Below are positions 1 to 64,000 of a stretch of 64,000 nt of DNA, piece by piece. The DNA is taken from assembly GCF_900880625.1 (NCBI RefSeq), contig NZ_CAAHFB010000004.1, forward strand, positions 62,001 to 126,000. The letters are read 5' to 3'. The position numbers were made by a program, and so were the translations under genes. The notes beneath the pieces were generated by a model. That model saw only the letters and a program-made list of their open reading frames with translations, was not told the DNA's origin and did no database searches. Source of the DNA: Halorhabdus rudnickae (lineage in GTDB: Archaea > Halobacteriota > Halobacteria > Halobacteriales > Haloarculaceae). Within the stretch, counting starts at the first letter, position 1. Every line of letters starts with the position of its first letter.

Positions 1-201
1 TAGCGTCGACTCGACGAAGCTGACGTTGAACATGCCGGCGACAGTCGCGGGTCGTGATCCCGGCATCAGGATATTGATCGCCGCACCGAAGATCCCCGCG
101 ACGAGGAACACTCCAAAGACGAGTCGCGGAATGCGTCCCACGCTTGCGAACCAGCCGCGAACGCTCGCGAGCGCACTGCCATCGGCCGATGCGCTACTCA
201 T
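1..201 (-). CDS. Nucleoside ABC transporter permease 2 (partial, N-terminus only)
   Basis: The gene enters from the left edge. Only the first 67 codons are visible, starting at the ATG at 201, which overlaps the stop of the upstream permease gene by 8 nt. The peptide begins MSSASADGSALASVRGWF and has one hydrophobic stretch (LVFGVFLVAGIFGAAINIL). The overlap and position after a BMP-type ATPase and first permease fit the second permease (NupC/YufQ-like) of a purine/pyrimidine nucleoside importer in the inner membrane. The family call rests on operon position more than on the short sequence. Confidence 0.75.
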   Translation of the reverse strand, partial: MSSASADGSALASVRGWFASVGRIPRLVFGVFLVAGIFGAAINILMPGSRPATVAGMFNVSFVESTL

Positions 202-1411
202 TGGCGCCACCTCCGCTCGTCGCAGCAGGGTTCGGTTCGATCCCCAGCCGGTTGCCCAGCATCCGGAAGGCCTCCGGCATTGCGATGAACAGGATGATCA
301 TCCCACGGAGAACGGCAACCAGCTCCGGCGGGACGCCCAACTGGAAGTTGATCGCGTTCGACCCGCCCTTCAGGACGCCGAACAGCAGTGCCGCGGGGAT
401 GACGCCGATCGGGTTGTTCCCGGCGAGCACCGAGACGGTGATGCCGTCGAACCCGATCGAGGGGACGCCCTGTCGCCACGCGCCGATGACCATCATCGAC
501 CACATCGCGCCCGCGATACCGCCGAGCGCGCCCGACAGCGTCATCGTCGAGACGACCATTCGTTCGGCGTTCGCACCACCGTACAGTGCCGCGGCCGCCT
601 GCTTCCCCGAGACGCGCAGGTCGTACCCGAAGCTCGTGTACCGCAGGATGTAGTAGATCCCGGCCGTCGCTACCAGCGCGAGCAAAAGTGCGACGATCGA
701 GAACTGACCGCCCTGGGGGAAGACGATCCCGTTGAGCCGGGCGAAATCCGGGATCGACCGGGTCTTGACGCTCTGGAGCGTCGGATCGGCGAAGTACGCC
801 GAAACGAGGAAAAAGGCCGTCCCAGTGGCGATGGTGTTGAGCATGATCGTCGTGATCACCTCGTTGGCGTCCGCGTAAGCCTTTAGAGCCCCCGGTATCG
901 CGCCGTAGAGCCCGCCGACGATCGCACCGATCAGCAGGCCGAACGGGATCAACAGGAGCGTCCCAACGAGCCCGCCCGGGACAAATGGCGCAACCCAGAC
1001 CAGCGACAGAGCGGCAGCCAGACCACCTAGGACGAGCTGGCCCTGGACGCCGATGTTGAACAGATCTCCGCGGAAGGCAACGGCGACGGCGAGCCCGGCG
1101 AAGATCAATAGCGTCGTCTCCTTCAGGGTCGTCCCCATCGAGAAGTTGATTGGCGACCAGCCCTCGGTGAACAGCCGTGCCGAGTCAAGGTCGAACGGCG
1201 AGCCGAAGGCCCCGTTGACCAGCACGGCGAAGATCTCGAGGGGGTTGTACGCTTCCCCGGAGAGATACCCGGCCACGAGGACGATGAGGCTGCTGACGAT
1301 GACGGCCGTGATCAGTGCAGCAGCGCTTATCAGAATCCGTTCGACGACCGAATTCCCGACGAAAAACTGGAGGAACCGCTGTACTGGAGCGGGATACTGG
1401 CGCTTGCTCAT
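194..1411 (-). CDS. Nucleoside ABC transporter permease 1 (BmpA-associated, NupB/YufP type)
   Basis: 405-aa polytopic membrane protein of the BPD_transp_2 type (branched-chain amino acid/nucleoside/ribose permeases). About ten hydrophobic segments are visible. The family-typical stretch 'FRGDLFNIGVQGQLVLGG' lies near residue 110 and 'YGGANAERMVVS' near residue 280. It should form the membrane channel with the partial permease at 1-201. It overlaps the upstream ATPase gene by 4 nt (1408-1411) and the downstream permease by 8 nt, so it is translationally coupled. The substrate (nucleosides) is inferred from the adjacent BMP lipoprotein and the uridine phosphorylase across the divergent promoter region. 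Confidence 0.88.
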   Translation of the reverse strand: MSKRQYPAPVQRFLQFFVGNSVVERILISAAALITAVIVSSLIVLVAGYLSGEAYNPLEIFAVLVNGAFGSPFDLDSARLFTEGWSPINFSMGTTLKETTLLIFAGLAVAVAFRGDLFNIGVQGQLVLGGLAAALSLVWVAPFVPGGLVGTLLLIPFGLLIGAIVGGLYGAIPGALKAYADANEVITTIMLNTIATGTAFFLVSAYFADPTLQSVKTRSIPDFARLNGIVFPQGGQFSIVALLLALVATAGIYYILRYTSFGYDLRVSGKQAAAALYGGANAERMVVSTMTLSGALGGIAGAMWSMMVIGAWRQGVPSIGFDGITVSVLAGNNPIGVIPAALLFGVLKGGSNAINFQLGVPPELVAVLRGMIILFIAMPEAFRMLGNRLGIEPNPAATSGGGANE

Positions 1412-2997
1412 TCGTCGCCACCCCCGTATTCGTCGGGCATCTCACCGGCCATCAGCAGGCCGACGTCCCGATCGGTAACTTCCTCGGGATCCACGATGTC
1501 CATAATCTCGCCCTCGTAGATGACCGCGAGACGGTCCGAAAGCTGCTGGACTTCGTCGAGCTTCGAGGAGACCAACAGGACGCCCTTGCCCTCGTCGCGA
1601 AGCTCGACCAACTGGTCGTGGATGAACTCGATGCTCCCGACGTCGACCCCCCGGGTCGGGTGGGACGCGACGATCACGTCGGGATCCCGGAGGATCTCCC
1701 GGCCGACGATGACTTTCTGTTGGTTCCCGCCCGAAAGTGACTCCGAGGCTGTCTCGGCGCTCGGCGTTCGCACGTCGTAGCGGTCGATGATCCGATCGGC
1801 GTGGTCACGGGTCGCGCCCCAGTCAACTCGCGGGCCGTTCGTGAAGCCGGGATCGTACTGATTGCCCAGCAGCGAGTTCTCGACGAGATCGAAGTCCATC
1901 ACGAGCCCGCGTTCCTGGCGGTCCTCGGGGACGAACGACATTCCACGCTCGATGTGTTTTCGCCTGGAAATGTCTGTCACGTCCTCGCCGTTGAACTCGA
2001 CCGTGCCTTCCTTGGGCTCTTCGAGACCAACGACCGAGTCGACGAGCTGTGACTGGCCGTTGCCGTCGACGCCCGCGATGCCGAGAACCTCACCTTCGTG
2101 GACCGTCAGGTCGACTTCGTTGACCTGTCGCACTCCGTCGTCGTTCTCGACGACGAGATCGGAGATCGACAGGGCGGGATTGCCGGCCTGCCGCTCGTCT
2201 TTGTCCACTTCGAGCATTACTTCCCGGCCGACCATCAGCTCCGCGAGACTCTCTCGGGTCGCCGTCTCGGGGTCGACCGTCCCGACGTTCGCGCCGTCCC
2301 GGAGGACAGTGATGTCATCGGAGATCTCCATCGCCTCGCCGAGTTTGTGTGTGATGAAGATCAGCGTCTTGCCCTCCGCCGTCAGTTCGTCGACGATCCG
2401 GAACAGCTCGTCGACCTCCTGGGGGGTGAGCACGGCCGTCGGCTCGTCGAAGATCAACACGTCGGCCCCGCGATAGAGTGTCTTGAGGATCTCGACGCGC
2501 TGTTTCTCTCCGACGCTGATATCCTCGACCCTGTCGGTCGGGTCCAGGTCGAAGTTGTACGTCTCACTCAGTTCCCGGACTGCCTCGCGGGCGCTCGCTG
2601 CGTCGTACGCGAACCCGCCCCACTTGCGTGGTTCGTTGCCGAGCGTGACGTTCTCGGCGACGGTCATCGTATCGACCAGCATGAAGTGCTGGTGGATCAT
2701 CCCAATCCCGGCGTCGATTGCGTCCTGTGGCGTCTGGAAGTTTATCTCCTCGCCGTTCAGGTAGACTGTCCCCTCTTCTTGCTGGTAGAGCCCGTACAGG
2801 ACGTTCATCAGCGTGGACTTGCCCGCCCCGTTCTCGCCCAGCAACGTGTGGACCGAACCACGCTCTACTTCGAGGGTGACTTGGTCGTTCGCGACGACGC
2901 CCGGGAACCGCTTGGTGATGTTTTCCATCCTGACCGCCGGACCCGGGTCTGTACTCCCTCCGGTATCGTCCTCCGGTGGTTGTGTCGTTTGTGCCAT
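1408..2997 (-). CDS. Nucleoside ABC transporter ATPase, two fused ABC domains (NupA/YufO type)
   Basis: 529 aa with two tandem ABC domains. Domain 1 has Walker A GENGAGKST, the degenerate signature ISVGEKQRVEI and Walker B VLIFDEPTAVL. Domain 2 has a degenerate Walker A (GVDGNGQSQ) and signature LSGGNQQK, with 'ASHPTRGVD' in place of a classic Walker B. This asymmetry is normal for ribose/nucleoside-type ATPases. It powers import through the two permeases downstream. The start at 2997 is an ATG, 41 nt after the binding-protein stop in the direction of transcription, so one operon is likely. Confidence 0.92.
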   Translation of the reverse strand: MAQTTQPPEDDTGGSTDPGPAVRMENITKRFPGVVANDQVTLEVERGSVHTLLGENGAGKSTLMNVLYGLYQQEEGTVYLNGEEINFQTPQDAIDAGIGMIHQHFMLVDTMTVAENVTLGNEPRKWGGFAYDAASAREAVRELSETYNFDLDPTDRVEDISVGEKQRVEILKTLYRGADVLIFDEPTAVLTPQEVDELFRIVDELTAEGKTLIFITHKLGEAMEISDDITVLRDGANVGTVDPETATRESLAELMVGREVMLEVDKDERQAGNPALSISDLVVENDDGVRQVNEVDLTVHEGEVLGIAGVDGNGQSQLVDSVVGLEEPKEGTVEFNGEDVTDISRRKHIERGMSFVPEDRQERGLVMDFDLVENSLLGNQYDPGFTNGPRVDWGATRDHADRIIDRYDVRTPSAETASESLSGGNQQKVIVGREILRDPDVIVASHPTRGVDVGSIEFIHDQLVELRDEGKGVLLVSSKLDEVQQLSDRLAVIYEGEIMDIVDPEEVTDRDVGLLMAGEMPDEYGGGDE

Positions 2998-3038
2998 CGT
3001 ATCAAATAAATATTATTATCCGACGCGGTCGAGACAGA

Positions 3039-4190
3039 TCAGAGGTCGTCAGGATGAGACGGAACCGTCACGTCGCCATCGATGACAGTCTGACTCTGGG
3101 CCTCGATCTCGTCTTTGATCTCCTGTGGGATCTGGTCGCCGATCTCCGTGCCATACAGCAGCGCGATACCCTCTTCTGCGAGTCCGAGTGTCGTGGTCTC
3201 GCCGCCGCGGAATTCTCCGTTGATCGCGTTGCCGACCGAAGTGATGACTGCCTCGTCGACCTGTTTGACCATGCTTCCGAGGATCGCCCCGTTGTATTCC
3301 GTGAGCGTCTCGGACTGGCGGGCGTCGACGCCGATCCCGAAGGCACCGCGCTCGTAGGCGGCCTGGAGGACGCCGACACCGGTCCCACCTGCGGCGTGGT
3401 AGAGGACGTCTGCGCCGTCGTCGATCATCGAGTTGGCGATCGACTGACCGGTACTCGGTTCACTCCAGGAACCGGAGTACGCCACGTTGATCTTGACGTT
3501 CTCGTTGACTTGCTTTGCACCGAATCGGTAGCCAGCCTCGAACTTCTTGATTAGCCTCGTTTCTTTCCCGCCAACGAACCCGATCGTGTTCGAGTCTGGG
3601 TCCGTTTGACTCGGGCCGGCGGAGAACTCTTGGCTCGTCAACATTCCGGCAAGAATGCCAGCCTGGAACGAACCTTCGTGCTCCTTGAACACATAGTTCG
3701 CGACGTTGTCCAGGTCGGTCGTCGCGTCGACGAACGTGAACTTCAGGTCCGGGAAGTCCGGTGCGACTTCCTGGAGGGCGCTCTTCTGGGAAAACCCGAT
3801 CGCGAAGATCTGGTCGTATTCCGGACTCGACGAGGTCGCAAACTGTCGCTGGAACGTGCTGAACTCGCTCGGAGACTCCGGTTCAGCGTTCTGGAACTTG
3901 AGGTTGTACTCTTCCGTGGCCGTCTGGATACCCCGGTGGGCCATGTCGTTGAAGGAATTGTCACCCAGGCCACCAGTCGAGTACACCATTCCGACCTGGT
4001 GGGCGTCCCCGCCCGAGGACCCGCCCGTATCGGTGTTTTCGGTGCTGCCGTCGTTGCTGCCGCCGTTGTCGCCGTTACCCGATGGTTCGGTTGTATCGCT
4101 ACCGTTTCCTGAACAGCCTGCCAGCGAGACACCGATCCCGCCGACCGCAATCCCCTTGATTACTGACCGCCGATCGTAGTTTTGTGACAT
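3039..4190 (-). CDS. BMP-family nucleoside-binding lipoprotein
   Basis: 383 aa. The N-terminus MSQNYDRRSVIKGIAVGG is a twin-arginine signal followed by a lipobox (GVSLAGCSGN), so the protein is probably Tat-exported and lipid-anchored outside the cell membrane. A Gly/Ser/Asn/Thr/Asp-rich linker (about residues 30-60) precedes the Bmp/Med domain: 'VGMVYSTGGLGDNSFNDMA', 'FVGGKETRLIKKFEAGYRFG', 'DVLYHAAGGTGVGVLQAA'. BMP proteins bind purine or pyrimidine nucleosides. It is the first gene of the minus-strand transporter operon and diverges from uridine phosphorylase. Confidence 0.92.
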   Translation of the reverse strand: MSQNYDRRSVIKGIAVGGIGVSLAGCSGNGSDTTEPSGNGDNGGSNDGSTENTDTGGSSGGDAHQVGMVYSTGGLGDNSFNDMAHRGIQTATEEYNLKFQNAEPESPSEFSTFQRQFATSSSPEYDQIFAIGFSQKSALQEVAPDFPDLKFTFVDATTDLDNVANYVFKEHEGSFQAGILAGMLTSQEFSAGPSQTDPDSNTIGFVGGKETRLIKKFEAGYRFGAKQVNENVKINVAYSGSWSEPSTGQSIANSMIDDGADVLYHAAGGTGVGVLQAAYERGAFGIGVDARQSETLTEYNGAILGSMVKQVDEAVITSVGNAINGEFRGGETTTLGLAEEGIALLYGTEIGDQIPQEIKDEIEAQSQTVIDGDVTVPSHPDDL

Positions 4191-4544
4191 CAGGCTAGAT
4201 ATCCCGGCTCGAATAGTGATAATAGTTATGCTGTTTCTTTCCTTTTAAGTAGGGGCAATGACTTAAAAGATCACGACCGCTTCTATCTCTCTTGATCCGT
4301 GGAAAAAGCCGGTATAGAGAGCCACGGTCATAAATTTCTACTTGAATAATTTGAATTAAATATGGCCGTTCGATTCTGCGGGTTCTCGGTTTCTGCTCGA
4401 CATCAAGAGCAGGTCTGTCCTCCTGTCGAACACAACCGGCTATAGGCTGCCGTATAAGACGTGATTCCCTCCGGTGGCGACCGGTGGGGTGGGCAGTAGG
4501 ATGGCGAATGTTATATAAGATTTCAGCATAAAAAAGGTACCACG
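4191..4544. promoter_or_regulatory. Divergent intergenic region between nucleoside importer and uridine phosphorylase
   Basis: 354 nt without a convincing gene. It is AT-rich compared with its flanks. It holds the strong TATA box of the uridine phosphorylase gene at its right end. Toward the importer a weaker AT-rich element, seen on the minus strand as CTATTATC, lies roughly 30 nt before the ATG at 4190. A reading frame across 4195-4569 on the minus strand has no protein-like composition and overlaps the promoter, so I did not annotate it. Confidence 0.6.
4511..4519 (+). promoter_or_regulatory. TATA box of the uridine phosphorylase gene
   Basis: TTATATAAG ends 25 nt before the ATG at 4545. 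That is the spacing expected for a leaderless or nearly leaderless haloarchaeal transcript. Confidence 0.7.
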
Positions 4545-5363
4545 ATGCCTGGAGACAGTGAAGATCCAAACGAAACCGAACAGTATCACCTCGCCGTGGC
4601 CCCCGAGGACGTGGCGGAGACAGTCTTGCTCCCTGGGAACCCGGAGCGCATCGAGAAGATCGTGCGGTTCTGGGACGAGCACGAGGAGAAGGCCCACCAC
4701 CGCGAGTACCGAACCGTCACAGGAACCTACGATGAGGCCCCGATCTCCGTGACTTCGACCGGGATCGGTGGTCCCGGTGCGGCCATTGCGGTCGAGGAAC
4801 TCGCCCGCGTCGGCGTGGACACGTTCATCCGCGTCGGTTCGTGTGGCTCGATCCGTGAGGAGGTTTCCGTCGGCGACCTCGTGATCACGACCGGCGCGGT
4901 CCGCCAGGAAGGGACCAGCAAGGAGTACGTCCGAGAGGACTATCCCGCGACTGCCGACCACGAAGTCGTCTCCGCGCTCGCGGCCGCGGCCGAACGCCTC
5001 GACTACAACTACCACCTCGGCACGACCCTGAGCGCGGACAGTTTCTATCCCGGTCAGGGTCGCCCCGGTTTCGAAGACTTCGAGGCTCCCGGCTCGGATC
5101 GGCTCGTCGAGGATCTCCGGGAGGTCAACGTCACGAACATCGAGATGGAGGCGAGTGCAATCTTGACGATTGCCAACGTCTACGGCCTGCGGGCGGGCGC
5201 GGTCTGTGCCGTCTACGCCAATCGCGTGACCGGCGAGTTCCGGACCGAGAGCGACCAGCGCGCCTCGGAAGTCGCCTCCCTGGCCACGAAGCTCCTCGCG
5301 CGTATGGACGAAGTAAAGGCCGAGGCCGGCGTCGACCACTGGCACCCAGGCCTGGAACTGTAA
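4545..5363 (+). CDS. udp: Uridine/nucleoside phosphorylase (PNP/UDP family)
   Basis: 272 aa, the usual length of Udp. Seen: 'VLLPGNPERIEKI' (phosphate-binding loop region), 'VTSTGIGGPGAAIAVEEL', 'FIRVGSCGSIREEVSVGD', and 'NIEMEASAILTIANVYGLRAG', which carries the ribose-binding Met-Glu pair. The enzyme cleaves uridine (or another nucleoside) with phosphate to the base and ribose-1-phosphate in the cytoplasm. It is divergent from a nucleoside importer and 24 nt upstream of a phosphosugar mutase, which supports salvage or catabolism of imported nucleosides. Which nucleoside it prefers cannot be read from the sequence. Confidence 0.9.
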   Translation: MPGDSEDPNETEQYHLAVAPEDVAETVLLPGNPERIEKIVRFWDEHEEKAHHREYRTVTGTYDEAPISVTSTGIGGPGAAIAVEELARVGVDTFIRVGSCGSIREEVSVGDLVITTGAVRQEGTSKEYVREDYPATADHEVVSALAAAAERLDYNYHLGTTLSADSFYPGQGRPGFEDFEAPGSDRLVEDLREVNVTNIEMEASAILTIANVYGLRAGAVCAVYANRVTGEFRTESDQRASEVASLATKLLARMDEVKAEAGVDHWHPGLEL

Positions 5364-5387
5364 GTACTTGAGAACGGAGCTCAACTC

Positions 5388-6749
5388 ATGAATATGGATC
5401 TATTCGGGACGACGGGAATCAGAGGTCCAGTCGCCGAGAAGGTCACCCCTGAACTCGCGCTGTCGGTCGGACGCGCGGCCGGCGAGTTCGGCGAGCAGTT
5501 CGTGATCGCTCGTGACGGTCGCCAGACCGGTGTCGCCATCGCAGCCGCGCTCGAAGCGGGCTTGGAGAGTGCCGGGGCGGACGTCGTGCGAGCCGGCATG
5601 CTGCCGACGCCGGCACTGGCGTTCGCATCCCGCGGTCGGCACGGCGTGATGATCACAGCGAGTCACAACCCTTCGGCCGACAACGGGATCAAGTTCTTCG
5701 TCGACGGCGAGGAGTACACGACCGCCGACGAGGAGCGTATCGAACAGGGTGTCGCGGACGAACTCGCCCCGGCAGACTGGAGCGAATGGGGGCGACAGAC
5801 CCACGAGGAACCGCTGGCTGGCTACCTCGATGCTGTCGTTGAGTACGCCAGCGAGCACGGCGAGGAACTCGATGGCATGACGATTGCTGTCGACGCCGGT
5901 AACGGCGTCGCCGCACTCGGGACTCCGGACGTTCTTCGCCGACTCGGCGCCACGGTACACACGCTTCACGCCAACGTCGACGGCCACTTCCCCGGCCGGC
6001 CGAGCAAGCCAACGCCAGAGAACATCACCGACCTGACCCAGTACGTCCGCGAGCGGGACGCAGTCGACCTCGGCATCGCTCACGACGGGGACGGCGACCG
6101 GATCGTCGTCGTCGACGAAGCAGGATCGATCGTGCACGAGGATACGATTCTCGCCGTGCTCTCGTCGTACTTCGTCGAGCACAGCGACGCCGCGGATCCG
6201 GTCGTGATGACGACGCCGAACGTCTCGGGCCGCGTCGACGAGCAGGTCCGAGCGGCTGGCGGTCGCGTCGAGCGGACCGCACTGGGACTGCTCCACGAGG
6301 GGATCGCCGAGGCCGAGGCCGAAGGCCAGGAGACGGCCGTCGCCTTCGCCGGTGAACCCTGGAAGTGTATCCACCCCGAACTAGGGATCTGGACCGACGG
6401 CATCGCGACCGCGGCCGTCCTGGCCCGGCTGATCGCCGCCGAAGGGCTAGACACGTTGCTTGCGCCCGTCACCGAACGACCGCTTGAGAAGAAGCCGGTC
6501 GACTGTCCTGAGGCGGCGAAAGCCGACGCCATGGATCGTCTCGAGACCGCTCTCCCCGAGCAGTTCCCGGATGGAGACGTCTCTCTCGAATACGGCGTCC
6601 GGATCGAACTCCCGGACGCGTCGTGGTTCCTCGTCCGGCCCAGTGGGACCGAGCCGTACATCCGCGTCTACGCCGAAAGCGATGACGCAAAAGCGCTCTT
6701 AGCGGACGTGCGGTCGACAGTCAAAGACGCCGTCGACGCAGCTGCTTGA
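5388..6749 (+). CDS. Phosphohexomutase family enzyme (GlmM-like or phosphopentomutase)
   Basis: 453 aa, alpha-D-phosphohexomutase superfamily. The phosphoserine loop is MITASHNPSADNGIKF, the metal-binding loop is HDGDGDRIVVVDE and the C-terminal phosphate-binding loop is VRPSGTEPYIRVY. The usual sugar-binding GGE-S-G motif appears as AFAGEPWKCIHP, which is unusual. Such archaeal proteins are often named phosphoglucosamine mutase, but several act as phosphopentomutases. The gene lies 24 nt after uridine phosphorylase, so conversion of ribose-1-phosphate to ribose-5-phosphate is a plausible role. An ATG at 5394 is an equally good start. Confidence 0.85.
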   Translation: MNMDLFGTTGIRGPVAEKVTPELALSVGRAAGEFGEQFVIARDGRQTGVAIAAALEAGLESAGADVVRAGMLPTPALAFASRGRHGVMITASHNPSADNGIKFFVDGEEYTTADEERIEQGVADELAPADWSEWGRQTHEEPLAGYLDAVVEYASEHGEELDGMTIAVDAGNGVAALGTPDVLRRLGATVHTLHANVDGHFPGRPSKPTPENITDLTQYVRERDAVDLGIAHDGDGDRIVVVDEAGSIVHEDTILAVLSSYFVEHSDAADPVVMTTPNVSGRVDEQVRAAGGRVERTALGLLHEGIAEAEAEGQETAVAFAGEPWKCIHPELGIWTDGIATAAVLARLIAAEGLDTLLAPVTERPLEKKPVDCPEAAKADAMDRLETALPEQFPDGDVSLEYGVRIELPDASWFLVRPSGTEPYIRVYAESDDAKALLADVRSTVKDAVDAAA

Positions 6750-6781
6750 GCTGCCCAGGGACCCAGCAGCCACGCCGTTGC

Positions 6782-7210
6782 TCATCTGATGACTGTCACC
6801 GGAACGGGCGAGCGCCGGACCACCGTTTCGGCAACGCTGCCTAACAAAATTCGCGAGACACCCGAGCGGCCATGGCTTCCCATGACGATCTGGTCGACAT
6901 CGTGCTCCTGGGCATGTTCGACGATGACGTGCGTGGGTTTGCCCACCTCGATGACGCCTTCGACCTCGATCCCACGCTCGCGGGCTTCGGCCTCGATCTC
7001 CTCGAAGCGGTTCTGGGCTTCTTCTTTCTGGCGTTCGTACCACTCTTCGGAGAACGTCGGAATCGAGGCTTGGACGCTGTAGCCCGCGTCTGCGGGGTTG
7101 ATCACGTGCAGTAGCGTCAGATCGGCTTCGGGGAACTCCGCCATCGCGAAGTCACAGGCCTCGTGGGCCTGTTCGCTGCCGTCGAGCGGGACCAGGATAT
7201 GCTTGCCCAT
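6782..7210 (-). CDS. Universal stress protein (UspA family), single domain
   Basis: 142 aa from the ATG at 7210 (MGKHILVPLDGSEQAHEA), the normal length for one Usp domain. An in-frame start at 7240 adds ten unlikely residues. The ATP-binding motif G-x2-G-x9-G(S/T) is seen as MGSHGRSGVSRILLGSVAET near the C-terminus. This is a cytoplasmic nucleotide-binding protein, with a stress or signalling role inferred only from the family. It is convergent with the mutase gene. Confidence 0.9.
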   Translation of the reverse strand: MGKHILVPLDGSEQAHEACDFAMAEFPEADLTLLHVINPADAGYSVQASIPTFSEEWYERQKEEAQNRFEEIEAEARERGIEVEGVIEVGKPTHVIVEHAQEHDVDQIVMGSHGRSGVSRILLGSVAETVVRRSPVPVTVIR

Positions 7211-7285
7211 ATCCGGGTGTTCGTCGCCCGGTCCCATCAACGTTCGGTGCCGGCCGGCCCACGCCCCTCCCAGTGGTCCATCCGT

Positions 7286-9169
7286 TCAATCCCGGCCGTG
7301 GCGCGTTACGCACTGGGGCAGGCCGATCAATTCGACGGGTTCGGAGTTATCGGGCGAGTAGACAACCATCTGTCCCTGCTCCATGTAAGGTACCTTCTCT
7401 TCGAGGTGCTTTGGGATGTTCACCGCGGAGATTGCGTCCTCGTCTCCCAAATTCAGGACCACGGTGGTATTGATCTGCTTGAAGACGGGATCGGCGATAT
7501 CCTGGGGATCCTGCGTGATGAGGAACAGGCCCAGCCGTTCCTTGCGGCCCTGTTTGGCGGCGTCGGTGAACTTCCCGATGACCTTCTGGGCCTGAACGCT
7601 GTCGGCGTCGGTCAGGAAGTTGTGGGCTTCGTCCATCCCGACGATCAGTGGCGTCTCCTCGATGCGCTCGAAGCTCGGGTCGTTCGAGAGTTTCTCGTCG
7701 ACGAGCAGCGACGACAGTGCGAGCACGACCGTCTCGGTCGCCCGCGAGTCGTTGATGTGGTAGGTCGGGACGACCGTCAGTCCCCCGGGTCGGACGAACT
7801 CGTGGACCAGATCGGTAATCGGGCGGGCATCCTGGTCGAAGATATTGCCGAACCCACGGGCGCGCCGGCGGACCGCGTCGTAGGTCGCCTCATGGACCCG
7901 GCCGGTTTCGTCGAGTTCTTCCTTCAGGGCCGGATCGTCGAGGAACGACGTGAACTGATCGTAGGTACCTTCCCGCCCGTATTGGTCGCGGAACATCGGC
8001 AGAAGGACGTTCACTAAGGCCCCGTACTGGTTATCGTTGAGGCCGCTGCCAGCGATCAGCCAGGGGTTGTCATAGACCAACGAGAACGGGATGGTAAAGG
8101 CGACCTGTTCGGCGCGGTGATGTTCCGCGGAGTAGGTTGCCCCACCGACCTCGGGGACGAACGCCACGGTGTCGTCGTGGCCGCCACAGGCGACGCCCTC
8201 GCGTTCACAGCGCCGCCGGAAATCCTCGGACAACTCCCCGTCGTCGTGCATCTGGGCGTACTCGTCCTGGGGATCGAACTGGACGACCGCCGGCCGGACC
8301 GTCCGGTCGCTGCCCGTCTCGACGGGGTAGGATCGCTCCTCAGCGAGGAACTGCCGGAGGACGTTCTTCGCGAAGTGGGTCTTCCCGGAGCCAGTCCCGC
8401 CGGCGACGAGCGTATGCCGGAAGACGAGCGGATCGCCGGCGTCGTAATCGTCCGTCAGCCGGTAGTCGATCGTCGGCGGCTGAGCGGCCGTCTCGACCTT
8501 CTGGCCGCCGACCGAGAGGTGGCCGAGGAAGACTCCCTCGGCGGGGATCTTCAGCCCGGTCTTGATCGCGGAGCGTTCCTCGGCGTGACTGACGACCGTT
8601 TCCGGTTTGGGGACGCGGTCGGTCATCCGGCGCTGAAGGTCGCTGTCTTGGGGCTCCGCCGCTCGACTGTCCGAGGCGCTTTTCGCCTCGCTGTCCTCGT
8701 CTTCATATAAGATCGCGACGGGTTCCAGCGTCGCGATGAACTTGAAGTCCTGTTCGTCGATGCCGCTCGAACGCATCGCCCGGCGGGCGTGGATTTCGGT
8801 CGCGTCGTCGGCCCGGAACTCCCGGGCGTACTCGAGGGCGGTGATCCGACAGAACAGTCGCTCGTCGGTCGCGCTGTCGGGATAGGGCGCGAGCAGGTAG
8901 GTCCCGATGCGAACGTCCGCGCGGTTGCCGACAGTGACGTAGGCGCGCAGCCGGGTGTCCTCGCCGTCCTCGCTGATCGTCAGTCCCTGAGCCGCCGAGA
9001 GGACGCCGATGCCCCCCTCCTCGCCAGCCGGCGTGACCGACACGGACTCGAAGTCGTCATCGTCGTCGGTCTCCGCCGCAGTCGGCGGCCTGTCGCTGCC
9101 ATCCGTCGACTCGCCCGTCGGGCGGTCGCGGTCGCCGTCGAATTCAGTGAAGTCCCCGAGGTCGGACAT
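7286..9169 (-). CDS. herA: HerA-type hexameric DNA-translocating ATPase
   Basis: 627 aa from the ATG at 9169 (MSDLGDFTEFDGDRD); longer in-frame extensions run into the divergent promoter. An acidic disordered N-terminus (about residues 1-45) and a beta-barrel HAS-like region precede the DUF87/FtsK-type ATPase core. The core has Walker A VAGGTGSGKTHFAKNVL, 'VVQFDPQDEYAQM', Walker B LIVGMDEAHNFLTD, and an arginine-finger region near 'AAKQGRKERLGLFLITQDP'. HerA pumps DNA during double-strand-break end resection with the NurA nuclease. Here nurA is about 47 kb away (54854-56122), not adjacent. Confidence 0.88.
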   Translation of the reverse strand: MSDLGDFTEFDGDRDRPTGESTDGSDRPPTAAETDDDDDFESVSVTPAGEEGGIGVLSAAQGLTISEDGEDTRLRAYVTVGNRADVRIGTYLLAPYPDSATDERLFCRITALEYAREFRADDATEIHARRAMRSSGIDEQDFKFIATLEPVAILYEDEDSEAKSASDSRAAEPQDSDLQRRMTDRVPKPETVVSHAEERSAIKTGLKIPAEGVFLGHLSVGGQKVETAAQPPTIDYRLTDDYDAGDPLVFRHTLVAGGTGSGKTHFAKNVLRQFLAEERSYPVETGSDRTVRPAVVQFDPQDEYAQMHDDGELSEDFRRRCEREGVACGGHDDTVAFVPEVGGATYSAEHHRAEQVAFTIPFSLVYDNPWLIAGSGLNDNQYGALVNVLLPMFRDQYGREGTYDQFTSFLDDPALKEELDETGRVHEATYDAVRRRARGFGNIFDQDARPITDLVHEFVRPGGLTVVPTYHINDSRATETVVLALSSLLVDEKLSNDPSFERIEETPLIVGMDEAHNFLTDADSVQAQKVIGKFTDAAKQGRKERLGLFLITQDPQDIADPVFKQINTTVVLNLGDEDAISAVNIPKHLEEKVPYMEQGQMVVYSPDNSEPVELIGLPQCVTRHGRD

Positions 9170-9285
9170 ACCTGCCCTCTGTGGGCGAACGGACAAACCC
9201 GTTTCCCCGTCGACCCGCCGGGATCGGCCCGTGATAGCTGACCAGACACAAACGTCCTTACCCTGGCCGCCAAAGGCCCGGGCAA

Positions 9286-10140
9286 ATGGCTGCGTGGCTC
9301 CGCGCGATGACGTACAACGTTCGTTACGACACTCCCGAGGACGGTGCACACGCCTGGGCGCACCGTCGGGACGCCGTCGCCAGTACGATCCGGTTTCACC
9401 GCCCCGACGTGGTCGGGTTACAGGAGCCACTCGATCACCAGCTGGCGTTTCTGGCCGACCGGCTGGAATCCTTCGAGTGGGTCGGCTCGAGTCGCGTCGA
9501 CGGCGACAGGGAAGGAGAGTATACGCCGATCGGGTACCGTCGGGACCGCTTCGATAGCGTGGCGTCGGGGACGTTCTGGCTCTCGGAGACGCCCGACGAG
9601 CCGGGAAGTCTCGGCTGGGACGCCCGTCATCCGCGGATCGTCACCTGGGTTCGGCTTCGTGATCGCTCGACCGGTACGCAGCATCTCCAGGCCAACACGC
9701 ACTTCTCTCACGAGGGGGCGCGGGCCCGCCAGGAGAGCGCCCAGCTGGTTCTGGATCGACTCGAAGCGCTCGCGGACGGGGAGCCGATCGTCCTCACCGG
9801 TGACTTCAACGCCGTCGCGGGCGACCCTGTCTTCGACGTCCTGGTTGGGGCCCGAAAGCGCGACTCGCCGCTACACAGTGCACCGAAGCGATCGTCCGAC
9901 CCGGCCCACGGTCCGTCGACGTCCCGGACCGATTTCGAGGCCCTTGTCCACGACCGCAAGATAGACCATATCTTTGTAACCGGAGATGTGTCCGTCGGTC
10001 AGCACGGAGTCTGCTGTGACTGCTATGACGACGGCCGATATCCTTCCGATCACCTGCCGGTGTTGGCGGAACTCGATCTCTCTGGCGAGACCACACGCAC
10101 CCGCTCCGGGGAGGCCCAACGGGGTCGTACCGGGGATTGA
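9286..10140 (+). CDS. Endonuclease/exonuclease/phosphatase (EEP) family protein
   Basis: 284 aa, complete EEP fold. Residues seen: TYNVRYD (metal-binding Asn), VVGLQEP (metal-binding Glu), 'ANTHFSHEGARARQESA', VLTGDFNAVAGDP (Asp and Asn), KIDHIFVTGD and the catalytic YPSDHLPVLAELD. No signal peptide, so probably cytoplasmic. The family covers AP endonucleases, sphingomyelinases and RNA deadenylase-like phosphodiesterases; the pattern here resembles the generic 'endonuclease/exonuclease/phosphatase' group found beside sugar metabolism genes. The substrate is unknown. It is divergent from herA with a 116-nt spacer. An ATG at 9307 (MTYNVRYD) is an alternative start. Confidence 0.85.
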   Translation: MAAWLRAMTYNVRYDTPEDGAHAWAHRRDAVASTIRFHRPDVVGLQEPLDHQLAFLADRLESFEWVGSSRVDGDREGEYTPIGYRRDRFDSVASGTFWLSETPDEPGSLGWDARHPRIVTWVRLRDRSTGTQHLQANTHFSHEGARARQESAQLVLDRLEALADGEPIVLTGDFNAVAGDPVFDVLVGARKRDSPLHSAPKRSSDPAHGPSTSRTDFEALVHDRKIDHIFVTGDVSVGQHGVCCDCYDDGRYPSDHLPVLAELDLSGETTRTRSGEAQRGRTGD

Positions 10141-10189
10141 AACCGCGAGGGACGGCCCACTTTTGTTCATGGGCCGCTTCTCTCTCACT

Positions 10190-10555
10190 ATGTTGCTCAT
10201 CCGCGCTCGAGCAGGTGGCACGGAACTGACTGGGACGCTGTACGAACGCGGTGAGACGGCACCGAGTTACGAGGGTGCCGCGGATGTCCAAGCGCCGTAC
10301 GTCTGGGTCTGTGACGCCTTCTACGAGGTCGAGAGTGGTGGGACTGTCCAGCGGATCGACGACCGCGACGTCAACGTCGCCTTCGAGTCACCCACGCCTC
10401 GTGGATTCGAAACGCGCGAGCGCGCAATCGAGGCGGCCCAGGAACACCTCCGAACCCAGTTCGGTCGCGTCGGCGTGTCCGCATCGGCGGTCGAGATCGA
10501 ACGCGAAACGATCGATGGTGACGTTCGGAGTGACGACGAAAGGAACGACGCTTGA
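10190..10555 (+). CDS. Haloarchaeal conserved hypothetical protein (DUF7113-like)
   Basis: 121 aa starting MLLIRARAGGTELTGTLYER. An upstream in-frame ATG at 10169 would add seven residues. The protein is acidic, with 'YVWVCDAFYEVESGG' in the middle and an amphipathic helix (ERAIEAAQEHLRTQF) near the end. It reads like a small, single-domain haloarchaeal protein; I associate it with the DUF7113 group from memory, without a search. No function can be assigned. A promoter lies in the 49 nt after the EEP gene stop. Confidence 0.7.
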   Translation: MLLIRARAGGTELTGTLYERGETAPSYEGAADVQAPYVWVCDAFYEVESGGTVQRIDDRDVNVAFESPTPRGFETRERAIEAAQEHLRTQFGRVGVSASAVEIERETIDGDVRSDDERNDA

Positions 10556-11539
10556 GCGACTGACTGACCGATAGTGTGTGCTCGATCGGAGAGCGCCATG
10601 ACCGCACCGCGAGAAAGTCTGCACACTGCTTGGGACCGAGACCGACCAACTCTGTGATGAAGTCGCGATCGTGAATCACCAATACCGCGACCTCGCCACG
10701 AGGCAACTGAAGGCTGCTATGCGAAGTGAGTCGTTTCCGCTGTCCCTGCCTGGCAGACAAATCGCTTTCCGGCGTTGTGCTTAGCTATGCTTACAGAGTT
10801 TGACAGACCACAGATGTCGTTCCCAGCCGTAGAGATCCGTTTGTTCCCTTTCAGACGTTATTACAGGGCGTTCGCGACGACCACCAGTTACACGAAACGA
10901 CTGCTGATGAGTGGAGCACGAGAGAAACCATCTTGCATATCTTATCAAACAGTACCGTCATCATTCCCCCGTCGCGACTGTCATCGTGGCATAGTAGAAC
11001 CTATCTCTGCTCTATACAGCTTCTTCACTCCCGCTGAGCCGCCGAGCATATAATTCCAAACCTGCATCCATATGTTACCTTAATTTGAATATAATATGAT
11101 CAAGCGAGTGCGTTCGAACCATCAGTTACGTTAGAAATAACGGCGCACTTTTCGAGTCAGGAGCTGTCTGGGGACCTCATCGATCGCCGTCGTTGCCTTG
11201 GTGAGTGAACCAACCCAACGGTCGGTAAGAGCGTTTGTGGTCCTATTTCTCAGTCTTCGACTTGATGCAACTCTTGGTGCATACGCCGGTAGCGTCACGA
11301 AGTAGGGCTGTCACGAGCCGCTAGGTCCATGACAACCGGTGGCGTTTACTCACGCGTGTGAGTCAGGTTGGCGCACCTTCGGATGCTTTATATCCGAAAT
11401 CACTCGCCCAGTGGCAATAGCGATTGGCTTGAGTCAGCTTCTGTGGCGTGCGAGCGGATGTCCCGCTAGTTGCTGGTGCTTGGCATTCGCCCGTGGTTGA
11501 CCGAAGTATCATTTTTAAGTAGAGCGTCGTGATTTTGGT
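10556..11539. other. Gene-poor region at the left edge of the island
   Basis: About 1 kb with no gene I can support. Base composition falls toward the right. Short reading frames at 10371-10760 (minus) and 10775-11053 (plus) have arginine- and serine-rich, non-halophilic composition. It probably contains eroded mobile-element DNA leading into the transposase remnant at 11540. Confidence 0.45.
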
Positions 11540-11956
11540 ATTTTGGTACCGGGCAATCGCGCAAAGTCGCCCACGAGTGGGTGCAAAAAACCGATCGACA
11601 GCCAGTCAGTAGGTATCCGTCGCATCAGACCGCACTCGCGGAACCAGTAATTCGAAAACGAACGAATCACCACACATTTCGCCGCATTCGACGACTTCGA
11701 CCGCGTGGACCAGTATTTCCTGGAAGAATTCCACGAGAAACGCGAGACCCCATCCGCTGTGTGTCTCTTCGACAGAGACCGTCATCCACAGGCTGTGCCA
11801 CAACGACTCAAGCTCCGGTTACAGGTTGCAGCGGCGGAAAATCGGAACTGCATAAAATATACGTTTCATGATCAAATTTCGAACTCATTGTTCTCAAATC
11901 ACTTGAGTCGCGCCGAACCAGAAATGGTGTGCAAGTTGCATAAGAAGTCCTCATAG
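11540..11956 (+). pseudogene. Decayed transposase remnant (IS6-family-like, haloarchaeal ISH type)
   Basis: Pieces of a transposase are readable in different frames. 'SRKVAHEWVQKTDRQPVS' (from about 11559) is the DNA-binding-domain end. After a frameshift come 'DQYFLEEFHEKRETPSAVC' and 'RHPQAVPQRLKLRLQVAAAE', then ENRNCIKYTFHDQ, which corresponds to the GNRN-I region near the last catalytic residue of these DDE transposases. It ends at 11956 with a stop. Intact copies are roughly 200 aa in one frame; this one lacks the N-terminus and has at least one frameshift. A second remnant of the same family, inverted, lies at 26930-27290. Confidence 0.65.
11588..11610 (+). repeat. Left copy of a 23-nt exact inverted repeat flanking the amino-sugar island
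   Basis: Identical to the reverse complement of 27210-27232. It lies inside the two transposase remnants and encodes the shared TDRQPVS peptide. The two copies are about 15.6 kb apart in opposite orientation. Confidence 0.85.
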
Positions 11957-12888
11957 TGCTATAATCGCCATATGAGACACGACTACCGGATCACTGCCAC
12001 GACCACTGCGAAGAGAGACGAAATTATGCCGTTAACGTGCTATAAATTGGTTTCTCGACGCATATGTGGACTAGTTCTCAGCTATTGGGGTAACTAAAAT
12101 ACCAGATTTATATATTGTGTTTAAAATTGGTGGTTTTGTTGCAGGGTCGAAGTCCGGGTCGCCTCAGCTCCACCGGCGTCCGCTGACCCCTATAGTGAGT
12201 ATGTACGACTGCAATCGGTGGCAGCAAGAGTACATTTCCCAGCAAAAGGCTCCGCCGGTAGTTGCCCGAGCGTGTAAGTTAATTCTTGTATAATGTGTAT
12301 ATAATTTGAGGACCTATTGATAACCCGTCGGAGTGTGGTTCGGAATCCACTTGGAATAACATACGTACACTTGTTATTTGTATCGTTCCGATCAGTCGTC
12401 GAAGCGTGTCGACGGTGATCGTACATACCGCCCAGGTTCGATCTGTTCGGATCGTTAAGGAGTGTAATCGTGGTGCACAGTCATCTGTTGGCAACCACGG
12501 TATATGACCAAGTGACAATCCGATTGCGGATCGCGTCCGGCAGGTTTCGACCGGAATCTTGGGCCTCGCCTCCCTTCTGGCTGGTTTCTTGCCTGGTAGC
12601 TCATGCTATTTCTTCATCGGGGTGTATAATCAACTGCAACGATTATGCACAATGTCTGGCCACTAAAATGCCCATTTCAATTATCTTTTGTGTTTTCTAT
12701 GGCGATATTTTTGATATTCTTTACTTATTTGTACGCGCGATCTGAATACAGGCGATGCTGGCACTTACAGACACCATAGTCGAGTGCAATTCAATTTACA
12801 ATGTACTGCACACATCCTGGTCGCTGGACCAGGATTTATGAATGCTTTCACGCACTGGCGTTCGAGCGTGCCGCGTGATTAACCAGTA
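11957..12888. other. AT-rich gene-poor region before the deaminase gene
   Basis: About 930 nt without a supportable gene. The stretch at 12199-12285 can be read as a short peptide, MYDCNRWQQEYISQQKAPPV, but I see no homology or promoter to back it. The region likely represents debris between the IS remnant and the metabolic cluster. Confidence 0.4.
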
Positions 12889-12898
12889 GGTTTTAATG
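12889..12898 (+). promoter_or_regulatory. TATA box of the deaminase-nagA operon
   Basis: GGTTTTAATG lies about 25 nt before the ATG at 12922, the usual haloarchaeal spacing for a short-leader transcript. Confidence 0.5.
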
Positions 12899-12921
12899 TT
12901 ATTAACGACAACCCGATTCTC

Positions 12922-13935
12922 ATGCCGGGTTCACAGTCACATTCAGAGATCAGAGAGGGATGTACCGTTATCGAAAAAATGGTCGAGGATAGGGAACCAC
13001 TCGCTGGTCTCTCGGATCGCATCGACCAGGTTGATAGCGTGTACTTCGTCGGCTGCGGTTCGTCGTACTGGACCGGAGTTATCGGACAATACCTCTTGTT
13101 CGACGTTGGCATCGACGCGCGCGTCGAGTTTGCATCCGAATTCGCGTCTGCACACTTCCCGGTCGACGATCAGACATTGGTCGTTGGCCTATCCCAGTCC
13201 GGTGAGACAACCGAAACTGTACAAGCTATCGAACTTGCAGCCACACGCGGCGCTCAGACGGCTGCCATTACGAACAGTGCTGATTCGACATTGGACCGAA
13301 TCACCGACGTCTCGTACGTGATTCCCGCGGGTACGGAAGAGGCTATTATGGCAACGAAGTCAGTTGACGGTGCAGTTACCGCGATGTACCTGATTGCAGA
13401 CCGGCTCAGCTCGACCTCCCACGACCTCTCTACGGCGGCCAAAGAGTCCCGGAAGGCTCTCGATGTCGACATCTCGGCAGCCGTCGACCTTCTCGAAACA
13501 GCTGACCGATTGTATACTCTCGGATCTGGTAGCTACTATGGGTTGGCTGGCGAAGCAGCAACGAAGTTTGCAGAGTCGACGCTTCAACACGCGACGCCGT
13601 TACCGACTCTTGAGATCGGACACGGGCCGATAGCCAACGTGAATGGTGACTTGGCCTTGCTGTTTGCAATGGGTGACGTTGAGCCGACAATCCACCAGCA
13701 CATGATCGAGAACTTACATGAGGCAGGTGCGGAAACACTCGTCATTCATCCGGCCGAGGAGTCATATCGAGCAACGGCTTCAATCCCGCTTGCAACATCG
13801 TCGACTGTCCTCAAGCCGCTGAAGATCACCCAGCGGCTCGCATACAACGGTGCGATGTCGCTCGGATACGATCCGGACAATCCACCCCAGCTGTCGAAGC
13901 ACGTAGAAATATCTGCATTCGACTCGCTCCAGTAG
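12922..13935 (+). CDS. SIS-domain glucosamine-6-phosphate deaminase (GlmD-like)
   Basis: 337 aa with two SIS (sugar isomerase) domains, as in the C-terminal half of GlmS but with no glutaminase domain. Seen: VGCGSSYWTGVIGQYLLF, the phosphosugar loop GLSQSGETTETVQAIE, 'ATKSVDGAVTAMYLIADRL', and the second domain 'LYTLGSGSYYGLAGEAA' and 'FAESTLQHATPLPTLEIGHG'. Archaeal GlmD enzymes of this architecture convert glucosamine-6-phosphate to fructose-6-phosphate plus ammonia. The gene is separated by one base from nagA, which makes that product, so the deaminase role is well supported. An AgaS-type isomerase is the main alternative. Confidence 0.82.
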   Translation: MPGSQSHSEIREGCTVIEKMVEDREPLAGLSDRIDQVDSVYFVGCGSSYWTGVIGQYLLFDVGIDARVEFASEFASAHFPVDDQTLVVGLSQSGETTETVQAIELAATRGAQTAAITNSADSTLDRITDVSYVIPAGTEEAIMATKSVDGAVTAMYLIADRLSSTSHDLSTAAKESRKALDVDISAAVDLLETADRLYTLGSGSYYGLAGEAATKFAESTLQHATPLPTLEIGHGPIANVNGDLALLFAMGDVEPTIHQHMIENLHEAGAETLVIHPAEESYRATASIPLATSSTVLKPLKITQRLAYNGAMSLGYDPDNPPQLSKHVEISAFDSLQ

Positions 13936-13936
13936 T

Positions 13937-15109
13937 ATGGTCGATAATTCACTCAAACTGTTTGCAGGCACGGCTTGTACACCCGAGTATGCATACGAGA
14001 ATGCAATTATTGACATTGTTGGTTCCGAAATCAAAGACGTCTCTGAGGCGTGTTCTTCGAATGATGCCGACGTCGTCGTTTCCGACGGCATTGCTGTCCC
14101 CGGGTTCGTCGACCTTCACACTCACGGGTACGGCGGCCACTACACGACGACGGACGATCCCGAGTCGTTCCATGGCCTCACAGACGCGATCACCCAACAC
14201 GGTGTGACAACGGTCTATCCGACGACAATGTCCGCTTCTCAGGAGACGCTTCTGGAGACTGCCCACGCCTTCGCGTCCGCGTCCGAGAGTGGGTTCGACG
14301 GGGCCAAACTCGAGGGATTGCATCTCGAAGGTCCGTACTTTCCGCCGGGTGACCAACAAGGTGCCCAGGATCCGGAGGTGTTTCGCGAGCCCAGCATTTC
14401 GGAACTCACTGCGTTGAAGGACGCTTCGGGGAACCGCATTTCCCGGCTCACGCTTGCCCCGGAGTTAGACGGGGCGTTTCCAGTCATCGACTGGGCGCGC
14501 GAGCACGGAATCGTCGTTTCAGCGGGACATACCGGTGGCACGTACGACCGGACAGTGCAGGCCTTCGACCGTGGTATCTCGCTGGTCACTCATCTATACA
14601 ACGGGATGAAGCAACTCCATCACCGCAATCCTGGTCCTCTTGGAGCATCCCTTGCTGAACCGGCGGTCGGTGTCGAATTGATCGCTGATCTCCGGCACGT
14701 ACACCCTGCCGCCATCGAACTTGCATTTCGTGCCAAAGACGAGGATGCACTGGTCCTCGTGACTGATTCGATCCCACAGACAGGGCTACCTGACGGCGAG
14801 TACTCCCTTGGTGGCAAACCGATCGTCGTCGAAGACGGACAAAGTAGGCTGAAATCGACCAACCGTCTCGCTGGAAGTACACTGACTATGGACACGGCTG
14901 TACGCAATCTCGTTGACGAAGTGGGTCTCTCCTTTGAGATCGCCGTTCGTGCCGCCTCGACGAATCCCGCCACGCAGATGGGACTGTCCCGGCGTGGCCG
15001 ACTGAAACCTGGGTACGCTGCCGATATTACGGTCCTCGATTCCGAGTACTCTCCTGTGTTGACTATTGTCGACGGTGATGTCGTCTATCGAGCATCCTCG
15101 CGTAAGTGA
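13937..15109 (+). CDS. nagA: N-acetylglucosamine-6-phosphate deacetylase
   Basis: 390 aa, amidohydrolase superfamily, normal NagA length. Seen: GFVDLHTHGYGGHYT, LHLEGPYFPPGDQQGAQDP (metal-binding Glu), VVSAGHTGGTYD (His), LVTHLYNGMKQLHHRNPG (His and the acetyl-binding loop), VTDSIPQTGLPDGEY (catalytic Asp) and STLTMDTAVRNLV. It removes acetate from GlcNAc-6-P in the cytoplasm. The start codon comes one base after the deaminase stop, so the two are translationally coupled and catalyse consecutive steps. Confidence 0.93.
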   Translation: MVDNSLKLFAGTACTPEYAYENAIIDIVGSEIKDVSEACSSNDADVVVSDGIAVPGFVDLHTHGYGGHYTTTDDPESFHGLTDAITQHGVTTVYPTTMSASQETLLETAHAFASASESGFDGAKLEGLHLEGPYFPPGDQQGAQDPEVFREPSISELTALKDASGNRISRLTLAPELDGAFPVIDWAREHGIVVSAGHTGGTYDRTVQAFDRGISLVTHLYNGMKQLHHRNPGPLGASLAEPAVGVELIADLRHVHPAAIELAFRAKDEDALVLVTDSIPQTGLPDGEYSLGGKPIVVEDGQSRLKSTNRLAGSTLTMDTAVRNLVDEVGLSFEIAVRAASTNPATQMGLSRRGRLKPGYAADITVLDSEYSPVLTIVDGDVVYRASSRK

Positions 15110-15135
15110 TATCGTGTCACAACCGGATCCGGCAA

Positions 15136-15144
15136 TTATATAAA
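15136..15144 (+). promoter_or_regulatory. TATA box of the sugar-binding protein gene
   Basis: TTATATAAA ends 26 nt before the ATG at 15171. This spacing argues against the longer TTG-initiated frame at 15153 and supports a separate, possibly stronger, promoter for the binding protein. Confidence 0.7.
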
Positions 15145-15170
15145 TCATTAATTTGAATGTACGGTCGCAT

Positions 15171-16517
15171 ATGGCGGACAAAGTCAGGAGCAGCAACCGT
15201 CGACGGTTTATCCAGAGCGTCGGTCTCGGAAGCGTCGTGGCGCTTGCTGGATGCGGGAGCAACAGTACGACCGAACAACAGACTGATGGCGGTGGGGTGA
15301 CGGATACGAAATCAAATGCCGTGACGACTCTGCAAGTCCGGCATTTCGTCAACGATCACCTCGAAGCATTCTACGAGAAGCACAACCCCATCCTGAAAAA
15401 AGAACACGGCATTGAGGTTGATTTCGAGACGATGGGATGGGACGTTGCACGCCGGAAGCAAAACAACAGCATCTCGACCCGGACGGGACCTGATGTCGAA
15501 GAGATTGCTTCGACGTGGCTCCCCAAACAGGTCAAATCCGATGGGTGGATGGACCTCGGTCAGGCTGGTGTCGAACTGCCAACCGACGATATTTACGATG
15601 CCCCGACCGAAATTGGGAACTTTGACGGTGTTACCGCTGGATTCCCTTGGTTTTGGGGGCCTCGAGGACACGTTTACCACCAGCCATTGCTTGAGGAAGC
15701 AGGTATCAGTGGCTCACCAGAATCCTGGGACGAACTCCTCTCCCATGCGAAAAAATACAACAAACAAGCCCAAGCGTGGGAAAAAGAGGGACACAATACT
15801 CGATATCTCTTTGGCATCCCTGGTGCAAACAATTTCGCCGTCGTTCAGTACTATATGATGTTCGTTTGGCAAAATGGTGGGCAGATGCTCAAAGATGGGA
15901 AAGCGGTATTCGACAGCGACAGGGCTGTCGAAGCGATGAACTTCTACAAAGATCTCGCGACCGAGCACAACGTCTCTCCTAAATCCATGGTTGAGTGGAA
16001 CGGTGTTGCCAGAAACAACGCGTTCAAGAGCAAACGTATTGCCAGTACATGGCAAGGACTCCGGGTTGCCAACAGTATCGAGACGGAGTTGGGCGTCGGG
16101 AGGCCGCCTGCTGGACCGAACGGTGAATCATCTACTTTCTTCGGTGTCAATCTCATGGGCATTCATCCGTGGACGGACAAGACTGACGCCGCTGCGACGT
16201 ACCTGAAGTACCTGATGAAGCCAAAGGTAAACGCCGAACTGGCGAAAGGGTCCGGGTTCCTTCCGACCATCAAATCATCATTCGAGAAAGAAGAGTTCCA
16301 GGGAGACCTCTATCAAACGTTCAACAACGAAGTGTTGAATAATACGAATGCCAAGACCGCACCGCAGGTCGTTGGTTGGGGTGACGTCTCCGGTGCAATC
16401 AAAAGCGCGACGACCGACATTCTGACGAAAGCCGCGACGGGTACGTGGTCGAAGGGAGATACCGAAACGGCTCTGAAACAAGCCGCAACGCAGGCCAACA
16501 GCGCACTTGGGAATTAG
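15171..16517 (+). CDS. Sugar ABC transporter substrate-binding lipoprotein (CUT1 family)
   Basis: 448 aa. The N-terminus has a Tat motif (SSNRRRFIQSVGLG) and lipobox VALAGCGS, so it is exported folded and lipid-anchored. The mature part is a family-1 solute-binding protein: 'GIEVDFETMGWDVARRKQ', 'ISTRTGPDVEEIASTWLP', 'SPESWDELLSHAKKY', 'FFGVNLMGIHPWTDKTDAA'. It should bind the island's sugar, probably GlcNAc or a GlcNAc oligosaccharide, outside the membrane and pass it to the two permeases downstream. Specificity is inferred from the neighbouring nagA, kinase and GH3 genes. Confidence 0.9.
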   Translation: MADKVRSSNRRRFIQSVGLGSVVALAGCGSNSTTEQQTDGGGVTDTKSNAVTTLQVRHFVNDHLEAFYEKHNPILKKEHGIEVDFETMGWDVARRKQNNSISTRTGPDVEEIASTWLPKQVKSDGWMDLGQAGVELPTDDIYDAPTEIGNFDGVTAGFPWFWGPRGHVYHQPLLEEAGISGSPESWDELLSHAKKYNKQAQAWEKEGHNTRYLFGIPGANNFAVVQYYMMFVWQNGGQMLKDGKAVFDSDRAVEAMNFYKDLATEHNVSPKSMVEWNGVARNNAFKSKRIASTWQGLRVANSIETELGVGRPPAGPNGESSTFFGVNLMGIHPWTDKTDAAATYLKYLMKPKVNAELAKGSGFLPTIKSSFEKEEFQGDLYQTFNNEVLNNTNAKTAPQVVGWGDVSGAIKSATTDILTKAATGTWSKGDTETALKQAATQANSALGN

Positions 16518-16671
16518 CTTTGTTCGTTCGGCCATCGGGCCACGGTGACCGACTTGAGCCGTCATGTGGTTTTTGGGGTATCCATACCGCCTCGTTCTCG
16601 GGAGTTCTACATACGCAATTTCGGTTACGGTCGACGCAAGCGCCCTGTGTCGGTCCGCCGGAGACAAAAAC

Positions 16672-16680
16672 AAATAAATA
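16672..16680 (+). promoter_or_regulatory. Putative TATA box before permease 1
   Basis: AAATAAATA ends 23 nt before the ATG at 16704 and lies within the 186-nt gap after the binding-protein gene. If used, the earlier in-frame starts at 16545, 16683 and perhaps 16698 would not be translated from this transcript. Confidence 0.45.
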
Positions 16681-16703
16681 CTATGAATAGGAACCGAATG
16701 CGT

Positions 16704-17696
16704 ATGGTGCCAACAGTGCATCGGGCCATCATACAAAAACTCAGAGGATGGCTTCCGTCGGTTCACGTACCGTACTTCAGTTCCTTGTCAGCCAACAAAC
16801 GCTTCGCGCTCAAGTTGATTGGCCCTGCGCTGTTGTTGATGCTTTTCGTTCACGGGATACCGGTCGTACTCGGTCTCGTGATGAGCTTCTTCGAGTTCCC
16901 GTCGTTAGTGTATACCGAGTGGTTCCGTCCGGAGACGTTCATCGGGATTTCCCATTACGTCAAAGTGTTCCAGCCCGACACGATTTACGGCGCGCAGTTC
17001 TGGAACTCGTTGAAAGTGACTGTCCTCTATACAGTCGGCACTGTTGTCGGGGTGTACACTCTCGGCTTGATCGCAGCGCTGGCCCTCAACACTGACTTTC
17101 GCGGTCGACTCGCTGCCAGGACGGCGATTTTGGTACCGTACGTTGCGCCGGTCGTTGCGACGTATCTCACCTGGCAGATGATGTTCCGGACGGACACTGG
17201 AATTATCAACGCGGTGCTGCGGGAGGTCGGCCTCATCGAGGACTCGCTGTTTTGGCTGCTCGGTCCAAATTCGCTGTTTGCTATCATCATCGCCAACGTC
17301 TGGCGCAACTTCCCGTATGCAGCCATCATGCTCTATGCGGGCTTGCAATCGATTCCGGAACAACTGTATGAGGCCGCTGAAGTCGACGGTGCTGGCTGGT
17401 GGGGCAAGTTCCGGTACGTTACGCTCCCACAGCTCAAGCCCGTCTCTGCGGTCATCCTCCTCTTGTTGGTCCTCTGGACGTTCGTCAACTTTACCACGCC
17501 GTACGTCATTCTCGGCGGGTCGCCGAGCGACTCGGGCAACGTTTTAATGTTGCTCATCTATAACTTCGGATTCTCACAGAGTAACTATGGGATCGGTGCA
17601 GCCCTCAGTGTGATGCTGTTCTTGTTCTCGATGTCGATCGCTTACATCTACTATAAGCGTGTTGTCGCCAGCAGCTACGATGGAGGTGCTATCTAA
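16704..17696 (+). CDS. Sugar ABC transporter permease 1 (MalF/UgpA type)
   Basis: 330 aa from the ATG at 16704; ATGs at 16683 and 16698 are alternatives. About six membrane segments are visible, the first being 'LIGPALLLMLFVHGIPVVL'. The EAA loop that contacts the ATPase is EQLYEAAEVDGAGWWGKFRY, followed by VTLPQLKPV. The family and its place between the binding protein and a MalG-like permease make it one half of the CUT1 channel. Confidence 0.9.
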   Translation: MVPTVHRAIIQKLRGWLPSVHVPYFSSLSANKRFALKLIGPALLLMLFVHGIPVVLGLVMSFFEFPSLVYTEWFRPETFIGISHYVKVFQPDTIYGAQFWNSLKVTVLYTVGTVVGVYTLGLIAALALNTDFRGRLAARTAILVPYVAPVVATYLTWQMMFRTDTGIINAVLREVGLIEDSLFWLLGPNSLFAIIIANVWRNFPYAAIMLYAGLQSIPEQLYEAAEVDGAGWWGKFRYVTLPQLKPVSAVILLLLVLWTFVNFTTPYVILGGSPSDSGNVLMLLIYNFGFSQSNYGIGAALSVMLFLFSMSIAYIYYKRVVASSYDGGAI

Positions 17697-18612
17697 CGTG
17701 CTCGATTCAATCCAAAGTAAGGAAAACGAAGACGGACTGCTCCCAGAGGAGATGCAACTCTCGACGCACGGAAAACAGCTTCTGATGACTGCCCTCTCGC
17801 GGACAGTTATCCTTCTGTTGTTGACTTTCGCGTTGTTCCCCATCTTCATGATGGTCATCTCGTCGTTCAAGTCCCGGACCGAGATCATGCGGGTCGGTAT
17901 CAGTGTTTTCCCGGAGCAGTTCCGCCTGGAAAACTATCTTCTCATGTTCGAGCAGTTCCCGTTGATGCGGTACTACATGAACGGACTGATCATGGCCGGT
18001 GCTGCGACGATACTCTCGCTATTGATCGGCGGATTAGCGGCATACTCGCTGTCACGGTATAGCTTCCCCGGGAAGGGGAAATTCGAGATGTTCGCCCTCG
18101 GAACTCAGATGATCCCCGGTGTGTTGATTCTCATTCCGATGTTTCTGGTGTTTATCCTCATCGAGCAGGGAGCCAGTATCCCGATGAAAGACACGTATTA
18201 CGGGATGATATTCCTCTATACAACGTTCACGGTCCCGTTCACCATCTGGATGCTTCGGGGCTACTTCGACACGATCCCCGAAGCGTTGGAGGAAGCTGCG
18301 CGCATCGACGGCTGTACGCGCGTTGAAGCGCTGTTCAGAATCATCATGCCACTTGCTGCCCCGGGCATGGCAGCGACCGCGATGTTCGTCTTCCTGCTTG
18401 CGTTCAATGAGGTTCTGTTCTCCTCTGTCCTCGCAAACGATCCCGTCACTCCGTTCTCGATCGGAATCCAGCGGTTCCAACAGCAAGACCAGACGCTCTG
18501 GGGTCAGATGATGGCCGCATCCTCTCTCGCAACGGTACCACTGCTGGTCATCTTCGTCGCTTTCCAGCGACAGATCGTCTCCGGTCTCACTTCCGGCAGC
18601 GTCAAACAGTAA
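17680..18612 (+). CDS. Sugar ABC transporter permease 2 (MalG/UgpE type)
   Basis: 310 aa from the ATG at 17680, which overlaps the permease 1 stop by 17 nt; a GTG at 17698, one base after that stop, is an alternative. It has six membrane segments, an N-terminal helix 'RTVILLLLTFALFPIFMM', and an EAA loop (ALEEAARIDGCTRVEALFRI). It pairs with permease 1 to form the sugar channel. Confidence 0.9.
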   Translation: MEVLSNVLDSIQSKENEDGLLPEEMQLSTHGKQLLMTALSRTVILLLLTFALFPIFMMVISSFKSRTEIMRVGISVFPEQFRLENYLLMFEQFPLMRYYMNGLIMAGAATILSLLIGGLAAYSLSRYSFPGKGKFEMFALGTQMIPGVLILIPMFLVFILIEQGASIPMKDTYYGMIFLYTTFTVPFTIWMLRGYFDTIPEALEEAARIDGCTRVEALFRIIMPLAAPGMAATAMFVFLLAFNEVLFSSVLANDPVTPFSIGIQRFQQQDQTLWGQMMAASSLATVPLLVIFVAFQRQIVSGLTSGSVKQ

Positions 18613-18656
18613 CACCTCGGCCGGAGGCGGAATTACCGTTGCTGTGCGACATGAGG

Positions 18657-18664
18657 TTTTATTA
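18657..18664 (+). promoter_or_regulatory. TATA box of the GH3 gene
   Basis: TTTTATTA ends 23 nt before the ATG at 18688, favouring that start over the in-frame GTG at 18673. Confidence 0.5.
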
Positions 18665-18687
18665 GCTTTCAGGTGTCACTCGCCGTC

Positions 18688-20277
18688 ATGGTCGCTCATA
18701 ACGTGTCCGAGCAGTCTATCGAGCAGAAAGTCGGTCAGTTATTCATCGCGGGTTTTGAAGGAGCAACACCGACAGAATCGATTCGAAATCTTATCACAGA
18801 GTACAATCTCGGCGGCGTAATCTATTTTAGCCGGAATATTGACACACCTGACCAGGTTACTGAACTCTCGACGACGTTACAGTCGATTGCAACTAGTGAG
18901 AAAGCGAAGGGGCAGCAACCACTGCTCATCGCAACGGATCAGGAGGGTGGGGTCGTTTCCCGACTCGACTGGGGTTCACAACTTCCAAGCCAAATGATGC
19001 TGGGCGCATGCGGTGACGCCGATCTCGCTACCCGTGCTGGGGCGGCAGTTGGAGCCGAACTTCGCAGCCTCGGTATCACGATGAATTTAGCCCCGGTCCT
19101 GGATGTCAACAACAATCCGGACAACCCCGTTATCGGCGTCCGATCGTTCGCTGAGGATCCAGATGTGGTATCCGAACTCGGGACAGCGATGGCTCTTGGG
19201 ATGCAGTCCGCAGATGTTCTCGCCTGCGGGAAGCATTTTCCTGGCCACGGTGATACGGCGACGGATTCTCATCTCGGCCTCCCGGTTGTCGATCACGACC
19301 GGCAACGACTCGACAGCATCGAATTCGTCCCGTTCCGTGCGGCTATCGAAGGCGGTATCGACGCTATCATGACGACACATGTCGCATTTCCGGCGATCAC
19401 CGGCTCGGCTGAACTGCCAGCAACCGTTTCGAAAACGGTCCAGACGGGGCTCCTTCGTGAGCAACTGGGTTTCGATGGTCTGATCGTCACTGATTGTCTC
19501 GAAATGGACGCGATCGCCGGTGATATCGGCGTCGCCGAAGGAGCGATCCAGGCAGTCGAAGCCGGCTGTGATCTGGTTATGGTATCACATACGCCCCAGC
19601 GACAACGGGCGGCTATTGAGGCCGTTATCGAGGCTGTGCGTGCCGGACGGATCTCCGAGGCTCGAATCGACCGATCGCTCGAACGTATTCTCTCGTACAA
19701 GTCACAACGCGATGTCGGGGCACCGAACGACATCGAACAGTCATGGAAAGACACTGCAGCCGTGTCGAGCGAGGTAGCTGACCGGATCGCCCGGTGTGGC
19801 GTTACGTGCGTTCGTGACGATAGTGGATTGCTCCCGTTTGATCGCTCCCGGCCGGTGGACGTGGTTGGCTTTCCTGGAGACCGTGGATCGAACGCCGAGG
19901 ACGGCAGATATTCACCCACCCTCGTCTACGATGCACTCTCGAGGGCGGGATTTGACGTCCGCTCACGGACTGTCTCTCGTGAGGAAGCATCCACTGACGC
20001 ACCGATCGACGAAATCGATCAGTTGCTCGTCGTCACCTACGACGCACGGGACAACGACTGGCAAGCTGCGTACGTCCAGTCACTTCTCGAAGACGCTCTT
20101 GACCCGGTCGTTCTCGCTGTCCGAAACCCCTACGACCTCATGGCCTTTCCCGACGTCGGGACGTACCTGACCACGTATGGATACTCGCCAGCGGCGCTGG
20201 ATGCCGTGTCGGCGGCTCTTGCCGGGGATGTCGATCCGACACGTGTGGCACCTGTCGCACTCTCAGAGCAGACCTGA
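18688..20277 (+). CDS. GH3 beta-N-acetylhexosaminidase (NagZ-like), cytoplasmic
   Basis: 529 aa, glycoside hydrolase family 3. N-terminal TIM barrel: 'VGQLFIAGFEG', 'IATDQEGGVVSRLDWG', 'NLAPVLDVNNNPDNPVIG', then the NagZ-subgroup motif KHFPGHGDTATDSHLGLP with its catalytic His, and VTDCLEMDAIAG with the nucleophile Asp. A C-terminal GH3 domain (about residues 370-525) follows, so it is longer than the one-domain bacterial NagZ. No signal peptide, so it acts in the cytoplasm and probably splits imported GlcNAc-containing disaccharides such as chitobiose. It sits between the permeases and the ATPase gene of the importer. Confidence 0.88.
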   Translation: MVAHNVSEQSIEQKVGQLFIAGFEGATPTESIRNLITEYNLGGVIYFSRNIDTPDQVTELSTTLQSIATSEKAKGQQPLLIATDQEGGVVSRLDWGSQLPSQMMLGACGDADLATRAGAAVGAELRSLGITMNLAPVLDVNNNPDNPVIGVRSFAEDPDVVSELGTAMALGMQSADVLACGKHFPGHGDTATDSHLGLPVVDHDRQRLDSIEFVPFRAAIEGGIDAIMTTHVAFPAITGSAELPATVSKTVQTGLLREQLGFDGLIVTDCLEMDAIAGDIGVAEGAIQAVEAGCDLVMVSHTPQRQRAAIEAVIEAVRAGRISEARIDRSLERILSYKSQRDVGAPNDIEQSWKDTAAVSSEVADRIARCGVTCVRDDSGLLPFDRSRPVDVVGFPGDRGSNAEDGRYSPTLVYDALSRAGFDVRSRTVSREEASTDAPIDEIDQLLVVTYDARDNDWQAAYVQSLLEDALDPVVLAVRNPYDLMAFPDVGTYLTTYGYSPAALDAVSAALAGDVDPTRVAPVALSEQT

Positions 20278-20357
20278 GGGCGAGCATTGCAGCGTTGATC
20301 GAATCCGGATGTGTTTGGGTGTCATTGGTCGATACTTTCCGTCGGTAACCACCAACT

Positions 20358-20366
20358 CTTATATAC
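20358..20366 (+). promoter_or_regulatory. TATA box of the MalK-like ATPase gene
   Basis: CTTATATAC ends 27 nt before the ATG at 20394, so the ATPase gene seems to have its own leaderless or short-leader transcript. Confidence 0.65.
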
Positions 20367-20393
20367 TATGGTTGCAAACTTGGTGAGTAACGT

Positions 20394-21524
20394 ATGGCCC
20401 AGCTAGAGTTGGAGCATCTCGTCAAGGAGTTCCCCGACGGTGATAGTACGATCACTGCAGTCGAGGATGTCAACCTCTCGCTAGAGGACGGGGAATTCCT
20501 CGTCCTCGTCGGCCCGTCAGGGTGCGGGAAGTCGACGACACTCCGGATGATTGCCGGACTTGAGACGGCCACAACTGGTGATATTCGGATCGAAGGCGAC
20601 TCCGTGACTGGCAAAGAGCCTCGGAACCGAGATATCGCGATGGTATTTCAAAACTACGCGCTGTACCCGCATATGACGGCTCGGGAAAACATCTCTTTCG
20701 GGCTGAAGATGACGACAGACTTGTCCAAAGATACGATCGGAACCCGTGTTGAGGAAGTCGCAGAGATGATGGGTATCAGTGAACTTCTGGATGACGAACC
20801 GAGCGAACTATCTGGTGGCCAACAACAACGGGTAGCTCTCGGCCGGGCGATCGTCCGTGATCCGGAGGTGTTCCTCATGGACGAACCACTCTCGAACCTT
20901 GACGCCAAGTTGCGGACCAAAATGCGGACTGAACTCAAAAGTCTGCAAAACGAACTCGGCGTCACGACCATCTACGTTACACACGACCAGACCGAAGCAA
21001 TGACGATGGGCGATCGCATCGCGATTCTCAACGACGGGGAACTCCAGCAGATCGGCACCCCTCTGGAGTGCTATCACCGCCCGGCCAACAAATTTGTCGC
21101 CGGATTTATCGGCTCTCCGTCGACGAACTTCGTCGATGTCCAGTGTGAGTCGGGTCGGTTGGTTCACGACGACTTCGAATATGCGCTCTCGCCCGAGACT
21201 GCATCGTTACTGGACGGATACGATTCAGTTACTCTCGGGATCCGTCCGGAAGACATCACGTTGACTGAGAGTACTGGAAAGAAAGACGTCATGACAGCGA
21301 CTGTCGATGTCGTGGAACCACTCGGTGACCTTTCACACGTTTATACCGAAGTCAATGGGAGACAGATCACAGTCACCGTCGACGGTGGCGTCGACTTAGC
21401 AAGCCAGTCCGAGATCGGCTTGGAGTTCTCCGAGGACGCTATCCATCTATTCGACCCCGAGACCGGCGAAGCGATCAAGAACAGCGAAACAGAACTCGAA
21501 GACACTTCACTCATCGCCGCCTGA
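20394..21524 (+). CDS. Sugar ABC transporter ATPase (MalK/UgpC type)
   Basis: 376 aa. ABC domain with Walker [20 protein letters not shown]-loop FQNYALYPHMT, signature [14 protein letters not shown], Walker B VFLMDEPLSNLDAKL and switch His in VTHDQTEAMTM. A C-terminal MOP/TOBE-type regulatory domain (about 235-350) contains 'GIRPEDITL'. It energises import through the two permeases at 16704-18612. Such ATPases can serve several sugar importers in one haloarchaeon, so sharing is possible. Confidence 0.92.
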   Translation: MAQLELEHLVKEFPDGDSTITAVEDVNLSLEDGEFLVLVGPSGCGKSTTLRMIAGLETATTGDIRIEGDSVTGKEPRNRDIAMVFQNYALYPHMTARENISFGLKMTTDLSKDTIGTRVEEVAEMMGISELLDDEPSELSGGQQQRVALGRAIVRDPEVFLMDEPLSNLDAKLRTKMRTELKSLQNELGVTTIYVTHDQTEAMTMGDRIAILNDGELQQIGTPLECYHRPANKFVAGFIGSPSTNFVDVQCESGRLVHDDFEYALSPETASLLDGYDSVTLGIRPEDITLTESTGKKDVMTATVDVVEPLGDLSHVYTEVNGRQITVTVDGGVDLASQSEIGLEFSEDAIHLFDPETGEAIKNSETELEDTSLIAA

Positions 21525-21807
21525 GTACGTCCACTGACCATATATCGCATTCAACACACAATGACGGTAGTTCATACACACAAAAATTCCGAGCATCAAT
21601 GAGTCTGGATTGTTCTCGTTTCACGGTTACAGGAATCTCCAGCCCTGGTGACTACAGTCGGCCCTCTCGAAGGTCCTCAAGATCTCGGGCATGGTCTCCA
21701 TCTGTTATTTGCCACACTGCCCGTAACATTCGCCTCCCTCGGGCACGTGGGGCGCGTCATTGGGCCGTAAGTGACGTGGTCTATTCCCAGCGAGACGCTT
21801 CGAACCT

Positions 21808-22773
21808 ATGTTGTTGATCGGCGTTGACTCCGGAGGAACGAAAACCCTCTGTGTGGCGGTCGATGAAGCATTTAGACTCCAGGGAACTGGACAGAGTGGT
21901 CCAGGTCGATATACTGCGGTTGGCGTCGACACTGCGAGGCAGAACATACAGACAGCCATCGAGCGTGCGTTACCAGACGGTTCCACGGACGAACACGTCG
22001 TCGGGGGGTTCGGACTGAGCGGACTCGACAGCCAACGCGATCGGACGATTATTAGCGAGTTTCTGTCCGATATCAACGCTGTCGAGGACTATATTATCGA
22101 GAACGATGTCGTCGTAGCTCACGAGTCGTTGTTCCCTGATCGACGTGGGATCACTGTCATTTCAGGGACAGGATCAGTCGCCTATGGAAGAACTCGAGAC
22201 GGGGACTCTCACCGTGTCGGCGGATGGGGATGGCTCATTGGTGATGAAGGCAGCGGATTCGACGTTGCAAGGCGAGGACTACAAGCTGCTACACGCGCGC
22301 AGGATGATCGAGCGAAGACGACTTCACTCGTCGATGGTGCCTGTGAGCATTTCGATCTCGCGTCGTTCGACGACGTCCTCTCGTATGCCTACCAGGATAT
22401 CGAGCATCCAAAAGACATCGCCTCGTTCGCTAAAGAAGTCATCGCCGCGGCAAAAGCGGGCGACGAGGTTGCTCAGGACATCGTCCACACTGCGGGCATG
22501 GAGTTGGCGTTGGCGGCCGAAACGATACAGGCTCGACTCGACATCGAGACCCCCGTTCCTGTCGGCTGTCTCGGGGGATTCGGAAGGGCTGGTCCCGTCA
22601 CTGAAGCGTTTTCCCGCGAGATCGATCGGCTTCTTCCGGACGCAACTCTTGTGGATCCAATCGCTCATCCGGTCGTTGGCAGCGTCGGGCTGGCTGCCAG
22701 CAAAGCCGGACTTGACGCCACTCGAAGCCGGCTCGACACACTCGATCAAGCTATCGATGAGTCCCGATCATAA
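21808..22773 (+). CDS. BadF/BadG/BcrA/BcrD-family sugar kinase, probable N-acetylglucosamine kinase
   Basis: 321 aa, ASKHA fold. Phosphate-1 loop IGVDSGGTKTLCVAVDE, 'GGFGLSGLDSQRDR', phosphate-2/substrate region VISGTGSVAYGRT, 'VGGWGWLIGDEGSGFDVARRG' (hallmark of GlcNAc kinase-type members), and adenosine loop GCLGGFGRAGPV. It likely phosphorylates GlcNAc released by the GH3 enzyme to GlcNAc-6-P for NagA. This is the only kinase in the island, which supports the role. The 283 nt before it hold no gene I can support. Confidence 0.88.
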   Translation: MLLIGVDSGGTKTLCVAVDEAFRLQGTGQSGPGRYTAVGVDTARQNIQTAIERALPDGSTDEHVVGGFGLSGLDSQRDRTIISEFLSDINAVEDYIIENDVVVAHESLFPDRRGITVISGTGSVAYGRTRDGDSHRVGGWGWLIGDEGSGFDVARRGLQAATRAQDDRAKTTSLVDGACEHFDLASFDDVLSYAYQDIEHPKDIASFAKEVIAAAKAGDEVAQDIVHTAGMELALAAETIQARLDIETPVPVGCLGGFGRAGPVTEAFSREIDRLLPDATLVDPIAHPVVGSVGLAASKAGLDATRSRLDTLDQAIDESRS

Positions 22774-23141
22774 TGTGGATCTCACCAGTCATGTGTCTCC
22801 AACCGAATCCGGCAGTAGTCATATTTTCTGGGTAAGATGAATACAGTCGGCCATTGGTCATGGGTTCGCAGCGGCTGCATGCAGTGGCCACTGTGTGCTA
22901 GTCCAAATCACCTACCTCACGCAGCGAGTGACCAGTGTCGGCTGGATACACTACCACTCGAATACGCTACTGTGGAGCGACGGCCTGAACAGGCGACCCA
23001 CCGTTACGAGTGGACTGGATATGAACATATCCACTGGCTCCGACCTGCTTTTCATTCGGTCGGGTGGGACCAGTCTCATCCGACAGAGCCGACCTGCATA
23101 CGGGACCTGTCAAACTCCCTTAGACCGGTCAAGCGGAGGGA
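22774..23141. other. 368-nt gap in the island without a supportable gene
   Basis: Open frames exist in two registers but their composition (many His, Trp, Ser, Arg) is not halophilic and neither has a promoter I can see. A 12-nt perfect palindrome CAGTGGCCACTG and the inverted repeat GGATATGAACATATCC are present. It may be noncoding or an eroded gene. Confidence 0.4.
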
Positions 23142-23729
23142 ATGACTTCGATGGACGTTGTCATTGTTCTTGGTCAGCGGCTCAACGGTCCAGAGCTACA
23201 TCCCGAATTAAAAGGTCGTGTCGACGTGGCGATGACGGCACGGTCCCGTGTCGATGCGGCGTATCTCATTTGTAGTGGTGGTCAATCAAATCCAAAGGTG
23301 TCACGGACCGAGGCAGCCGTCATGGGCGACTATGCCGTCCAGAACGGAATTGATCCCCAACATGTCCTCTTAGAAGAGCACGCACACGACACGATTGGTA
23401 ATGCGTACTTCTCACGGTTGCTCATCGAGGAGCTTGGCGATGTCGATACCGTCCACGTTGTCACTTCGTGTTATCACCTTCCTCGGGCACGGTATGTCTT
23501 TCAGCAGTGTTTCGGTCCGTCCTACCGAATCGAAACGGAGTGGTGTCATCCCACTGACTCCGTTCACCACGGTGATGAGGTACTCTCGATCCGACGAAGC
23601 AAGCGGTTTTTCGAGCCGATCGCTCGTGGAAACCTTTCTCAGATCCGGGCGCGAATGAGTGAGCACGTTGTCATGTATAGCGATCCCGTCTCGACACTCC
23701 CGGTCAGTCAGGTGCGATACGACGACTGA
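23142..23729 (+). CDS. DUF218/YdcF-like protein (SanA/ElyC fold)
   Basis: 195 aa with no signal or membrane segment. It matches the DUF218 pattern: VVIVLGQRLNGPELHPELKG, 'AYLICSGGQSNPKVSRTEA', 'EEHAHDTIGNAYFSR' and VTSCYHLPRARYVFQQCF. DUF218 proteins have been linked to envelope polysaccharide metabolism and S-adenosylmethionine binding, but the reaction is unknown. Its place between the sugar kinase and the regulator suggests a role in amino-sugar metabolism. The ATG at 23151 is an alternative start. Confidence 0.8.
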   Translation: MTSMDVVIVLGQRLNGPELHPELKGRVDVAMTARSRVDAAYLICSGGQSNPKVSRTEAAVMGDYAVQNGIDPQHVLLEEHAHDTIGNAYFSRLLIEELGDVDTVHVVTSCYHLPRARYVFQQCFGPSYRIETEWCHPTDSVHHGDEVLSIRRSKRFFEPIARGNLSQIRARMSEHVVMYSDPVSTLPVSQVRYDD

Positions 23730-23805
23730 GCGAATTGGTCTCCGCTTTCTCGGACGTGAGGCCCCAGCGGTCGGTTCCGAAAGCCCATCAGGTACGGATG
23801 TCAGG

Positions 23806-24996
23806 CTATCGTCGTCGGAAGATATCGACTAGATTTCCCGCAGTTCGATCGACGTCGTGGGTGTCGATGAATTCAGCCATTGTCGTCTTGAGATCAATGA
23901 GCTGTGACGGCGTCACGCTGAGGCCGTGTGTGATAGATTTCGGTTGTGAGTGTGATTCGTCCAGTGCGTGCATCTGATCGCGTGTAAATGCCGAAAACGA
24001 TTGCGTGGTACAATCGTTTCGGACTGGGACCGACCCTTTCTGGTTGTTGAACTGCCTTTGGCCGCGTTTAGAGAGTACGTATTCAGCGAACTGACGGAGT
24101 TTATCTTCGGCCGCTGACGCAGATGCAGACGGAATGAATGCGTCCATAGCAACCATATACTGACGCTCCGTTCCCGGGAATGGAATCCGATCCCAGTCGC
24201 TTTGATACGCGAAGCCAGAACGCTCGACGAACGCGCCGCCAGCCCAGTCGCCTTGCGGGTACAGGGGGGATTCTCCAGAGAGAAATCGTTCGTTCGTATC
24301 GACCATCGACCAGTGCAGCGACTGATCCGCGCTTACGGATGCAATCGTTTGCAAAATCTCCAGGGACGTCGTTATCGCCTCTTCGTGCTGGTCGACATCT
24401 CCTGCAGTGATGGCCTCGAATACTGACGTATCGTATTGACCGAGCAAAACGACTTCGAACAACTGTAACACTGTCCAAGGATCCACCATCGGGAACAGCA
24501 CTGGGGAGCTGCGGTTTTCCTCGGCGGCTGCCCGTAGCTCCATTGCTAGCTCCTCTGGCGTCGTGATTGATTCGAGTTCGATACCCATGTCTTCAGCTCG
24601 CTGTCGATGGATATACAGATCGTTGACCCGGTGGATGCTGACCGGGACAGCACGATACGACCCGTCGAAATTCACCGCCTGGGTCGCCACGGGCCGGACA
24701 GACTCCTCCGCATCGGTGTGTTCCCAAATCTCGGTGATGTCTCGCACAACACCCGCAGCCACGTACTCTCTGAGGTTCTCACCGGGCCAGGCTACCCATA
24801 CATCCGGCGGCCGCTCCTGCAGAATCAATGTCTTGACCTGTAGCCGAAGATTGTCGCACTGCGTCGTATCAATTCCTGTTTTGGGATGGGATTCTTCGAA
24901 TCCATCTAAAAGAGCCGACAACGCATCTGCGCCGTCCCCGCTGACGTAATGATGGGCGAGATCGATGGTACTCTTACCTTCGCTATGTCTGTCCAT
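23806..24996 (-). CDS. Solute-binding-protein-like protein without export signal
   Basis: 396 aa from the ATG at 24996 (MDRHSEGKSTIDLAHHYVSG). The fold is that of a family-1 sugar-binding protein: 'ALSALLDGFEESHPKTGID', 'QERPPDVWVAWPGENLREY', 'VPVSIHRVNDLYIHRQRA', 'FLSGESPLYPQGDWAGGAF', 'AAEDKLRQFAEYVLSKRGQR'. There is no signal peptide, Tat motif or lipobox in this start or in the 33 in-frame codons upstream. It is therefore probably intracellular, perhaps a sugar sensor. It is the only minus-strand gene of the island and diverges from the TrmB regulator. Confidence 0.8.
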   Translation of the reverse strand: MDRHSEGKSTIDLAHHYVSGDGADALSALLDGFEESHPKTGIDTTQCDNLRLQVKTLILQERPPDVWVAWPGENLREYVAAGVVRDITEIWEHTDAEESVRPVATQAVNFDGSYRAVPVSIHRVNDLYIHRQRAEDMGIELESITTPEELAMELRAAAEENRSSPVLFPMVDPWTVLQLFEVVLLGQYDTSVFEAITAGDVDQHEEAITTSLEILQTIASVSADQSLHWSMVDTNERFLSGESPLYPQGDWAGGAFVERSGFAYQSDWDRIPFPGTERQYMVAMDAFIPSASASAAEDKLRQFAEYVLSKRGQRQFNNQKGSVPVRNDCTTQSFSAFTRDQMHALDESHSQPKSITHGLSVTPSQLIDLKTTMAEFIDTHDVDRTAGNLVDIFRRR

Positions 24997-25162
24997 ACAA
25001 ATCCCTATTTCTGTGGTCCGTGCGAGTCGATAATGAATCTTTGTAATTATCACGTCTCTTGTAGGTTTGTTTTCTCTGTGCCAATAGACGAGCAAAACAA
25101 CTTCGCATACGAGTCCCGAAATATCTATTCACGTCTTGTCGTACCCAATTCCTCTCAGAGGT

Positions 25163-25192
25163 GTTTTCTCGTCTCTTATATACTGAGAAAAC
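25163..25192. promoter_or_regulatory. Inverted repeat enclosing a TATA-like element (candidate operator)
   Basis: GTTTTCTC at 25163-25170 and its exact complement GAGAAAAC at 25185-25192 flank a 14-nt spacer that contains CTTATATAC. A regulator bound here would cover the TATA box. No protein can be assigned; TrmB encoded 300 nt away is the first candidate. Confidence 0.45.
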
Positions 25193-25464
25193 GTCATAGC
25201 ATCTATGACTGTGCTTGCGACGGTAATCGTGACTGGAGATCTCCGTTTTTGGACGGCCAATCGACGGTTGGAATATATAGATACACTGCCAAAATACGAA
25301 ATACATAGATCATCCAACCATTGTATGCTGGGTAAGACTACGAATAATCGACTTTTGTTGGTGCGGGGGTACCTGGATACTTCGCCGGAATATACTCATG
25401 ATATAACAGAAAGAGTAGCGTGGACTACTGAAAGACGAGGCAGAGTAGTAGGTGATCCGAATCC

Positions 25465-25472
25465 GTTATACT
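25465..25472 (+). promoter_or_regulatory. TATA box of the trmB-like gene
   Basis: GTTATACT ends 22 nt before the ATG at 25495, consistent with a leaderless transcript. Confidence 0.5.
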
Positions 25473-25494
25473 CTCTTAGATATAATGACAGACA

Positions 25495-26574
25495 ATGGCT
25501 GACAAGTTGATAGAACTGATACAGTCGTTTGGATTTACTGACAAGGAAACTGAGGCCTTTATTACTATTCTCGAAGAGGGTCCGATCACAGTTCAAGAGA
25601 TCGTCGAACAGTCGGACATCTCCCGCAGACATACGTATAATGCAATCGATAACCTTCAACAGTACAATTTTGTCGTCGTCAACGAGTACCTTACACCGGC
25701 AACCGTCGAGCCGGCGCCTCCGCAGAAAGTCTACCAGCAGGTCCAGCATCTCGGAGATCAACTTTATGAACAACTCGAAAGTCGGTATCGGCGTAGTTAT
25801 CACGAGCAGGCAGACGTGAAAGTACTCAAATCCCGGTCGACAGTCACTCGGACGATTCGTGATATGGTATCGTCTGCTCGACGACGAGTCGGTATCTCTA
25901 TTCCACTTCAATTCCTGCCGGTGGTCCACGAACAGCTTGTCGATGCGGTCGATCGAAACGTCGCAACGATGCTCTTGCTGACTGATTTCGAGGAAGACCA
26001 AACGGACCTCGACGCGCCGATCACCGATGCAGCCGATGTCATTCGATACCGAGACGACCCTGGCCTTATTCTACTTGCCGTCGACCGTGAATCCGCCCTC
26101 GTCGCGCCGCCCGAAATTACCAACTCTCAGGGCCAACGCAGCGCGTTGTACTCTTCTCAGCCACATCTAGAGAGTGTTGCCTTCACGACGCTGATGGAAT
26201 ACGAGTGGCAAATGGGCGAGGAGTTCCACGTTGCCTCTCCGCGTGGCTTACCCACGACATATTCAAACGTCCGAAAAGCCGTTATCGATGCAACACTCTA
26301 TATGAACGACGAGGTTAGCCTCGTCGCAGAAGTCGAAGCACGGCCCGTCGACAATTCGGACACGGTCGAAACAATTACTGGTGATGTCGTCCGAGTTGGG
26401 CAGCGTCTCATTAGTCCGATCACGACTGATATTCCATATCAATCATGTCTGTATATCGATACTGGTGACGAGGTTGTCACTGCCGGTGGGGTCAACGCTA
26501 CTCTTGAGGACCACCGGGCCCTCTCTATCAAGCTTGATGCAGCCCCATCTAATAGTTTGGATTCTGATGGTTAG
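25495..26574 (+). CDS. TrmB-family sugar-responsive transcriptional regulator
   Basis: 359 aa. N-terminal winged helix: 'LIQSFGFTDKETEAFITI', 'PITVQEIVEQSDISRRHTYN', 'AIDNLQQYNFVVV'. A short coiled stretch is followed by a TrmB-type effector domain ('VLKSRSTVTRTIRDMVSSAR', 'VGISIPLQFLPVVHEQLVDA') and a C-terminal beta domain ending in 'LEDHRALSIKLD'. TrmB proteins repress or activate sugar uptake and metabolic genes when they bind sugars. Location at the end of the island points to control of the amino-sugar genes. Confidence 0.87.
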   Translation: MADKLIELIQSFGFTDKETEAFITILEEGPITVQEIVEQSDISRRHTYNAIDNLQQYNFVVVNEYLTPATVEPAPPQKVYQQVQHLGDQLYEQLESRYRRSYHEQADVKVLKSRSTVTRTIRDMVSSARRRVGISIPLQFLPVVHEQLVDAVDRNVATMLLLTDFEEDQTDLDAPITDAADVIRYRDDPGLILLAVDRESALVAPPEITNSQGQRSALYSSQPHLESVAFTTLMEYEWQMGEEFHVASPRGLPTTYSNVRKAVIDATLYMNDEVSLVAEVEARPVDNSDTVETITGDVVRVGQRLISPITTDIPYQSCLYIDTGDEVVTAGGVNATLEDHRALSIKLDAAPSNSLDSDG

Positions 26575-26929
26575 ATATTCATCTCGGACTTCAGAATGTC
26601 GAAGGTCTATTTCATCACGGTTTCAGATATTATAATTTTCGTTATTGTTGTGTTCTAATATGAACGGGGACGTGTTCTTGCGGGGGAGTACTGTCGGAGT
26701 GAGATTAGGCAGTCACTATCCAAGACAGCTCCCGACATTGGGTGTCGTGGCCGGTAGGCTCTTCGAAGCGTTCATTCATCCCGCTCTATTCAAGTAGCAC
26801 TTTCAGATACGTCGCTGCTATGTGGACCGATCTGGACTGGTCTGTAGCTGTTTCTGCAGCGACGTATTTATAATATCTTGAAACCCAACTATTTTCGCGT
26901 ATTATATAATAAATAACATAATTGTGTTC
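26575..26929. other. Gene-poor AT-rich stretch right of the regulator
   Basis: No supportable gene. A 45-codon frame from the ATG at 26660 exists but has no promoter or recognisable family. The stretch contains a perfect 12-nt inverted repeat (26807-26818 with 26856-26867). Confidence 0.4.
26807..26867. repeat. 12-nt perfect inverted repeat with 37-nt spacer
   Basis: ATACGTCGCTGC at 26807-26818 pairs with GCAGCGACGTAT at 26856-26867. It could be a stem-loop, an operator pair or the ends of a small eroded element. No gene starts close by. Confidence 0.6.
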
Positions 26930-27290
26930 GCTCTAGTTTCACTGTACTCAACCTGCATTCGGCCCCCTGATCGGTGCAGAGTAGGTTGACAATGTCGGGC
27001 ACTATCGACGTAAGACACGACGGATTCGACGTCGCCGTTCCCGTTGTATTCCTCCAGAAACCTGTGTTACTGTGGTCGTAGTCGTCGAATTTAGCCGAAT
27101 TTTACGGTAATTCGGTCGCTTCCGGATTCGATGTAACCTCCAGCCAGTATTGTTGGCCGTTGATTCGAATCTCTGTTTCTTTGAGCGCGATCTGGTTCGG
27201 CACGCTCCCACTGACTGGCTGTCGATCGGTTTGCCGCACCTACTCCCCGATTGCTTTCCGCGAGCGCTGAACAGCAGATATATAAAAATA
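26930..27290 (-). pseudogene. Decayed transposase remnant (same IS family as at 11.5 kb, inverted)
   Basis: Reading the minus strand gives RSRKAIGE, a TAG stop, then VRQTDRQPVSGSVPNQIAL and 'KETEIRINGQQYWLEVTSNP', which matches the first catalytic (D/E-ET-I-ING-QYWLYA) block of haloarchaeal IS6-like transposases. After frameshifts, FLEEYNGNGDVESVVSYVDS corresponds to the second block (FL-EL--KHDV--AVFLVD). Both termini are missing. With the 11.5-kb remnant it brackets the amino-sugar genes. Confidence 0.65.
27210..27232 (-). repeat. Right copy of the 23-nt inverted repeat flanking the island
   Basis: Exact reverse complement of 11588-11610, located within the right transposase remnant. Confidence 0.85.
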
Positions 27291-28107
27291 TAAAATTGTA
27301 TTTGGATATGATTGGTCAATCCAATGTGACCGAATGCTACGTTCTAGTAGATACCGTGGTGTCTGATTACACGTCACGAAACCGACCCCGATTCTGCCGC
27401 TGCTACTACGCTAGGGTATCTTCTTTATGTGACAACTCAAAATCATCACCCCTCAGTTTCTACCTTTGCCAACCATTGTCTTGGCACTTTTCTTCATACG
27501 ACAGCAGTAGATCAAAGCTTAGACCCAGAGATGTCTACTGGCGAGCAATCGAAAGTAAAGTAGAGTGGGGTGGGTGGGGGGTGGGGGAAAGTGGGCACCT
27601 AACGGTGCCACATCTAACGTGTTCGTAGCCATGTGTAAAAAACCATCGGCCGCATTATCACTATTGATTCTATCCAGCGGGACGGAAATCCAGAATAGAC
27701 GATCCAATTTCCAGTAGGGATACTCACGTACTAGTGGACGGATTGATGGTGAAACGGGGAGACTGCCCCGTGGCAGAGTACTCGGAGTAAGGATGTTAGC
27801 CCGTCCGACCCAGGTAAGCTCTCGATGAACCGACCGGACAACCGCTCCCTTCTGGCTCGTCTACACTGTTGATTTTGGCGATCCTGGCGACGATTGCCAT
27901 CCTGTTGTCGATCGTCGTTGTGTCCTGAGCCGTCCCGTGGGGGACGCAAAACCCGGTGGATTTCTCCCGACTGGCTTTTGGTTCGTCCGGACAGGGCCCC
28001 AGCATGCGACTTGGAGTCAATGCCGGCGTTGGCGTGTGTGGCTCAACCCGATCGGTGACGATCCGCCGAGCGCGAGCGATCTACGTGTACGCTTGGCAAG
28101 GCCGTAC
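27291..28107. other. Gene-poor right margin of the island
   Basis: About 800 nt without a supportable gene. It includes the G-rich tract at 27567-27594. Near 27865-27930 a hydrophobic frame (LLILAILATIAILLSIVVVS) can be read on the plus strand, but it has no start codon and is closed by a stop 25 codons upstream, so it may be the end of a decayed small membrane protein gene. Confidence 0.4.
27567..27594 (+). other. G-rich tract, predicted G-quadruplex motif
   Basis: Five runs of three or more G (4, 3, 6, 5 and 3) separated by T, T, T and AAAGT. This meets the usual G-quadruplex pattern with very short loops. It lies near the right edge of the island. Confidence 0.7.
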
Positions 28108-28935
28108 TCACTGGTCTTTCGGTCCCCTGACAGTCAGGACGGGTACGTCGGCCGTCCGGATCAGTTTCTCCGTGACGCCACCGAAGAGGTAGCGATCGAG
28201 GCTGGTCCGGCCGTGGGTCCCGAGCACGATCAGGTCTACCCGTTCCGCTGTGGCGTATTCACGGATTGTTTCCGGGATCGAACGGCCGTGGACGACGGCG
28301 GTCGAGACTTCGGGAACGCGTCTGCGAGCGGTCGACGCGGCTGACTCGACGGCCCGTTCGGCCATTTCCTCGCGGCGCTCGCGTTCGGCCGACGGGTGGA
28401 TGTTGCCGTCCGGCCTGGGCTTCTCGACGACGGACAGTGTCGACAGCGGGGCGTCTGCCGTTTCGGCCAGTGCCACCCCGACTTCGAGGGCCGCCGCCGC
28501 AGACTGGCTCCCGTCGGTCGGCACCAGCACCCGGCGGTATGGATAGCGCAACTCGGCGTCGGGACAGGCGGTGAGGACTGGCACGTCGGCGAGTCGCATG
28601 ACTTTGGCCGTGACACTTCCCAGCAAGAGTCGTTCCAGCCCGGTGCGGCCGTGGGTCGGCATTACGATCAGGTCGACGTTGTCCTCCTCTGCGTACTCGA
28701 GTATCTCCCGGTAAGGTCGTCCCTCCCGGAGGACTGTCTCGCTATCGAGACCCCGATCGCGGATACGGTCGGCAGCCAGATCGAGAACCTCCCGTCCCGG
28801 ATACTCCCCGTCGGCGTCCCCGACGGTCAGGACGTGGACGCTCGCGTCGTGGTCCGCAGCCAGATCCAGGGCGTGTTCTAAAGTCGCTGTCGCGCCCGCG
28901 CTACCGTCCGTCGGGAACAAGATCCGCTCGATCAT
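28108..28935 (-). CDS. Tandem universal stress protein (two UspA domains)
   Basis: 275 aa from the ATG at 28935 (MIERILFPTDGSAGATATLE); a start at 28962 adds nine residues that do not fit the fold. Two Usp domains: the first ends with MPTHGRTGLERLLLGSVTAK, the second begins RRVLVPTDGSQSAAAALEVG and ends with LGTHGRTSLDRYLFGGVTEK. Both keep the ATP-binding G-x2-G-x9-G pattern. Cytoplasmic; precise role unknown. Confidence 0.92.
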   Translation of the reverse strand: MIERILFPTDGSAGATATLEHALDLAADHDASVHVLTVGDADGEYPGREVLDLAADRIRDRGLDSETVLREGRPYREILEYAEEDNVDLIVMPTHGRTGLERLLLGSVTAKVMRLADVPVLTACPDAELRYPYRRVLVPTDGSQSAAAALEVGVALAETADAPLSTLSVVEKPRPDGNIHPSAERERREEMAERAVESAASTARRRVPEVSTAVVHGRSIPETIREYATAERVDLIVLGTHGRTSLDRYLFGGVTEKLIRTADVPVLTVRGPKDQ

Positions 28936-28971
28936 ACCGGCAAGTACAGCCGCCACTCGCAAAAGCCTACC

Positions 28972-30069
28972 TCAGAACGCGCGGTCGTACTGGGCCGGGA
29001 CGCGGACTCGATCCAGCGCGTCGAGTTCGGCCGCTGCACGGAGCGTGAAGTACGGATCCCGGAGGTGTTCGCGGCCAACGATCGCCAGATCGGCCCGGCC
29101 GTTTTCGATCAGTTGACTCGCTTGCTGGGGCGTTGTAATCGCACCGACCGCACCGACACGCAACGACGCCGGCGTCGACTCTTGGATGCGCTCGGCATAC
29201 GGTACCTGATAGCCCGGTCCGGCGTCGGCAGGGGAGGAGTCCGGCGCGATGCCACCCGCACTCACGTCGATCAGATCGACGCCGGCCGCGGCGAGGTCGC
29301 CGGCCAGCCGGACTGATTGCTCCAGCGTCCAGGACTCCCGGTCGTCGAACCAGTCCGTCGCGGAGATTCGGACGAACACGGGCTTGTCGTCGGGCCAGAC
29401 TGCCCGGACGGCCGCGACGACTTCCCGGAGCAGTCGCGTCCGGTTCTCGAAGTCCCCGCCGTACTCGTCGGTGCGGTCGTTGATGACCGGCGAGAGGAAC
29501 TCGTGGAGCAGATACCCGTGGGCCGCGTGCACCTCAGCGATCTCGAAACCGGCTTCGAGCGCGTTCTCGGCACCCGACCGGAACGACTCGACGACGTCCT
29601 CGATGTCCGTTTGGTCCATACGGCGGTGGGGTGGTGCCGGTTCGTCGTATGGCCAGGGCGTCCCGCTCGGGGCGATCGTTTCCCAGCCGCCGGCGTCCGG
29701 CTGGACGGGCTCGCTTCCCTCCCAGGGTCGGCTCTTGGACGCCTTCCGGCCGGCGTGGGCGAGCTGGATCGCGGGAATCGAGCCCTGCTCGGAGATGAAC
29801 TCCGTGATCGGCTGCCAGGCTTCGACGTGCTCGCCCGACCAGATCCCGGTGTCTTCCGGGGAGATGCGGCCCCGCGGTTCGACGGCCGTCGCCTCGCTCA
29901 TGACGACGCCCGCGCCACCGACGGCCCGACTGCCGAGGTGGACGCGGTGCCAGTCGGTCGGTACACCGTCGCGGTCCTCGACGGAGTACTGGCACATCGG
30001 TGAGACCATCACGCGATTGGGGGCGGTCACGTCACGCATTTTGAGCGGCGAGAAGAGGTCCGATGTCAT
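28972..30069 (-). CDS. NADH:flavin oxidoreductase, old yellow enzyme family (YqjM-like)
   Basis: 365 aa FMN-binding TIM barrel. Seen: SPMCQYS with the class-specific active-site Cys, 'LGSRAVGGAGVVMSEATAVE', HAGRKASKSRPW, EVHAAHGYLLHEFLSP (His pair that binds the substrate carbonyl) and NDRTDEYGGDFENRTRLLRE. The C-terminal FMN-phosphate site is 'NGRADLAIVGREHLRDP'. It reduces activated alkenes with NAD(P)H in the cytoplasm; the physiological substrate is unknown. The stop lies 36 nt before the tandem Usp gene on the same strand. Confidence 0.92.
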   Translation of the reverse strand: MTSDLFSPLKMRDVTAPNRVMVSPMCQYSVEDRDGVPTDWHRVHLGSRAVGGAGVVMSEATAVEPRGRISPEDTGIWSGEHVEAWQPITEFISEQGSIPAIQLAHAGRKASKSRPWEGSEPVQPDAGGWETIAPSGTPWPYDEPAPPHRRMDQTDIEDVVESFRSGAENALEAGFEIAEVHAAHGYLLHEFLSPVINDRTDEYGGDFENRTRLLREVVAAVRAVWPDDKPVFVRISATDWFDDRESWTLEQSVRLAGDLAAAGVDLIDVSAGGIAPDSSPADAGPGYQVPYAERIQESTPASLRVGAVGAITTPQQASQLIENGRADLAIVGREHLRDPYFTLRAAAELDALDRVRVPAQYDRAF

Positions 30070-30228
30070 CTTGGCGGGCTTGGAGAGCGGGACGGAAGTA
30101 CGTCCCGACTCGACCGTCAGATCGGTCTTCTTCGTCGCTTGAGAGCTCGTCTGTCCCGCCTCGGTCTATATTTGGCAACAATTGGCATCCAAGGAAGATT
30201 TACAAGGCCTCGCCCGCGACCGATAGAC

Positions 30229-30852
30229 ATGGCCGCATACGGCCGGCCGACGTTGCGCGACTTGTTCGATGATTCTCCGACGCCGCACATCGCCCACCCA
30301 CCGCGGACACACCACCGCGATTTCTACCTGGCGACCGACGGTTCCTTCCGGGGTTCCGAGGGCGGACTCGGCGTCGTGATCGAGACCCGGGATGGCGAGC
30401 GCGTCGCTCGTCTATCGGTGCCCGACGTGGTTCCCGACAACAACGTCGCGGAGTATCGGGCGCTACACCTCGGGTTGGACGTACTCGCTGCGCGGGCACC
30501 TCGTGACTCGCGGGTGGGTGTCCTCGTCGACCACGATGAACTGGCCGGCAACGTCAACGCGGCGAAACTGGCCGCACGACACCCCGACAACGAGCCGCCA
30601 CATCGGTTTTCGGTCCCACCGACCGCTCGGCATCACTGGCGAGGGATCCGGGCACGTATCTGTGGGTTTGCGTCCCTGCGAGCGGCCCGGATCGACGGTG
30701 GCGTCAACCCCGCACACCCGCTGGCGAACTCGCCCGCCGAATACGCACACGTCAACTACGAGTCCGACCGGTGTCTCCGACCCGAACCGCCACAGAACGG
30801 TGACCAGCGCATTCCGCCGCCATCGCGTGCTGACCGGCCGGCCGACGACTGA
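30229..30852 (+). CDS. RNase H-like protein
   Basis: 207 aa from the ATG at 30229 (MAAYGRPTLRDLFDDSP). An RNase HI fold is visible: 'FYLATDGSFRGSEGGLGVVI' with the first Asp, DNNVAEYRALHLGLDVLAA with the Glu, and VGVLVDHDELAGNVN with the third acidic residue. The usual final Asp cannot be identified with certainty ('NSPAEYAHVNYES' takes that place). It would cleave RNA in RNA-DNA hybrids if active. An extended frame from 30139 has a basic N-terminus unlike haloarchaeal proteins. Confidence 0.78.
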   Translation: MAAYGRPTLRDLFDDSPTPHIAHPPRTHHRDFYLATDGSFRGSEGGLGVVIETRDGERVARLSVPDVVPDNNVAEYRALHLGLDVLAARAPRDSRVGVLVDHDELAGNVNAAKLAARHPDNEPPHRFSVPPTARHHWRGIRARICGFASLRAARIDGGVNPAHPLANSPAEYAHVNYESDRCLRPEPPQNGDQRIPPPSRADRPADD

Positions 30853-30893
30853 TCATTTCGAGATAGCCAATTAGCCAAATTGGTAATATTAAT

Positions 30894-31049
30894 ATGAATG
30901 GCACAGACTCAACAGACATTCAATTTGCCCCTGAGTCCGAGTGGAATGATAATCCGGTACTGACAGAGTTCGCTGGCGACGGTCCACTCTATCGGCAACA
31001 AAGTGTGGAATTAGACGAGACAAAACCAGACGAAAATAGTGAAAGTTAA
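30894..31049 (+). CDS. Small acidic hypothetical protein (51 aa)
   Basis: 51 codons starting MNGTDSTDIQFAPESEWND and ending DETKPDENSES. About a quarter of the residues are Asp or Glu, as expected of a real haloarchaeal protein. The AT-rich GGTAATATTAAT just before the ATG may be part of its promoter. The stop overlaps that of the convergent lipoprotein gene by 4 nt. No family recognised. Codon use is AT-rich compared with the surrounding genes, as in the convergent lipoprotein gene. Confidence 0.55.
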   Translation: MNGTDSTDIQFAPESEWNDNPVLTEFAGDGPLYRQQSVELDETKPDENSES

Positions 31050-31438
31050 CACGATTCTTCTTCGCTATGACTAAAGAAGCTTATGTCTTCTTCTTCGATC
31101 TCAGCGATTAGACTGGTACAACCCCCGCTTTTGATGGATATTTTCTCTTGTGCGTCGGAATTTCTCTTGCTCACGATAATGTTATACTCACCCGCTTCTT
31201 TTGTCCATCCTCCAGAAAGAACCGGTGGTCTTTCCGAAGTGGATATCTGAATATTAGAACTGTATACTCTCTCAGAATCATGATTGATCTGAAGGGTAAT
31301 GATTATATTTTCTCCCGTCTTGTTTATCAACGTAATTTCTTTCAGTATTGCATTCTCACTATCTTCGTTGTAGGTACAACCCGAGACTGGGACAACCAAT
31401 CCAGAGATTAACACTGTTATGAAAGACCGACGCTCCAT
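31046..31438 (-). CDS. Small lipoprotein of unknown function
   Basis: 130 aa beginning MERRSFITVLISGLVVPVSG, a Tat-like or Sec signal with lipobox PVSGC at residues 17-21. The mature part is beta-rich ('LINKTGENIIITLQINHDSE', 'GEYNIIVSKRNSD') and ends with an acidic EEEDISFFSHSEEES stretch and Cys. It resembles haloarchaeal lipoproteins with a single immunoglobulin-like domain. The low GC of this gene and its 51-aa neighbour suggests recent acquisition. Function unknown. Confidence 0.7.
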   Translation of the reverse strand: MERRSFITVLISGLVVPVSGCTYNEDSENAILKEITLINKTGENIIITLQINHDSERVYSSNIQISTSERPPVLSGGWTKEAGEYNIIVSKRNSDAQEKISIKSGGCTSLIAEIEEEDISFFSHSEEESC

Positions 31439-31733
31439 GTTTCATATTCAGGACTAATAATTAATCAATTCTTCTCAATAGGATCTGTTCCTGATTAGAC
31501 GATCGAACTACTCTGCTGTGGGGGTCTTTGTTCAGCATCGTCTTCCCTGACTGACTTCTAAATATTAAACTCACTCGGGGACGGATCGGGAGAGGTTCGG
31601 TTGTGACCATTCCCATTAGATATGACCCACACCGGTCGAAGACGATAGTCAAACCATCACTACTTCATGTGTTGGGCCTATACTCTTGCTCTCTTGACGG
31701 TCGGCGAACTCGAAAACAGCGATCGAAGCGCTA

Positions 31734-33989
31734 CTACCCTTCCTGCTGGGCGTCGACGACGGCGACGCCCGCCAGGTTGACGATGTCCTCAACGTCGTCG
31801 CCGCGCTGGATCACGTGCACGGGCCTGTCCATCCCGGCCAGCATCGGTCCCACCGCCCCGGCACCGGCGAGGTTCTGGAGGAGCTTGTAGGCGATGTTGC
31901 CCGCCTCCAGGCTCGGGAAGATCAGCACGTTCGCCGGGTCATCGAGGTCTGCAAAGTCGTAGGTGCCCGTTAGCGCGTCCCGGAGCAAGGCCGTATCGGC
32001 CTGCATCTCGCCGTCGACGGGGATGTCGACCGCCGGATCGTCCCGCAGTCGACGGGCGGCCTCCCGCGGGGCGTGGGTGTGCTCGTCGTCGACGCTGCCG
32101 AAGTCACTGTAGGACAGCAACGCGGCCCGCGGGTCGACGTTGAATCGCCGGGCGATTTCAGCCGTGTGGCAGGTGATTTCAGTCAGGACGTCGGCGTCAG
32201 GATCAGGGTTGACGGTCGCGTCCGCGACGAATATCACTCGATTCCGGAAGGTGAGCATGTACACGCCCGCGGCGTAGTCGGTGTCGGGCGCGGTACCGAT
32301 GACCTCAAGCGGTGGTCGCAGGGCCGAGGGATAGTGGTTGGTCGCACCGGTCAGCATGGCGTCGGCGTCGCCGGTCTCGACCATGACGCTGGCCAGGTAA
32401 TCGCCGTCCGCGAGCAGTTCACGAGCCTCCTTGCGCGTGACGCCCTTGCGCTTGCGAAGTTCGTACAGGCGGTCGGCGTATCGCTCGACATCCTCATCTT
32501 CGAGATCAACTACCGTCGGCTCGAAAGAGAGACCGAGTCGGTCTGCACTCGCCCGAATCCATTCTCTATCGCCGACGAGAATCGGCTCGGCGATCCCCCG
32601 ATCGACCAGTTGGTAGGCCGCTCGAACCATCGCGTCGTCGTTTCCTTCCGCCAAGACCACACGCTGAGGGTCGCTCTTTGCCTTGTTGAGGACGACTCGC
32701 ATCATCTCGCGGGACTTTCCCAGCCGTGCTTCCAGGGACTCGACGTAGGTGTCCAGGTCCGGGCTCTGACGTGCGGCCCCCGATTCGATGGCGGCCCTGG
32801 CGACCGCGGGGGCCACCTCGAAGAGGACCCGCGGGTCCAGTGGCTTGGGGATGACGTACTCGGGACCGAACTGGATAGGTTCGCCACCGTACGCGGAGAC
32901 GACCGCGTCCGGGACGTCTTCGCGGGCCAGCGCGGCCAGCGCCTCGGCAGCAGCGACTTTCATCTCTTCGTTGATGGTGCGGGCGCGAGCGTCCAGCGCC
33001 CCGCGGAAGATGAACGGGAATCCGAGGACGTTGTTGACCTGGTTTGGATAGTCCGATCGGCCGGTCGCGACGATCGTCGTCCCCTCGCCGGCCTCCGTGG
33101 CCGCGGCGTAGTCGATCTCCGGGTCCGGGTTGGCCATCGGGAAGACGATCGGATCCGCGGCCATCGAGGCGACCATACCCCGGTCGACGATCCCGCCGAC
33201 CGACAGCCCGACGAAGACGTCCGCGCCGGCCATCGCGTCGGCCAGATCGCCCGCTGGCCGGTCGCTCGCGAACTCGGCCTTGTATTCGTTGACGTCGCCG
33301 GCCGCGGCTCGATCCTCGGTCACGATCCCGCCTGAGTCGACCATTGTGATTCCCTCCTGTGGTACCCCCAGTGATTCGAAGAACCGCGCCGTCGCGATCG
33401 CGCTCGCCCCGGCCCCCGAAAACACTACATCGAGGTCGGCGAGATCTTTGGCGACGATGTCCGCCGCGTTGAGGAGGGCCGCACCAGAGATGATCGCCGT
33501 TCCGTGCTGGTCGTCGTGGAAGACCGGGATCGACAGCGACTCCTTGAGCGCTTCCTCGACGGTGAAACACGCCGGCGCGGCGATGTCCTCGAGATTGACA
33601 CCACCGAAGGTCGGTTCCAGTGCCTCGACGACGCTGATCATCTCCGCGGGGTCCTCAGCGTCGACTTCCAGATCGAAGACGTCGACGTCGGCGAAGCGTT
33701 TGAACAGCACACCCTTGCCTTCCATCACTGGCTTGGAGGCGAGCGGTCCGATGTCGCCCAGGCCCAGCGTCGCGCTGCCGTCCGAGACGACGGCGACGAG
33801 GTTCCCCTTCGAGGTATAGTCGAAGGCGTCGGTCGGGTCGGCGTCGATCTCCCGGCACGGGCCGGCGACTCCTGGCGAGTACGCCAGACTGAGGTCCCGC
33901 TGGGTGTTGGTCGGTTTGGTCGTGGCGATCTCGAGTTTCCCGGGTGGGTCACGTCGGTGATACTCGAGTGCGTCCTCTTCGAGTCCCAT
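31734..33989 (-). CDS. maeB: NADP-dependent malic enzyme fused to phosphotransacetylase-like domain (MaeB)
   Basis: 751 aa, the usual size of MaeB. N-terminal malic domain: 'LSLAYSPGVAGPCREI', 'GLGDIGPLASKPVMEGK', 'PVFHDDQHGTAIISGAALL'. NAD(P)-binding domain: VFSGAGASAIATARFFESLG, 'ALAALAREDVPDAV'. The C-terminal phosphate acetyl/butyryltransferase domain (about residues 425-745) starts 'KSDPQRVVLAEGNDDAM' and includes 'LLSYSDFGSVDDEHTHAPR'. It decarboxylates malate to pyruvate; the PTA part is normally regulatory (acetyl-CoA sensing) and not catalytic. It is divergent from ctaA. Confidence 0.94.
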   Translation of the reverse strand: MGLEEDALEYHRRDPPGKLEIATTKPTNTQRDLSLAYSPGVAGPCREIDADPTDAFDYTSKGNLVAVVSDGSATLGLGDIGPLASKPVMEGKGVLFKRFADVDVFDLEVDAEDPAEMISVVEALEPTFGGVNLEDIAAPACFTVEEALKESLSIPVFHDDQHGTAIISGAALLNAADIVAKDLADLDVVFSGAGASAIATARFFESLGVPQEGITMVDSGGIVTEDRAAAGDVNEYKAEFASDRPAGDLADAMAGADVFVGLSVGGIVDRGMVASMAADPIVFPMANPDPEIDYAAATEAGEGTTIVATGRSDYPNQVNNVLGFPFIFRGALDARARTINEEMKVAAAEALAALAREDVPDAVVSAYGGEPIQFGPEYVIPKPLDPRVLFEVAPAVARAAIESGAARQSPDLDTYVESLEARLGKSREMMRVVLNKAKSDPQRVVLAEGNDDAMVRAAYQLVDRGIAEPILVGDREWIRASADRLGLSFEPTVVDLEDEDVERYADRLYELRKRKGVTRKEARELLADGDYLASVMVETGDADAMLTGATNHYPSALRPPLEVIGTAPDTDYAAGVYMLTFRNRVIFVADATVNPDPDADVLTEITCHTAEIARRFNVDPRAALLSYSDFGSVDDEHTHAPREAARRLRDDPAVDIPVDGEMQADTALLRDALTGTYDFADLDDPANVLIFPSLEAGNIAYKLLQNLAGAGAVGPMLAGMDRPVHVIQRGDDVEDIVNLAGVAVVDAQQEG

Positions 33990-34093
33990 GAGTGAATCCT
34001 GTTAGCCAGTACCAAAAAGGATTGCCTGCCGATGGGAACGACCAACCGGCCGGAATGCGGGAGGCTAAGTGGGCCCCGTCCCAACCAGCGCGT

Positions 34094-34897
34094 ATGAATC
34101 GGCGGTTTCGCTATCTCGTCGCCGTCACAACGGCGTTCGTCTTCGCGACTATCCTCCTGGGGGTCGCGACGAAATCCTACGGCGCGGGGCTGGCCTGTCA
34201 GGCGCGCTGGCCGGTCTGTGATGGCGGTCTATTGAACCTCTTTCCTGAGTCGTTCCCGAGTTTCTTCGAGTGGATCCACCGCGTCGTCGCCGGCGTCGGC
34301 GGGCTGTTCATCGTCGGGTCGGCCATCGAAGCCTGGCGTCGGGGCGTCTCCCCGAAAATCCGAAACGCCCTGACAGTTGGCGCCCTGTTGACGCCCCTGC
34401 AGGTCGTCCTCGGCCAGCAGACGGTGGTCAACTTCACGTTTCCCGTCCTGACGGCCCACTTCTGGACGGCGTTTACGATCTTCGCCGCGTTCGCGTTCGC
34501 GCTGGTTGCGAGCTGGGCAGACGCGATCCGGACGGGTCATCTCAAAGTGGCTGCCGTCGTTGCGTTTGCACTCTTCCCCGTCCAGGTCCTGTTGACACCT
34601 CCCTTTATCAGCAGTTACACGCCAGTAATCCAGACGCTGCAGTACGCGGTCCTGCTCGTGCTCGTCCTCGCAGTGATCGCTCTGGTAGTCGTCGGCCGAC
34701 GGGCGTTCCCGGAGCGCTATCAGTCCGCTCCCGTGATCGCCATCGTCGCGCTCGTCCCGACGGTCTATCTCGGCCGACACTTACTCGCCGGGTCGACGGT
34801 CCATCGGGTGGCCTACCTGCTCGCCGGACTCGTCGTTTTCGCAGCACTCGCCATGAGTACGGCGGGCGTCTGGAAGCGCGAACACGTGGGCAACTGA
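34094..34897 (+). CDS. ctaA: Heme A synthase (CtaA/COX15 family)
   Basis: 267 aa from the ATG at 34094 (MNRRFRYLVAVTTAFVF); the longer frame from 33992 overlaps the divergent maeB promoter. Eight membrane segments are discernible. The signature includes 'GAGLACQARWPVCDGG' with the paired cysteines of the first extracytoplasmic loop, 'EWIHRVVAGVGGLF', 'GQQTVVNFTFPVLTAHFWTA' and a C-terminal 'VHRVAYLLAGLVVFAAL', giving heme-ligating histidines. It oxidises heme O to heme A for terminal oxidases. Confidence 0.9.
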   Translation: MNRRFRYLVAVTTAFVFATILLGVATKSYGAGLACQARWPVCDGGLLNLFPESFPSFFEWIHRVVAGVGGLFIVGSAIEAWRRGVSPKIRNALTVGALLTPLQVVLGQQTVVNFTFPVLTAHFWTAFTIFAAFAFALVASWADAIRTGHLKVAAVVAFALFPVQVLLTPPFISSYTPVIQTLQYAVLLVLVLAVIALVVVGRRAFPERYQSAPVIAIVALVPTVYLGRHLLAGSTVHRVAYLLAGLVVFAALAMSTAGVWKREHVGN

Positions 34898-34978
34898 CCG
34901 TTTCTGTCGTTGCGGTCGTACCCTCCACAATGTTTTCGAGCGCCAAATATAAATGCATCCTGACAGAATGGCTGCCCG

Positions 34979-36058
34979 ATGGAATCACTCGAACTCACTG
35001 TCCGCCTACTGGCAGGTGTCTTCCTGATACTGGCCAACGGCTTTTTCGTCGCGATCGAGTTCGCCCTGACTCGTGCTCGCCAGTACACTGAAGAGGAGTT
35101 CGTCGGTGACGGCACGAACGCCGGGCTTCGACGCGCCTGGGAGATGACCCAGGACCTCGAGATTTACTTGACGACCTGTCAGGTTGGGATTACGGCCTCC
35201 AGTATCGCTGTCGGGATCGTCGCCGAGCCGGCGCTGGCAGCCATCTTCGAGCCGATCTTCCACAACACGGTCCTGGCGTCGATCGGATCCGGTGGGATCA
35301 TTGCCTTTCTCATCATCAACCTCGTGCATCTGACTCACGGCGAGCAGACGCCGACGTACCTCGGTGTCGAACGCTCCCGGTGGGTCTCGAAGTACGGGGC
35401 GAGACCGCTGTACTGGTTCCACTGGCTCATCTCGCCGATCATCGCGCTGGGCGATGGCATCGCCAAATTCACGCTAAAGCTGTTCGGCGTCGAGATGACC
35501 GGCGCGTGGCTCGAAACCGAGGAGGACGTCATCGAGTCTCGGGCAGACCTGCGCAATCGCATCGGGTCGGCCCTCGAAGAAGGTGGCCTCACTGAGGAGC
35601 GCCGTGAGGAAGTCATGAACGCCCTGGCGATCGGCGAGCGACCCGTACGGGAAGTGATGGTCAACGCAGAGGAGGTCGTTGCGCTCTCGACGGCGGTCGA
35701 ACCCACGGAAAACTTTCGCCGGATGGAAGAGCACCCCCACACCCGCTACCCCCTGATCGGCGAGGAACTAACGGACTTCGAGGGGGTCGTCTACGTGCCG
35801 GTCCTGACGCGCCACCGTGAGGAACTCGCCGCGGAGAACGTCGACTTCGCCGAACTCGCCGCCCCGCCGATGACGCTCTCACCGGACGTCGACGTCAGCG
35901 ACGCCATCGATCAGTTTCAGGCCGAAAACCAGGAACTCGCCCTGGTACTCGAAGACGGCGAGGTCGTGGGTATGGTCACGGTGACGGACTTACTGGAATC
36001 TGTCATGGGCGACGTCGAGGATCCGATCGACACGCGATATCTCTCAGAACTCGAGTAG
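34979..36058 (+). CDS. CNNM/HlyC-CorC-type membrane protein with CBS domains
   Basis: 359 aa. The N-terminal DUF21/CNNM transmembrane domain has about four hydrophobic segments ('LLAGVFLILANGFFVAIEFA', 'YLTTCQVGITASSIAVGIV', 'GGIIAFLIINLVHLTHGEQT'). It is followed by a CBS pair (about 215-345): 'RPVREVMVNAEEVVALS' and 'ALVLEDGEVVGMVTVTDLLE'. No CorC_HlyC domain follows the CBS pair, as in many archaeal members. The family is linked to Mg2+/Co2+ transport; substrate not readable from the sequence. Confidence 0.87.
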   Translation: MESLELTVRLLAGVFLILANGFFVAIEFALTRARQYTEEEFVGDGTNAGLRRAWEMTQDLEIYLTTCQVGITASSIAVGIVAEPALAAIFEPIFHNTVLASIGSGGIIAFLIINLVHLTHGEQTPTYLGVERSRWVSKYGARPLYWFHWLISPIIALGDGIAKFTLKLFGVEMTGAWLETEEDVIESRADLRNRIGSALEEGGLTEERREEVMNALAIGERPVREVMVNAEEVVALSTAVEPTENFRRMEEHPHTRYPLIGEELTDFEGVVYVPVLTRHREELAAENVDFAELAAPPMTLSPDVDVSDAIDQFQAENQELALVLEDGEVVGMVTVTDLLESVMGDVEDPIDTRYLSELE

Positions 36059-36231
36059 TCAAAGCGGGCGCTTCGCCGATCGATCCGTTCGTCCCCAGAT
36101 TGCAGGTCCGGTGAATCCATATGCAATGGTATAGTGATATGTTTATTTCATAGAAACGTATTTGTCCGATCGATCTGTCTGGACACGTGACAGCCGACGC
36201 GACCGGCCCTCCACGTGAGATTTCCATCCCG

Positions 36232-36998
36232 ATGACTGACATAACTCAACCGACGATCGACCGGGCGCTCACACACGTCCAGCGCGAGTGCGAGATACTT
36301 GAGACGGAACGCGATGCCTTCCGGACGCTGTTGGGCAGAGTCAGTGGCTTCCAGATCGATCCGCCGGGATCAGTCAGCTCCAGATGGTGGGAGCCGCCGG
36401 GACCGAAGTCGTGACCGCACAGAAATCCTCACGAGATCTCCGGCGTATCAGGGACGCGTACCGCGAGACAGTCATGGCGGTCCCGCACTACGAGCGCGAG
36501 TACGGCGAGTCGATTCGGGAGAACCTCGCGGCCGAGTTCGGGACGACGCTCGCCGGCCACCTCGCCGACAGCGATGTCCTGACCCCGGCGGTCTACGAGA
36601 CGTTTCTCGATGCGTGTAAGCGGGGACGTGACGAACGCGGACGGTTGCTCCGGACCATCGAACGCGAACAGGAGAGCCTGCAGCGATGGGAGACCGAACT
36701 CACTGCGATCGAGGTGGCAGCCCACGACGCTGCCGAAGGAATCACTGCGACGACCGGATCCCGAACCCTTTCCCGGATCGACCGCCGGCTCGAGACCCTC
36801 GAGGCCCGCTGTATGGAGTGTGCGCGTGCCCGACAGGAGTTACTACACGAGCATTCGGGGCGGGAATTTCAGGGAACCGACGGCTTCGGTTTCATGGAGT
36901 ACCTCTATACGGACATGGACACGACGACGCCCGTTCTCTCGGACGCCGGCGCCTGTCTCGAGACGATTCGACATCACCGGCGTCGATGTCTCCAGTAA
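36232..36998 (+). pseudogene. DUF7260-like haloarchaeal coiled-coil protein, split by a frameshift
   Basis: Two overlapping frames look like one protein. The first runs from the ATG at 36232 (MTDITQPTIDRALTHVQREC, then ETERDAFRTLLGRV) to a stop at 36412. The second, in another frame, covers 36384-36998 ('SRDLRRIRDAYRETVMAVPH', 'YEREYGESIRENLAAEFG', and 'GFMEYLYTDMDTTTPVLSDA' at the end). In haloarchaeal DUF7260 proteins these parts are continuous at about 240 aa. A single-base indel near 36350-36410 would unite them. Either the gene is broken, or the sequence has an error, or the second part restarts translation at 36384. Function unknown. Confidence 0.6.
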
Positions 36999-37016
36999 CG
37001 ATCCGTCTCCGTCCGT

Positions 37017-37961
37017 TTAGTCGTCGATTACCAGTGGCATCGACGCCAGTCGTGCGGCGCCCATCGACGTAAGTCCGCGGGCCGTCGTCGAGTCCCTGGC
37101 CCGGCGGTCGTGGGCGAGTTCGAGTCCCACAACATCAGCGACGGGAACGAGCCGGATCTCGGTCCCTTCGGGTGTGATATCAAGGAGGAGATACGACTGC
37201 GGGAACGAGCAGGTCGTCGGCGTCGCGATCTCGCGCACGCCCCGATCCACGCCGGTGAGTGGCAGGTGGAGGTGACCGGTGAGTACCAGCGCCGCGTCAC
37301 CGTCGGCCAGGACATCGACGAACGCCTCGGGCTCCCGCATCGTCGGCGGGATCGCCATGTCCTCGAGGACGCGATCGCGGTGGCGGCGCAATTGCTCGGT
37401 CACTGATGGAAGGTTGTGATGGACGACGACGAGTGAGTCGTCGGTCTGCTGGAGTTTCCTCGCGAGCCACTCGCGCTGGTCGGCGTCAACGTGACCGTCG
37501 TGGGTTTCAGCGAGTCTATCGGCGGTCCCGGCGGAGTTCAGCCCGAGTACGTCCAGCTCGCCCACCTGATGGCGGAACGGATAGCCGCCGGGACCGAACC
37601 GATCGGCGAAGGCCGCGACGGGAATCGCGTCGTGGTCGTCGCCCTCCTTCGGGACGTCGTGGTTTCCGGGCACGGCGTAGATGGGCACGTCGAGCGCGTC
37701 GAGGGCGTCTTCGACGGCATCGGCGTTCCAGGTTTCCCCGTCCTTGGTGAGGTCCCCCGGCGAGACGACAGCGTCGACGTCACGCTGCTCGATGTCTTCG
37801 ATCGCAGTGACGAAGTGATCGAGCGTGTGTTCGAACAGTTTCGACGTTCCGTCCGCCCGCGTCGAGACGTGCGGATCGGCGATCGCTGCCAGCCGAACGG
37901 GTGCCGCTGCTGTCGGACGGTCGAGACGAGCCAACAGCGTTCCCGGGTTGCCGTCGTTCAT
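37017..37961 (-). CDS. Calcineurin-like metallophosphoesterase
   Basis: 314 aa. All five metal-binding blocks are present: RLAAIADPHVSTRADG (D-x-H), VVSPGDLTKDG (GD), VPGNHDVPKEGDD (GNHD), VVVHHNLPSVTEQL (H) and LVLTGHLHLPLTGV (GH-H). No signal peptide, so cytoplasmic. It may hydrolyse phosphodiesters such as cyclic nucleotides or nucleotides; family members vary too much to name a substrate. It overlaps the upstream 158-aa gene by 4 nt, so the two are co-translated. Confidence 0.92.
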   Translation of the reverse strand: MNDGNPGTLLARLDRPTAAAPVRLAAIADPHVSTRADGTSKLFEHTLDHFVTAIEDIEQRDVDAVVSPGDLTKDGETWNADAVEDALDALDVPIYAVPGNHDVPKEGDDHDAIPVAAFADRFGPGGYPFRHQVGELDVLGLNSAGTADRLAETHDGHVDADQREWLARKLQQTDDSLVVVHHNLPSVTEQLRRHRDRVLEDMAIPPTMREPEAFVDVLADGDAALVLTGHLHLPLTGVDRGVREIATPTTCSFPQSYLLLDITPEGTEIRLVPVADVVGLELAHDRRARDSTTARGLTSMGAARLASMPLVIDD

Positions 37962-38434
37962 TCTTCCCCCGGGAAGAACAGCGACGGGTCCTCGTGACGA
38001 AACGTTGCGACGTGGGTCCCGTCCAGCAGCCGGACGTGTGAGTGAAGTTGCTCCCGTTCGCGTGCCGCGTCTGCGAGGTCGCCGATCCGCGACCAGTCGA
38101 GTACCCCGACCAGCACGACTCCACGCTCGGTCTCGTCGTCTCGTATCCGTATCGCCAGGAAGCGGTTCTCGGCGACGTCTTCACGGTGGACCTCGTAGCG
38201 ATCGAACGACCCTCCGTCGATGAGGTCCGGAAGCTGCTCGGCGACGCTGTCCGGAGCGGTGAATATCAATCCGTGTCGTTCCGTGGATTCACGAGGGGAA
38301 ACTGCTGCGACGTGGTCCGCTCGGACGATGAGGACGTCCCAACCGTCCACTCGCAACTCCGCGGCCAGTGCTTTGGCGTCTTCGAGGACCCGCTCCCAGA
38401 CGGCCTGCCCATCGGGTGTCGTTGCTGACATCAT
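37958..38434 (-). CDS. Haloarchaeal conserved hypothetical protein (DUF7529-like)
   Basis: 158 aa starting MMSATTPDGQAVWERVLEDA; either of the two initial Met codons could be used. An amphipathic N-terminal helix leads into 'RVDGWDVLIVRADHVAAVSP', an alpha/beta domain with 'RGVVLVGVLDWSRIGDLADA'. I associate it with DUF7529 from memory only. It overlaps the phosphoesterase gene by 4 nt (37958-37961), so a shared role is likely. Function unknown. Confidence 0.7.
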   Translation of the reverse strand: MMSATTPDGQAVWERVLEDAKALAAELRVDGWDVLIVRADHVAAVSPRESTERHGLIFTAPDSVAEQLPDLIDGGSFDRYEVHREDVAENRFLAIRIRDDETERGVVLVGVLDWSRIGDLADAAREREQLHSHVRLLDGTHVATFRHEDPSLFFPGEE

Positions 38435-38551
38435 GCTAATTTCCGAATATATGTGTAAGTATCTACCGGAAAGGTTGGTGTTATGGACTTCTATATAGTA
38501 TTATAGTCCAAAAATTGCACTATTACTCGGATTTATCGCTATTATCAAATC

Positions 38552-38560
38552 ACATATATG
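38552..38560 (+). promoter_or_regulatory. TATA box of the peptide-binding protein gene
   Basis: ACATATATG ends 21 nt before the ATG at 38582, and this favours 38582 over the in-frame ATG at 38558 which overlaps the element. Confidence 0.5.
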
Positions 38561-38581
38561 TGGCGAGGATACGCACGGTCG

Positions 38582-40516
38582 ATGCCACGTGACACGACCC
38601 GCCGTGGGTTTTTGACTGCCGCTGGTGCAGGCGCACTGACTGCCGTCGCCGGGTGTAGCGGGAACAGCGAACCGACGGAGCAGGACACTGCCGCCCAGAA
38701 CGATTCGGGGAAAAATTCAGCCGCGAAGACACAGGAATCGAACGACGGAACGGACGAATCGACCGCCGAGACCACCGACGGGTCCAGTGGTGGGATACTC
38801 CAGATGATGGCAGACGGGTCGGTCCAGACGCTCGACCCGATCAACGCAAAGGGGTCCGGGGCGGGCTACAACCAGTACAATCAGCAACTCATGTACTTCC
38901 CGGACGGGCAGTACCCGCCCGAACCTGCGCTGGCGACGGGCTACGAGGTTTCCGACGACGGACTCACCTATACGTTCGATCTCCGTGAAGACGTTACCTT
39001 CCACGACGGCAGCGAGTTCACTGCACAGGACGTCGTCTACTCCTACCGGCGACTCGCAGAGTCGCCCAACTCCCGGAACAAGGACGACATCGTCGGCGAG
39101 ACGCTGACGATCGACCACGAGAAGGACGCGACGCTCTCGGAACCGACCGACGAGGAGACCCTCGCGGACGTCGTCCCAGATAGTCTCGCCGTCGAGGCGG
39201 TCGACGACTACACCGTCGAGATGACCCTGGCCTCACCGTTCGAGTACACGCTCTTCCAGATTGCGGGCGGCGCGTTCGCCATCATCCCGGAGGGGTCCGT
39301 CGGCGACATCGAGGGCTACAACGGCGAGTACGCCTACAACGAGTTCTTCAGTACGCAAGGTGAGGGCCCTGCCTTCGCCGGAGCGGGTCCCTTCCAGGTC
39401 GACAATTGGCAGAAGGGCAGTCAGATCACTCTCTCGGCGTTCGAGGACTATTACGACGGCGAACCCGACCTCGACGCGATCACATTCACCGTCGTCTCGA
39501 GTGGGAATACGCGCCTCCAGCGATTCCAGAACGGGAACGCCGACATCCTCGAGAGCGTCCCCACAGCGTCGTTCAATCCCTCAAGCGTATCGATCGATAG
39601 TGAAGAGGGGAACCGATCGCTCGGTTCCTACACGCTCGACGACGGGACGACGGTCAACTACGGCGAGATTCCGGCACTCACGACGGAATATATCGTCTTC
39701 AACACCCTGGAGGTTCCCCTCGCAGCCAGGCGCGCGTTCGCGCACGCGATGAACCAGCATGACATCGCCGAGAACGTCTATAAAGGGATGGGAAAGCCGG
39801 CCTATCACATCGTCCCGCCAGCCGCCTATCCCACCTTCGAGAACGGCCAGGCCGGCGAGGACGCTTACGACCGCCACGCCGAGAACGGCTACGAATCGAA
39901 CACCGACTTCGCCGCCGACGGCTACCCCTACGGCTACGGCGAGACCCAACTCGAGGAAGCCCGCGCGGTAATGGAAGAAGCGGGTTACGGCGAGGACAAC
40001 CGCTATGAGATCACGGCGACGACGATCACGGGCAACAGCGGCTACCAGCAGGTGTTCACGACTCTCCAGTCGAAGCTCCGGTCGGCGTACATCGACATGA
40101 GTATCGAGGAGGCAGAGTTCGGGTCGATCATCAGTCGCGCGATCTCCGGCGACATGGAAGTGTTCGGGCTCGGAGATGGCATGGAGTACCCCGGCCCGCA
40201 GAACTTCCTGCGGTTCCTTCACGGCCAGAATCCCTCGGGCCAGTTCACGCGGTGGGGTGCCGAGGGAAGCTATGTGACCGAGGAATACCGGGAGACGGCA
40301 CGCGAGGCCTGGGACTCGAACTACGCCGCCGATGGCACGACCCGCGCGGATCACAACGAGGCCTTCCAGACCGTCGAGGAGATGAACTGGGCGTCCGTCC
40401 AGGAACTCCCGTTCTTGCACCCCATGAGTCAACGGTTCTGGCACGACGATGTCGACGTCGAGATGTACGGCGTCATGGAGAACCAGGCCTTCGACGACAC
40501 CCAACTGTCGCGCTGA
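38582..40516 (+). CDS. Peptide/nickel-type ABC transporter substrate-binding lipoprotein (DppA-like)
   Basis: 644 aa. Tat signal and lipobox TRRGFLTAAGAGALTAVAGC at residues 5-24, then an acidic Ser/Thr linker (about 25-65). The SBP_bac_5 domain includes 'LTYTFDLREDVTFHDGSEFT', 'AQDVVYSYRRLAESP', 'ALTTEYIVFNTLEVPLAARR' and 'VQELPFLHPMSQRFWHDD'. It binds a peptide-like ligand outside the cell for the DppBCDF machinery encoded downstream. The gap of 105 nt to dppB contains an AT-rich element (AAATATATGTATT), so an internal promoter is possible. Confidence 0.93.
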   Translation: MPRDTTRRGFLTAAGAGALTAVAGCSGNSEPTEQDTAAQNDSGKNSAAKTQESNDGTDESTAETTDGSSGGILQMMADGSVQTLDPINAKGSGAGYNQYNQQLMYFPDGQYPPEPALATGYEVSDDGLTYTFDLREDVTFHDGSEFTAQDVVYSYRRLAESPNSRNKDDIVGETLTIDHEKDATLSEPTDEETLADVVPDSLAVEAVDDYTVEMTLASPFEYTLFQIAGGAFAIIPEGSVGDIEGYNGEYAYNEFFSTQGEGPAFAGAGPFQVDNWQKGSQITLSAFEDYYDGEPDLDAITFTVVSSGNTRLQRFQNGNADILESVPTASFNPSSVSIDSEEGNRSLGSYTLDDGTTVNYGEIPALTTEYIVFNTLEVPLAARRAFAHAMNQHDIAENVYKGMGKPAYHIVPPAAYPTFENGQAGEDAYDRHAENGYESNTDFAADGYPYGYGETQLEEARAVMEEAGYGEDNRYEITATTITGNSGYQQVFTTLQSKLRSAYIDMSIEEAEFGSIISRAISGDMEVFGLGDGMEYPGPQNFLRFLHGQNPSGQFTRWGAEGSYVTEEYRETAREAWDSNYAADGTTRADHNEAFQTVEEMNWASVQELPFLHPMSQRFWHDDVDVEMYGVMENQAFDDTQLSR

Positions 40517-40621
40517 AAGGGACTCACCACTCCAGACCCCCACTGCCAAATATATGTATTCGACATCCGTCTCGATTGAGAGCGATCGTTTTCTGGGGAG
40601 GCCCTGGCGAGGTGAGCGGCA

Positions 40622-41647
40622 GTGAGTAGACTGGGTTATCTCACCAAGCGCCTCGCGATGGCCGTCCCGGTCGTCTGGCTCGGGACGACGGTCACCTGGT
40701 TCGCCATCTTCATGGGGCCGATCGATCCGGCCAGCCGGTTGCTCAGCGAAGGACAGATGCGAAACCCCGCCGCCTACGAGGCGGCCCAGACCCAACTCGG
40801 CTTGAACCAACCGCCACTCCAGCACTACGTCGACTGGCTGACGAACCTCCTCACGTTCGATCTGGGCCAGACGTGGCTGCTCTACGAGGGATCGAACGTC
40901 AACGCGTTGATCCTCGACTTCCTGCCCCGGACACTGTGGCTCGGCCTCTGGTCGGTGCTGATCGCCGTGGCGATCGGCGTGCCACTCGGGTTCTACGCCG
41001 GGTTGCACTCGAACTCCCTGTCGGATTATCTCGCTTCGTTCGGCGGGATCGTCTGGCGCGCGATGCCGAACTTCTGGCTGGCGATCATGCTGCTCGCCGT
41101 CCTGAGCATCTCGCCGACGGTTCTTGGGATCGACTTCCAGTGGGAGTCGCTGTTCGTCCCGATCGATTCGATCTCGGGGAGTCCAGACATGTCCCGGCTC
41201 GGGACAGTCGACGGGTTCCTGGCGGCGACCAAGAAGGTCCTGCCGGCGGCACTGGTACTCGGGTCGGCCTCGATGGGCAACGAGATGCGGATCGGCCGGA
41301 CGGCGATGCTTGAAGTCCGCAACGAGGAATACGTCGACTTCGCAAAGGCCAAAGGCGTCTCCGATCGCGTCCTCGTCTGGAAGCACATCTTTCGCAACGC
41401 ACTGGTTCCGTTGATCCCGATCATCACCAGCGAGGCCTTCCTGCTCATCGGCGGGTCAGTCCTCGTCGAGACCGTCTTCGGGATCAACGGCATCGGCTAC
41501 CTGTTCTACCAGGCGGCCATCCAAGGCGACCTCCCGCTGGTCGGCACGCTGATGTACGTCTTCATACTCATGACTGTTGGCATCAACCTCATTCAGGACG
41601 TACTGTATACGATTATCGACCCCCGCGTCGGCCTGGAGGGGAGCTGA
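40622..41647 (+). CDS. dppB: Peptide ABC transporter permease DppB-like
   Basis: 341 aa from a GTG start at 40622. An N-terminal membrane helix 'LAMAVPVVWLGTTVTWFAIF', then a large extracytoplasmic loop and five more helices. The EAA region is 'TAMLEVRNEEYVDFAKAKGV' type ('MLEVRNEEYVDFAKAKGVSD'). The C-terminus 'GINLIQDVLYTIIDPRVGL' is typical of DppB/OppB. It forms the channel with the next gene, which starts one base after its stop codon. Confidence 0.92.
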   Translation: MSRLGYLTKRLAMAVPVVWLGTTVTWFAIFMGPIDPASRLLSEGQMRNPAAYEAAQTQLGLNQPPLQHYVDWLTNLLTFDLGQTWLLYEGSNVNALILDFLPRTLWLGLWSVLIAVAIGVPLGFYAGLHSNSLSDYLASFGGIVWRAMPNFWLAIMLLAVLSISPTVLGIDFQWESLFVPIDSISGSPDMSRLGTVDGFLAATKKVLPAALVLGSASMGNEMRIGRTAMLEVRNEEYVDFAKAKGVSDRVLVWKHIFRNALVPLIPIITSEAFLLIGGSVLVETVFGINGIGYLFYQAAIQGDLPLVGTLMYVFILMTVGINLIQDVLYTIIDPRVGLEGS

Positions 41648-41648
41648 C

Positions 41649-43112
41649 GTGTCAGACGTCACTCCGTTCGAAGACCGGCGACTGTTCGGGACACTTGAGA
41701 TCGACGCGACGCTGTCGGCGTGGCTGCTCGTTGGTGTCATCCTCTTGGCGCTGGAAGTTGGTGCGGTCGCGAACTTCCTGACTGGCCTGCTCGCCGACTT
41801 CGTCGGGGCGCTCCCGACGGCAAGCGCCGAGGAGTCCGTGCTCTCGAGTGCGGCGGCGCTGTTCGACGCGGCCCAGCAACGGACGACCGCGATCCCGACC
41901 CTGCTCTCTCGGGATGTCGTCCCAAACGCCGGTCACTGGAACGGGGAGCGCTGGGTCGGGACGTTCCTCGGGCTGTCGCCGGGCATCTCCTGGGCGATCC
42001 GGACGGCGCTCGTCTACGCCTACGCGTTCGCGTGGCTCGCCTGGGCCGCGTTCGGCTACCGATACTACCGTCGGACGATCAGGGTCGCCGACTGGACGCC
42101 CCGCGACGACGTGATCGACCGATTTCGGTCACACAAGTGGGGGCTGTTCGGCGCGCTCGTCGTCTTCATGTTCGTCGTGATGGCGGTGTTCGCACCGACA
42201 CTCGGCCCCACGACCGTCGAGCAGAACATGCGCAACTCCTACTCCTACGAGATCGACTACTGGAACGCCGAGACCGGTTCCGTCGAGTCGACTATCGTCG
42301 GCGAAGCCAACCGCAACTCCCAGTCGATCGGCGACAGTTCGCGGGTGATGCCGATGACCTACGACGACTACGGGCGATTCCATCCCTTCGGCACGATGCC
42401 AAACGGCCGTGACCTGTTCACTTTCATCACGGTCGGGTCGCGTATCTCGCTGGTGATCGGGCTGCTCTCGGTCGGCCTAAGCGCCCTGCTTGCCGTCTCG
42501 CTGGCCCTGATCGCCGCCTACTACAAGGGTCGGGTCGATCTCGGGACCGTCCTGGTGTCGGACGGGGTGATGGCGATGCCACAACTGCTGCTGTTGATTA
42601 TGCTCACGACTGTCCTGGCTGATACGTGGATCGGCGAGGTCTACAGCGGTGGGTTCGTGCTCGCGCTTCTCTTTGCCTTCACTGGGTGGACGTACATGTG
42701 GCGGTCGATCCGGGGTCCGGCCCTCCAGGTCTCCGAGCGTACCTGGATCGACGCCGCCCGGAGCTTCGGCCAACGGCCCCGGACCATCATGCGCAAGCAC
42801 ATGCTGCCATACGTCACCGGGTACGTCCTGATCTATGGCTCGATGACGCTGGGCGGGGCGATCATCGCCATCGCCGGGCTCTCGTATCTCGGCCTCGGCG
42901 TCGCGCCCCCGACTCCCGAGTGGGGCAGAGCGATCCAACTCGGCCAGGACTACGTCACCACCGGCTCTTGGCACATCTCGCTGATTCCGGGGCTGCTCAT
43001 CACGCTCGTCGTCACGGGATTCAACGCGCTCGGTGACGGCGTCCGGGACGCGATCGATCCCCAGTCCGACAGCGCGACCGGGGCGGCGGCCGGCCGGGGT
43101 GGTGGCGCATGA
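41649..43112 (+). CDS. dppC: Peptide ABC transporter permease DppC-like, with long N-terminal extension
   Basis: 487 aa from a GTG at 41649, one base after the dppB stop. Ordinary DppC proteins have about 290-320 aa. The usual part begins near residue 165 ('SHKWGLFGALVVFMFVVMAV') and has the EAA loop 'WIDAARSFGQRPRTIMRKHM' and ending 'GVRDAIDPQSD'. The extra 160 residues hold about two membrane segments ('AWLLVGVILLALEVGAVANF', 'ISWAIRTALVYAYAFAWLAW') with a soluble loop between them. The extension's function is unknown. Confidence 0.9.
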   Translation: MSDVTPFEDRRLFGTLEIDATLSAWLLVGVILLALEVGAVANFLTGLLADFVGALPTASAEESVLSSAAALFDAAQQRTTAIPTLLSRDVVPNAGHWNGERWVGTFLGLSPGISWAIRTALVYAYAFAWLAWAAFGYRYYRRTIRVADWTPRDDVIDRFRSHKWGLFGALVVFMFVVMAVFAPTLGPTTVEQNMRNSYSYEIDYWNAETGSVESTIVGEANRNSQSIGDSSRVMPMTYDDYGRFHPFGTMPNGRDLFTFITVGSRISLVIGLLSVGLSALLAVSLALIAAYYKGRVDLGTVLVSDGVMAMPQLLLLIMLTTVLADTWIGEVYSGGFVLALLFAFTGWTYMWRSIRGPALQVSERTWIDAARSFGQRPRTIMRKHMLPYVTGYVLIYGSMTLGGAIIAIAGLSYLGLGVAPPTPEWGRAIQLGQDYVTTGSWHISLIPGLLITLVVTGFNALGDGVRDAIDPQSDSATGAAAGRGGGA

Positions 43113-44158
43113 GTCGCGCCGACGCCCCCGAGCAGGCCGAGACTGACACCCGAACCGGATCCCGAAACGGGGAGCCGTTGTTGTCGGTCTCCGATCTCCG
43201 GACGGTTTTTCACACCGAACGGGAGACGATCCACGCCGTCGACGGGATTTCCTTCGACGTTCACCCCGGCGAAACGGTCGGTCTCGTCGGCGAATCGGGA
43301 TCGGGGAAATCTGTCACGGCACGCTCGATTCTCGGACTCGTCGACGAACCGGGTGCCATCGAGGGCGGACAGATTTTCTTCAAGGACGACGATCTGGTCG
43401 AGACCGGCTGGGACGATCACCGCGGCGACATCGCGATCGTCTTCCAGGACCCCTCGAACGCGCTCAATCCGGTCTACACCGTCGGCAATCAACTTTGGGA
43501 GGCCCTCTCCATTCATCAGGGGCTGACTGGCGACGCCGCGACCGAGCGCGCGATCGAACTCTTAGAAGCCGTCGGGATTCCGGACGCCCCCCGCCGGCTC
43601 GAGGAGTACCCCCATCAGTTCTCCGGGGGGATGGCCCAGCGCGCAGTCATCGCGATCGCGCTGGCGTGTGATCCTGACCTGCTGGTCTGTGACGAACCCA
43701 CGACTGCTCTGGACGTGACCATCCAGGCCCAGATTCTCGGCCTGCTGGCCGATCTCCAGGCCACGGAGGACCTCGCGGTCCTCTTTATCACCCACGACAT
43801 GGGCGTCATCGAGGAGACGGCCGACAGGGTGAACGTGATCTACGCCGGTGAGATCGTCGAGCGCGCGCCGACCGACCGGCTCTTTGCCGATCCCGAACAC
43901 CCCTACACCGAAGCACTTCTCAAAAGTATTCCGGGGCGAACGCCGCCCGACCAGCGCCTGCCGACGATCGAGGGCGAGGTGCCGACACCGAACGGCCCCG
44001 CTGACGCGTGCCGATTCGCGCCGCGCTGCCCGATGGCCGTCGACGCCTGCAGGGACGCCCCGCCTGCTACCGTCGAAGTGTCGACCGCAGTCGATCACGC
44101 TGCGGCGTGTATTTTTGCCGACGGCGACGGCGAGCACGGTGGAGGTGATGGCGAATGA
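43109..44158 (+). CDS. dppD: Peptide ABC transporter ATPase DppD-like
   Basis: 349 aa. Walker A GESGSGKSVTARSILGL, Q-loop VFQDPSNALNPVYTVG, signature FSGGMAQRAVIAIAL, Walker B LLVCDEPTTALDVTIQ and switch His ITHDMGVIEE. The C-terminal oligopeptide-ATPase motif with cysteines (CRFAPRCPMAVDAC and a final Cys) is present. It overlaps dppC and dppF by 4 nt each. Confidence 0.93.
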   Translation: MSRADAPEQAETDTRTGSRNGEPLLSVSDLRTVFHTERETIHAVDGISFDVHPGETVGLVGESGSGKSVTARSILGLVDEPGAIEGGQIFFKDDDLVETGWDDHRGDIAIVFQDPSNALNPVYTVGNQLWEALSIHQGLTGDAATERAIELLEAVGIPDAPRRLEEYPHQFSGGMAQRAVIAIALACDPDLLVCDEPTTALDVTIQAQILGLLADLQATEDLAVLFITHDMGVIEETADRVNVIYAGEIVERAPTDRLFADPEHPYTEALLKSIPGRTPPDQRLPTIEGEVPTPNGPADACRFAPRCPMAVDACRDAPPATVEVSTAVDHAAACIFADGDGEHGGGDGE

Positions 44159-45492
44159 CGGCCTCAGTCCCCGATGACGGCTCGATGGCCGCATCGACGG
44201 ACGACGAACGTGACACCTTCCTCGACGTTCGCAACCTCGAGACCCACTACACGGACGGATCGCTGTTCGGTGGTGATCCACCAGTCCGGGCCGTCGACAG
44301 TGTCTCGCTTTCGATCCAGCGTGGCGAGACGCTCGGGCTGGTAGGCGAGAGCGGGTGTGGAAAGACGACGCTCGGTCGGACGCTCGTCGGGTTGGAGTCG
44401 GCGACCGCCGGCTCCGTCACCGTCGACGGGACCGACGTGACCGAACTCTCGGGAGCCGACCTCCGGGCGTGGCAGCGCCGCGTTGGCGTGGTTTTCCAAG
44501 ACCCCCAGGAGAGCCTCAACGACCGCCTGACAGTCGGCGAGATCGTCGCCGAACCGCTCGAAGCCCACGACTGGCAGACCGCCGCCGAGCGCGAGGAGCG
44601 AGTCTTCACGCTGCTCGAGCAGGTCGGCCTCCAGGAGGAGCACTTCTACCGGTATCCCCACCAGTTCTCGGGCGGCCAGCGCCAGCGCGTCGCGATCGCC
44701 CGTGCGCTCGCCCTCGAACCCGAGTTCCTGATCCTCGATGAACCCGTCTCGGCGCTCGACGTCTCCGTCCAGGCACGGGTCATCAACCTGCTCGAAGAGC
44801 TCCAGGCCGATCTCGGGCTGACGTCGCTCTTTATCGCCCACGATCTCTCGCTGGTCCGTCATATCGCCGATCGGGTCGCAGTCATGTACCTCGGAAACGT
44901 CCTCGAGGTCGGCCGGACCCAGCAGGTCTTCGAAGCACCGGCCAATCCGTACACTCGGTCGCTCCTGTCGGCGATCCCCGGGTCCTCGAGTCCGGCCCCC
45001 GACGACCTCGATCGGATCACGCTCCGCGGGACGCCGCCGAATCCCCGGTACCCACCCGAGGGTTGTCCCTTTGCGACACGCTGTCCGGCGAAGATTCCCC
45101 CCGCTGAACACGACGACCTCTCCGCTGACGCGTTCGACGCCATCGAGACGTTCCGTGACGTGCTCCGCGAGCGCAACCGGGCTGAGGCGGGCCTTTCCGA
45201 ACGTCTCAAACGACAGCTTCGAATCGACACTGGCGGCCGCTCGGTCGACGCCATCGTGACCGAACTGTTCGCGGACGTCGAGCTATCGCCGCCGGCCCGA
45301 GAGGTGGTCGATCGGGCGACCGAGACTGCCGGCCAGTCCCCGGGTGAGGCACTCAGACTCCTCGACGCGGAGTTCGGATCCCTCTGTGATCGGGAGTCGC
45401 CGGCCGCGCACACGGTTGACGATACCGGCCGGACGAGTCGATGTCTCCGCCACCGTACTGAGTACGACGAACCCAGGGGTGAGCGATTGTGA
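44155..45492 (+). CDS. dppF: Peptide ABC transporter ATPase DppF-like with C-terminal insertion
   Basis: 445 aa. Walker A GESGCGKTTLGRTLVGLE, Q-loop VFQDPQESLNDRLTV, signature FSGGQRQRVAIARAL, Walker B FLILDEPVSALDVSVQ and switch His IAHDLSLVRH. The Cys-rich tail starts normally (GCPFATRCPAKIPPAE) but about 85 extra helical residues follow before the last Cys (TSRCLRHRTEYDEP). Usual DppF proteins have about 330 aa. It overlaps dppD and the phosphatase gene by 4 nt each. Confidence 0.91.
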   Translation: MTASVPDDGSMAASTDDERDTFLDVRNLETHYTDGSLFGGDPPVRAVDSVSLSIQRGETLGLVGESGCGKTTLGRTLVGLESATAGSVTVDGTDVTELSGADLRAWQRRVGVVFQDPQESLNDRLTVGEIVAEPLEAHDWQTAAEREERVFTLLEQVGLQEEHFYRYPHQFSGGQRQRVAIARALALEPEFLILDEPVSALDVSVQARVINLLEELQADLGLTSLFIAHDLSLVRHIADRVAVMYLGNVLEVGRTQQVFEAPANPYTRSLLSAIPGSSSPAPDDLDRITLRGTPPNPRYPPEGCPFATRCPAKIPPAEHDDLSADAFDAIETFRDVLRERNRAEAGLSERLKRQLRIDTGGRSVDAIVTELFADVELSPPAREVVDRATETAGQSPGEALRLLDAEFGSLCDRESPAAHTVDDTGRTSRCLRHRTEYDEPRGERL

Positions 45493-46370
45493 GCGAGCGC
45501 TCGGGCGGTCCCGACGACGCGACGACGGATAGCGGCACCCGACGCGGGAGTTCAATCCCGCGGTCTGACCGGGTCGCCGTCGCCCGCGAGGCCGCCAGAG
45601 CAGGCGGAAGCGTCGCCATGGCCGCCTTCCGACGAGATCTCGATGTCGAAACTAAAACGGGCAAGACCGATTTCGTGACGCGGGCCGATCGTGAAGCGCA
45701 GGCCCGGATCGCGACAGTCATCGGTGAACGCTTTCCCCAGGAGCCGTTCGTCGGCGAGGAAGCCGACGCGATCGAGACGGTGCCCAAGCGGGGGCCCGCC
45801 TGGATCGCCGATCCGATCGACGGAACCAACAACTACGTCCGGGGGATGCGCCAGTGGGCGACCAGCGTCGCCGCGGTCCGTGACGGCGATCCCGTCGCGG
45901 CGGCGACGGCGCTCCCCGCACTTGGCGACAGCTACGTCGGGGGCCCGGGCGGCGTCACGCGAAACGGTCGGCCGGTCGGCGTCAACGAGACGGCAGACAC
46001 CGACCGCTTCACCGTCGTCCCGACGATCTGGTGGCCGCCGGATCGCCGCGACGAGTACGCCCGCGCGACCGAGGCCATCGTCACCCGCTTCGGTGATCTG
46101 CTCCGGCTGAAGTCAGTCCATGTTGCTCTTGCACTCCTGGCCGCCGGTTCGATCGAAGGCGTCATCACAAACGTCGAGACGAACCCCTGGGACACCGTCG
46201 CCGGTGCGTATCTGGTCGATCAAGCCGGCGGGACGGTGACTGATCTTGCAGGTGACCCCTGGCGCCACGACGCCCGCGGACTCGTCGCCTCCAACGGGCA
46301 GGCCCACGAGGCGGTACTCGCGGCCGCTACCACGATCGATCCGCCAGCCGACTGCGCTGACTCGTCGTAA
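45489..46370 (+). CDS. Inositol monophosphatase family phosphatase
   Basis: 293 aa from a GTG that overlaps the dppF stop by 4 nt. Motifs: FVGEEADAIE (Glu), WIADPIDGTNNYVRG (DPIDGT metal site) and NPWDTVAGAYLVDQAGGTVT (WD metal site). An N-terminal disordered stretch precedes the domain. Members hydrolyse inositol phosphates, fructose-1,6-bisphosphate or related sugar phosphates; the substrate is not evident. Position at the end of a peptide importer operon is common in haloarchaea, but the link is unexplained. Confidence 0.88.
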   Translation: MSERSGGPDDATTDSGTRRGSSIPRSDRVAVAREAARAGGSVAMAAFRRDLDVETKTGKTDFVTRADREAQARIATVIGERFPQEPFVGEEADAIETVPKRGPAWIADPIDGTNNYVRGMRQWATSVAAVRDGDPVAAATALPALGDSYVGGPGGVTRNGRPVGVNETADTDRFTVVPTIWWPPDRRDEYARATEAIVTRFGDLLRLKSVHVALALLAAGSIEGVITNVETNPWDTVAGAYLVDQAGGTVTDLAGDPWRHDARGLVASNGQAHEAVLAAATTIDPPADCADSS

Positions 46371-46549
46371 CGAACTGGTCGGCATTGCCTCGCGCCTGCC
46401 CGGATTCCTTTAAGTGCTTCTCGCTATAAGCTGTAGACATAGACGGGGTTTCTCGGACGGTTGTTGCCCAACAGAGTGAGCGGTGAGTCTTCAGACGTCG
46501 ACAATTGCTCGTGTCTCGCTTCTCGCCAGATTCAGTACGATTTCGAGAC

Positions 46550-47317
46550 TCAGTTCGCCAGGCCGCGCTCAGTGGCGGGTGACTGCTGACGATCGGGTGT
46601 CCGGACGAACACATCGTCGGACAGTCTGGGGATAATCTGCCGGCCGTTGACGTTCATCGTGTACTCCCGAACGTCCAGCCGATGGATCGCGTTCTTCTCG
46701 ACGTAATCGGGGCCTTTCGTCGTCTCCAGCAGGTCTCAGAACAACTCGATCGTCGTCTCGGCTGGCGGAATACCGTCGAGGTATCGGCTGACGAGGGCCG
46801 CGCCGACGTGATCTTCGACGGCGACGTCCCCTTTGTAGCCCGCACTTACGAGACGGACCGGGCGGTCACGGCCCCGGAGATGGGTGCCAACCGCTCGTGC
46901 GTTCAGCGGCGCGCCGATGTACACGTCGACGTCGTCGCCACCGCGCTCTCGAAGTGTCGTGACAGTCCGACCGCCGTTGGTCGAGGTCATGCTCACCGGC
47001 CGGCCCTCGACATCGATGTTTTGGACGTAACTCGGCGAATTGAAGAAGTCGTAGCCGTCCTCGGGCTCGTAGCTCGCGGTGCGGCCACCGCCGATGAGCA
47101 TCTCGGGACGGGACGCCTGGTAGTCGAATTCCTCGCCGCGTTCGTCGGGGACGTGGACGTGCATCGCGCTCCTGGCGAGCAACTCGATGACCGTATTCGA
47201 GAAGTGCATCGTGTCGATCACGACGTACGCGCCTGGGCCGGGCTCGGCTGGAACGTCCTCGCACCGTTCGATGAGGCGCTCGTCGAGCCGGTTGTGTCCT
47301 GTGTCGTCGCGCCCCAT
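46550..47317 (-). pseudogene. comB: 2-phosphosulfolactate phosphatase-like gene (ComB) with in-frame TGA
   Basis: From the ATG at 47317 the frame reads MGRDDTGHNRLDERLIERCE, 'YVVIDTMHFSNTVIELLARS', 'DGYDFFNSPSYVQNIDVEGR', 'SMTSTNGGRTVTTLRERGG', as in ComB proteins. A TGA at 46736-46738 stops it after 193 codons. The same frame then continues with DLLETTKGPDYVEKNAIHRL and 'DVREYTMNVNGRQIIPRLSD' to a TGA at 46550, giving the expected total of about 255 aa. One CGA-to-TGA change would explain it. ComB hydrolyses 2-phospho-3-sulfolactate in coenzyme M-like pathways; in haloarchaea the role is unclear. A sequencing error or a truncated but expressed protein remains possible. Confidence 0.75.
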
Positions 47318-47382
47318 ACGTTTGCTCTGTTCGATGGTCGAGACCGACTGTAAAATGCGTATATAAGAGTCGTATATAGCGA

Positions 47383-48402
47383 TCAGTCGTCGTTTTGGCC
47401 GTTTTCGGCCTTCCGGTGGCCTGGCTGGCCGGAACGAACAGCGGATTGGAGTCCGATCCGTTCGATTGCTCGCACGGCCTGGTCGATCTGTCGTAACTGA
47501 TCGAACAGCCGGGCAAGCGACGGATCGAGGCCATCGCCGTGGATGGATTCAACAGTGAGGTGGCCTCGGGCCTCGAACGGCGAGGGGTCGACGCTGGCTG
47601 AGGATCTCTTGGCCGCTTCGACGACGAGTCTCGTCGCCCCCTCGAAGGCCGTCCGGAGGGCGGTCAACCGATCGGCGATCGCCTGTCTATCGGCCGCGTC
47701 GAGGGAGGCGCTATCAGCGGCTTTGCCCAGGCGAACTGTCGCCGACGCGATCTCTTCGATCCGCATCGCCGCACGGTCGTACTGGGACAGTGAGACCCGA
47801 TCGATGCCGAGTGCGTCGAGTTCTTCGAAGGATACCAGCGACCGGTTGTAGTGGCGACGGACCAGCGCCACCAGTCGGGTGACGTCCGTCATTCGGTCGC
47901 CGACCTGCCCGGCCGTCTCGACGTCGTCGGTCAACTTCTCACGGACCGTGTCTTGCATCGTCGAGACGATCGAGACAGTCTGGTCGAGCGATTGGCGAAT
48001 AGAGACCGCCGAGGCGTCGAGCATCGCCCGGACGACGATCTCGTTCGCATCGCCATCGAGGACTTCTGTCCCGACGAGTCGTCGGGCGGTCGTCCGGGCG
48101 GCCCGGCGTTGCTCGTCGGAAAAGGTGTCCTCGGCGAGCAGCGAGAGCCGCTCGAAGCCGGCCTCATAAGCCCCCTGTATGGATCGCTCGACGGCGTCGA
48201 CGCTGGACCCCGTGACGGGCACTGAGACTGCGCCCAGACTCGCGCCGTCAGTCTGACTGCCCCGGACGATCAGCGACCCGTCGCGATGAGTGTACAGCCG
48301 GACCGTCTCACTCGTCTCCAGACCCTGTCGTTTGGCCCACTCTTTGGGTACCGAGACAGTGAACGTCGAGCCACCGACTTTCTGGACCTTGCGTGTTTCC
48401 AT
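47383..48402 (-). CDS. Phosphate uptake regulator: AbrB-like domain fused to PhoU domain
   Basis: 339 aa. An N-terminal SpoVT/AbrB-type DNA-binding swapped hairpin (METRKVQKVGGSTFTVSVPK, residues 1-50) is followed by PhoU-type helical bundles ('GAYEAGFERLSLLAEDTFSD', 'RIEEIASATVRLGKAADSAS'). Such fusions act as phosphate-responsive regulators in haloarchaea. It is the last gene of the pst operon; its ATG overlaps the upstream phoU stop codon by one base. An acidic-polar C-terminal tail ends the protein. Confidence 0.88.
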   Translation of the reverse strand: METRKVQKVGGSTFTVSVPKEWAKRQGLETSETVRLYTHRDGSLIVRGSQTDGASLGAVSVPVTGSSVDAVERSIQGAYEAGFERLSLLAEDTFSDEQRRAARTTARRLVGTEVLDGDANEIVVRAMLDASAVSIRQSLDQTVSIVSTMQDTVREKLTDDVETAGQVGDRMTDVTRLVALVRRHYNRSLVSFEELDALGIDRVSLSQYDRAAMRIEEIASATVRLGKAADSASLDAADRQAIADRLTALRTAFEGATRLVVEAAKRSSASVDPSPFEARGHLTVESIHGDGLDPSLARLFDQLRQIDQAVRAIERIGLQSAVRSGQPGHRKAENGQNDD

Positions 48403-49076
48403 CAGTAGATCAACTCCGGATCGCCGTCGACGGCGTACAGTGTTCGAGCGGCGATATTGACGGCGTGATCTCCGATCCGTTCGATGTCACGAATCGTCAA
48501 CAGCGCACTCGCTACATCGTCGAGGAGTACCTCCAGCGCCCAGGCGTCAGGCCGGGGCTCGCGTTCGAGGAGGTCTCTGACGACCCGCTCGCTGGCTCGC
48601 TGACAGAGCGCGTCGAGTTCGTCGTCCCGCTCGGCGACTTCCCGGCAGGCGTCGGGATCTCGCTCGTCGTAGGCCGCCAACGCCGCTTCGAACGCCCCGG
48701 TTGCTTCTTGACCGATCCCAGCGGCGTCGATGTCGGGGACGTCCGTTCGGGTACTCGATAACGTGTATCGCCCGAGGTTTGCCGCCAGGTCGCCGACGCG
48801 TTCGAGGTCGGTGATGATCTTGAACGTGGCCGCGACGAATCGAAGATCGCCCGCGACAGGCTGTTCCAGCGCGAAGAGGTCGATGCACTGGGCCTCGATG
48901 TCGAGGTACTGCTGGTTGACGTCCTCGTCGCCGTCGATGACCCCCTGGGCGAGATCGTCGTCGTCAGTTTCGATGGCATGCAACGCGCTATCGAGACGTT
49001 CGAGTACGAGCCTCCCCATCTCCAGAACCGCAGACCGGAGCGCGTCAAGCGCCTCGCGGTACGCCTCTCGCGCCAT
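48402..49076 (-). CDS. phoU: Phosphate signalling complex protein PhoU
   Basis: 224 aa from the ATG at 49076 (MAREAYREALDALRSAVLEM); the longer frame to 49262 lies inside pstB. Two PhoU helical bundles with metal-binding acidic motifs are seen: 'DEDVNQQYLDIEAQCIDLFA' and 'ERVGDLAANLGRYTL' in the first, 'RDDELDALCQRASERVVRDL' and 'IERIGDHAVNIAARTLYAV' in the second. It restrains PstSCAB import when phosphate is plentiful. It lies 4 nt after pstB. Confidence 0.93.
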   Translation of the reverse strand: MAREAYREALDALRSAVLEMGRLVLERLDSALHAIETDDDDLAQGVIDGDEDVNQQYLDIEAQCIDLFALEQPVAGDLRFVAATFKIITDLERVGDLAANLGRYTLSSTRTDVPDIDAAGIGQEATGAFEAALAAYDERDPDACREVAERDDELDALCQRASERVVRDLLEREPRPDAWALEVLLDDVASALLTIRDIERIGDHAVNIAARTLYAVDGDPELIY

Positions 49077-49080
49077 GAGA

Positions 49081-49989
49081 TTACCCGAACTTACCGGTGA
49101 CGTAATCCTCGACGCGCTGGCTCTCGGGGTTCTCGAAGATCTTCTCGGTGTCGTCGTACTCGACGAGTTCGCCACCGGTGAGGAAGACGGCCGTCTGATC
49201 CGAGATTCGGGCCGCCTGCTGCATATTGTGGGTGACGATGACGACGGTGTAGGACTCGGCAAGTTCTTCGATGAGGTCTTCGATTTTCGAGGTGGCGATC
49301 GGGTCCAGCGCGCTCGCTGGCTCGTCCATCAGGATGACTTCCGGATCGACGGCGAGACACCGCCCGATGCACAGCCGCTGTTGCTGGCCGCCGGACAGCC
49401 CAAGTGCGTTGTCGTCCAGCCGGTCCTTTACCTCGTCCCACAACGCCGCTTGCTTCAGCGAGTGTTCGACGAGTTCGTCCTCGGCTTCCTTCTCGTCGCG
49501 ACCGAGCAACCGGGCGAGCGTCCCGCGAGTGATGTCGCCGTGTTTGCGCGGTCCGTAGGCGATGTTGTCCCGAATCGACTTCGGGAAGGGGTTCGGGTGC
49601 TGGAACACCATCCCGACGCGCTTGCGCAACTCGACGAGGTTGATTCCCTCCTGGTAGATCTCCTGGCCGTCGAGTTCGACCGACCCTTCGATGCTGGCGC
49701 TGGAGATGCGGTCGTTCATGCGATTGAGCGAGCGCAGGAACGTCGACTTGCCACACCCAGAGGGACCGATCAGGGCCGTGACGCTCTGCTCGGGGATGTC
49801 CATCGAGATCCCGCGGAGGGCCTGCTCGTCGCCGTAGTAGACGTCCAAGTCCTCGACCGCGAGTTTCGTCTCCCGGTCGGACTCGTAGTTCGTCCAGGCT
49901 TCTTCGAGCTGTTCGTTGGTTTCGCCGGTCGTCGTCGGCGTACTCGCGGCGCGCTGTCCGTCCGTCCGGTCGAGTTGTGCATCACTCAT
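49081..49989 (-). CDS. pstB: Phosphate ABC transporter ATPase PstB
   Basis: 302 aa. Walker [20 protein letters not shown] (PstB-specific 'LNRMND'), Q-loop [19 protein letters not shown], signature [16 protein letters not shown], Walker [21 protein letters not shown] and switch His [13 protein letters not shown]. About 40 N-terminal acidic/polar residues precede the domain. It energises phosphate import and overlaps pstA by 8 nt. Confidence 0.96.
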
Positions 49990-51583
49990 AGTTCAGTTTC
50001 CTCCGGAAGTAGAGCCGGCTCCCGATACCGATTGCGTACAGTCCGATGACGATCAACAACAAGACCAGGGCCGTCCCCCAGCCGAACTCGGTGTCAGTGA
50101 AAATCTCCTTGGGGAACACTCCGGCCGTGATCGACGAATACAGCTGGTAGGGCAGGGCACTCGCGGGTTCGAGCAGCGCCTGGTTCGTGACGAATGGGGG
50201 CGACAGCGAGAACTCGAACGAACCCAGCACGTTCGGCGTCGAGTCCGGGAACGGTGACCCACCGAAGACGAGCAACAGCGGTGCCGTCTCGCCGGCGATC
50301 CGGCCGACACCGATGATCACGCCGGTGATGACGCCCGGCATCGACGCCGGGACGACCACGCTCTTGATCGTCTCCCACCGGGTGACACCCAGTGCCGCAC
50401 TCGCGTCCCGATACTCGTCGGGGACCGCCAGGATCGATTCACGGCTGGTGATCAACACGAGCGGAAGCAGCATGAAGCCCAACACGAGCTGGCCGACGAT
50501 GATCGAGTTCCCACCGCTGATCCGCGGGACGAGGAACGTCATGCCGAACAGCCCGAAGACGATGCTCGGCGTACTCCAGAGTCCGTTGGTCGCGACCTCG
50601 ACGATCTGGGTCATGCGGCCCTGTTCGGCGTACTCCGTGAGGAAGATCGCCGCGCCGACACCGAGTGGCACGGCAAAGAGCATGGCGCCGAACACCAGCC
50701 ACAGGGTCCCCATGGCTGCTGGGAGCACGCCCGGAATTTCGACGAAGAGGCCGCCAGTCACGTTCGTCACGAACGGCAACTCGGGAAACGGCAGCCCCAC
50801 GCCGAGCAGGGGGACGACGAGTTCACCACCGAGCAGACTGGCACCGGTCAACATGACGTCCAGGCCGTTCCAGGTGATGAACAGAATCAACAGCGCGAGG
50901 ACCCCGAGCATGCTGAGAATCGACATCCCGATGAGGTAGAACACCCCGGCCTGGCGACCCTGTGCGCCGAACCCTTCCTTGGCTTTCGCGCCACTCCAGA
51001 AGGCCAACAGCGAGGCGAAGATGACGAGGACCGGAACGATTTCGCTGCCCGGGAACTCCGCGGAGAGCCAGGTCGGCTCCCAGGTCCAGCCGACGGTGAT
51101 CTCTCCCGCCAAGACGACGTAGCCCATCAGCCCGACCAGCGTGGCCGCAGGCAGTGTCGAGCCGACGTCTTCACGCAGGAACAGTGCCGTTCCGGCACCG
51201 AGGATGGCTCCGACGAGCGCGCCGATCATCCAGACGGCACCGCCGACGTAGGCCGTACCGGCGAGACCCCCGACGACTGCCCACATCAGGCCGAACACAA
51301 CGGCGACCGGGACGCCGGCACTCCTCGAGGGCGTCGACGTTAGGTATCCAAAGCGCGAGGCGAGGCCGGCGATCGCGAGTCCCAGGGCGATCACGAGCAA
51401 GAACCCTCCGAGTAGGTCGAACAGTGCGACCCCGAGGTAGGTCCCCGTTTCCTCAAGCCACTGGAGGATCGTTGCCCAGGAACTGACGAACGCCAGGAAG
51501 GCGATCGCGATGAGGCTGGCGCCGAGTGATCCGCTGATTGTCCGCTCTCCGGCGACGAGGGTCGTTCGCTCGACGTTGCTCAT
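49982..51583 (-). CDS. pstA: Phosphate ABC transporter permease PstA, extended
   Basis: 533 aa from the ATG at 51583, which overlaps the pstC stop by 4 nt; a start at 51616 would reach further into pstC. The C-terminal 290 residues are classic PstA ('[20 protein letters not shown]', '[20 protein letters not shown]', '[20 protein letters not shown]'). The N-terminal 240 residues add about six further membrane segments ('[20 protein letters not shown]' and others). The long form occurs in other haloarchaea; the role of the extra helices is unknown. Confidence 0.93.
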
Positions 51584-52686
51584 TGTCTCCCTCCGAGTTT
51601 CCGTTGCATCCGCCACTCGACGTACTGGGAGGCGACACTCAGCGCCATCACCATCCCAAAGAGGATGACACCACCTGCGAACAGGACGCTGAGATGCATG
51701 CCTCTGGCGTGGGCACCCTCAGAGGCAATGACGGTCGTTAGCGTCTCGCCCCATCGGGAGAAGACATCGAATGGCGGTCCCGGAATGCCCTTGGTGTGGC
51801 TGAGCATGACTGTCGCGGCCATGGTTTCGCCCATGGCGCGACCGATACCAAGCAGGACGCCCGATGAGACGCCAGAGAGGGCCGCCGGGACGGTGACGCT
51901 TTTTGTCGTCTGCCACTTTGTCGAGCCCATCGCCATCGAGCCGTCTTTCATCGAGTCGGGCACCGCGTTGAGCGCGTCTTCGGCGATGGTGACGACCGTC
52001 GGCAACGCCATCAGGCCGATCATCAGGCCGGCCGTGAAGTAATCGCCGATCGTCGGCGTGCGAAACTGATCGTAAAAGTACGCGTTGACAATGGTGAGGC
52101 CGACGAAGCCGTATGTAATCGACGGGATGCCGGCCATCAGTTCGATCCCCGGCTTGACGATCTCCCGGATTCGCGGCGGCGCGATCTCGCTGATGAACAC
52201 CGCGCCCGCGATGCCGAAGGGAGCTGCGATCGCCATGGCGATGAGTGTCGTCAGTGCCGTCCCGACCATCATCGGCGTCAACGCGTAGATCCCATCCGGA
52301 GTTGGTGCTTGCCAGAACGGATCCTCGGTTCTGAGCAACAGGTCCAGTCCCATGTGGCGAAAGGCGGGGAACGCGTCGATCAGCAGGAACCCGATGATCA
52401 ATACGAGAATGGCGACCGTTGCGACTGTCGTCAGCAGCGTCAGTCCCTTTGCGAGTTCCGCCTGGTAGCGGCGCCAGCCGAACGCGACTGTGCCGAGAAA
52501 CACCAGAAACGGAACGATCGTCAGGTCCGAGCCACCGAAAAACAGCGCAAACGAAAGAACGGTCGAAACGATGCCGACAGCGTGCATGGCGATCGCACCG
52601 TCGGCTGTTCGTGCCCGATAGTCACGCACACGAGCGACAGTACGATCGATACGTGTCGAAACTGTGGCGAATGGCTGTTGAAACAT
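51580..52686 (-). CDS. pstC: Phosphate ABC transporter permease PstC
   Basis: 368 aa with six or more membrane segments. Typical PstC stretches: 'GVIAMAIAAPFGIAGAVFIS'-like region at 'LIAMAIAAPFGIAGAVFISE', 'PSITYGFVGLTIVNAYFYDQ', 'ALNAVPDSMKDGSMAMGSTK', 'VLLGIGRAMGETMAATVMLS'. An N-terminal stretch (about 1-50) is polar. It lies 36 nt after pstS, whose product delivers phosphate to the channel. Confidence 0.94.
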   Translation of the reverse strand: MFQQPFATVSTRIDRTVARVRDYRARTADGAIAMHAVGIVSTVLSFALFFGGSDLTIVPFLVFLGTVAFGWRRYQAELAKGLTLLTTVATVAILVLIIGFLLIDAFPAFRHMGLDLLLRTEDPFWQAPTPDGIYALTPMMVGTALTTLIAMAIAAPFGIAGAVFISEIAPPRIREIVKPGIELMAGIPSITYGFVGLTIVNAYFYDQFRTPTIGDYFTAGLMIGLMALPTVVTIAEDALNAVPDSMKDGSMAMGSTKWQTTKSVTVPAALSGVSSGVLLGIGRAMGETMAATVMLSHTKGIPGPPFDVFSRWGETLTTVIASEGAHARGMHLSVLFAGGVILFGMVMALSVASQYVEWRMQRKLGGRQ

Positions 52687-52722
52687 ACAGGGCTACCGAA
52701 ATTGTAACTTCGACCGCGGAGC

Positions 52723-53877
52723 CTACTCGTAATTCGAAGCGGCGACCATCTCACGTTGGTTTTCGAGGCGGTCATCGGGGAGCGCAAAGTAGTTGTTACC
52801 CTTCACGAAGACCTCTTGTCCGAAGTCACTCAGGAGGAAGTTGATGAAGGCCGCCTCCTTTCGGGAGGTGTCTTTCCAGGTGTAGGCGTGCAGATCTCGC
52901 GATAGGGGGTACTCCTGGGCGCCCAGGTTATTGCCGTACTCATAGAGGGTCCCGTCGATCTCGAGGCCGATCGGCGGCGTCGCCCCGTCGGGTTCGACGA
53001 ACGCCAGGGCGATGTAGGCGATGGCGTTGTCCGCCTGAGAGACTGCCTGCTGAAGCTGTTGGTTCTGGCCGAAGCGCTGGTCGGGACTGATTGGAGCCTC
53101 GGGGTCACCGTAGACGTTGCTCCGGAAGGAGGTGTCGGTGCCCGATCCCTCGGCGCGACCCAGGGCGAGGATTTCACGATCCGGGCCACCCAGTTCGCTC
53201 CAGTTGGTGATCTCCTGGCGGTAGATGCCCTTGAGTTCGTCGAGTGTGATCTGGGAGACGCCAGCGTCCACGATCTCTCGACTGGCCACGATGGGCTGGC
53301 CGTCGACGCCGACGACGTGATTGACGAAGTTATTGAGCGTCTCCTCGCCGGGGTTCGAGCCAGCGAGTTCGGCTTCTGCGGACGCCGACGCATCGCCGAT
53401 GTCGACGCGCCCTTCCATGGCACCTTCGATGCCGGTCCCGGAGTGCGACAGCGCGATCGAGACGCGGAACGGCGGGACCGAGCGCTCGCCAGTCTCTTCG
53501 TAGCCATAATCCTGGGCGAAGAAGTCCGCGAGCCGCATGTCCGTGTCGTAGGTCTCGGACGCCCACTCTGCGGGCCAGTAGTCCTCGTCGCCGGGTTCGG
53601 GGTTTGAGTTCCAGTAACTCGAACCAGTGTTCGTGATTGGGAACACCGTCGAGGAGCCGTCGCCCGTCAGGACGCTCGTGTCCATCGAGTCACCTGATTC
53701 CGTCGGTGTCGAGGTGTTTTGTTTGCCTCCACTCTCGCCGTCGTCGGCTTCTGGCTGGCTCTCAGTCGTATTATTCCCACCGCTACAGCCCGCCAGCGCA
53801 CCGACCCCGAGCGCGCCGGCCGAGAGGATGAATTTCCGCCGTGATGCCCCGTCTGGACGCGTCGAATCTCGCGTCAT
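52723..53877 (-). CDS. pstS: Phosphate-binding lipoprotein PstS
   Basis: 384 aa from the ATG at 53877 (MTRDSTRPDGASRRKFILSA). Tat-type signal with SRRKF and lipobox GALAGCSGG, so exported and lipid-anchored. PstS/PhoT-type phosphate-binding residues: 'LTGDGSSTVFPITNTG', 'SHSGTGIEGAMEGRVDIGDA', 'LGRAEGSGTDTSFRSNVYGD', 'QADNAIAYIALAFVEPDGA'. It is the first gene of pstSCAB-phoU. A TATA-like element (TATTATAAA on the minus strand, about 53911-53919) lies roughly 35 nt before the start. Confidence 0.94.
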   Translation of the reverse strand: MTRDSTRPDGASRRKFILSAGALGVGALAGCSGGNNTTESQPEADDGESGGKQNTSTPTESGDSMDTSVLTGDGSSTVFPITNTGSSYWNSNPEPGDEDYWPAEWASETYDTDMRLADFFAQDYGYEETGERSVPPFRVSIALSHSGTGIEGAMEGRVDIGDASASAEAELAGSNPGEETLNNFVNHVVGVDGQPIVASREIVDAGVSQITLDELKGIYRQEITNWSELGGPDREILALGRAEGSGTDTSFRSNVYGDPEAPISPDQRFGQNQQLQQAVSQADNAIAYIALAFVEPDGATPPIGLEIDGTLYEYGNNLGAQEYPLSRDLHAYTWKDTSRKEAAFINFLLSDFGQEVFVKGNNYFALPDDRLENQREMVAASNYE

Positions 53878-53910
53878 CGATAGAAGCACTGGGTGATCTG
53901 ACTAAAGGGG

Positions 53911-53919
53911 TTTATAATA
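53911..53919 (-). promoter_or_regulatory. Probable TATA box of the pst operon
   Basis: TATTATAAA on the minus strand ends about 34 nt before the pstS ATG at 53877. This would give a short leader. It is the only good AT-rich element between pstS and the zinc-ribbon genes. Confidence 0.5.
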
Positions 53920-54082
53920 GGTGTACGGTCCGCTATTGGACTATCCGGATCAAAATGAGCTTCCCTGACCGCTATGTGGGACTACCATGATCTATGTAGA
54001 TATATTATTCGGTGAGTGACTGACAGCTTACCGATCACTTCGTCACACCTCGGTCCTGCTCTCGTGTCCCGTGAGTTTCCGA

Positions 54083-54172
54083 TCACATTGAGCAGTAGCA
54101 ATCGCTGTGGGCCGAAGGCTCGACGGGGTCGACATCTTTGAGACGACCTTCGAGAATTCCCTTCACAGCCAT
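54083..54172 (-). CDS. Possible 29-aa peptide ending in CYCSM
   Basis: Reads MAVKGILEGRLKDVDPVEPS then AHSDCYCSM and a TGA stop. The composition is protein-like and the two cysteines are close to the C-terminus. There is no clear promoter, and I know no family for it. It lies 52 nt downstream of the zinc-ribbon gene on the same strand, so it may be part of that transcript or be chance. Confidence 0.25.
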   Translation of the reverse strand: MAVKGILEGRLKDVDPVEPSAHSDCYCSM

Positions 54173-54224
54173 CGCTGATCAATCGTCAATGCGCTCGCGA
54201 TCGTTTGCTGGGTTCGTCGCTGTC

Positions 54225-54392
54225 TCAGGGGATGACCGAGTCCAGTGCCGAGTGTGCCGACCCGAGCACTGTCACCTCGAACTCGTCGTTGCCGCAGGCT
54301 TCACACGCTTCGGGCGGCCCCTCTCTGACGTGGCTCACGAGCGAACGGGTCTGTACTTTGCCGCATTGGGTGCACCGCCACTCTTTCGCCAT
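54225..54392 (-). CDS. Small zinc-ribbon protein (55 aa), copy A
   Basis: MAKEWRCTQCGKVQTRSLVS then HVREGPPEACEACGNDEFEV and a short tail ending SALDSVIP. Two CxxCG knuckles (CTQCG and CEACG) make a likely four-cysteine zinc site. Mini-proteins of this size with two zinc knuckles are common in haloarchaea. Its near-twin is encoded 131 nt upstream at 54524-54691 on the same strand; the GPPE-C--CGNDEFE core is shared. Function unknown. An AT-rich stretch precedes the ATG. Confidence 0.8.
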   Translation of the reverse strand: MAKEWRCTQCGKVQTRSLVSHVREGPPEACEACGNDEFEVTVLGSAHSALDSVIP

Positions 54393-54523
54393 ATTTAATG
54401 GTATTATTTGCTGACTATTGAACCTTTCTTCATAAATATATCATAATCTATATTATATGATGGTGCGGCGCTATACGTCCAGTCACGCGGTTTTCTCGGC
54501 CGAGACTCTCCCTGGGAGACCGG

Positions 54524-54691
54524 TTACGAGAGGACCGAATCGAGGACGGTGTGAGTGGCACCGAGCGTCGTCTCCTCGAACTCGTCGTTCCCACAGTCGC
54601 CACACTCCTCTGGCGGCCCCGATCGGACGTGGCCGATCACGGTCCTGATCTGTACTTTTCCACATGACGTACATCGCCATTCTTTCGCCAT
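54524..54691 (-). CDS. Small zinc-ribbon protein (55 aa), copy B
   Basis: MAKEWRCTSCGKVQIRTVIG then HVRSGPPEECGDCGNDEFEE and a tail ending TVLDSVLS. It has the same length, the same MAKEWRC start, and CTSCG/CGDCG knuckles, so it is a tandem duplicate of the gene at 54225-54392. The spacing of 131 nt and AT-rich sequence before each ATG suggest separate promoters. A regulatory or RNA/DNA-binding role is only a guess from the zinc ribbon. Confidence 0.8.
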   Translation of the reverse strand: MAKEWRCTSCGKVQIRTVIGHVRSGPPEECGDCGNDEFEETTLGATHTVLDSVLS

Positions 54692-54853
54692 ACTTCATTG
54701 TATATGCTGGAATATAATTAATATTTCTCCACGATCGGTCGACAGGCCTACCAATCGGCTCTCGGTTCGCGTGCGGTTCAGCCACCTGATCGTGGCTGGC
54801 GACTCCCGAAGGCGAGAGACGTCGCCGAGACCGATCGCGCTGGCCCCGTTGTC

Positions 54854-56122
54854 TCACTCCCTCCCCGAGGTATCGACCGAATCACGGCCGGTACCCCACC
54901 GGTGATCGTCATAGGAGCGTTGCGGGTCGCTGTCGAACTCCCGGCCGATACGATCGCGCAGTTGTTCTTTGCCCGCGGCGCCGATCCGGGCGAGTTCGTC
55001 GGCCTTGGCGACAGCGACCGGAGGGCCGCGCTCTGTGGCCACGTCGGCGACGATCTGTTTGGTCAAGTGCTCCCGCCGGTCGGGATCGCTCGTCACGGCG
55101 TAGGGCGCTTCGACCCGGTAGACCAACTCGGTCCGGGGATCGTACAGTGCGAAGAACGTTACTTCGTAGGCTTCTGGATCGAGCGATCGTTCGATCCCGA
55201 GGGCATCGCCGGCCGCCGAGAGCACGCGATCTGTCCCGACCCGCGACCGGAACCAGTTGGTGTACGTGATCGTGTCGGTTCGGATCTCTCCACCCTCTCG
55301 TCGGGAGAGGACGTGTTCGAAGAGGGCGTTGTCGTTCGCCCAGGGCGCAGCCGTTCGCTCGCGCAACGCCCGTGTCAATCCGTTCGCCTCGCTGTTCTTG
55401 ACAAACCCGACGATCGGCACGTCGCGGTCGACGAACCGTTCGACCAGGCGGACGTAGTTCTCGACGACGTCGAGGGGGCGCTCGTCGGTCTCCAGCAAGT
55501 TCGCCAGCTCGGGGTGTCGGTCGGCCCAGTTGAGCAACCCGGTCGGGTAGATCGGCCCGTCGAGGATCAGGAGGTCGGCCACGTCTTCGGCACGCTCGAG
55601 CGCGTGGTGGCTTTCGGCGAGATACAGCGCCAGGGCGTGGACGACTGTCTGGGCGTAGCGGTCAACCCGCGGCACCTCGAACAGGCGTTCGTGGGTGTAC
55701 CCGTCGTCGTTCCGGCGCCACTCGTCGTCGCCGAGGTCGATAGTCGAGTCGTTGGTGTGTGCGCCGACGACGACCGTCCGACTGCGGTGGAGATCCAGGT
55801 CTGACGGGACGGCCGCCATTGCCGCCTGCGCGACGTCCAGGACGAGGCCGTTCTTGAACGTCGTGGGGTTGATGGTTCCCGAGTCCAGGCCGTGTTGGGT
55901 GTCGAAGGGTCGCTCTTCGAGGGCGATCTCGGGAAGCGGCGCCGCCCGCCGGTACTGCTCGTCGAGCGGTTCGAGGACCACTTCGTCGTCACGATACAGG
56001 GGATCGAGGAACTCCGCCCAGACGGTCTCGGCGAGATCGCGATGCTCGGCGTTCTCGACGCGTCCCTCGAGTCGGCCAGCCAGTCGCGCGATCCCCTCGA
56101 CGTGTACCGGATCGAGCGTCAT
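54854..56122 (-). CDS. nurA: DNA end-resection nuclease NurA
   Basis: 422 aa from the ATG at 56122 (MTLDPVHVEGIARLAGRLEG); the extra 24 codons to 56194 are unlike a protein start. NurA-fold features: 'TTFKNGLVLDVAQAAMAAVP', the metal-binding 'LLILDGPIYPTGLLNWADRH', 'VPIVGFVKNSEANGLTRALR', and C-terminal 'YVLFYDPRTELVYRVEAPY'-like strand (FFALYDPRTELVYRVEAPYA). It is a 5'-3' exonuclease/ssDNA endonuclease that works with HerA. Here it is separate from herA (7286-9169). Confidence 0.85.
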   Translation of the reverse strand: MTLDPVHVEGIARLAGRLEGRVENAEHRDLAETVWAEFLDPLYRDDEVVLEPLDEQYRRAAPLPEIALEERPFDTQHGLDSGTINPTTFKNGLVLDVAQAAMAAVPSDLDLHRSRTVVVGAHTNDSTIDLGDDEWRRNDDGYTHERLFEVPRVDRYAQTVVHALALYLAESHHALERAEDVADLLILDGPIYPTGLLNWADRHPELANLLETDERPLDVVENYVRLVERFVDRDVPIVGFVKNSEANGLTRALRERTAAPWANDNALFEHVLSRREGGEIRTDTITYTNWFRSRVGTDRVLSAAGDALGIERSLDPEAYEVTFFALYDPRTELVYRVEAPYAVTSDPDRREHLTKQIVADVATERGPPVAVAKADELARIGAAGKEQLRDRIGREFDSDPQRSYDDHRWGTGRDSVDTSGRE

Positions 56123-56545
56123 CCTCTCTCTCTCTTTGCGGCCGGAAACAAAAACTACGGGGTCAACCCACGCGACGGCGTGGCGACCCGGCACGAATCG
56201 CTCACCGGACCCCTTATCGGCTGTCGTCGGCAGTTCAATGTCTCCGAGTAGGTCGTCTAGGCGCGCCCACTCGTCGATGGAGCCGGGGCGCGGAGCGAGC
56301 GGTCGCCGATCGGGTAATTCCGACGTGACCAGTCATGGCGGTAGCCGATCTGATCCCCTCCCGGTCTTCCGGACAGACCGAGTGTCGTGATTTCCCCGCC
56401 GACCCGCGGGAACCGCGCGGGTAGGTCTCTCGTCCGAATTTATATCCTGAACTATAATGGCGAAACTGATAGACGAGCGGCCGAATGTGGCGGGATTTAC
56501 CGCTAAATATCAAAAGGTATTACCCTCGGACTGGAACGTCCGGGT
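56123..56545. other. 423-nt intergenic region between nurA and gpmI
   Basis: No supportable gene. A TATA-like TTTATATCC (56439-56447) precedes the gpmI start by about 98 nt. A short plus-strand frame from 56457 (MAKLIDERPNVAG) runs out of frame into gpmI and is probably chance. A second, Arg/Ser-rich frame at 56238-56390 does not look halophilic. A structured RNA cannot be excluded; I saw no match to RNase P or SRP RNA. Confidence 0.4.
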
Positions 56546-58063
56546 ATGGATGCAGGACTTATCATCCTCGACGGCTGGGGTCTCAACGACGACGAAGGCG
56601 CCCGCGATGCGGTAAAGGCCGCGGATACGCCGAACTTCGACGCTTACTGGGACGCTGGCGGACACAGTCGACTGGATGTCTCGGGCCGCCGTGTCGGCCT
56701 CCCGGAGGGTCAGATGGGCAACAGCGAGGTCGGCCATCTCAACATCGGTGCCGGTCGCGTCGTCAAACAGGACACCACCCGGATCACTGACGACATCGAG
56801 GACGGCTCGTTCTTCGAGAACGAGAACCTGCTGGCGGCGATGGAGTACGCCAACGACAACGACGGGCGGGTCCACTTCATGGGCCTAGTTAGCGACGGCG
56901 GGGTCCACTCCCGGCAGACCCACCTCCACGCGCTCATCGAGATGGCTGCCGACAACGGCGTCGAAGCGGTCACGCACGCCTTCATGGACGGCCGGGACAC
57001 GTCGCCGACCGGCGGCGCGGACTACCTCCGGGAACTGCAAGGTGTTATCGACGAGAACGGCACTGGCGATGTCGCGACTGTGACGGGCCGCTATCACGCC
57101 ATGGACCGCGACCAGAACTGGGAGCGAACGAAGAAAGCCTACGACGCCATCGTCGATCGCGAGGCCGAGTTCTCGGCACCCGATCCCGTAACGGCCACAG
57201 AGGAATCCTACGACCGGGATACCACCGACGAGTTCATCGAACCGACGCTGGTCGAGGGCGGCGCGGCCCTCGAAGACGGTGACGCCGTGATCTTCTTCAA
57301 TTTCCGGTCGGATCGGGCTCGTCAGCTCACTCGGATGCTCAACTCGATCGATCCGGACTGGGAGTTCGACACCGCGCCGCCCGAGACCCACTACGTCACG
57401 ATGACCCAATACGACGAGACGTTTGACCTCCCGGTAGCCTATCCGCCCAACCGGCCGGCGAACACGTTGGGCGAGGTCGTCTCCGAAGCGGGCGGGACGC
57501 AGTTGCGCCTCGCCGAGTCCGAGAAGTACCCTCACGTGACGTACTTCCTCAACGGCGGCCGCGAGGTCAAATTCGACGGTGAACTCCGCGAGATCGTCGA
57601 GAGTCCGGACGTGCCCACCTACGACGAACAGCCAGAGATGAGCGCGGAGGGCGTGACTGACACCGCCATCCAGTACATCGAGAGCGACGACCCGGACCTG
57701 ATGGTCCTGAACTACGCCAACCCCGACATGGTCGGTCACACTGGTGACTTCGATGCCGCGATCGCCGCCGTCGAAGCCGTCGACGAACAGCTCGGTCGGC
57801 TCGTCGATTCGGTCCAGGCGGCCGGTGCTGACGTCCTCATCACTGCCGACCACGGTAACGCCGATGACCTCGGCACGGTCGAGGATCCCCATACTGCCCA
57901 CACGCTCAACGATGTCCCGATCGTCTATCTCACCAGCGACGGTGACGACGGCGGCCGGACGGTTCGCTCGGGTGGGTCGCTATGTGATATCGCACCGACG
58001 CTACTGGAACTGCTCGCCGTCGACGAACCGGCGGAGATGACCGGCGAGTCCCTACTCGAATAA
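56546..58063 (+). CDS. gpmI: 2,3-bisphosphoglycerate-independent phosphoglycerate mutase
   Basis: 505 aa, alkaline-phosphatase-like fold. 'LIILDGWGLNDDEGARDAVK' (first metal Asp), GNSEVGHLNIGAGRVVKQD with the catalytic Ser, 'HAFMDGRDTSPTGGADYLRE', 'VTGRYHAMDRDQNWERTKKA', 'FFNFRSDRARQLTRML', 'LNYANPDMVGHTGDFDAAIA' and 'LITADHGNADDL' (second metal cluster). It interconverts 3- and 2-phosphoglycerate in glycolysis and gluconeogenesis. Confidence 0.96.
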   Translation: MDAGLIILDGWGLNDDEGARDAVKAADTPNFDAYWDAGGHSRLDVSGRRVGLPEGQMGNSEVGHLNIGAGRVVKQDTTRITDDIEDGSFFENENLLAAMEYANDNDGRVHFMGLVSDGGVHSRQTHLHALIEMAADNGVEAVTHAFMDGRDTSPTGGADYLRELQGVIDENGTGDVATVTGRYHAMDRDQNWERTKKAYDAIVDREAEFSAPDPVTATEESYDRDTTDEFIEPTLVEGGAALEDGDAVIFFNFRSDRARQLTRMLNSIDPDWEFDTAPPETHYVTMTQYDETFDLPVAYPPNRPANTLGEVVSEAGGTQLRLAESEKYPHVTYFLNGGREVKFDGELREIVESPDVPTYDEQPEMSAEGVTDTAIQYIESDDPDLMVLNYANPDMVGHTGDFDAAIAAVEAVDEQLGRLVDSVQAAGADVLITADHGNADDLGTVEDPHTAHTLNDVPIVYLTSDGDDGGRTVRSGGSLCDIAPTLLELLAVDEPAEMTGESLLE

Positions 58064-58310
58064 CTGACCCGGAAAATCTGCTTCGTTTTTTCACTCGCCT
58101 GTACGAAAGCCACCGTCGCGGCCGCACTTGCTCCGGTGGGCCGCCTTCGGTCGTTTCGAGGTCCGGCTTTGGCACATCGACGCCGGCGATCCGGGTCGCG
58201 AGATAGACCGTCTACAGCGCCGCGAGGCCGACCAGCACGTAGATGCCGCACTCGACAACCGGACCCAGTCTGTCGATGCCAGGAAGTTTATGAGCGTTCA
58301 CGGGCTACCG

Positions 58311-59153
58311 ATGGATGATATGAGACATCCAGGCTTGAAGTTCAGGATGGCCGTCGTCGGGTCCATCCTGTTCGGATTCTACGCGGTAGTGGCACTGTTC
58401 GCCTACGCCGCCTTCGGCGGTGGCACGACGGTGCTCGCGTTGATCCTGCTGGGCAGCGTTCTCTTCGTCGGCGTCCAATACAAGATCGGTAAGTGGGCGG
58501 CCCTCCGGAGTGTCGGTGCACAGGACATGCCGGAAGACGACCCTCGATTCCGGGATATCCACCGTTCGATCGAGCGGATGAGCGACCGGATGGGTATCGA
58601 CAAACCCCGCGTGATGGTCGCCGAGATGGGCGTGCCCAACGCCTTCGCCGTCGGTCGAAAGAAAGCCGGCGTCGTGGTCGTTTCGGCGGAACTCATCCAC
58701 ATGCTCGAGCACGAAGAATTGGAGGGTGTCCTCGCACACGAACTGGCCCATATCCGCAATCGCGACGTGGTGATGATGGTGATCGGCCAGGGCATCGCCT
58801 CGATCGTCGGTATCGTCGCCCAGTTCTCCGTGCTGTTTGCAGGTGACAACGACTTCGGCGACTTCATCATGGCGATGGTCGTCGGGAACATCGTCCAGTT
58901 CATCGTCTCGATCTTCGTGATGGCTATCTCGCGGTACCGCGAGTACGTCGCCGACAGTGATGCCGCCCAGATCACGGGTGGTGAACCGCTTGCGCGCGCC
59001 CTCGAGAAGATCAGCTCGGCCGATCACAGCAGCTCCCGAATCGACGAGCAGGCCAGTGCCCTCTGTATCCAGGGTGAAGAACGGAGTTTGCTGTCGAAAA
59101 TCTTCTCGACGCACCCGCCGACCGAGGAACGCATCCGGCGCCTCCGGGACTGA
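58311..59153 (+). CDS. htpX: HtpX-family membrane metalloprotease
   Basis: 280 aa from the ATG at 58311; ATGs at 58290 and 58320 are alternatives. Peptidase M48: zinc motif VLAHELAHIRNRDVVMMVI (HExxH) and the downstream Glu in 'YREYVADSDAAQITGGEPL'. Two N-terminal membrane segments ('AVVGSILFGFYAVVALFAYA', 'TVLALILLGSVLFVGVQY') and two more after the active site. It degrades damaged membrane proteins in the cytoplasmic membrane. Confidence 0.92.
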   Translation: MDDMRHPGLKFRMAVVGSILFGFYAVVALFAYAAFGGGTTVLALILLGSVLFVGVQYKIGKWAALRSVGAQDMPEDDPRFRDIHRSIERMSDRMGIDKPRVMVAEMGVPNAFAVGRKKAGVVVVSAELIHMLEHEELEGVLAHELAHIRNRDVVMMVIGQGIASIVGIVAQFSVLFAGDNDFGDFIMAMVVGNIVQFIVSIFVMAISRYREYVADSDAAQITGGEPLARALEKISSADHSSSRIDEQASALCIQGEERSLLSKIFSTHPPTEERIRRLRD

Positions 59154-59184
59154 TTTCGCAGCTGCCGTCGGTTCCCGTCGTCGT

Positions 59185-59649
59185 TCACTCCAGTCGGATC
59201 GGCCCGTTCTCGGCTGCGTCGTCATCTTCCAGCAGCCACGCAAACACGGGCACGTACACTAGCCACGAGAAGACGTACGCCACACCGACGGCGAGGCTGC
59301 CCGCACTGAAACCGCCATAGAATCCGTCTATAATGCCGGTCACGAGCGCAATGGCCGCGACGAACTCGACCCCAGGGCGGTCGAGCCAGTCGTAAAGCAC
59401 GCCAAACAGCGACCCGGCGACGTAACAGACGCTGTAGCGAGCTATTGCGACCGCACCGATGTTCGCCCAGAACAGTACCCACACTGGGACGTCGACATCA
59501 CTCCCGAATCCGGCGACTACCCATCGTACCACCTGGTAAAACGACTCCTGGTGGGTCACCAGTACGGCGACGGTCAGTATCGTCGTCAGGACGCCGACGA
59601 CGCGGCCCGCGACGACACCGACGCTTCCCGGATCCGTTCGTTCGACCAT
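59185..59649 (-). CDS. Haloarchaeal membrane protein of unknown function
   Basis: 154 aa with four hydrophobic segments: 'VVGVLTTILTVAVLVT', 'VPVWVLFWANIGAVAIARYS', 'FVAAIALVTGIIDGFYGGFS', 'VGVAYVFSWLVYVPVFAWLL'. The C-terminus is acidic (EDDDAAENGPIRLE). No enzymatic motif. It is convergent with htpX at a 31-nt spacing. Function unknown. Confidence 0.75.
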   Translation of the reverse strand: MVERTDPGSVGVVAGRVVGVLTTILTVAVLVTHQESFYQVVRWVVAGFGSDVDVPVWVLFWANIGAVAIARYSVCYVAGSLFGVLYDWLDRPGVEFVAAIALVTGIIDGFYGGFSAGSLAVGVAYVFSWLVYVPVFAWLLEDDDAAENGPIRLE

Positions 59650-59673
59650 CCGAAGTAGCTGGCGCTGTGACCC

Positions 59674-59988
59674 TCACTCGAACGTAACCGCGGTCCCGTA
59701 GGCGATGACCTCCGAGCCGCCGTTGGCGATCTCGGAACTCTCTAGGCGAACGTTGACGACTGCGTCGGCTCCCATCGAGCGGGCGTCGTCGGCCATCCGC
59801 TGCATGGCCTCGTCGCGAGCGTCGGTCAACAACTCGGAGTAGGCTTTCAACTCCCCGCCAGTGATATTGCGGATACTTTGGGTGATGTCACGCCCGACGT
59901 TGCGGGCCTTGACCGTGTTTCCGCGGGCGATACCGAGCGCTTCGTCGATCTCTTCTCCTGGGACTGTTTCGGTCGTGACGAACTCCAT
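59674..59988 (-). CDS. UPF0145/YbjQ-family protein
   Basis: 104 aa, full length for the family. Begins MEFVTTETVPGEEIDEALG, then the hallmark 'GNTVKARNVGRDITQSIRNI', 'GELKAYSELLTDARDEAMQR' and a final 'ADAVVNVRLESSEIANGGSE'. The family forms small beta-rich pentamers sometimes called heavy-metal-binding; function is not established. The first 49 nt of this gene region recur at 61681-61729. Confidence 0.92.
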   Translation of the reverse strand: MEFVTTETVPGEEIDEALGIARGNTVKARNVGRDITQSIRNITGGELKAYSELLTDARDEAMQRMADDARSMGADAVVNVRLESSEIANGGSEVIAYGTAVTFE

Positions 59989-59989
59989 A
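59941..59989 (-). repeat. 49-nt direct repeat, copy 1 (5' end of the UPF0145 gene)
   Basis: Matches 61681-61729 at 44 of 49 positions, same orientation. The similarity stops at the start codon and after codon 16. The two copies are 1740 nt apart and bracket the three-gene cassette. Confidence 0.85.
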
Positions 59990-60191
59990 TCAGATATTTT
60001 CGATCACCCTACAAAAAACTAGATCTCAAATTTCTGGAATTGAAGAACTAAGATGACGGAGTAAATGTCGCTTATATATACTTTACCTTCATGGTTAGTC
60101 GGCGCAGAAATATATTTTTATAATCAAATATAGAAATGTAATTCAGAACTATTATTAAGCAGCAATATAATCCTTCTTTGTGGCTCGAAAC

Positions 60192-60677
60192 ATGATGCAG
60201 TTCAACAGAAGAACAATGTTGAAAAGCTGTGGTACCGCAATCACGGGTTTCGGTGTCCTTATGGGGGGCGCAAAAGCAAAATCCGGGGCCCTGAACCCAC
60301 AAATCGTTAAGGGAACAGCCGACAAGCCGATTCAGGAAAACCAAATCCAACGCGTACGGGAGACAATACGGAAAAAACTCTCATCAAATACGAGTTCCGT
60401 ATCGGAGATTGCCGTATCGGGTAATCCGGTACCGACCGACGGCAAATTGGTTGGATACGGAATCGCAGTCGAAAACGGGGCTCCGATTGAAGTTATAAAA
60501 TGTATAAATGATCCCGTAGACAAAGAGCAAAATAAGAAGAGTGTTTCATCCCAGCAGCGGAAGGCGTTGCAGAAGAAGATACCTGAGAAAGCAAAATCCA
60601 TCGGTGTAGAAGACCGGGTAAAATGGGCCCATCGTGATCTCGATAAATTCCGTCGAAAACACGAAGGGGGTGTGTGA
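60192..60677 (+). CDS. Tat-exported protein of unknown function (cassette gene 1)
   Basis: 161 aa from the ATG at 60192 (MMQFNRRTMLKSCGTAITGF); a GTG at 60180 would add four residues. The N-terminus is a twin-arginine signal (NRRTMLK) with cleavage probably after AKA near residues 28-30. There is no lipobox cysteine in the usual place. The mature part is rich in Lys ('KKIPEKAKSIGVEDRVKWAH'), which is unusual for a haloarchaeal protein. Low GC. No family recognised. The stop overlaps or abuts the start of the next gene, so the two are translated together. Confidence 0.7.
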   Translation: MMQFNRRTMLKSCGTAITGFGVLMGGAKAKSGALNPQIVKGTADKPIQENQIQRVRETIRKKLSSNTSSVSEIAVSGNPVPTDGKLVGYGIAVENGAPIEVIKCINDPVDKEQNKKSVSSQQRKALQKKIPEKAKSIGVEDRVKWAHRDLDKFRRKHEGGV

Positions 60678-60679
60678 TC

Positions 60680-61363
60680 ATGCCAGAACCATCTTGGACT
60701 CGTATTGGGACGATCAGCACAGATAAGCGGGCTTCCACCACAGTTGCTGGAGCGACGCTTGACTTTGGATTGACCGATCTTTATGTTGAAATGTATAAGG
60801 TCGAAAATGACAATCGTACCGGAGAAACTAATTATGCTTGTATCCCTCAAGTCAAACAGTGGCCCGGGAAGAAATTAGACGATGCATTCGATGCTCCGAA
60901 TATGGAAACCAGAGTAGTTCAAGACTGGTCTCAGAACGACTACGGTGATCTTGAGATCACTGATTGGGGGCCAACAGAGCCGAAGCAAGGAAGTTTAGAT
61001 TGGTCGATGAGCGTTTCTGCAGGCGCGGATGGTGCCGGCGGAAGTATCTCCGCGTCTTACGACACACCATACATTCGAAGGGAAATCACCGCTGATTACA
61101 ACGAAACAGTGGCTCACAAGTATACGTACCCGAGCAGTATCGATCCGGTTGATCCGGAAGCCAAAAATAAAGTAGTAGATATAGAAAGTATTGGTGAAGC
61201 TTGGTTGGATGATGAGTCCCAGACTGACGAGGACGATGATTCATGCGATGCCTTCCCAGATATACTGACTATGGAAGTAACATCGAAATTTGGCGGTGAT
61301 AGCTGTGGTGGAGAAACAGCATCATTGGAGATAGAACAGCCAGTGGATAGTCTCTTTTTATAA
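60680..61363 (+). CDS. Protein of unknown function (cassette gene 2)
   Basis: 227 aa from the ATG at 60680; a GTG at 60674 overlaps the upstream stop by 4 nt and is an alternative. No signal peptide or membrane helix. Seen: 'TTVAGATLDFGLTDLYVEMY', an acidic beta-rich middle (LDWSMSVSAGADGAGGSISA) and two cysteines near the C-terminus (CDAFPDIL, SCGG). It looks like a compact beta-rich domain followed by an acidic tail. No family recognised. It is sandwiched between a Tat-exported protein and a two-helix membrane protein. Confidence 0.65.
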   Translation: MPEPSWTRIGTISTDKRASTTVAGATLDFGLTDLYVEMYKVENDNRTGETNYACIPQVKQWPGKKLDDAFDAPNMETRVVQDWSQNDYGDLEITDWGPTEPKQGSLDWSMSVSAGADGAGGSISASYDTPYIRREITADYNETVAHKYTYPSSIDPVDPEAKNKVVDIESIGEAWLDDESQTDEDDDSCDAFPDILTMEVTSKFGGDSCGGETASLEIEQPVDSLFL

Positions 61364-61364
61364 G

Positions 61365-61583
61365 ATGTGGAACTGGAAGGCCGATTTCCGGAAAATGGCG
61401 CTGACGCTAAGTTTTTACTTATTGTTTGCCGCGATCTTTCTTTCTCTCGAAGACGCGCCACCCGATTGGGCATGGCTATCGTTTTTGGCGAGTTTCGCCA
61501 TCCTGGTATTCGCATTACTGTTCCGGTACGATCCGGAGAAATACAGTCAGCCAGCCGATCAGGGCCGTAATGAGCCAGACTGA
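61365..61583 (+). CDS. Small two-helix membrane protein (cassette gene 3)
   Basis: 72 aa. Two membrane segments, 'MALTLSFYLLFAAIFLSL' and 'WLSFLASFAILVFALLF', joined by an acidic EDAPPDW loop; the C-terminus is polar. The ATG comes one base after the stop of gene 2. Small membrane proteins in this position sometimes serve as immunity or export partners, but nothing in the sequence proves that. No family recognised. Confidence 0.6.
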   Translation: MWNWKADFRKMALTLSFYLLFAAIFLSLEDAPPDWAWLSFLASFAILVFALLFRYDPEKYSQPADQGRNEPD

Positions 61584-61593
61584 CCCCACAAAA

Positions 61594-61728
61594 TCAGAGG
61601 AACAGCGCCGGGATAGTCTGCCGGAAGATGTTCAGCGAGATCACGAACAGGAGCGCGATGACGAACCAGTTGAACCGCCGTTCGTCGATCTCTTCTCCGG
61701 AGACCGTCTCGGTTGTGACGAACTCCAT
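61594..61728 (-). CDS. Chimeric 44-aa ORF: UPF0145 start joined to a membrane helix
   Basis: Reads MEFVTTETVSGEEIDE (one substitution from the start of the UPF0145 protein) and then RRFNWFVIALLFVISLNIFR to QTIPALFL and a TGA. The last part is a single membrane helix. It may be a small gene created by duplication and fusion, or a truncated UPF0145 copy that reads into unrelated DNA by chance. It is convergent with the cassette, 10 nt from its end. Confidence 0.4.
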   Translation of the reverse strand: MEFVTTETVSGEEIDERRFNWFVIALLFVISLNIFRQTIPALFL

Positions 61729-61729
61729 A
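61681..61729 (-). repeat. 49-nt direct repeat, copy 2
   Basis: 44 of 49 positions match 59941-59989. Four of the five differences leave the encoded residue unchanged and one changes Pro to Ser, so the coding frame was kept after the duplication. Confidence 0.85.
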
Positions 61730-62030
61730 CCCGGATGTGTACCAGTATCCTCCTAATGCTGGGAGTCCGGCTTCACGAGCTGAAGTGGACGAGATATTGT
61801 TACAACTCTGGCTTTGCTACCCTGCGGTTCGTTCGTTTTGTCGAATCGATACCGTCTCCGAGCTAGCCAGTTGTGCGTTCTACCGAGAATTCCGATTCTT
61901 TGAATTATCAGAGGCAGCCTTCGACGACTCGATCGGAAGCTGAATTCCGAGACACGCCGGGCGTTCTTCGCAGATCTCGTTAAGTCATCGAGCAGGCTGA
62001 ACAGTTCGCCCGGGCGATTGCGTCGGTAAC
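61730..62030. other. Gap that may hold the decayed 5' part of the toxin-like gene
   Basis: About 300 nt with no continuous gene. Short protein-like pieces appear in different plus-strand frames (RAFFADLVKSS, then VIEQAEQFARAIASV), as expected of an eroding gene. I could not join them with confidence. Confidence 0.35.
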
Positions 62031-63816
62031 ATGAGCGCCTCGGAGATCGTCGAAATCGAATCCGATCGCGCTTCGAGTCGTCGACCTCGTCACTCTCGTC
62101 CGCCATCCCGTAGATTCCGCGAATCAGATGGCAGCAATGGCCGGATACGTGACGGACAATCCCGGAGTGGTGGGGAAGATCCCGAGCATGATGGCCGAGC
62201 AGGTCACACAGAAACAGCAAACACGTAACCCGTTTCTCGAGGACGACCACGAGTACGCGACGTTCCGGAATAGCTGGTATCTGGGATACGCGACTGGCTC
62301 GGGCATCTCGATGGTTATCGGAGACAAGGGATCAAGTGCCATCGTCGGTCGCCTTTCCTCGTCGAGCACGCGCATCGGACGTGCGATGCGGGCGCTGAAG
62401 GCCGCGAAAACGGGGCTGAAGGCAAGCGTCTCGACGAAGACGATGGCGCTCGTGGGTCGAGTCACGAAGAAAGCCCCCGACGTGGATATCGACACGGGCC
62501 AGATAGCCAACCGCTTGAGTGAGGTGTCTCAGCCCGTCCGCCATCGGACGACCAAGCAGTTGCGCGAGATGGATGCGGACACGTTGCGGTGGGTCTCTGA
62601 CAACGGGATCGTCTACAAATCCGCGTCGAAAGCCACACGCGTCGTGCGGGCGACCGGCAAGACCGGGCAACGAGCCCTCGAACAACTCGATGTGGATAGT
62701 CGCGCGGCGCTGTTGGAACTCTCCGAGCAGATCAAAACCGAGCGGGTGATCCTGCGCGCTTGGGAACGGGGCGAGATCGATACCAAGCAACTCGGGTCGC
62801 TGTTGCGCCGGTTCGATGGAATGAGCGGCGACGAACTGTCGATTTCGAAGGGGATCATCAGACGGAGTGACGACGAGGGAATTCAGCTCCTCTGCCGCGG
62901 TTCGGTCTGCAATAGCCCGTGTCGGCCCTTCGAGGAAGTGCTGGACGACATCGACAGCGCATCGCTGACGATCAGTGAGGACGATGTCACAGAATTGGGG
63001 ACGGTCCTCGCTAAGGAAAGCGAGGATGTCGATTACTCGGTTGACAATGCAGAAGCGCTGATCTCGGATATCGATTCGTTCGATCAGCTGGACCGGGCCG
63101 TCCGGAAGATCGACGACCTTGATGGCGCGGCCAGTCGCCAGGCATGAGACTTGGTCGAAGAGACGGGCGATGACAGGGTACACTTGCTCAATAAGGTGGC
63201 CGATGCCTCCCTGCAGAAGCTCTTAGACTGTGACGAAATCGAGACGGACGACTTCGTCGAAGCGACACGGAAGTACGCCGATATGGACTCGGTCAAACGG
63301 TCGCAGTTCCGGGAGTTGCTTGCGGATGATGACCTTCGGGACTCGTAGGTGAGTGACATAGGAAATACAAGTATCTCATTAGATAGCATTGAAGACGCTC
63401 TTGATAGGATCTGCCGTGTGGATATCCTGGAACGGCAATTACAACGTAAGTTCAAGCATACGGATGATTTCGGGGTGGCCGGGAACTGGAATAGTAATAA
63501 CAAAGAAGTATTCCAAAATCCCCTCACACGTCATATTGCAGATACAGCAACTCGATCAATCGACGGTACGTATCGTGGTAGGAATGTGACCTATCCTGAT
63601 AACTCTCAGACGGGTAATACCGTGATTGTCTCGACCGACGGTTGGAAATATAGATATTCTTACAATAATGCACAGGCAGTTGTCGATGCCAATTCCATCG
63701 GAATCGTCGGGGCGAGCCGATTTCGACTCATTCGCGGATTCTTTTCCTCGTTTAACTGGGGAATGGGCTCGGCTTGTACAATCGAAGGCGAGGTTCATCG
63801 CGTCTCAAGGTTGTAA
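62031..63816 (+). pseudogene. Decayed polymorphic-toxin-like gene with a colicin D-like C-terminal domain
   Basis: A start-like MSASEIVEIESD at 62031 is followed by a frameshift near 62050-62085. From there one frame runs to 63816, with stops TGA at 63145-63147 and TAG at 63346-63348. Its parts are a helical N-region ('VVDLVTLVRHPVDSANQMAA', 'YVTDNPGVVGKIPSMMAEQV', 'QLGSLLRRFDGMSGDELSIS'), a linker, and a C-terminal module from about 63439: LQRKFKHTDDFGVAGNWNSN, then a GTYRG block and GWKYRYSYNNAQAVV. The KFKH--DFGV-GN-N pattern with GTYRG resembles colicin D-type anticodon tRNases of polymorphic toxins, and the His in KFKH would be catalytic. The gene looks inactivated. Confidence 0.6.
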
Positions 63817-63935
63817 ACGAATGTCACTTCGGCCCTCAAATCCTGCCGGTAAATGCCCTACAATCGGGCACCTACCGCTACCAATCTGAAAGACTCGCCA
63901 ATAAATACAGGAGGATTCGGCACGAACTAACACGT

Positions 63936-64000
63936 ATGAATCACCAATCGAGTCCTGGGGTCGATACAGTCGACGAAGACGAGAGACCGGGATTCGATTC
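63936..64000 (+). CDS. Start of an unknown gene (partial), candidate immunity partner
   Basis: The ATG at 63936 opens a frame to the window end: MNHQSSPGVDTVDEDERPGF. A TATA-like AATAAATAC (63900-63908) ends 27 nt before it, which supports a real start. The acidic composition is halophilic. Position directly after the toxin-like gene is where an immunity gene would be expected, but 21 codons are too few to judge. Confidence 0.4.
   Translation, partial: MNHQSSPGVDTVDEDERPGFD

Follow-up and report, generated by a model that had tools for sequence, protein, structure and literature searches.

Gene content of the locus

The stretch of Halorhabdus rudnickae DNA analysed here (64,000 nucleotides, hereafter the window) contains a block of 11 genes between conserved flank genes (Table 1). 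On the left the block begins where similarity to a congener, G001, which extends past a DUF7113 gene, stops at about position 10674; on the right it ends at a USP gene that starts at 28108. Genes for a SIS deaminase, NagA, a lipoprotein solute-binding protein (SBP), two permeases, a leaderless GH3 enzyme, a MalK-type ATPase and a BadF-type kinase occupy positions 12922-22773, and the kinase gene is followed by a DUF218 gene, a gene for a leaderless SBP-like protein and a TrmB gene. A preliminary description of this DNA had listed a binding protein, permeases, an ATPase, GH3, a kinase, NagA, a SIS protein and TrmB, and each of these genes was found again by its family; not in that list were the DUF218 gene and another SBP-like gene, which lies on the minus strand. 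A part of the DUF218 gene in the pathway found no backing: of its three listed relatives on haloarchaeal plasmids, the two inspected have no amino-sugar genes next to them. An open reading frame at 22837-23145, with neither a family match nor an acidic excess, is probably not a gene.

Table 1. Features of the block. Coordinates are positions in the window; bit scores are given with the cut-off where the model was exceeded.
Feature	Coordinates	Strand	Family match or remark
Block between conserved flank genes	10675..28107		
Left decayed IS6-like transposase remnant	11575..11878	+	
SIS-domain sugar-phosphate isomerase/deaminase	12922..13935	+	PF01380, 87 bits
NagA, GlcNAc-6-P deacetylase	13937..15109	+	TIGR00221, 279.7 bits (cut-off 225.65)
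Importer solute-binding lipoprotein	15153..16517	+	PF13416
ABC permease 1	16545..17696	+	PF00528
ABC permease 2	17659..18612	+	PF00528; true start may be slightly downstream
GH3 beta-N-acetylglucosaminidase, no signal peptide	18673..20277	+	PRK05337, 216.4 bits (curated cut-off 207)
MalK/UgpC-type importer ATPase	20394..21524	+	PRK11650, 449.1 bits (curated cut-off 432)
BadF-type sugar kinase, interpreted as a GlcNAc kinase	21808..22773	+	PF01869, 146 bits
DUF218 (YdcF-like) protein	23142..23729	+	PF02698, 81.6 bits
SBP-like protein without leader or lipobox	23806..25002 (first listed start 25095)	-	PF13416, PF01547
TrmB-family regulator	25495..26574	+	PF11495, 130.5 bits
Right decayed IS6-like transposase remnant	27020..27245	-	

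The N-terminus of the lipoprotein SBP (RRRFIQ...LAGC) combines a Tat-like motif with a lipobox-like stretch. Chitobiose is not singled out by the closest solved relatives of this protein, and the best reading of the transport genes is a putative chito-oligosaccharide ABC importer. The leaderless SBP-like protein also matches solved sugar-binding proteins, with E-values down to 6e-19. Genes of its family often adjoin chemoreceptors, and the chemoreceptors beside these relatives appear to have no sensory ectodomain.

The enzymes

The closest solved relative of the GH3 protein is 6k5j, a beta-N-acetylglucosaminidase (E 8e-133). The two share KHFPGHG..DSH, and the block enzyme aligns with 6k5j over KHFPGHGDTATDSH and VTDCLEM, which we take to be the GH3 Asp-His motif and nucleophile motif, respectively. 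A hydrophobic leader was looked for at the GH3 N-terminus and none was found. The missing signal peptide points to import of disaccharides or longer molecules, in agreement with the preliminary description, which had drawn the same implication from an intracellular GH3. A new type of GH3 was ruled out: the haloarchaeal GH3 proteins form one clade beside two Halanaerobiales sequences in a quick tree (SH-aLRT support only, with long-branch warnings, including 45 of 78 bacterial loci).

The kinase falls within the wider BadF family and below the cut-off of the NagK_SO3507 model (NF046058; 96.8 versus 370 bits), and its best solved relative is the MurNAc/GlcNAc kinase 8zo3 (E 6e-34). For NagA, the best solved relative is itself a NagA (2vhl, E 2e-56). 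The SIS protein is of the GlmS isomerase-domain type and has no glutaminase domain; it scores below the cut-offs for GlmD (NF041128; 101.2 versus 580 bits) and NagB-II (NF046059; 97.2 versus 430 bits). Given its full-length alignment with the isomerase domain of Escherichia coli GlmS (1moq) and with SIS-type deaminases, we read it as a putative glucosamine-6-P deaminase. MurNAc-6-P etherase was ruled out as its identity, with 28 bits against 164 bits for GlmS-type models.

The last comparison also bears on the possibility that the operon handles some other GlcNAc-containing fragment, such as peptidoglycan GlcNAc-MurNAc from dead bacteria or a piece of glycoprotein or glycosaminoglycan. Such a substrate would fit the label of 8zo3, which names both MurNAc and GlcNAc, and the inclusion of the Bacillus subtilis ybbD protein among GH3 enzymes of this class. 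We nevertheless consider it unlikely in view of the SIS scores, the beta-N-acetylglucosaminidase that best matches the GH3 protein, and the chitinase relatives found near related genes: outside the genus, 11 of the 36 GH3 loci also contain a relative (at least 40% identity) of the organism's own chitinase. GH18 matches were found in the organism itself.

Distribution in Halobacteria and bacteria

GH3 relatives are present in 47 of 391 sampled Halobacteria. We read the GH3 loci of 38 of these genomes, those whose match had an E-value of 1e-130 or lower (identity of roughly 45% and upward); in the other nine the matches are weaker (37-42%). In a comparison with plasmid records, 11 records matched, over stretches of the ATPase gene only. 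The combination of importer and GH3 is not new to haloarchaea, being a module common to many of them. What is unusual is the downstream half, which is rare among the 391 genomes: kinase relatives occur in three, all in this genus, and NagA relatives in five. Outside the genus, a PIG-L deacetylase and a DgaE-like lyase adjoin GH3 in 22 of the 36 loci, and nine of these 22 also have a SIS relative. A family search found no PIG-L-type deacetylase or DgaE-like lyase among the 11 block genes, and such genes are absent from both congener loci too. Among 78 GH3 loci of Bacillota and other bacteria, a kinase relative is present in 17 and a NagA relative in three, so that loci bearing either are a minority there.

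These neighborhoods raise the alternative that an oxidative glucosaminate route dominates in this organism too, encoded elsewhere in the genome, with the kinase, NagA and SIS protein recycling amino-sugar phosphates. The 22 loci, the SIS relative in nine of them and a similar route predicted for Natrarchaeobius (in the passage on its chitin clusters, PMC12343721) all speak for this, but the absence of the two families from the block and from both congener loci makes it, in our judgment, unlikely. The best explanation appears to be that the shared importer/GH3 module feeds a phosphorylative half of bacterial type here, where many relatives have an oxidative one.

Proposed pathway

We are fairly confident, judging from homology, that the block is a chito-oligosaccharide utilization operon, probably for N,N'-diacetylchitobiose, with phosphorylative breakdown to fructose-6-phosphate. 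The match of the GH3 protein to a solved beta-N-acetylglucosaminidase makes uptake of chito-oligosaccharides and their phosphorylative breakdown the best reading. Against it stand the kinase and SIS scores under the curated cut-offs of the named families, SBP relatives that do not point to chitobiose in particular, the lack of the classical exit for fructose-6-P, and the small share of bacterial GH3 loci that have a kinase or NagA relative. The lipoprotein SBP, both permeases and the MalK-type ATPase would take up the oligosaccharide, which the cytosolic GH3 would hydrolyze to GlcNAc; the BadF-type kinase would then form GlcNAc-6-P, NagA would deacetylate it to GlcN-6-P, and the SIS protein would deaminate this to fructose-6-P. 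A catabolic route ending in fructose-6-phosphate had been put forward in the preliminary description, and the families and nearest solved relatives speak for it. Expression of the operon is probably under TrmB control.

No PF00365 phosphofructokinase scored over the cut-off in any of 381 genomes, this one included (12 had sub-threshold matches), in a search whose scope was that family, with PfkB-type and ADP-dependent kinases outside it; the classical exit for fructose-6-P is thus missing. The sugar phosphate may be drained by the non-oxidative part of the pentose phosphate pathway or leave as glucose-6-P. A transketolase domain is present in all seven genus members, but the Haloferax volcanii control has it too, which makes it no peculiarity of the genus.

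The leaderless SBP-like protein, encoded beside TrmB, could be a cytosolic sensor of the imported amino sugar that in relatives reports to chemoreceptors, a tentative idea to which we give a modest chance. If true, the binding fold of ABC importers would be used inside the cell in archaeal gene control and chemotaxis.

Composition and origin of the block

The block had been described as richer in A+T than its flanks, and a comparison of gene GC content bears this out: the 11 block genes average 0.550 (sd 0.019) and 37 genes called elsewhere in the window 0.642 (sd 0.021), with no overlap between the two sets (Mann-Whitney p 6e-7; 51 genes called, three in the low-GC window end excluded). Two opposite transposase remnants of one family, also claimed earlier, are indeed present: they show inverted similarity over 82 bp at 74% (11575-11656 versus 27245-27164) and over a further 138 bp at 67%. 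An IS-bounded composite transposon is a possible reading of these related, inverted but decayed remnants; neither is an open gene, and neither has a Pfam transposase match. The right remnant matches haloarchaeal plasmid proteins annotated as IS6 family transposases (best E 7e-9). For the left one, matches to such proteins are weak (the best, with E 0.02, lies in an unannotated stretch, and four annotated as IS6 have E 0.1-0.6), and it was linked to the right one because of their mutual similarity.

A comparison with relatives for an empty site, suggested in the preliminary description, found no precise one in G001-G006. G001 has some 30 kb of other glycan cargo between these flanks; in all five of G002-G006 the two flank markers are on different contigs or far apart. 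Two congeners have a homologous cluster at another location. In trees of 12 loci, including four of nine Haloarcula-type ones, the SBP (support 97/97) and permease 1 (96/96) group with the Haloarcula-type genus, and the GH3 tree does not decide between Haloarcula and the congeners (40/6). The SIS protein is closest to the congeners by identity; conclusions for it were drawn from identities only, because one tree sequence (L225) has an extreme branch.

The earlier proposal that the block arrived as a unit thus stands in part. Its low GC, the inverted IS6-like remnants and the other cargo in the G001 slot favor it; the Haloarcula-type affinity of the SBP and permease 1, a kinase whose relatives among the 391 genomes were found in the genus only, a SIS protein nearest to congeners, the homologous cluster elsewhere in two of them and the lack of a precise empty site disfavor it. 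The trees point to a mosaic rather than one intact import, and movement of the block by the IS remnants is conjectural.

Relation to known systems

By family, the ABC importer, cytosolic GH3, GlcNAc kinase, NagA and SIS-type deaminase resemble bacterial chitobiose/GlcNAc catabolism. The first steps are like those described for Paenibacillus FPU-7, in which a cytosolic GH3 splits (GlcNAc)2 (PMC8233162), the block GH3 being close to 6k5j. Unlike the bacterial chitobiose systems, this one resides in an archaeon, its TrmB regulator is archaeal and its importer haloarchaeal, and its kinase and SIS protein are only distantly related to the named bacterial families. Haloarchaeal chitin clusters with a predicted oxidative glucosaminate route are already in print for Natrarchaeobius, and they too combine an ABC importer and a GH3 with amino-sugar genes nearby, relatives of the block's importer and GH3 being present in loci of this kind; the passage describing them gives a deacetylase, a glucose dehydrogenase and a DgaE-like lyase (PMC12343721), whereas the block has a kinase, NagA and a SIS deaminase. 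A GH3 beta-N-acetylhexosaminidase was likewise proposed for chitin use in Halomicrobium mukohataei, together with a COG2120 deacetylase, in a passage that does not name a kinase, NagA or deaminase (PMC3102087).

With no PF00365 phosphofructokinase found in the organism, the locus prompts one to ask what becomes of its fructose-6-phosphate. It also suggests that in haloarchaea a single conserved chito-oligosaccharide importer and hydrolase can be linked to one or the other of two downstream routes that differ in their chemistry; the importer or GH3 alone would then not tell where the carbon and nitrogen of chitin go in brines. The block provides a haloarchaeal example in which the kinase-NagA-deaminase route can be tested.

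Gene content and predicted pathway

The window spans positions 62001-126000 of the 230-kb contig C4, in a genome of 3.36 Mb and 6 contigs. Gene calls and family searches bore out the gene content and order of the amino-sugar block in the preliminary description; all the genes it named are present, but it had missed DUF218 and a minus-strand gene resembling a substrate-binding protein (SBP) beside TrmB. From the SIS gene to the ATPase gene, all genes point in one direction with intergenic gaps of at most 116 bp, and the kinase gene begins 283 bp after this run.

Coordinates of the block and of related or neighbouring features
Feature	Location	Strand	Content
Block between flank genes	window 10675..28107		
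Left IS6-like remnant	window 11575..11878		
SIS protein to ATPase	window 12922-21524		SIS protein, putative deaminase (12922-13935), NagA, lipoprotein SBP, Perm1, Perm2, GH3, ATPase
BadF-type kinase	window 21808-22773		
DUF218	window 23142..23729	+	
Leaderless SBP	window 23806-25002	-	
TrmB	window 25495..26574	+	
Right IS6-like remnant	window 27020..27245		
Low-GC kilobase	window 31001-32000		GC 0.49
Low-GC end	window 60001-64000		GC 0.44-0.51 in three of four kilobases; GC skew changes
L201, own genome	C1:24001-42000, 5118-16825		GH18/CBM5-12/PKD cluster, then SBP, permease relatives, ATPase relative
L225, own genome	C4:186001-206000, 4763-12868		SBP, permease relatives, ATPase relative, SIS protein, kinase, GatZ/KbaZ-like protein
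L224, congener G003	9876-12394		FMN oxidoreductase gene split, two pieces ~1.4 kb apart
Cargo between same flanks, congener G001	L238-L239, C8, about 26.4-57.0 kb		GH3 of another kind, two Cpn60-type genes, SBP, permease relatives, GH43, ATPase relative, FGGY kinase

Curated cut-offs were passed by NagA, GH3 and the ATPase; the kinase and SIS protein fell below theirs and were placed through wider families and their nearest solved relatives. The GH3 aligns nearly end to end with 6k5j, labelled a GH3 beta-N-acetylglucosaminidase, which we infer to be PsNagA of Paenibacillus FPU-7, a cytosolic GH3 that splits (GlcNAc)2 according to a passage in PMC8233162. The nearest solved relatives of the SBP do not single out chitobiose. 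The best reading of the block is a route to fructose-6-phosphate, each step being predicted from sequence. Phosphofructokinase domain PF00365 exceeded its cut-off in none of 381 genomes, with sub-threshold matches in 12, none of them the own genome; a transketolase domain was found in all seven genus members and in the Haloferax volcanii control.

For Natrarchaeobius, a route by way of a CE14 deacetylase, a glucose dehydrogenase and a relative of D-glucosaminate-6-phosphate ammonia-lyase, together with an IclR regulator, was predicted in 2025 (PMC12343721). Work from 2011 on Halomicrobium mukohataei put forward a GH3 hexosaminidase and drew attention to deacetylases of COG2120 (PMC3102087). 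One statement in a 2026 paper on glycosaminoglycans has haloarchaeal phosphorylated amino sugars converted to fructose-6-phosphate, citing La Cono 2020 and Tulenkov 2025 (PMC13260240); a fructose-6-phosphate route has therefore already been mentioned for haloarchaea. Full-text searches, which reach a minority of subscription papers, returned no paper joining haloarchaea with N-acetylglucosamine kinase and none joining a haloarchaeal glucosamine-6-phosphate deaminase with chitin. A full-text search for haloarchaea with N-acetylglucosamine-6-phosphate deacetylase returned only two papers, with titles on a cyanobacterium and a chitinolytic bacterium. The phosphorylative variant may nevertheless already have been reported.

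Neighbourhoods and distribution of the pathway genes

We read 38 GH3 loci of 11 to 22 kb each, two from congeners and 36 from outside the genus (35 from a GH3 search of 391 genomes and one from a separate search, with nine genomes of weaker GH3 match left out), taking the family labels of neighbouring genes from one locus, L139. Within these stretches, none of the 36 outside loci holds a kinase or NagA relative, and 22 hold a PIG-L deacetylase together with a DgaE-like gene. Among the other 14, PIG-L stands alone in one, and 13 have neither oxidative gene within the stretch, though possibly elsewhere in the genome. Relatives of glucose dehydrogenase and of the SBP each occur in 20 of the 36, of the SIS protein in nine and of the own chitinase (40% or more) in 11. 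Nine Haloarcula-type loci (L139-L147) combine a SIS relative (45-46%) with the oxidative genes, without kinase or NagA.

Across 391 Halobacteria, GH3 relatives (E 1e-60 or better) occur in 47, including two of six congeners, and kinase relatives (E 1e-15 or better) in three, all within the genus, which is sampled by seven genomes including the own one. NagA (E 1e-40 or better) was found in five, four of the genus plus one partial match. Both congener GH3 loci carry kinase and SIS genes without NagA, which sits elsewhere in those genomes; a fourth genus member has NagA and no kinase relative. A further kinase relative, outside the 391-genome sample, lies on a Halomontanus plasmid, adjoining a gene annotated as a tagatose-bisphosphate aldolase subunit.

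The own genome holds further loci of this kind. Contig C1 has two GH18 matches, of which one is strong and the other lies right at the cut-off; PKD and CBM5/12 domains occur on the weakly matching protein and on a neighbouring one, with a separate ABC transporter encoded downstream. This locus (L201) is likely a chitin locus apart from the window. On the same contig as the window, L225, a second amino-sugar-like locus, encodes a second kinase, 51% identical to the first, and possibly serves a GalNAc/tagatose route. A second NagA lies on C6.

Leaderless SBP-like proteins

Relatives of the leaderless SBP occur in 261 of 391 genomes (E 1e-20 or better). N-terminal sequences were inspected for 18 of these proteins, drawn from 17 genomes; the set includes the copies of the own genome and consists mostly of best matches. 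Many others of the 261 have longer, possibly leader-bearing frames. All 18, the window member among them, lack a leader and a lipobox (L176-L190, L198-L200), and a Tat-like pattern in one lies upstream of the first start codon. A chemoreceptor relative lies within about 1.5 kb of nine (L180-L188) and, at L200, within the 16-kb stretch, making ten of 18. No relatives of six haloarchaeal permeases were seen nearby (16 kb for 10 proteins, about 1.5-kb flanks for the others); the window member is about 5 kb from the operon permeases. In the three chemoreceptors examined, a single hydrophobic stretch is predicted close to the N-terminus and an ectodomain is not evident; a Pfam scan of one of the three gave no known sensor domain. 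A literature search for cytosolic leaderless SBPs found none. We hypothesize that the leaderless SBP acts as a cytosolic sensor.

Composition and origin of the block

The A+T richness noted in the preliminary description holds: mean gene GC is 0.550 for 11 block genes versus 0.642 for 37 others, with non-overlapping ranges, three of the 51 called genes, near the low-GC end of the window, being omitted. GC per kilobase is also 48-65% in a congener cluster and 51-60% in one Haloarcula-type cluster, so low GC may partly be a property of such loci. The two oppositely oriented transposase remnants are likewise real, inverted and decayed. The right one clearly resembles haloarchaeal IS6-family transposases (E 7e-9), the left one weakly (best E 0.02), and a Pfam scan of both gave no transposase match.

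A quick 84-row tree places the haloarchaeal GH3s (39 rows) in a single clade, with two Halanaerobiales rows next to it (support 93). In 13-row trees, the window SBP (97/97), Perm1 (96/96), Perm2 (92/91) and ATPase (81/83) all group with the Haloarcula-type genus; the GH3 position relative to that genus is without resolution (40/6). The SIS protein is nearest to the congeners (51% identity versus 45-46%), and the kinase falls in a haloarchaeal clade of five (100/99). These sequence relationships make the block a mosaic.

The right flank, USP plus FMN oxidoreductase, is kept together in all six congeners, with the FMN oxidoreductase gene of G003 split. The left marker DUF7113 is present in all seven genus genomes, and its left neighbours are kept in the four congeners examined. 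No empty site was found among the congeners. The most similar flank genes are those of G001 (FMN oxidoreductase 87%, DUF7113 81%), where a single contig holds both flanks, separated by about 30 kb of different genes, part of this cargo at GC 48-58%. Because G001 has other cargo between the flanks, and the flanks are separated in G002 to G006, the block occupies a variable slot.

What the first reader, a model, noticed from the sequence alone, without database searches (positions are those of the whole stretch)
60192..61583. Orphan three-gene cassette: Tat-exported protein, beta-rich protein, two-helix membrane protein
The three genes are tightly coupled (gaps of a few bases or overlaps), AT-rich and without recognisable families. 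A secreted Lys-rich product, a compact partner and a small membrane protein could form a bacteriocin-like (halocin) or surface conflict module. The neighbouring toxin relic makes the locus a candidate hot spot for such genes.
Basis: inference. Interest (0 to 1): 0.6.

Follow-up and report, generated by a model that had tools for sequence, protein, structure and literature searches.

The report
Archaeal leukocidin-like secreted pore-former cassette
Three small adjoining genes in a salt-loving archaeon belong to an unnamed archaeal family of secreted proteins whose predicted shape resembles bacterial pore-forming toxins, often next to a small membrane protein that could protect the producer, so archaea may punch holes in their rivals.

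Summary
The three genes are real. A (161 aa, Tat signal), B (227 aa, no signal) and C (72 aa, two membrane helices) lie 1-2 bases apart in a 42-49% G+C insert in ~62% G+C DNA. They are not orphans. A-B-C recurs in two congeners (same idsA-gltX site), in another genus, and as a decayed paralogue in the same genome. In most other Halobacteria with the family (46 of 391 genomes) A and B are one Tat-exported protein; relatives in other classes of the phylum carry non-Tat signal peptides. No Pfam, NCBIfam, PHROGs or PADLOC family covers them. AlphaFold models of window B and of a fused relative, though of low confidence, retrieve leukocidin-superfamily beta-pore-forming toxins as all top PDB matches (ranks 1-43, best E 6.6e-5; ranks 1-16). 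A small two-helix membrane ORF adjoins 10 of 33 A-B loci against 2 of 76 control genes (p=9e-5). Best reading: an archaeal leukocidin-like pore-forming toxin with an escort/pro-domain (A) and a membrane immunity protein (C), in a polymorphic-toxin hot spot. Sequence-level membership in Leukocidin (PF07968) was tested and not met; no activity has been shown.

The parts
60192..60677 (+). gene A: Tat-signal protein, 161 aa; N-terminal (pro/escort) half of the family
   Evidence: RRTMLK motif; homologous to the N-terminal half of fused relatives
60192..60278 (+). likely Tat signal peptide (residues 1-29, cleavage after AKA inferred)
   Evidence: sequence; Tat signals in fused relatives
60680..61363 (+). 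gene B: 227 aa, no signal peptide; leukocidin-like predicted fold
   Evidence: structural matches ranks 1-43; family in 46/391 Halobacteria
60989..61069 (+). amphipathic hairpin of B (residues about 104-130), candidate membrane-inserting prestem
   Evidence: beta-moment peaks at 108-113 and 122-126 across 32 relatives; hairpin strands 106-115/118-127 in the low-confidence model; weak profile matches to NetB and 7y79 fall on this segment
61365..61583 (+). gene C: 72 aa, two membrane helices, candidate immunity protein
   Evidence: purifying selection on its homologues; small two-helix ORFs enriched beside A-B
59674..59988 (-). ybjQ (PF01906), left border of the insertion hot spot
   Evidence: adjacent to tauE in congeners
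61594..61702 (-). scar: second copy of the 3' end of tauE (intact tauE lies outside the window at the equivalent of 71409-72332)
   Evidence: 86% to own tauE, 91% to G269
61681..61729 (-). scar: second copy of the 5' end of ybjQ
   Evidence: 90% over 49 bp to 59941-59989
62128..63816 (+). relic of a polymorphic toxin with two in-frame stops and a C-terminal Colicin_D domain; neighbour in the hot spot, not part of the cassette
   Evidence: 72% identity over 318 aa to a 2669-aa ORF of G145

Best explanation
The cassette encodes a secreted pore-forming toxin of archaea and its self-protection. B is the pore-forming part: a leukocidin-superfamily-like beta-sandwich with an amphipathic hairpin that could swing out and join hairpins of other subunits into a membrane beta-barrel. 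A carries the Tat signal and a small domain that is the N-terminal half of the same protein in most relatives; it would act as pro-domain, chaperone and export escort. Where A and B are separate genes, as here, signal-less B would leave the cell folded and bound to A (Tat 'hitchhiker' export). C, a two-helix membrane protein, would block the pore or its assembly in the producer's own membrane. Likely targets are other archaea in the same brine. Shown: the genes, the A-B fusions elsewhere, conservation, selection, enriched membrane neighbours, hot-spot setting. Predicted only: the fold of B. Inferred: pore formation, escort export, immunity, target.
For: Window B's own model retrieves leukocidin-superfamily structures at ranks 1-43 (18 at E<=1e-3, best 6.6e-5, prob 1.00), and the model of a fused relative at ranks 1-16, with no toxin or template in the alignments. 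Weak profile hits to NetB (E 0.21) and to a PDB entry listed as 'Toxin' (7y79, E 0.063) fall on the same amphipathic hairpin. A and B are one exported protein in most relatives. Small two-helix membrane ORFs adjoin 10/33 A-B loci vs 2/76 controls, p=9e-5; a different, conserved membrane-anchored partner follows the gene in six loci outside Halobacteria. C diverges faster than B. Patchy presence, a decayed paralogue and a polymorphic-toxin hot spot. Tat export of a signal-less subunit by its partner is documented for enzymes (PMC10924467).
Against: Both structure models are poor where it matters (window B pLDDT 36; B half of the fused model mostly under 50); TM-scores are low (up to 0.38); the two alignments share rows; no control run of unrelated beta-rich proteins was possible. 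PF07968 finds nothing and broader profiles find no PDB relative. Many fused members lack a two-helix neighbour. Some members have short hairpin strands that may not span a membrane. No activity, co-export or immunity is shown. Relatives outside Halobacteria have non-Tat signals, so Tat escort is not a general need.
Confidence: 0.5

Rival explanations
1. A-B is a secreted, non-toxic surface or matrix protein (beta-sandwich adhesin or exopolymer-binding protein) that varies between strains; the leukocidin-like matches reflect low-confidence beta-rich models.
For: Very low pLDDT of the window B model; no significant sequence match to any toxin family; several relatives sit next to lipoproteins or beta-propeller proteins rather than a two-helix protein.
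Against: Two models of different proteins both retrieve only leukocidins at the top, not adhesins; enriched small membrane partners; toxin hot spot.
Confidence: 0.22
2. B is a beta-pore-former of the aerolysin/ETX type rather than the leukocidin type; mode of action similar, ancestry different.
For: The profile of all B domains best matches 7y79/7y78, listed only as 'Toxin', on the hairpin. Aerolysin-like genes have been reported in archaeal Methanosarcinaceae (PMC3110756).
Against: I recognised no aerolysin-type entry among the top 50 structural matches of either model; no aerolysin or ETX Pfam match.
Confidence: 0.1
3. A is the effector: an exported precursor that releases a basic helical antimicrobial peptide on proteolysis, as described for HFX_0892 of Haloferax mediterranei; B is carrier or immunity.
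For: Mature A of the window is net +9, unusual for a haloarchaeal exported protein; precedent for a precursor whose N-terminal helices kill (PMC12893001).
Against: In 23 of the 26 fused relatives tabulated the A half is neutral or acidic, and in the congeners' split A it is -2; HFX_0892 itself could not be compared.
Confidence: 0.08
4. A housekeeping exported protein of the cell envelope with its membrane anchor.
For: Purifying selection on all three genes.
Against: Found in 46 of 391 Halobacteria and 3 of 7 genomes of the genus; decayed paralogue; low-G+C insert in a hot spot.
Confidence: 0.05

Closest known systems
Leukocidin/haemolysin superfamily of beta-pore-forming toxins (PF07968; alpha-haemolysin, gamma-haemolysin, NetB, CytK, VCC)
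   Same: Predicted fold of B; secreted; amphipathic hairpin followed by a YxQP-type motif in many relatives
   Different: Archaeal; no sequence match to PF07968; extra N-terminal domain that can be a separate gene; Tat export; membrane partner gene; no activity known
Aerolysin-like proteins of archaeal Methanosarcinaceae (PMC3110756)
   Same: Archaeal proteins resembling a beta-pore-former
   Different: Aerolysin type, not leukocidin type; no Pfam aerolysin match in this family; direct sequence comparison not made
Halocins and the haloarchaeal protease-activated precursor HFX_0892 (PMC12893001)
   Same: Secreted haloarchaeal proteins; antagonism of other haloarchaea is the proposed role here
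   Different: HFX_0892 acts through an N-terminal helical peptide; no sequence of either was available to compare
Tat hitchhiker pairs (Ni-Fe hydrogenases, formate dehydrogenases; PMC10924467)
   Same: Signal on one partner only, adjoining genes, partner expected to fold in the cytoplasm
   Different: Not a redox enzyme; complex formation not shown; relatives outside Halobacteria have non-Tat (Sec-like) signals on the fused protein
Polymorphic toxin loci (Colicin_D relic beside the cassette)
   Same: Shares the ybjQ-tauE hot spot
   Different: Separate genes; A-B-C has no giant carrier protein and no known toxin-tip domain

Membership tests
Leukocidin (PF07968) sequence family | Match to the curated Pfam model | tested here: not met
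   0 of 20 genomes at E<=10; no Leukocidin match among 32 members scanned nor in members from other classes
Leukocidin structural superfamily | Beta-sandwich fold of the family | tested here: inconclusive
   All top structural matches are leukocidins but the models are of low confidence
Leukocidin structural superfamily | Amphipathic prestem hairpin able to form a beta-barrel | tested here: inconclusive
   Alternating pattern in both strands across the family; other strands of B have equal or higher moments; length marginal in some members
Leukocidin structural superfamily | Forms oligomeric membrane pores | not testable with these tools
   needs protein
Secreted toxin with cognate immunity (bacteriocin/halocin-like) | Export signal on the toxin or its escort | tested here: met
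   Tat motif in A and in most fused relatives
Secreted toxin with cognate immunity (bacteriocin/halocin-like) | Linked candidate immunity gene | tested here: inconclusive
   Small two-helix ORFs enriched (10/33 vs 2/76) but absent from many loci; protection untested
Secreted toxin with cognate immunity (bacteriocin/halocin-like) | Kills or inhibits relatives | not testable with these tools
   needs culture
Halocin H4 | Sequence homology to halH4 | not testable with these tools
   Gene not retrievable here
Tat hitchhiker pair | Signal on one partner only, with the two encoded as one protein elsewhere | tested here: met
   A carries RRTMLK and B has no signal; fused forms. Co-export itself not shown

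The most novel reading that the evidence does not exclude
Archaea have their own large class of leukocidin-like pore-forming toxins, found in about one in eight Halobacteria sampled and in other classes of the phylum, used against other archaea. They come with membrane-bound immunity proteins, and in some lineages the toxin is split so that a signal-bearing escort carries the folded pore-forming half out through the Tat machinery.
Probability: 0.33. Interest if true: 0.82.

Novelty: new variant of a known kind. Interest (0 to 1): 0.62.

Why it matters
Few protein weapons of archaea are known in molecular detail. A widespread unnamed archaeal family with a leukocidin-like predicted fold and candidate immunity partners would give a directly testable mechanism for killing between archaea, show how beta-barrel pores cope with ether-lipid membranes, and suggest where a toxin fold known mostly from bacterial pathogens came from. 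A split toxin exported as a Tat complex would add a non-enzyme example to a short list of co-exported pairs.

Tried and rejected
Housekeeping role: rejected for patchy presence (46/391 Halobacteria; three of seven genomes of the genus, G000, G089 and G140). Orphan status: rejected. Defence system: no PADLOC match. Virus origin: one viral-contig scan found no relative; PHROGs gave only weak chance-level matches. Known PDB relative of the A domain: none meaningful. HTH_43 and similar weak Pfam hits to B (E=0.016): treated as chance, since the cut-off is not met and B is predicted all-beta. Halocin H4 link: not testable (NC_017943 not held; primer-derived searches; the near-matches L091 and L092 show no such gene). 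Orphan two-helix gene in G269 at the same site (L085:1018-1215): suggestive of a kept immunity gene, but only 17% identical to C, so not claimed. Search of C alone: only weak hits. Programmed frameshift joining A and B: considered because B lies in the -1 frame in the adjoining split pairs, but that frame follows from the tight spacing and I saw no good slippery site by eye; not tested further. A first genome-contig scan with window B alone found nothing.

Full report
Observation. The genes are as described: A 60192-60677, B 60680-61363, C 61365-61583, spaced 2 and 1 nt apart, at 42-49% G+C in ~62% G+C surroundings. A has a textbook twin-arginine signal (NRRTMLKS...AKA). B has none. C has two membrane helices. 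Mature A is net +9 and B net -30.

They are not orphans. The same genome holds a decayed paralogue between idsA (geranylgeranyl diphosphate synthase) and gltX; its B is broken by a frameshift. Two congeners (G089, G140) have intact A-B-C between the same two genes, and G178 of another genus has A-B-C elsewhere. Between G089 and G140, A, B and C are all under purifying selection (dN/dS 0.23 and 0.18; for C pN 0.28 vs pS 0.77; idsA yardstick 0.14); C diverges fastest. Window B is closer to G178 (50%) than to the congeners' copies (42-46%), and the four form one supported clade, which suggests transfer.

A and B are halves of one protein. In L024, L028-L031, L034, L035, most of L048-L065 and L066-L073 the two domains are one Tat-signal protein, about 340-440 aa. 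Split pairs (window, L021-L023, L026, L032) sit among fused ones; the tree needs three changes of state. A profile of B finds the family in 46 of 391 Halobacteria and, with strong scores (E down to 4e-44), in other classes of the phylum, where the fused protein has a signal peptide without twin arginines. Pfam, NCBIfam, PHROGs and PADLOC do not know the family.

Fold. An alignment of eight fused relatives plus window B, without any toxin or template, gave for L072 (Haladaptatus pallidirubidus) a model with a fairly well predicted A domain (mostly pLDDT 63-92) and a poor B half. Foldseek ranked leukocidin-superfamily toxins 1 to 16 (best E 0.015). Window B's own model, of very low confidence (pLDDT 36), gave leukocidin-superfamily toxins at ranks 1 to 43, 18 with E<=1e-3, best 6.6e-5, probability 1.00. 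The two runs share most alignment rows, so they are not fully independent, and low-confidence models must be read with care; the tool itself warns that such matches can be meaningless. Still, no other fold competes. Sequence profiles give only hints: the A5 profile's best PDB match is NetB (E 0.21) on the hairpin plus YxQP, and the A9 profile's is a protein listed as 'Toxin' (7y79, E 0.063) on the same hairpin. Other profiles give Tat-signal matches or nothing. The Leukocidin Pfam model finds nothing. So B may work like a leukocidin on this prediction, but is not shown to be a member of the sequence family. The hairpin shows the alternating pattern expected of a barrel-forming segment, though other strands of B alternate as strongly. 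My first thought of leukocidins came from memory of the YxQP motif; the searches above are the test.

Partners. A small ORF with two membrane helices lies within 400 bp of 10 of 33 A-B loci against 2 of 76 control genes in the same loci (Fisher p=9e-5), mostly in the window's clade; the count used mechanical ORFs and a hydropathy threshold. L113, outside Halobacteria, shows one immediately downstream. Six other loci outside Halobacteria share a homologous membrane-anchored ~220-250-aa downstream gene. Another Halobacteria group has PQQ-propeller or other lipoproteins next door. A secreted toxin-fold protein with changing membrane or surface partners is the pattern expected of toxin and immunity; function is inferred.

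Site. In three congeners ybjQ and tauE lie ~70-90 bp apart. Here ~11.4 kb separates them: the cassette, a scar made of second copies of the tauE 3' end (86% to own, 91% to G269) and the ybjQ 5' end (90%), a polymorphic-toxin relic with a Colicin_D domain, and further genes. G145 has a 2669-aa toxin-type ORF next to ybjQ; G089 has a 2511-aa ORF, partly masked, between ybjQ and tauE; G269 has only a 65-aa two-helix gene there. The paralogue's site likewise carries a second copy of the idsA 3' end (129 bp, 94%).

Mechanism. Most likely A and B fold in the cytoplasm, leave through Tat as a complex (precedent for enzymes: PMC10924467), B oligomerises in a neighbour's membrane, and C protects the producer. 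Only the genetics is shown; the fold is predicted; the rest is inferred. Archaeal beta-pore-former-like genes have a precedent in Methanosarcinaceae (aerolysin-like, PMC3110756), and a review notes that archaea produce pore-forming toxins (PMC9558359). I found no paper in the held library that links haloarchaea and leukocidins, though that library is partial and the archaeal-toxin survey I looked for is not held.

Noticed in passing
window 62128-63816; L088:5308-13317; L084:1062-8597: The ybjQ-tauE site is a hot spot for giant polymorphic-toxin ORFs in the genus (2669 aa in G145, 2511 aa partly masked in G089); the window keeps a relic with two in-frame stops and a Colicin_D tip.
   Followed up: partly
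window 61594-61729; L020:13410-14333: Chimeric scar: tauE 3' end fused to ybjQ 5' end in swapped order, joined at a shared EIDE-coding stretch; the tauE part is closer to G269 (91%) than to the genome's own tauE (86%).
   Followed up: partly
L004:7591-7719 vs 4463-4591: The decayed paralogous cassette is bordered by a 129-bp, 94% copy of the idsA 3' end, so both cassettes in this genome sit beside duplicated ends of a neighbour gene; the mechanism is unknown.
   Followed up: no
L085:1018-1215: Orphan 65-aa two-helix membrane gene at the same ybjQ-tauE site in G269, possibly an immunity gene kept after loss of A-B.
   Followed up: partly
L105:3376-4125, L107:1256-1894, L108:3838-4566, L116:3095-3826, L117:3239-3904, L119:1327-2046: Conserved membrane-anchored ~220-250-aa protein family encoded directly downstream of A-B relatives outside Halobacteria; no family name.
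   Followed up: partly
L048:715-1194 and L027:9396-9860: Related 154-159-aa Tat lipoproteins next to A-B relatives in two genomes, a possible third kind of partner.
   Followed up: no
L032:6458-7806 and L033:6200-7548: Genome G224 carries two identical copies of a split A-B pair with the same flanking genes about 61 kb apart: a recent large duplication or an assembly artefact.
   Followed up: no
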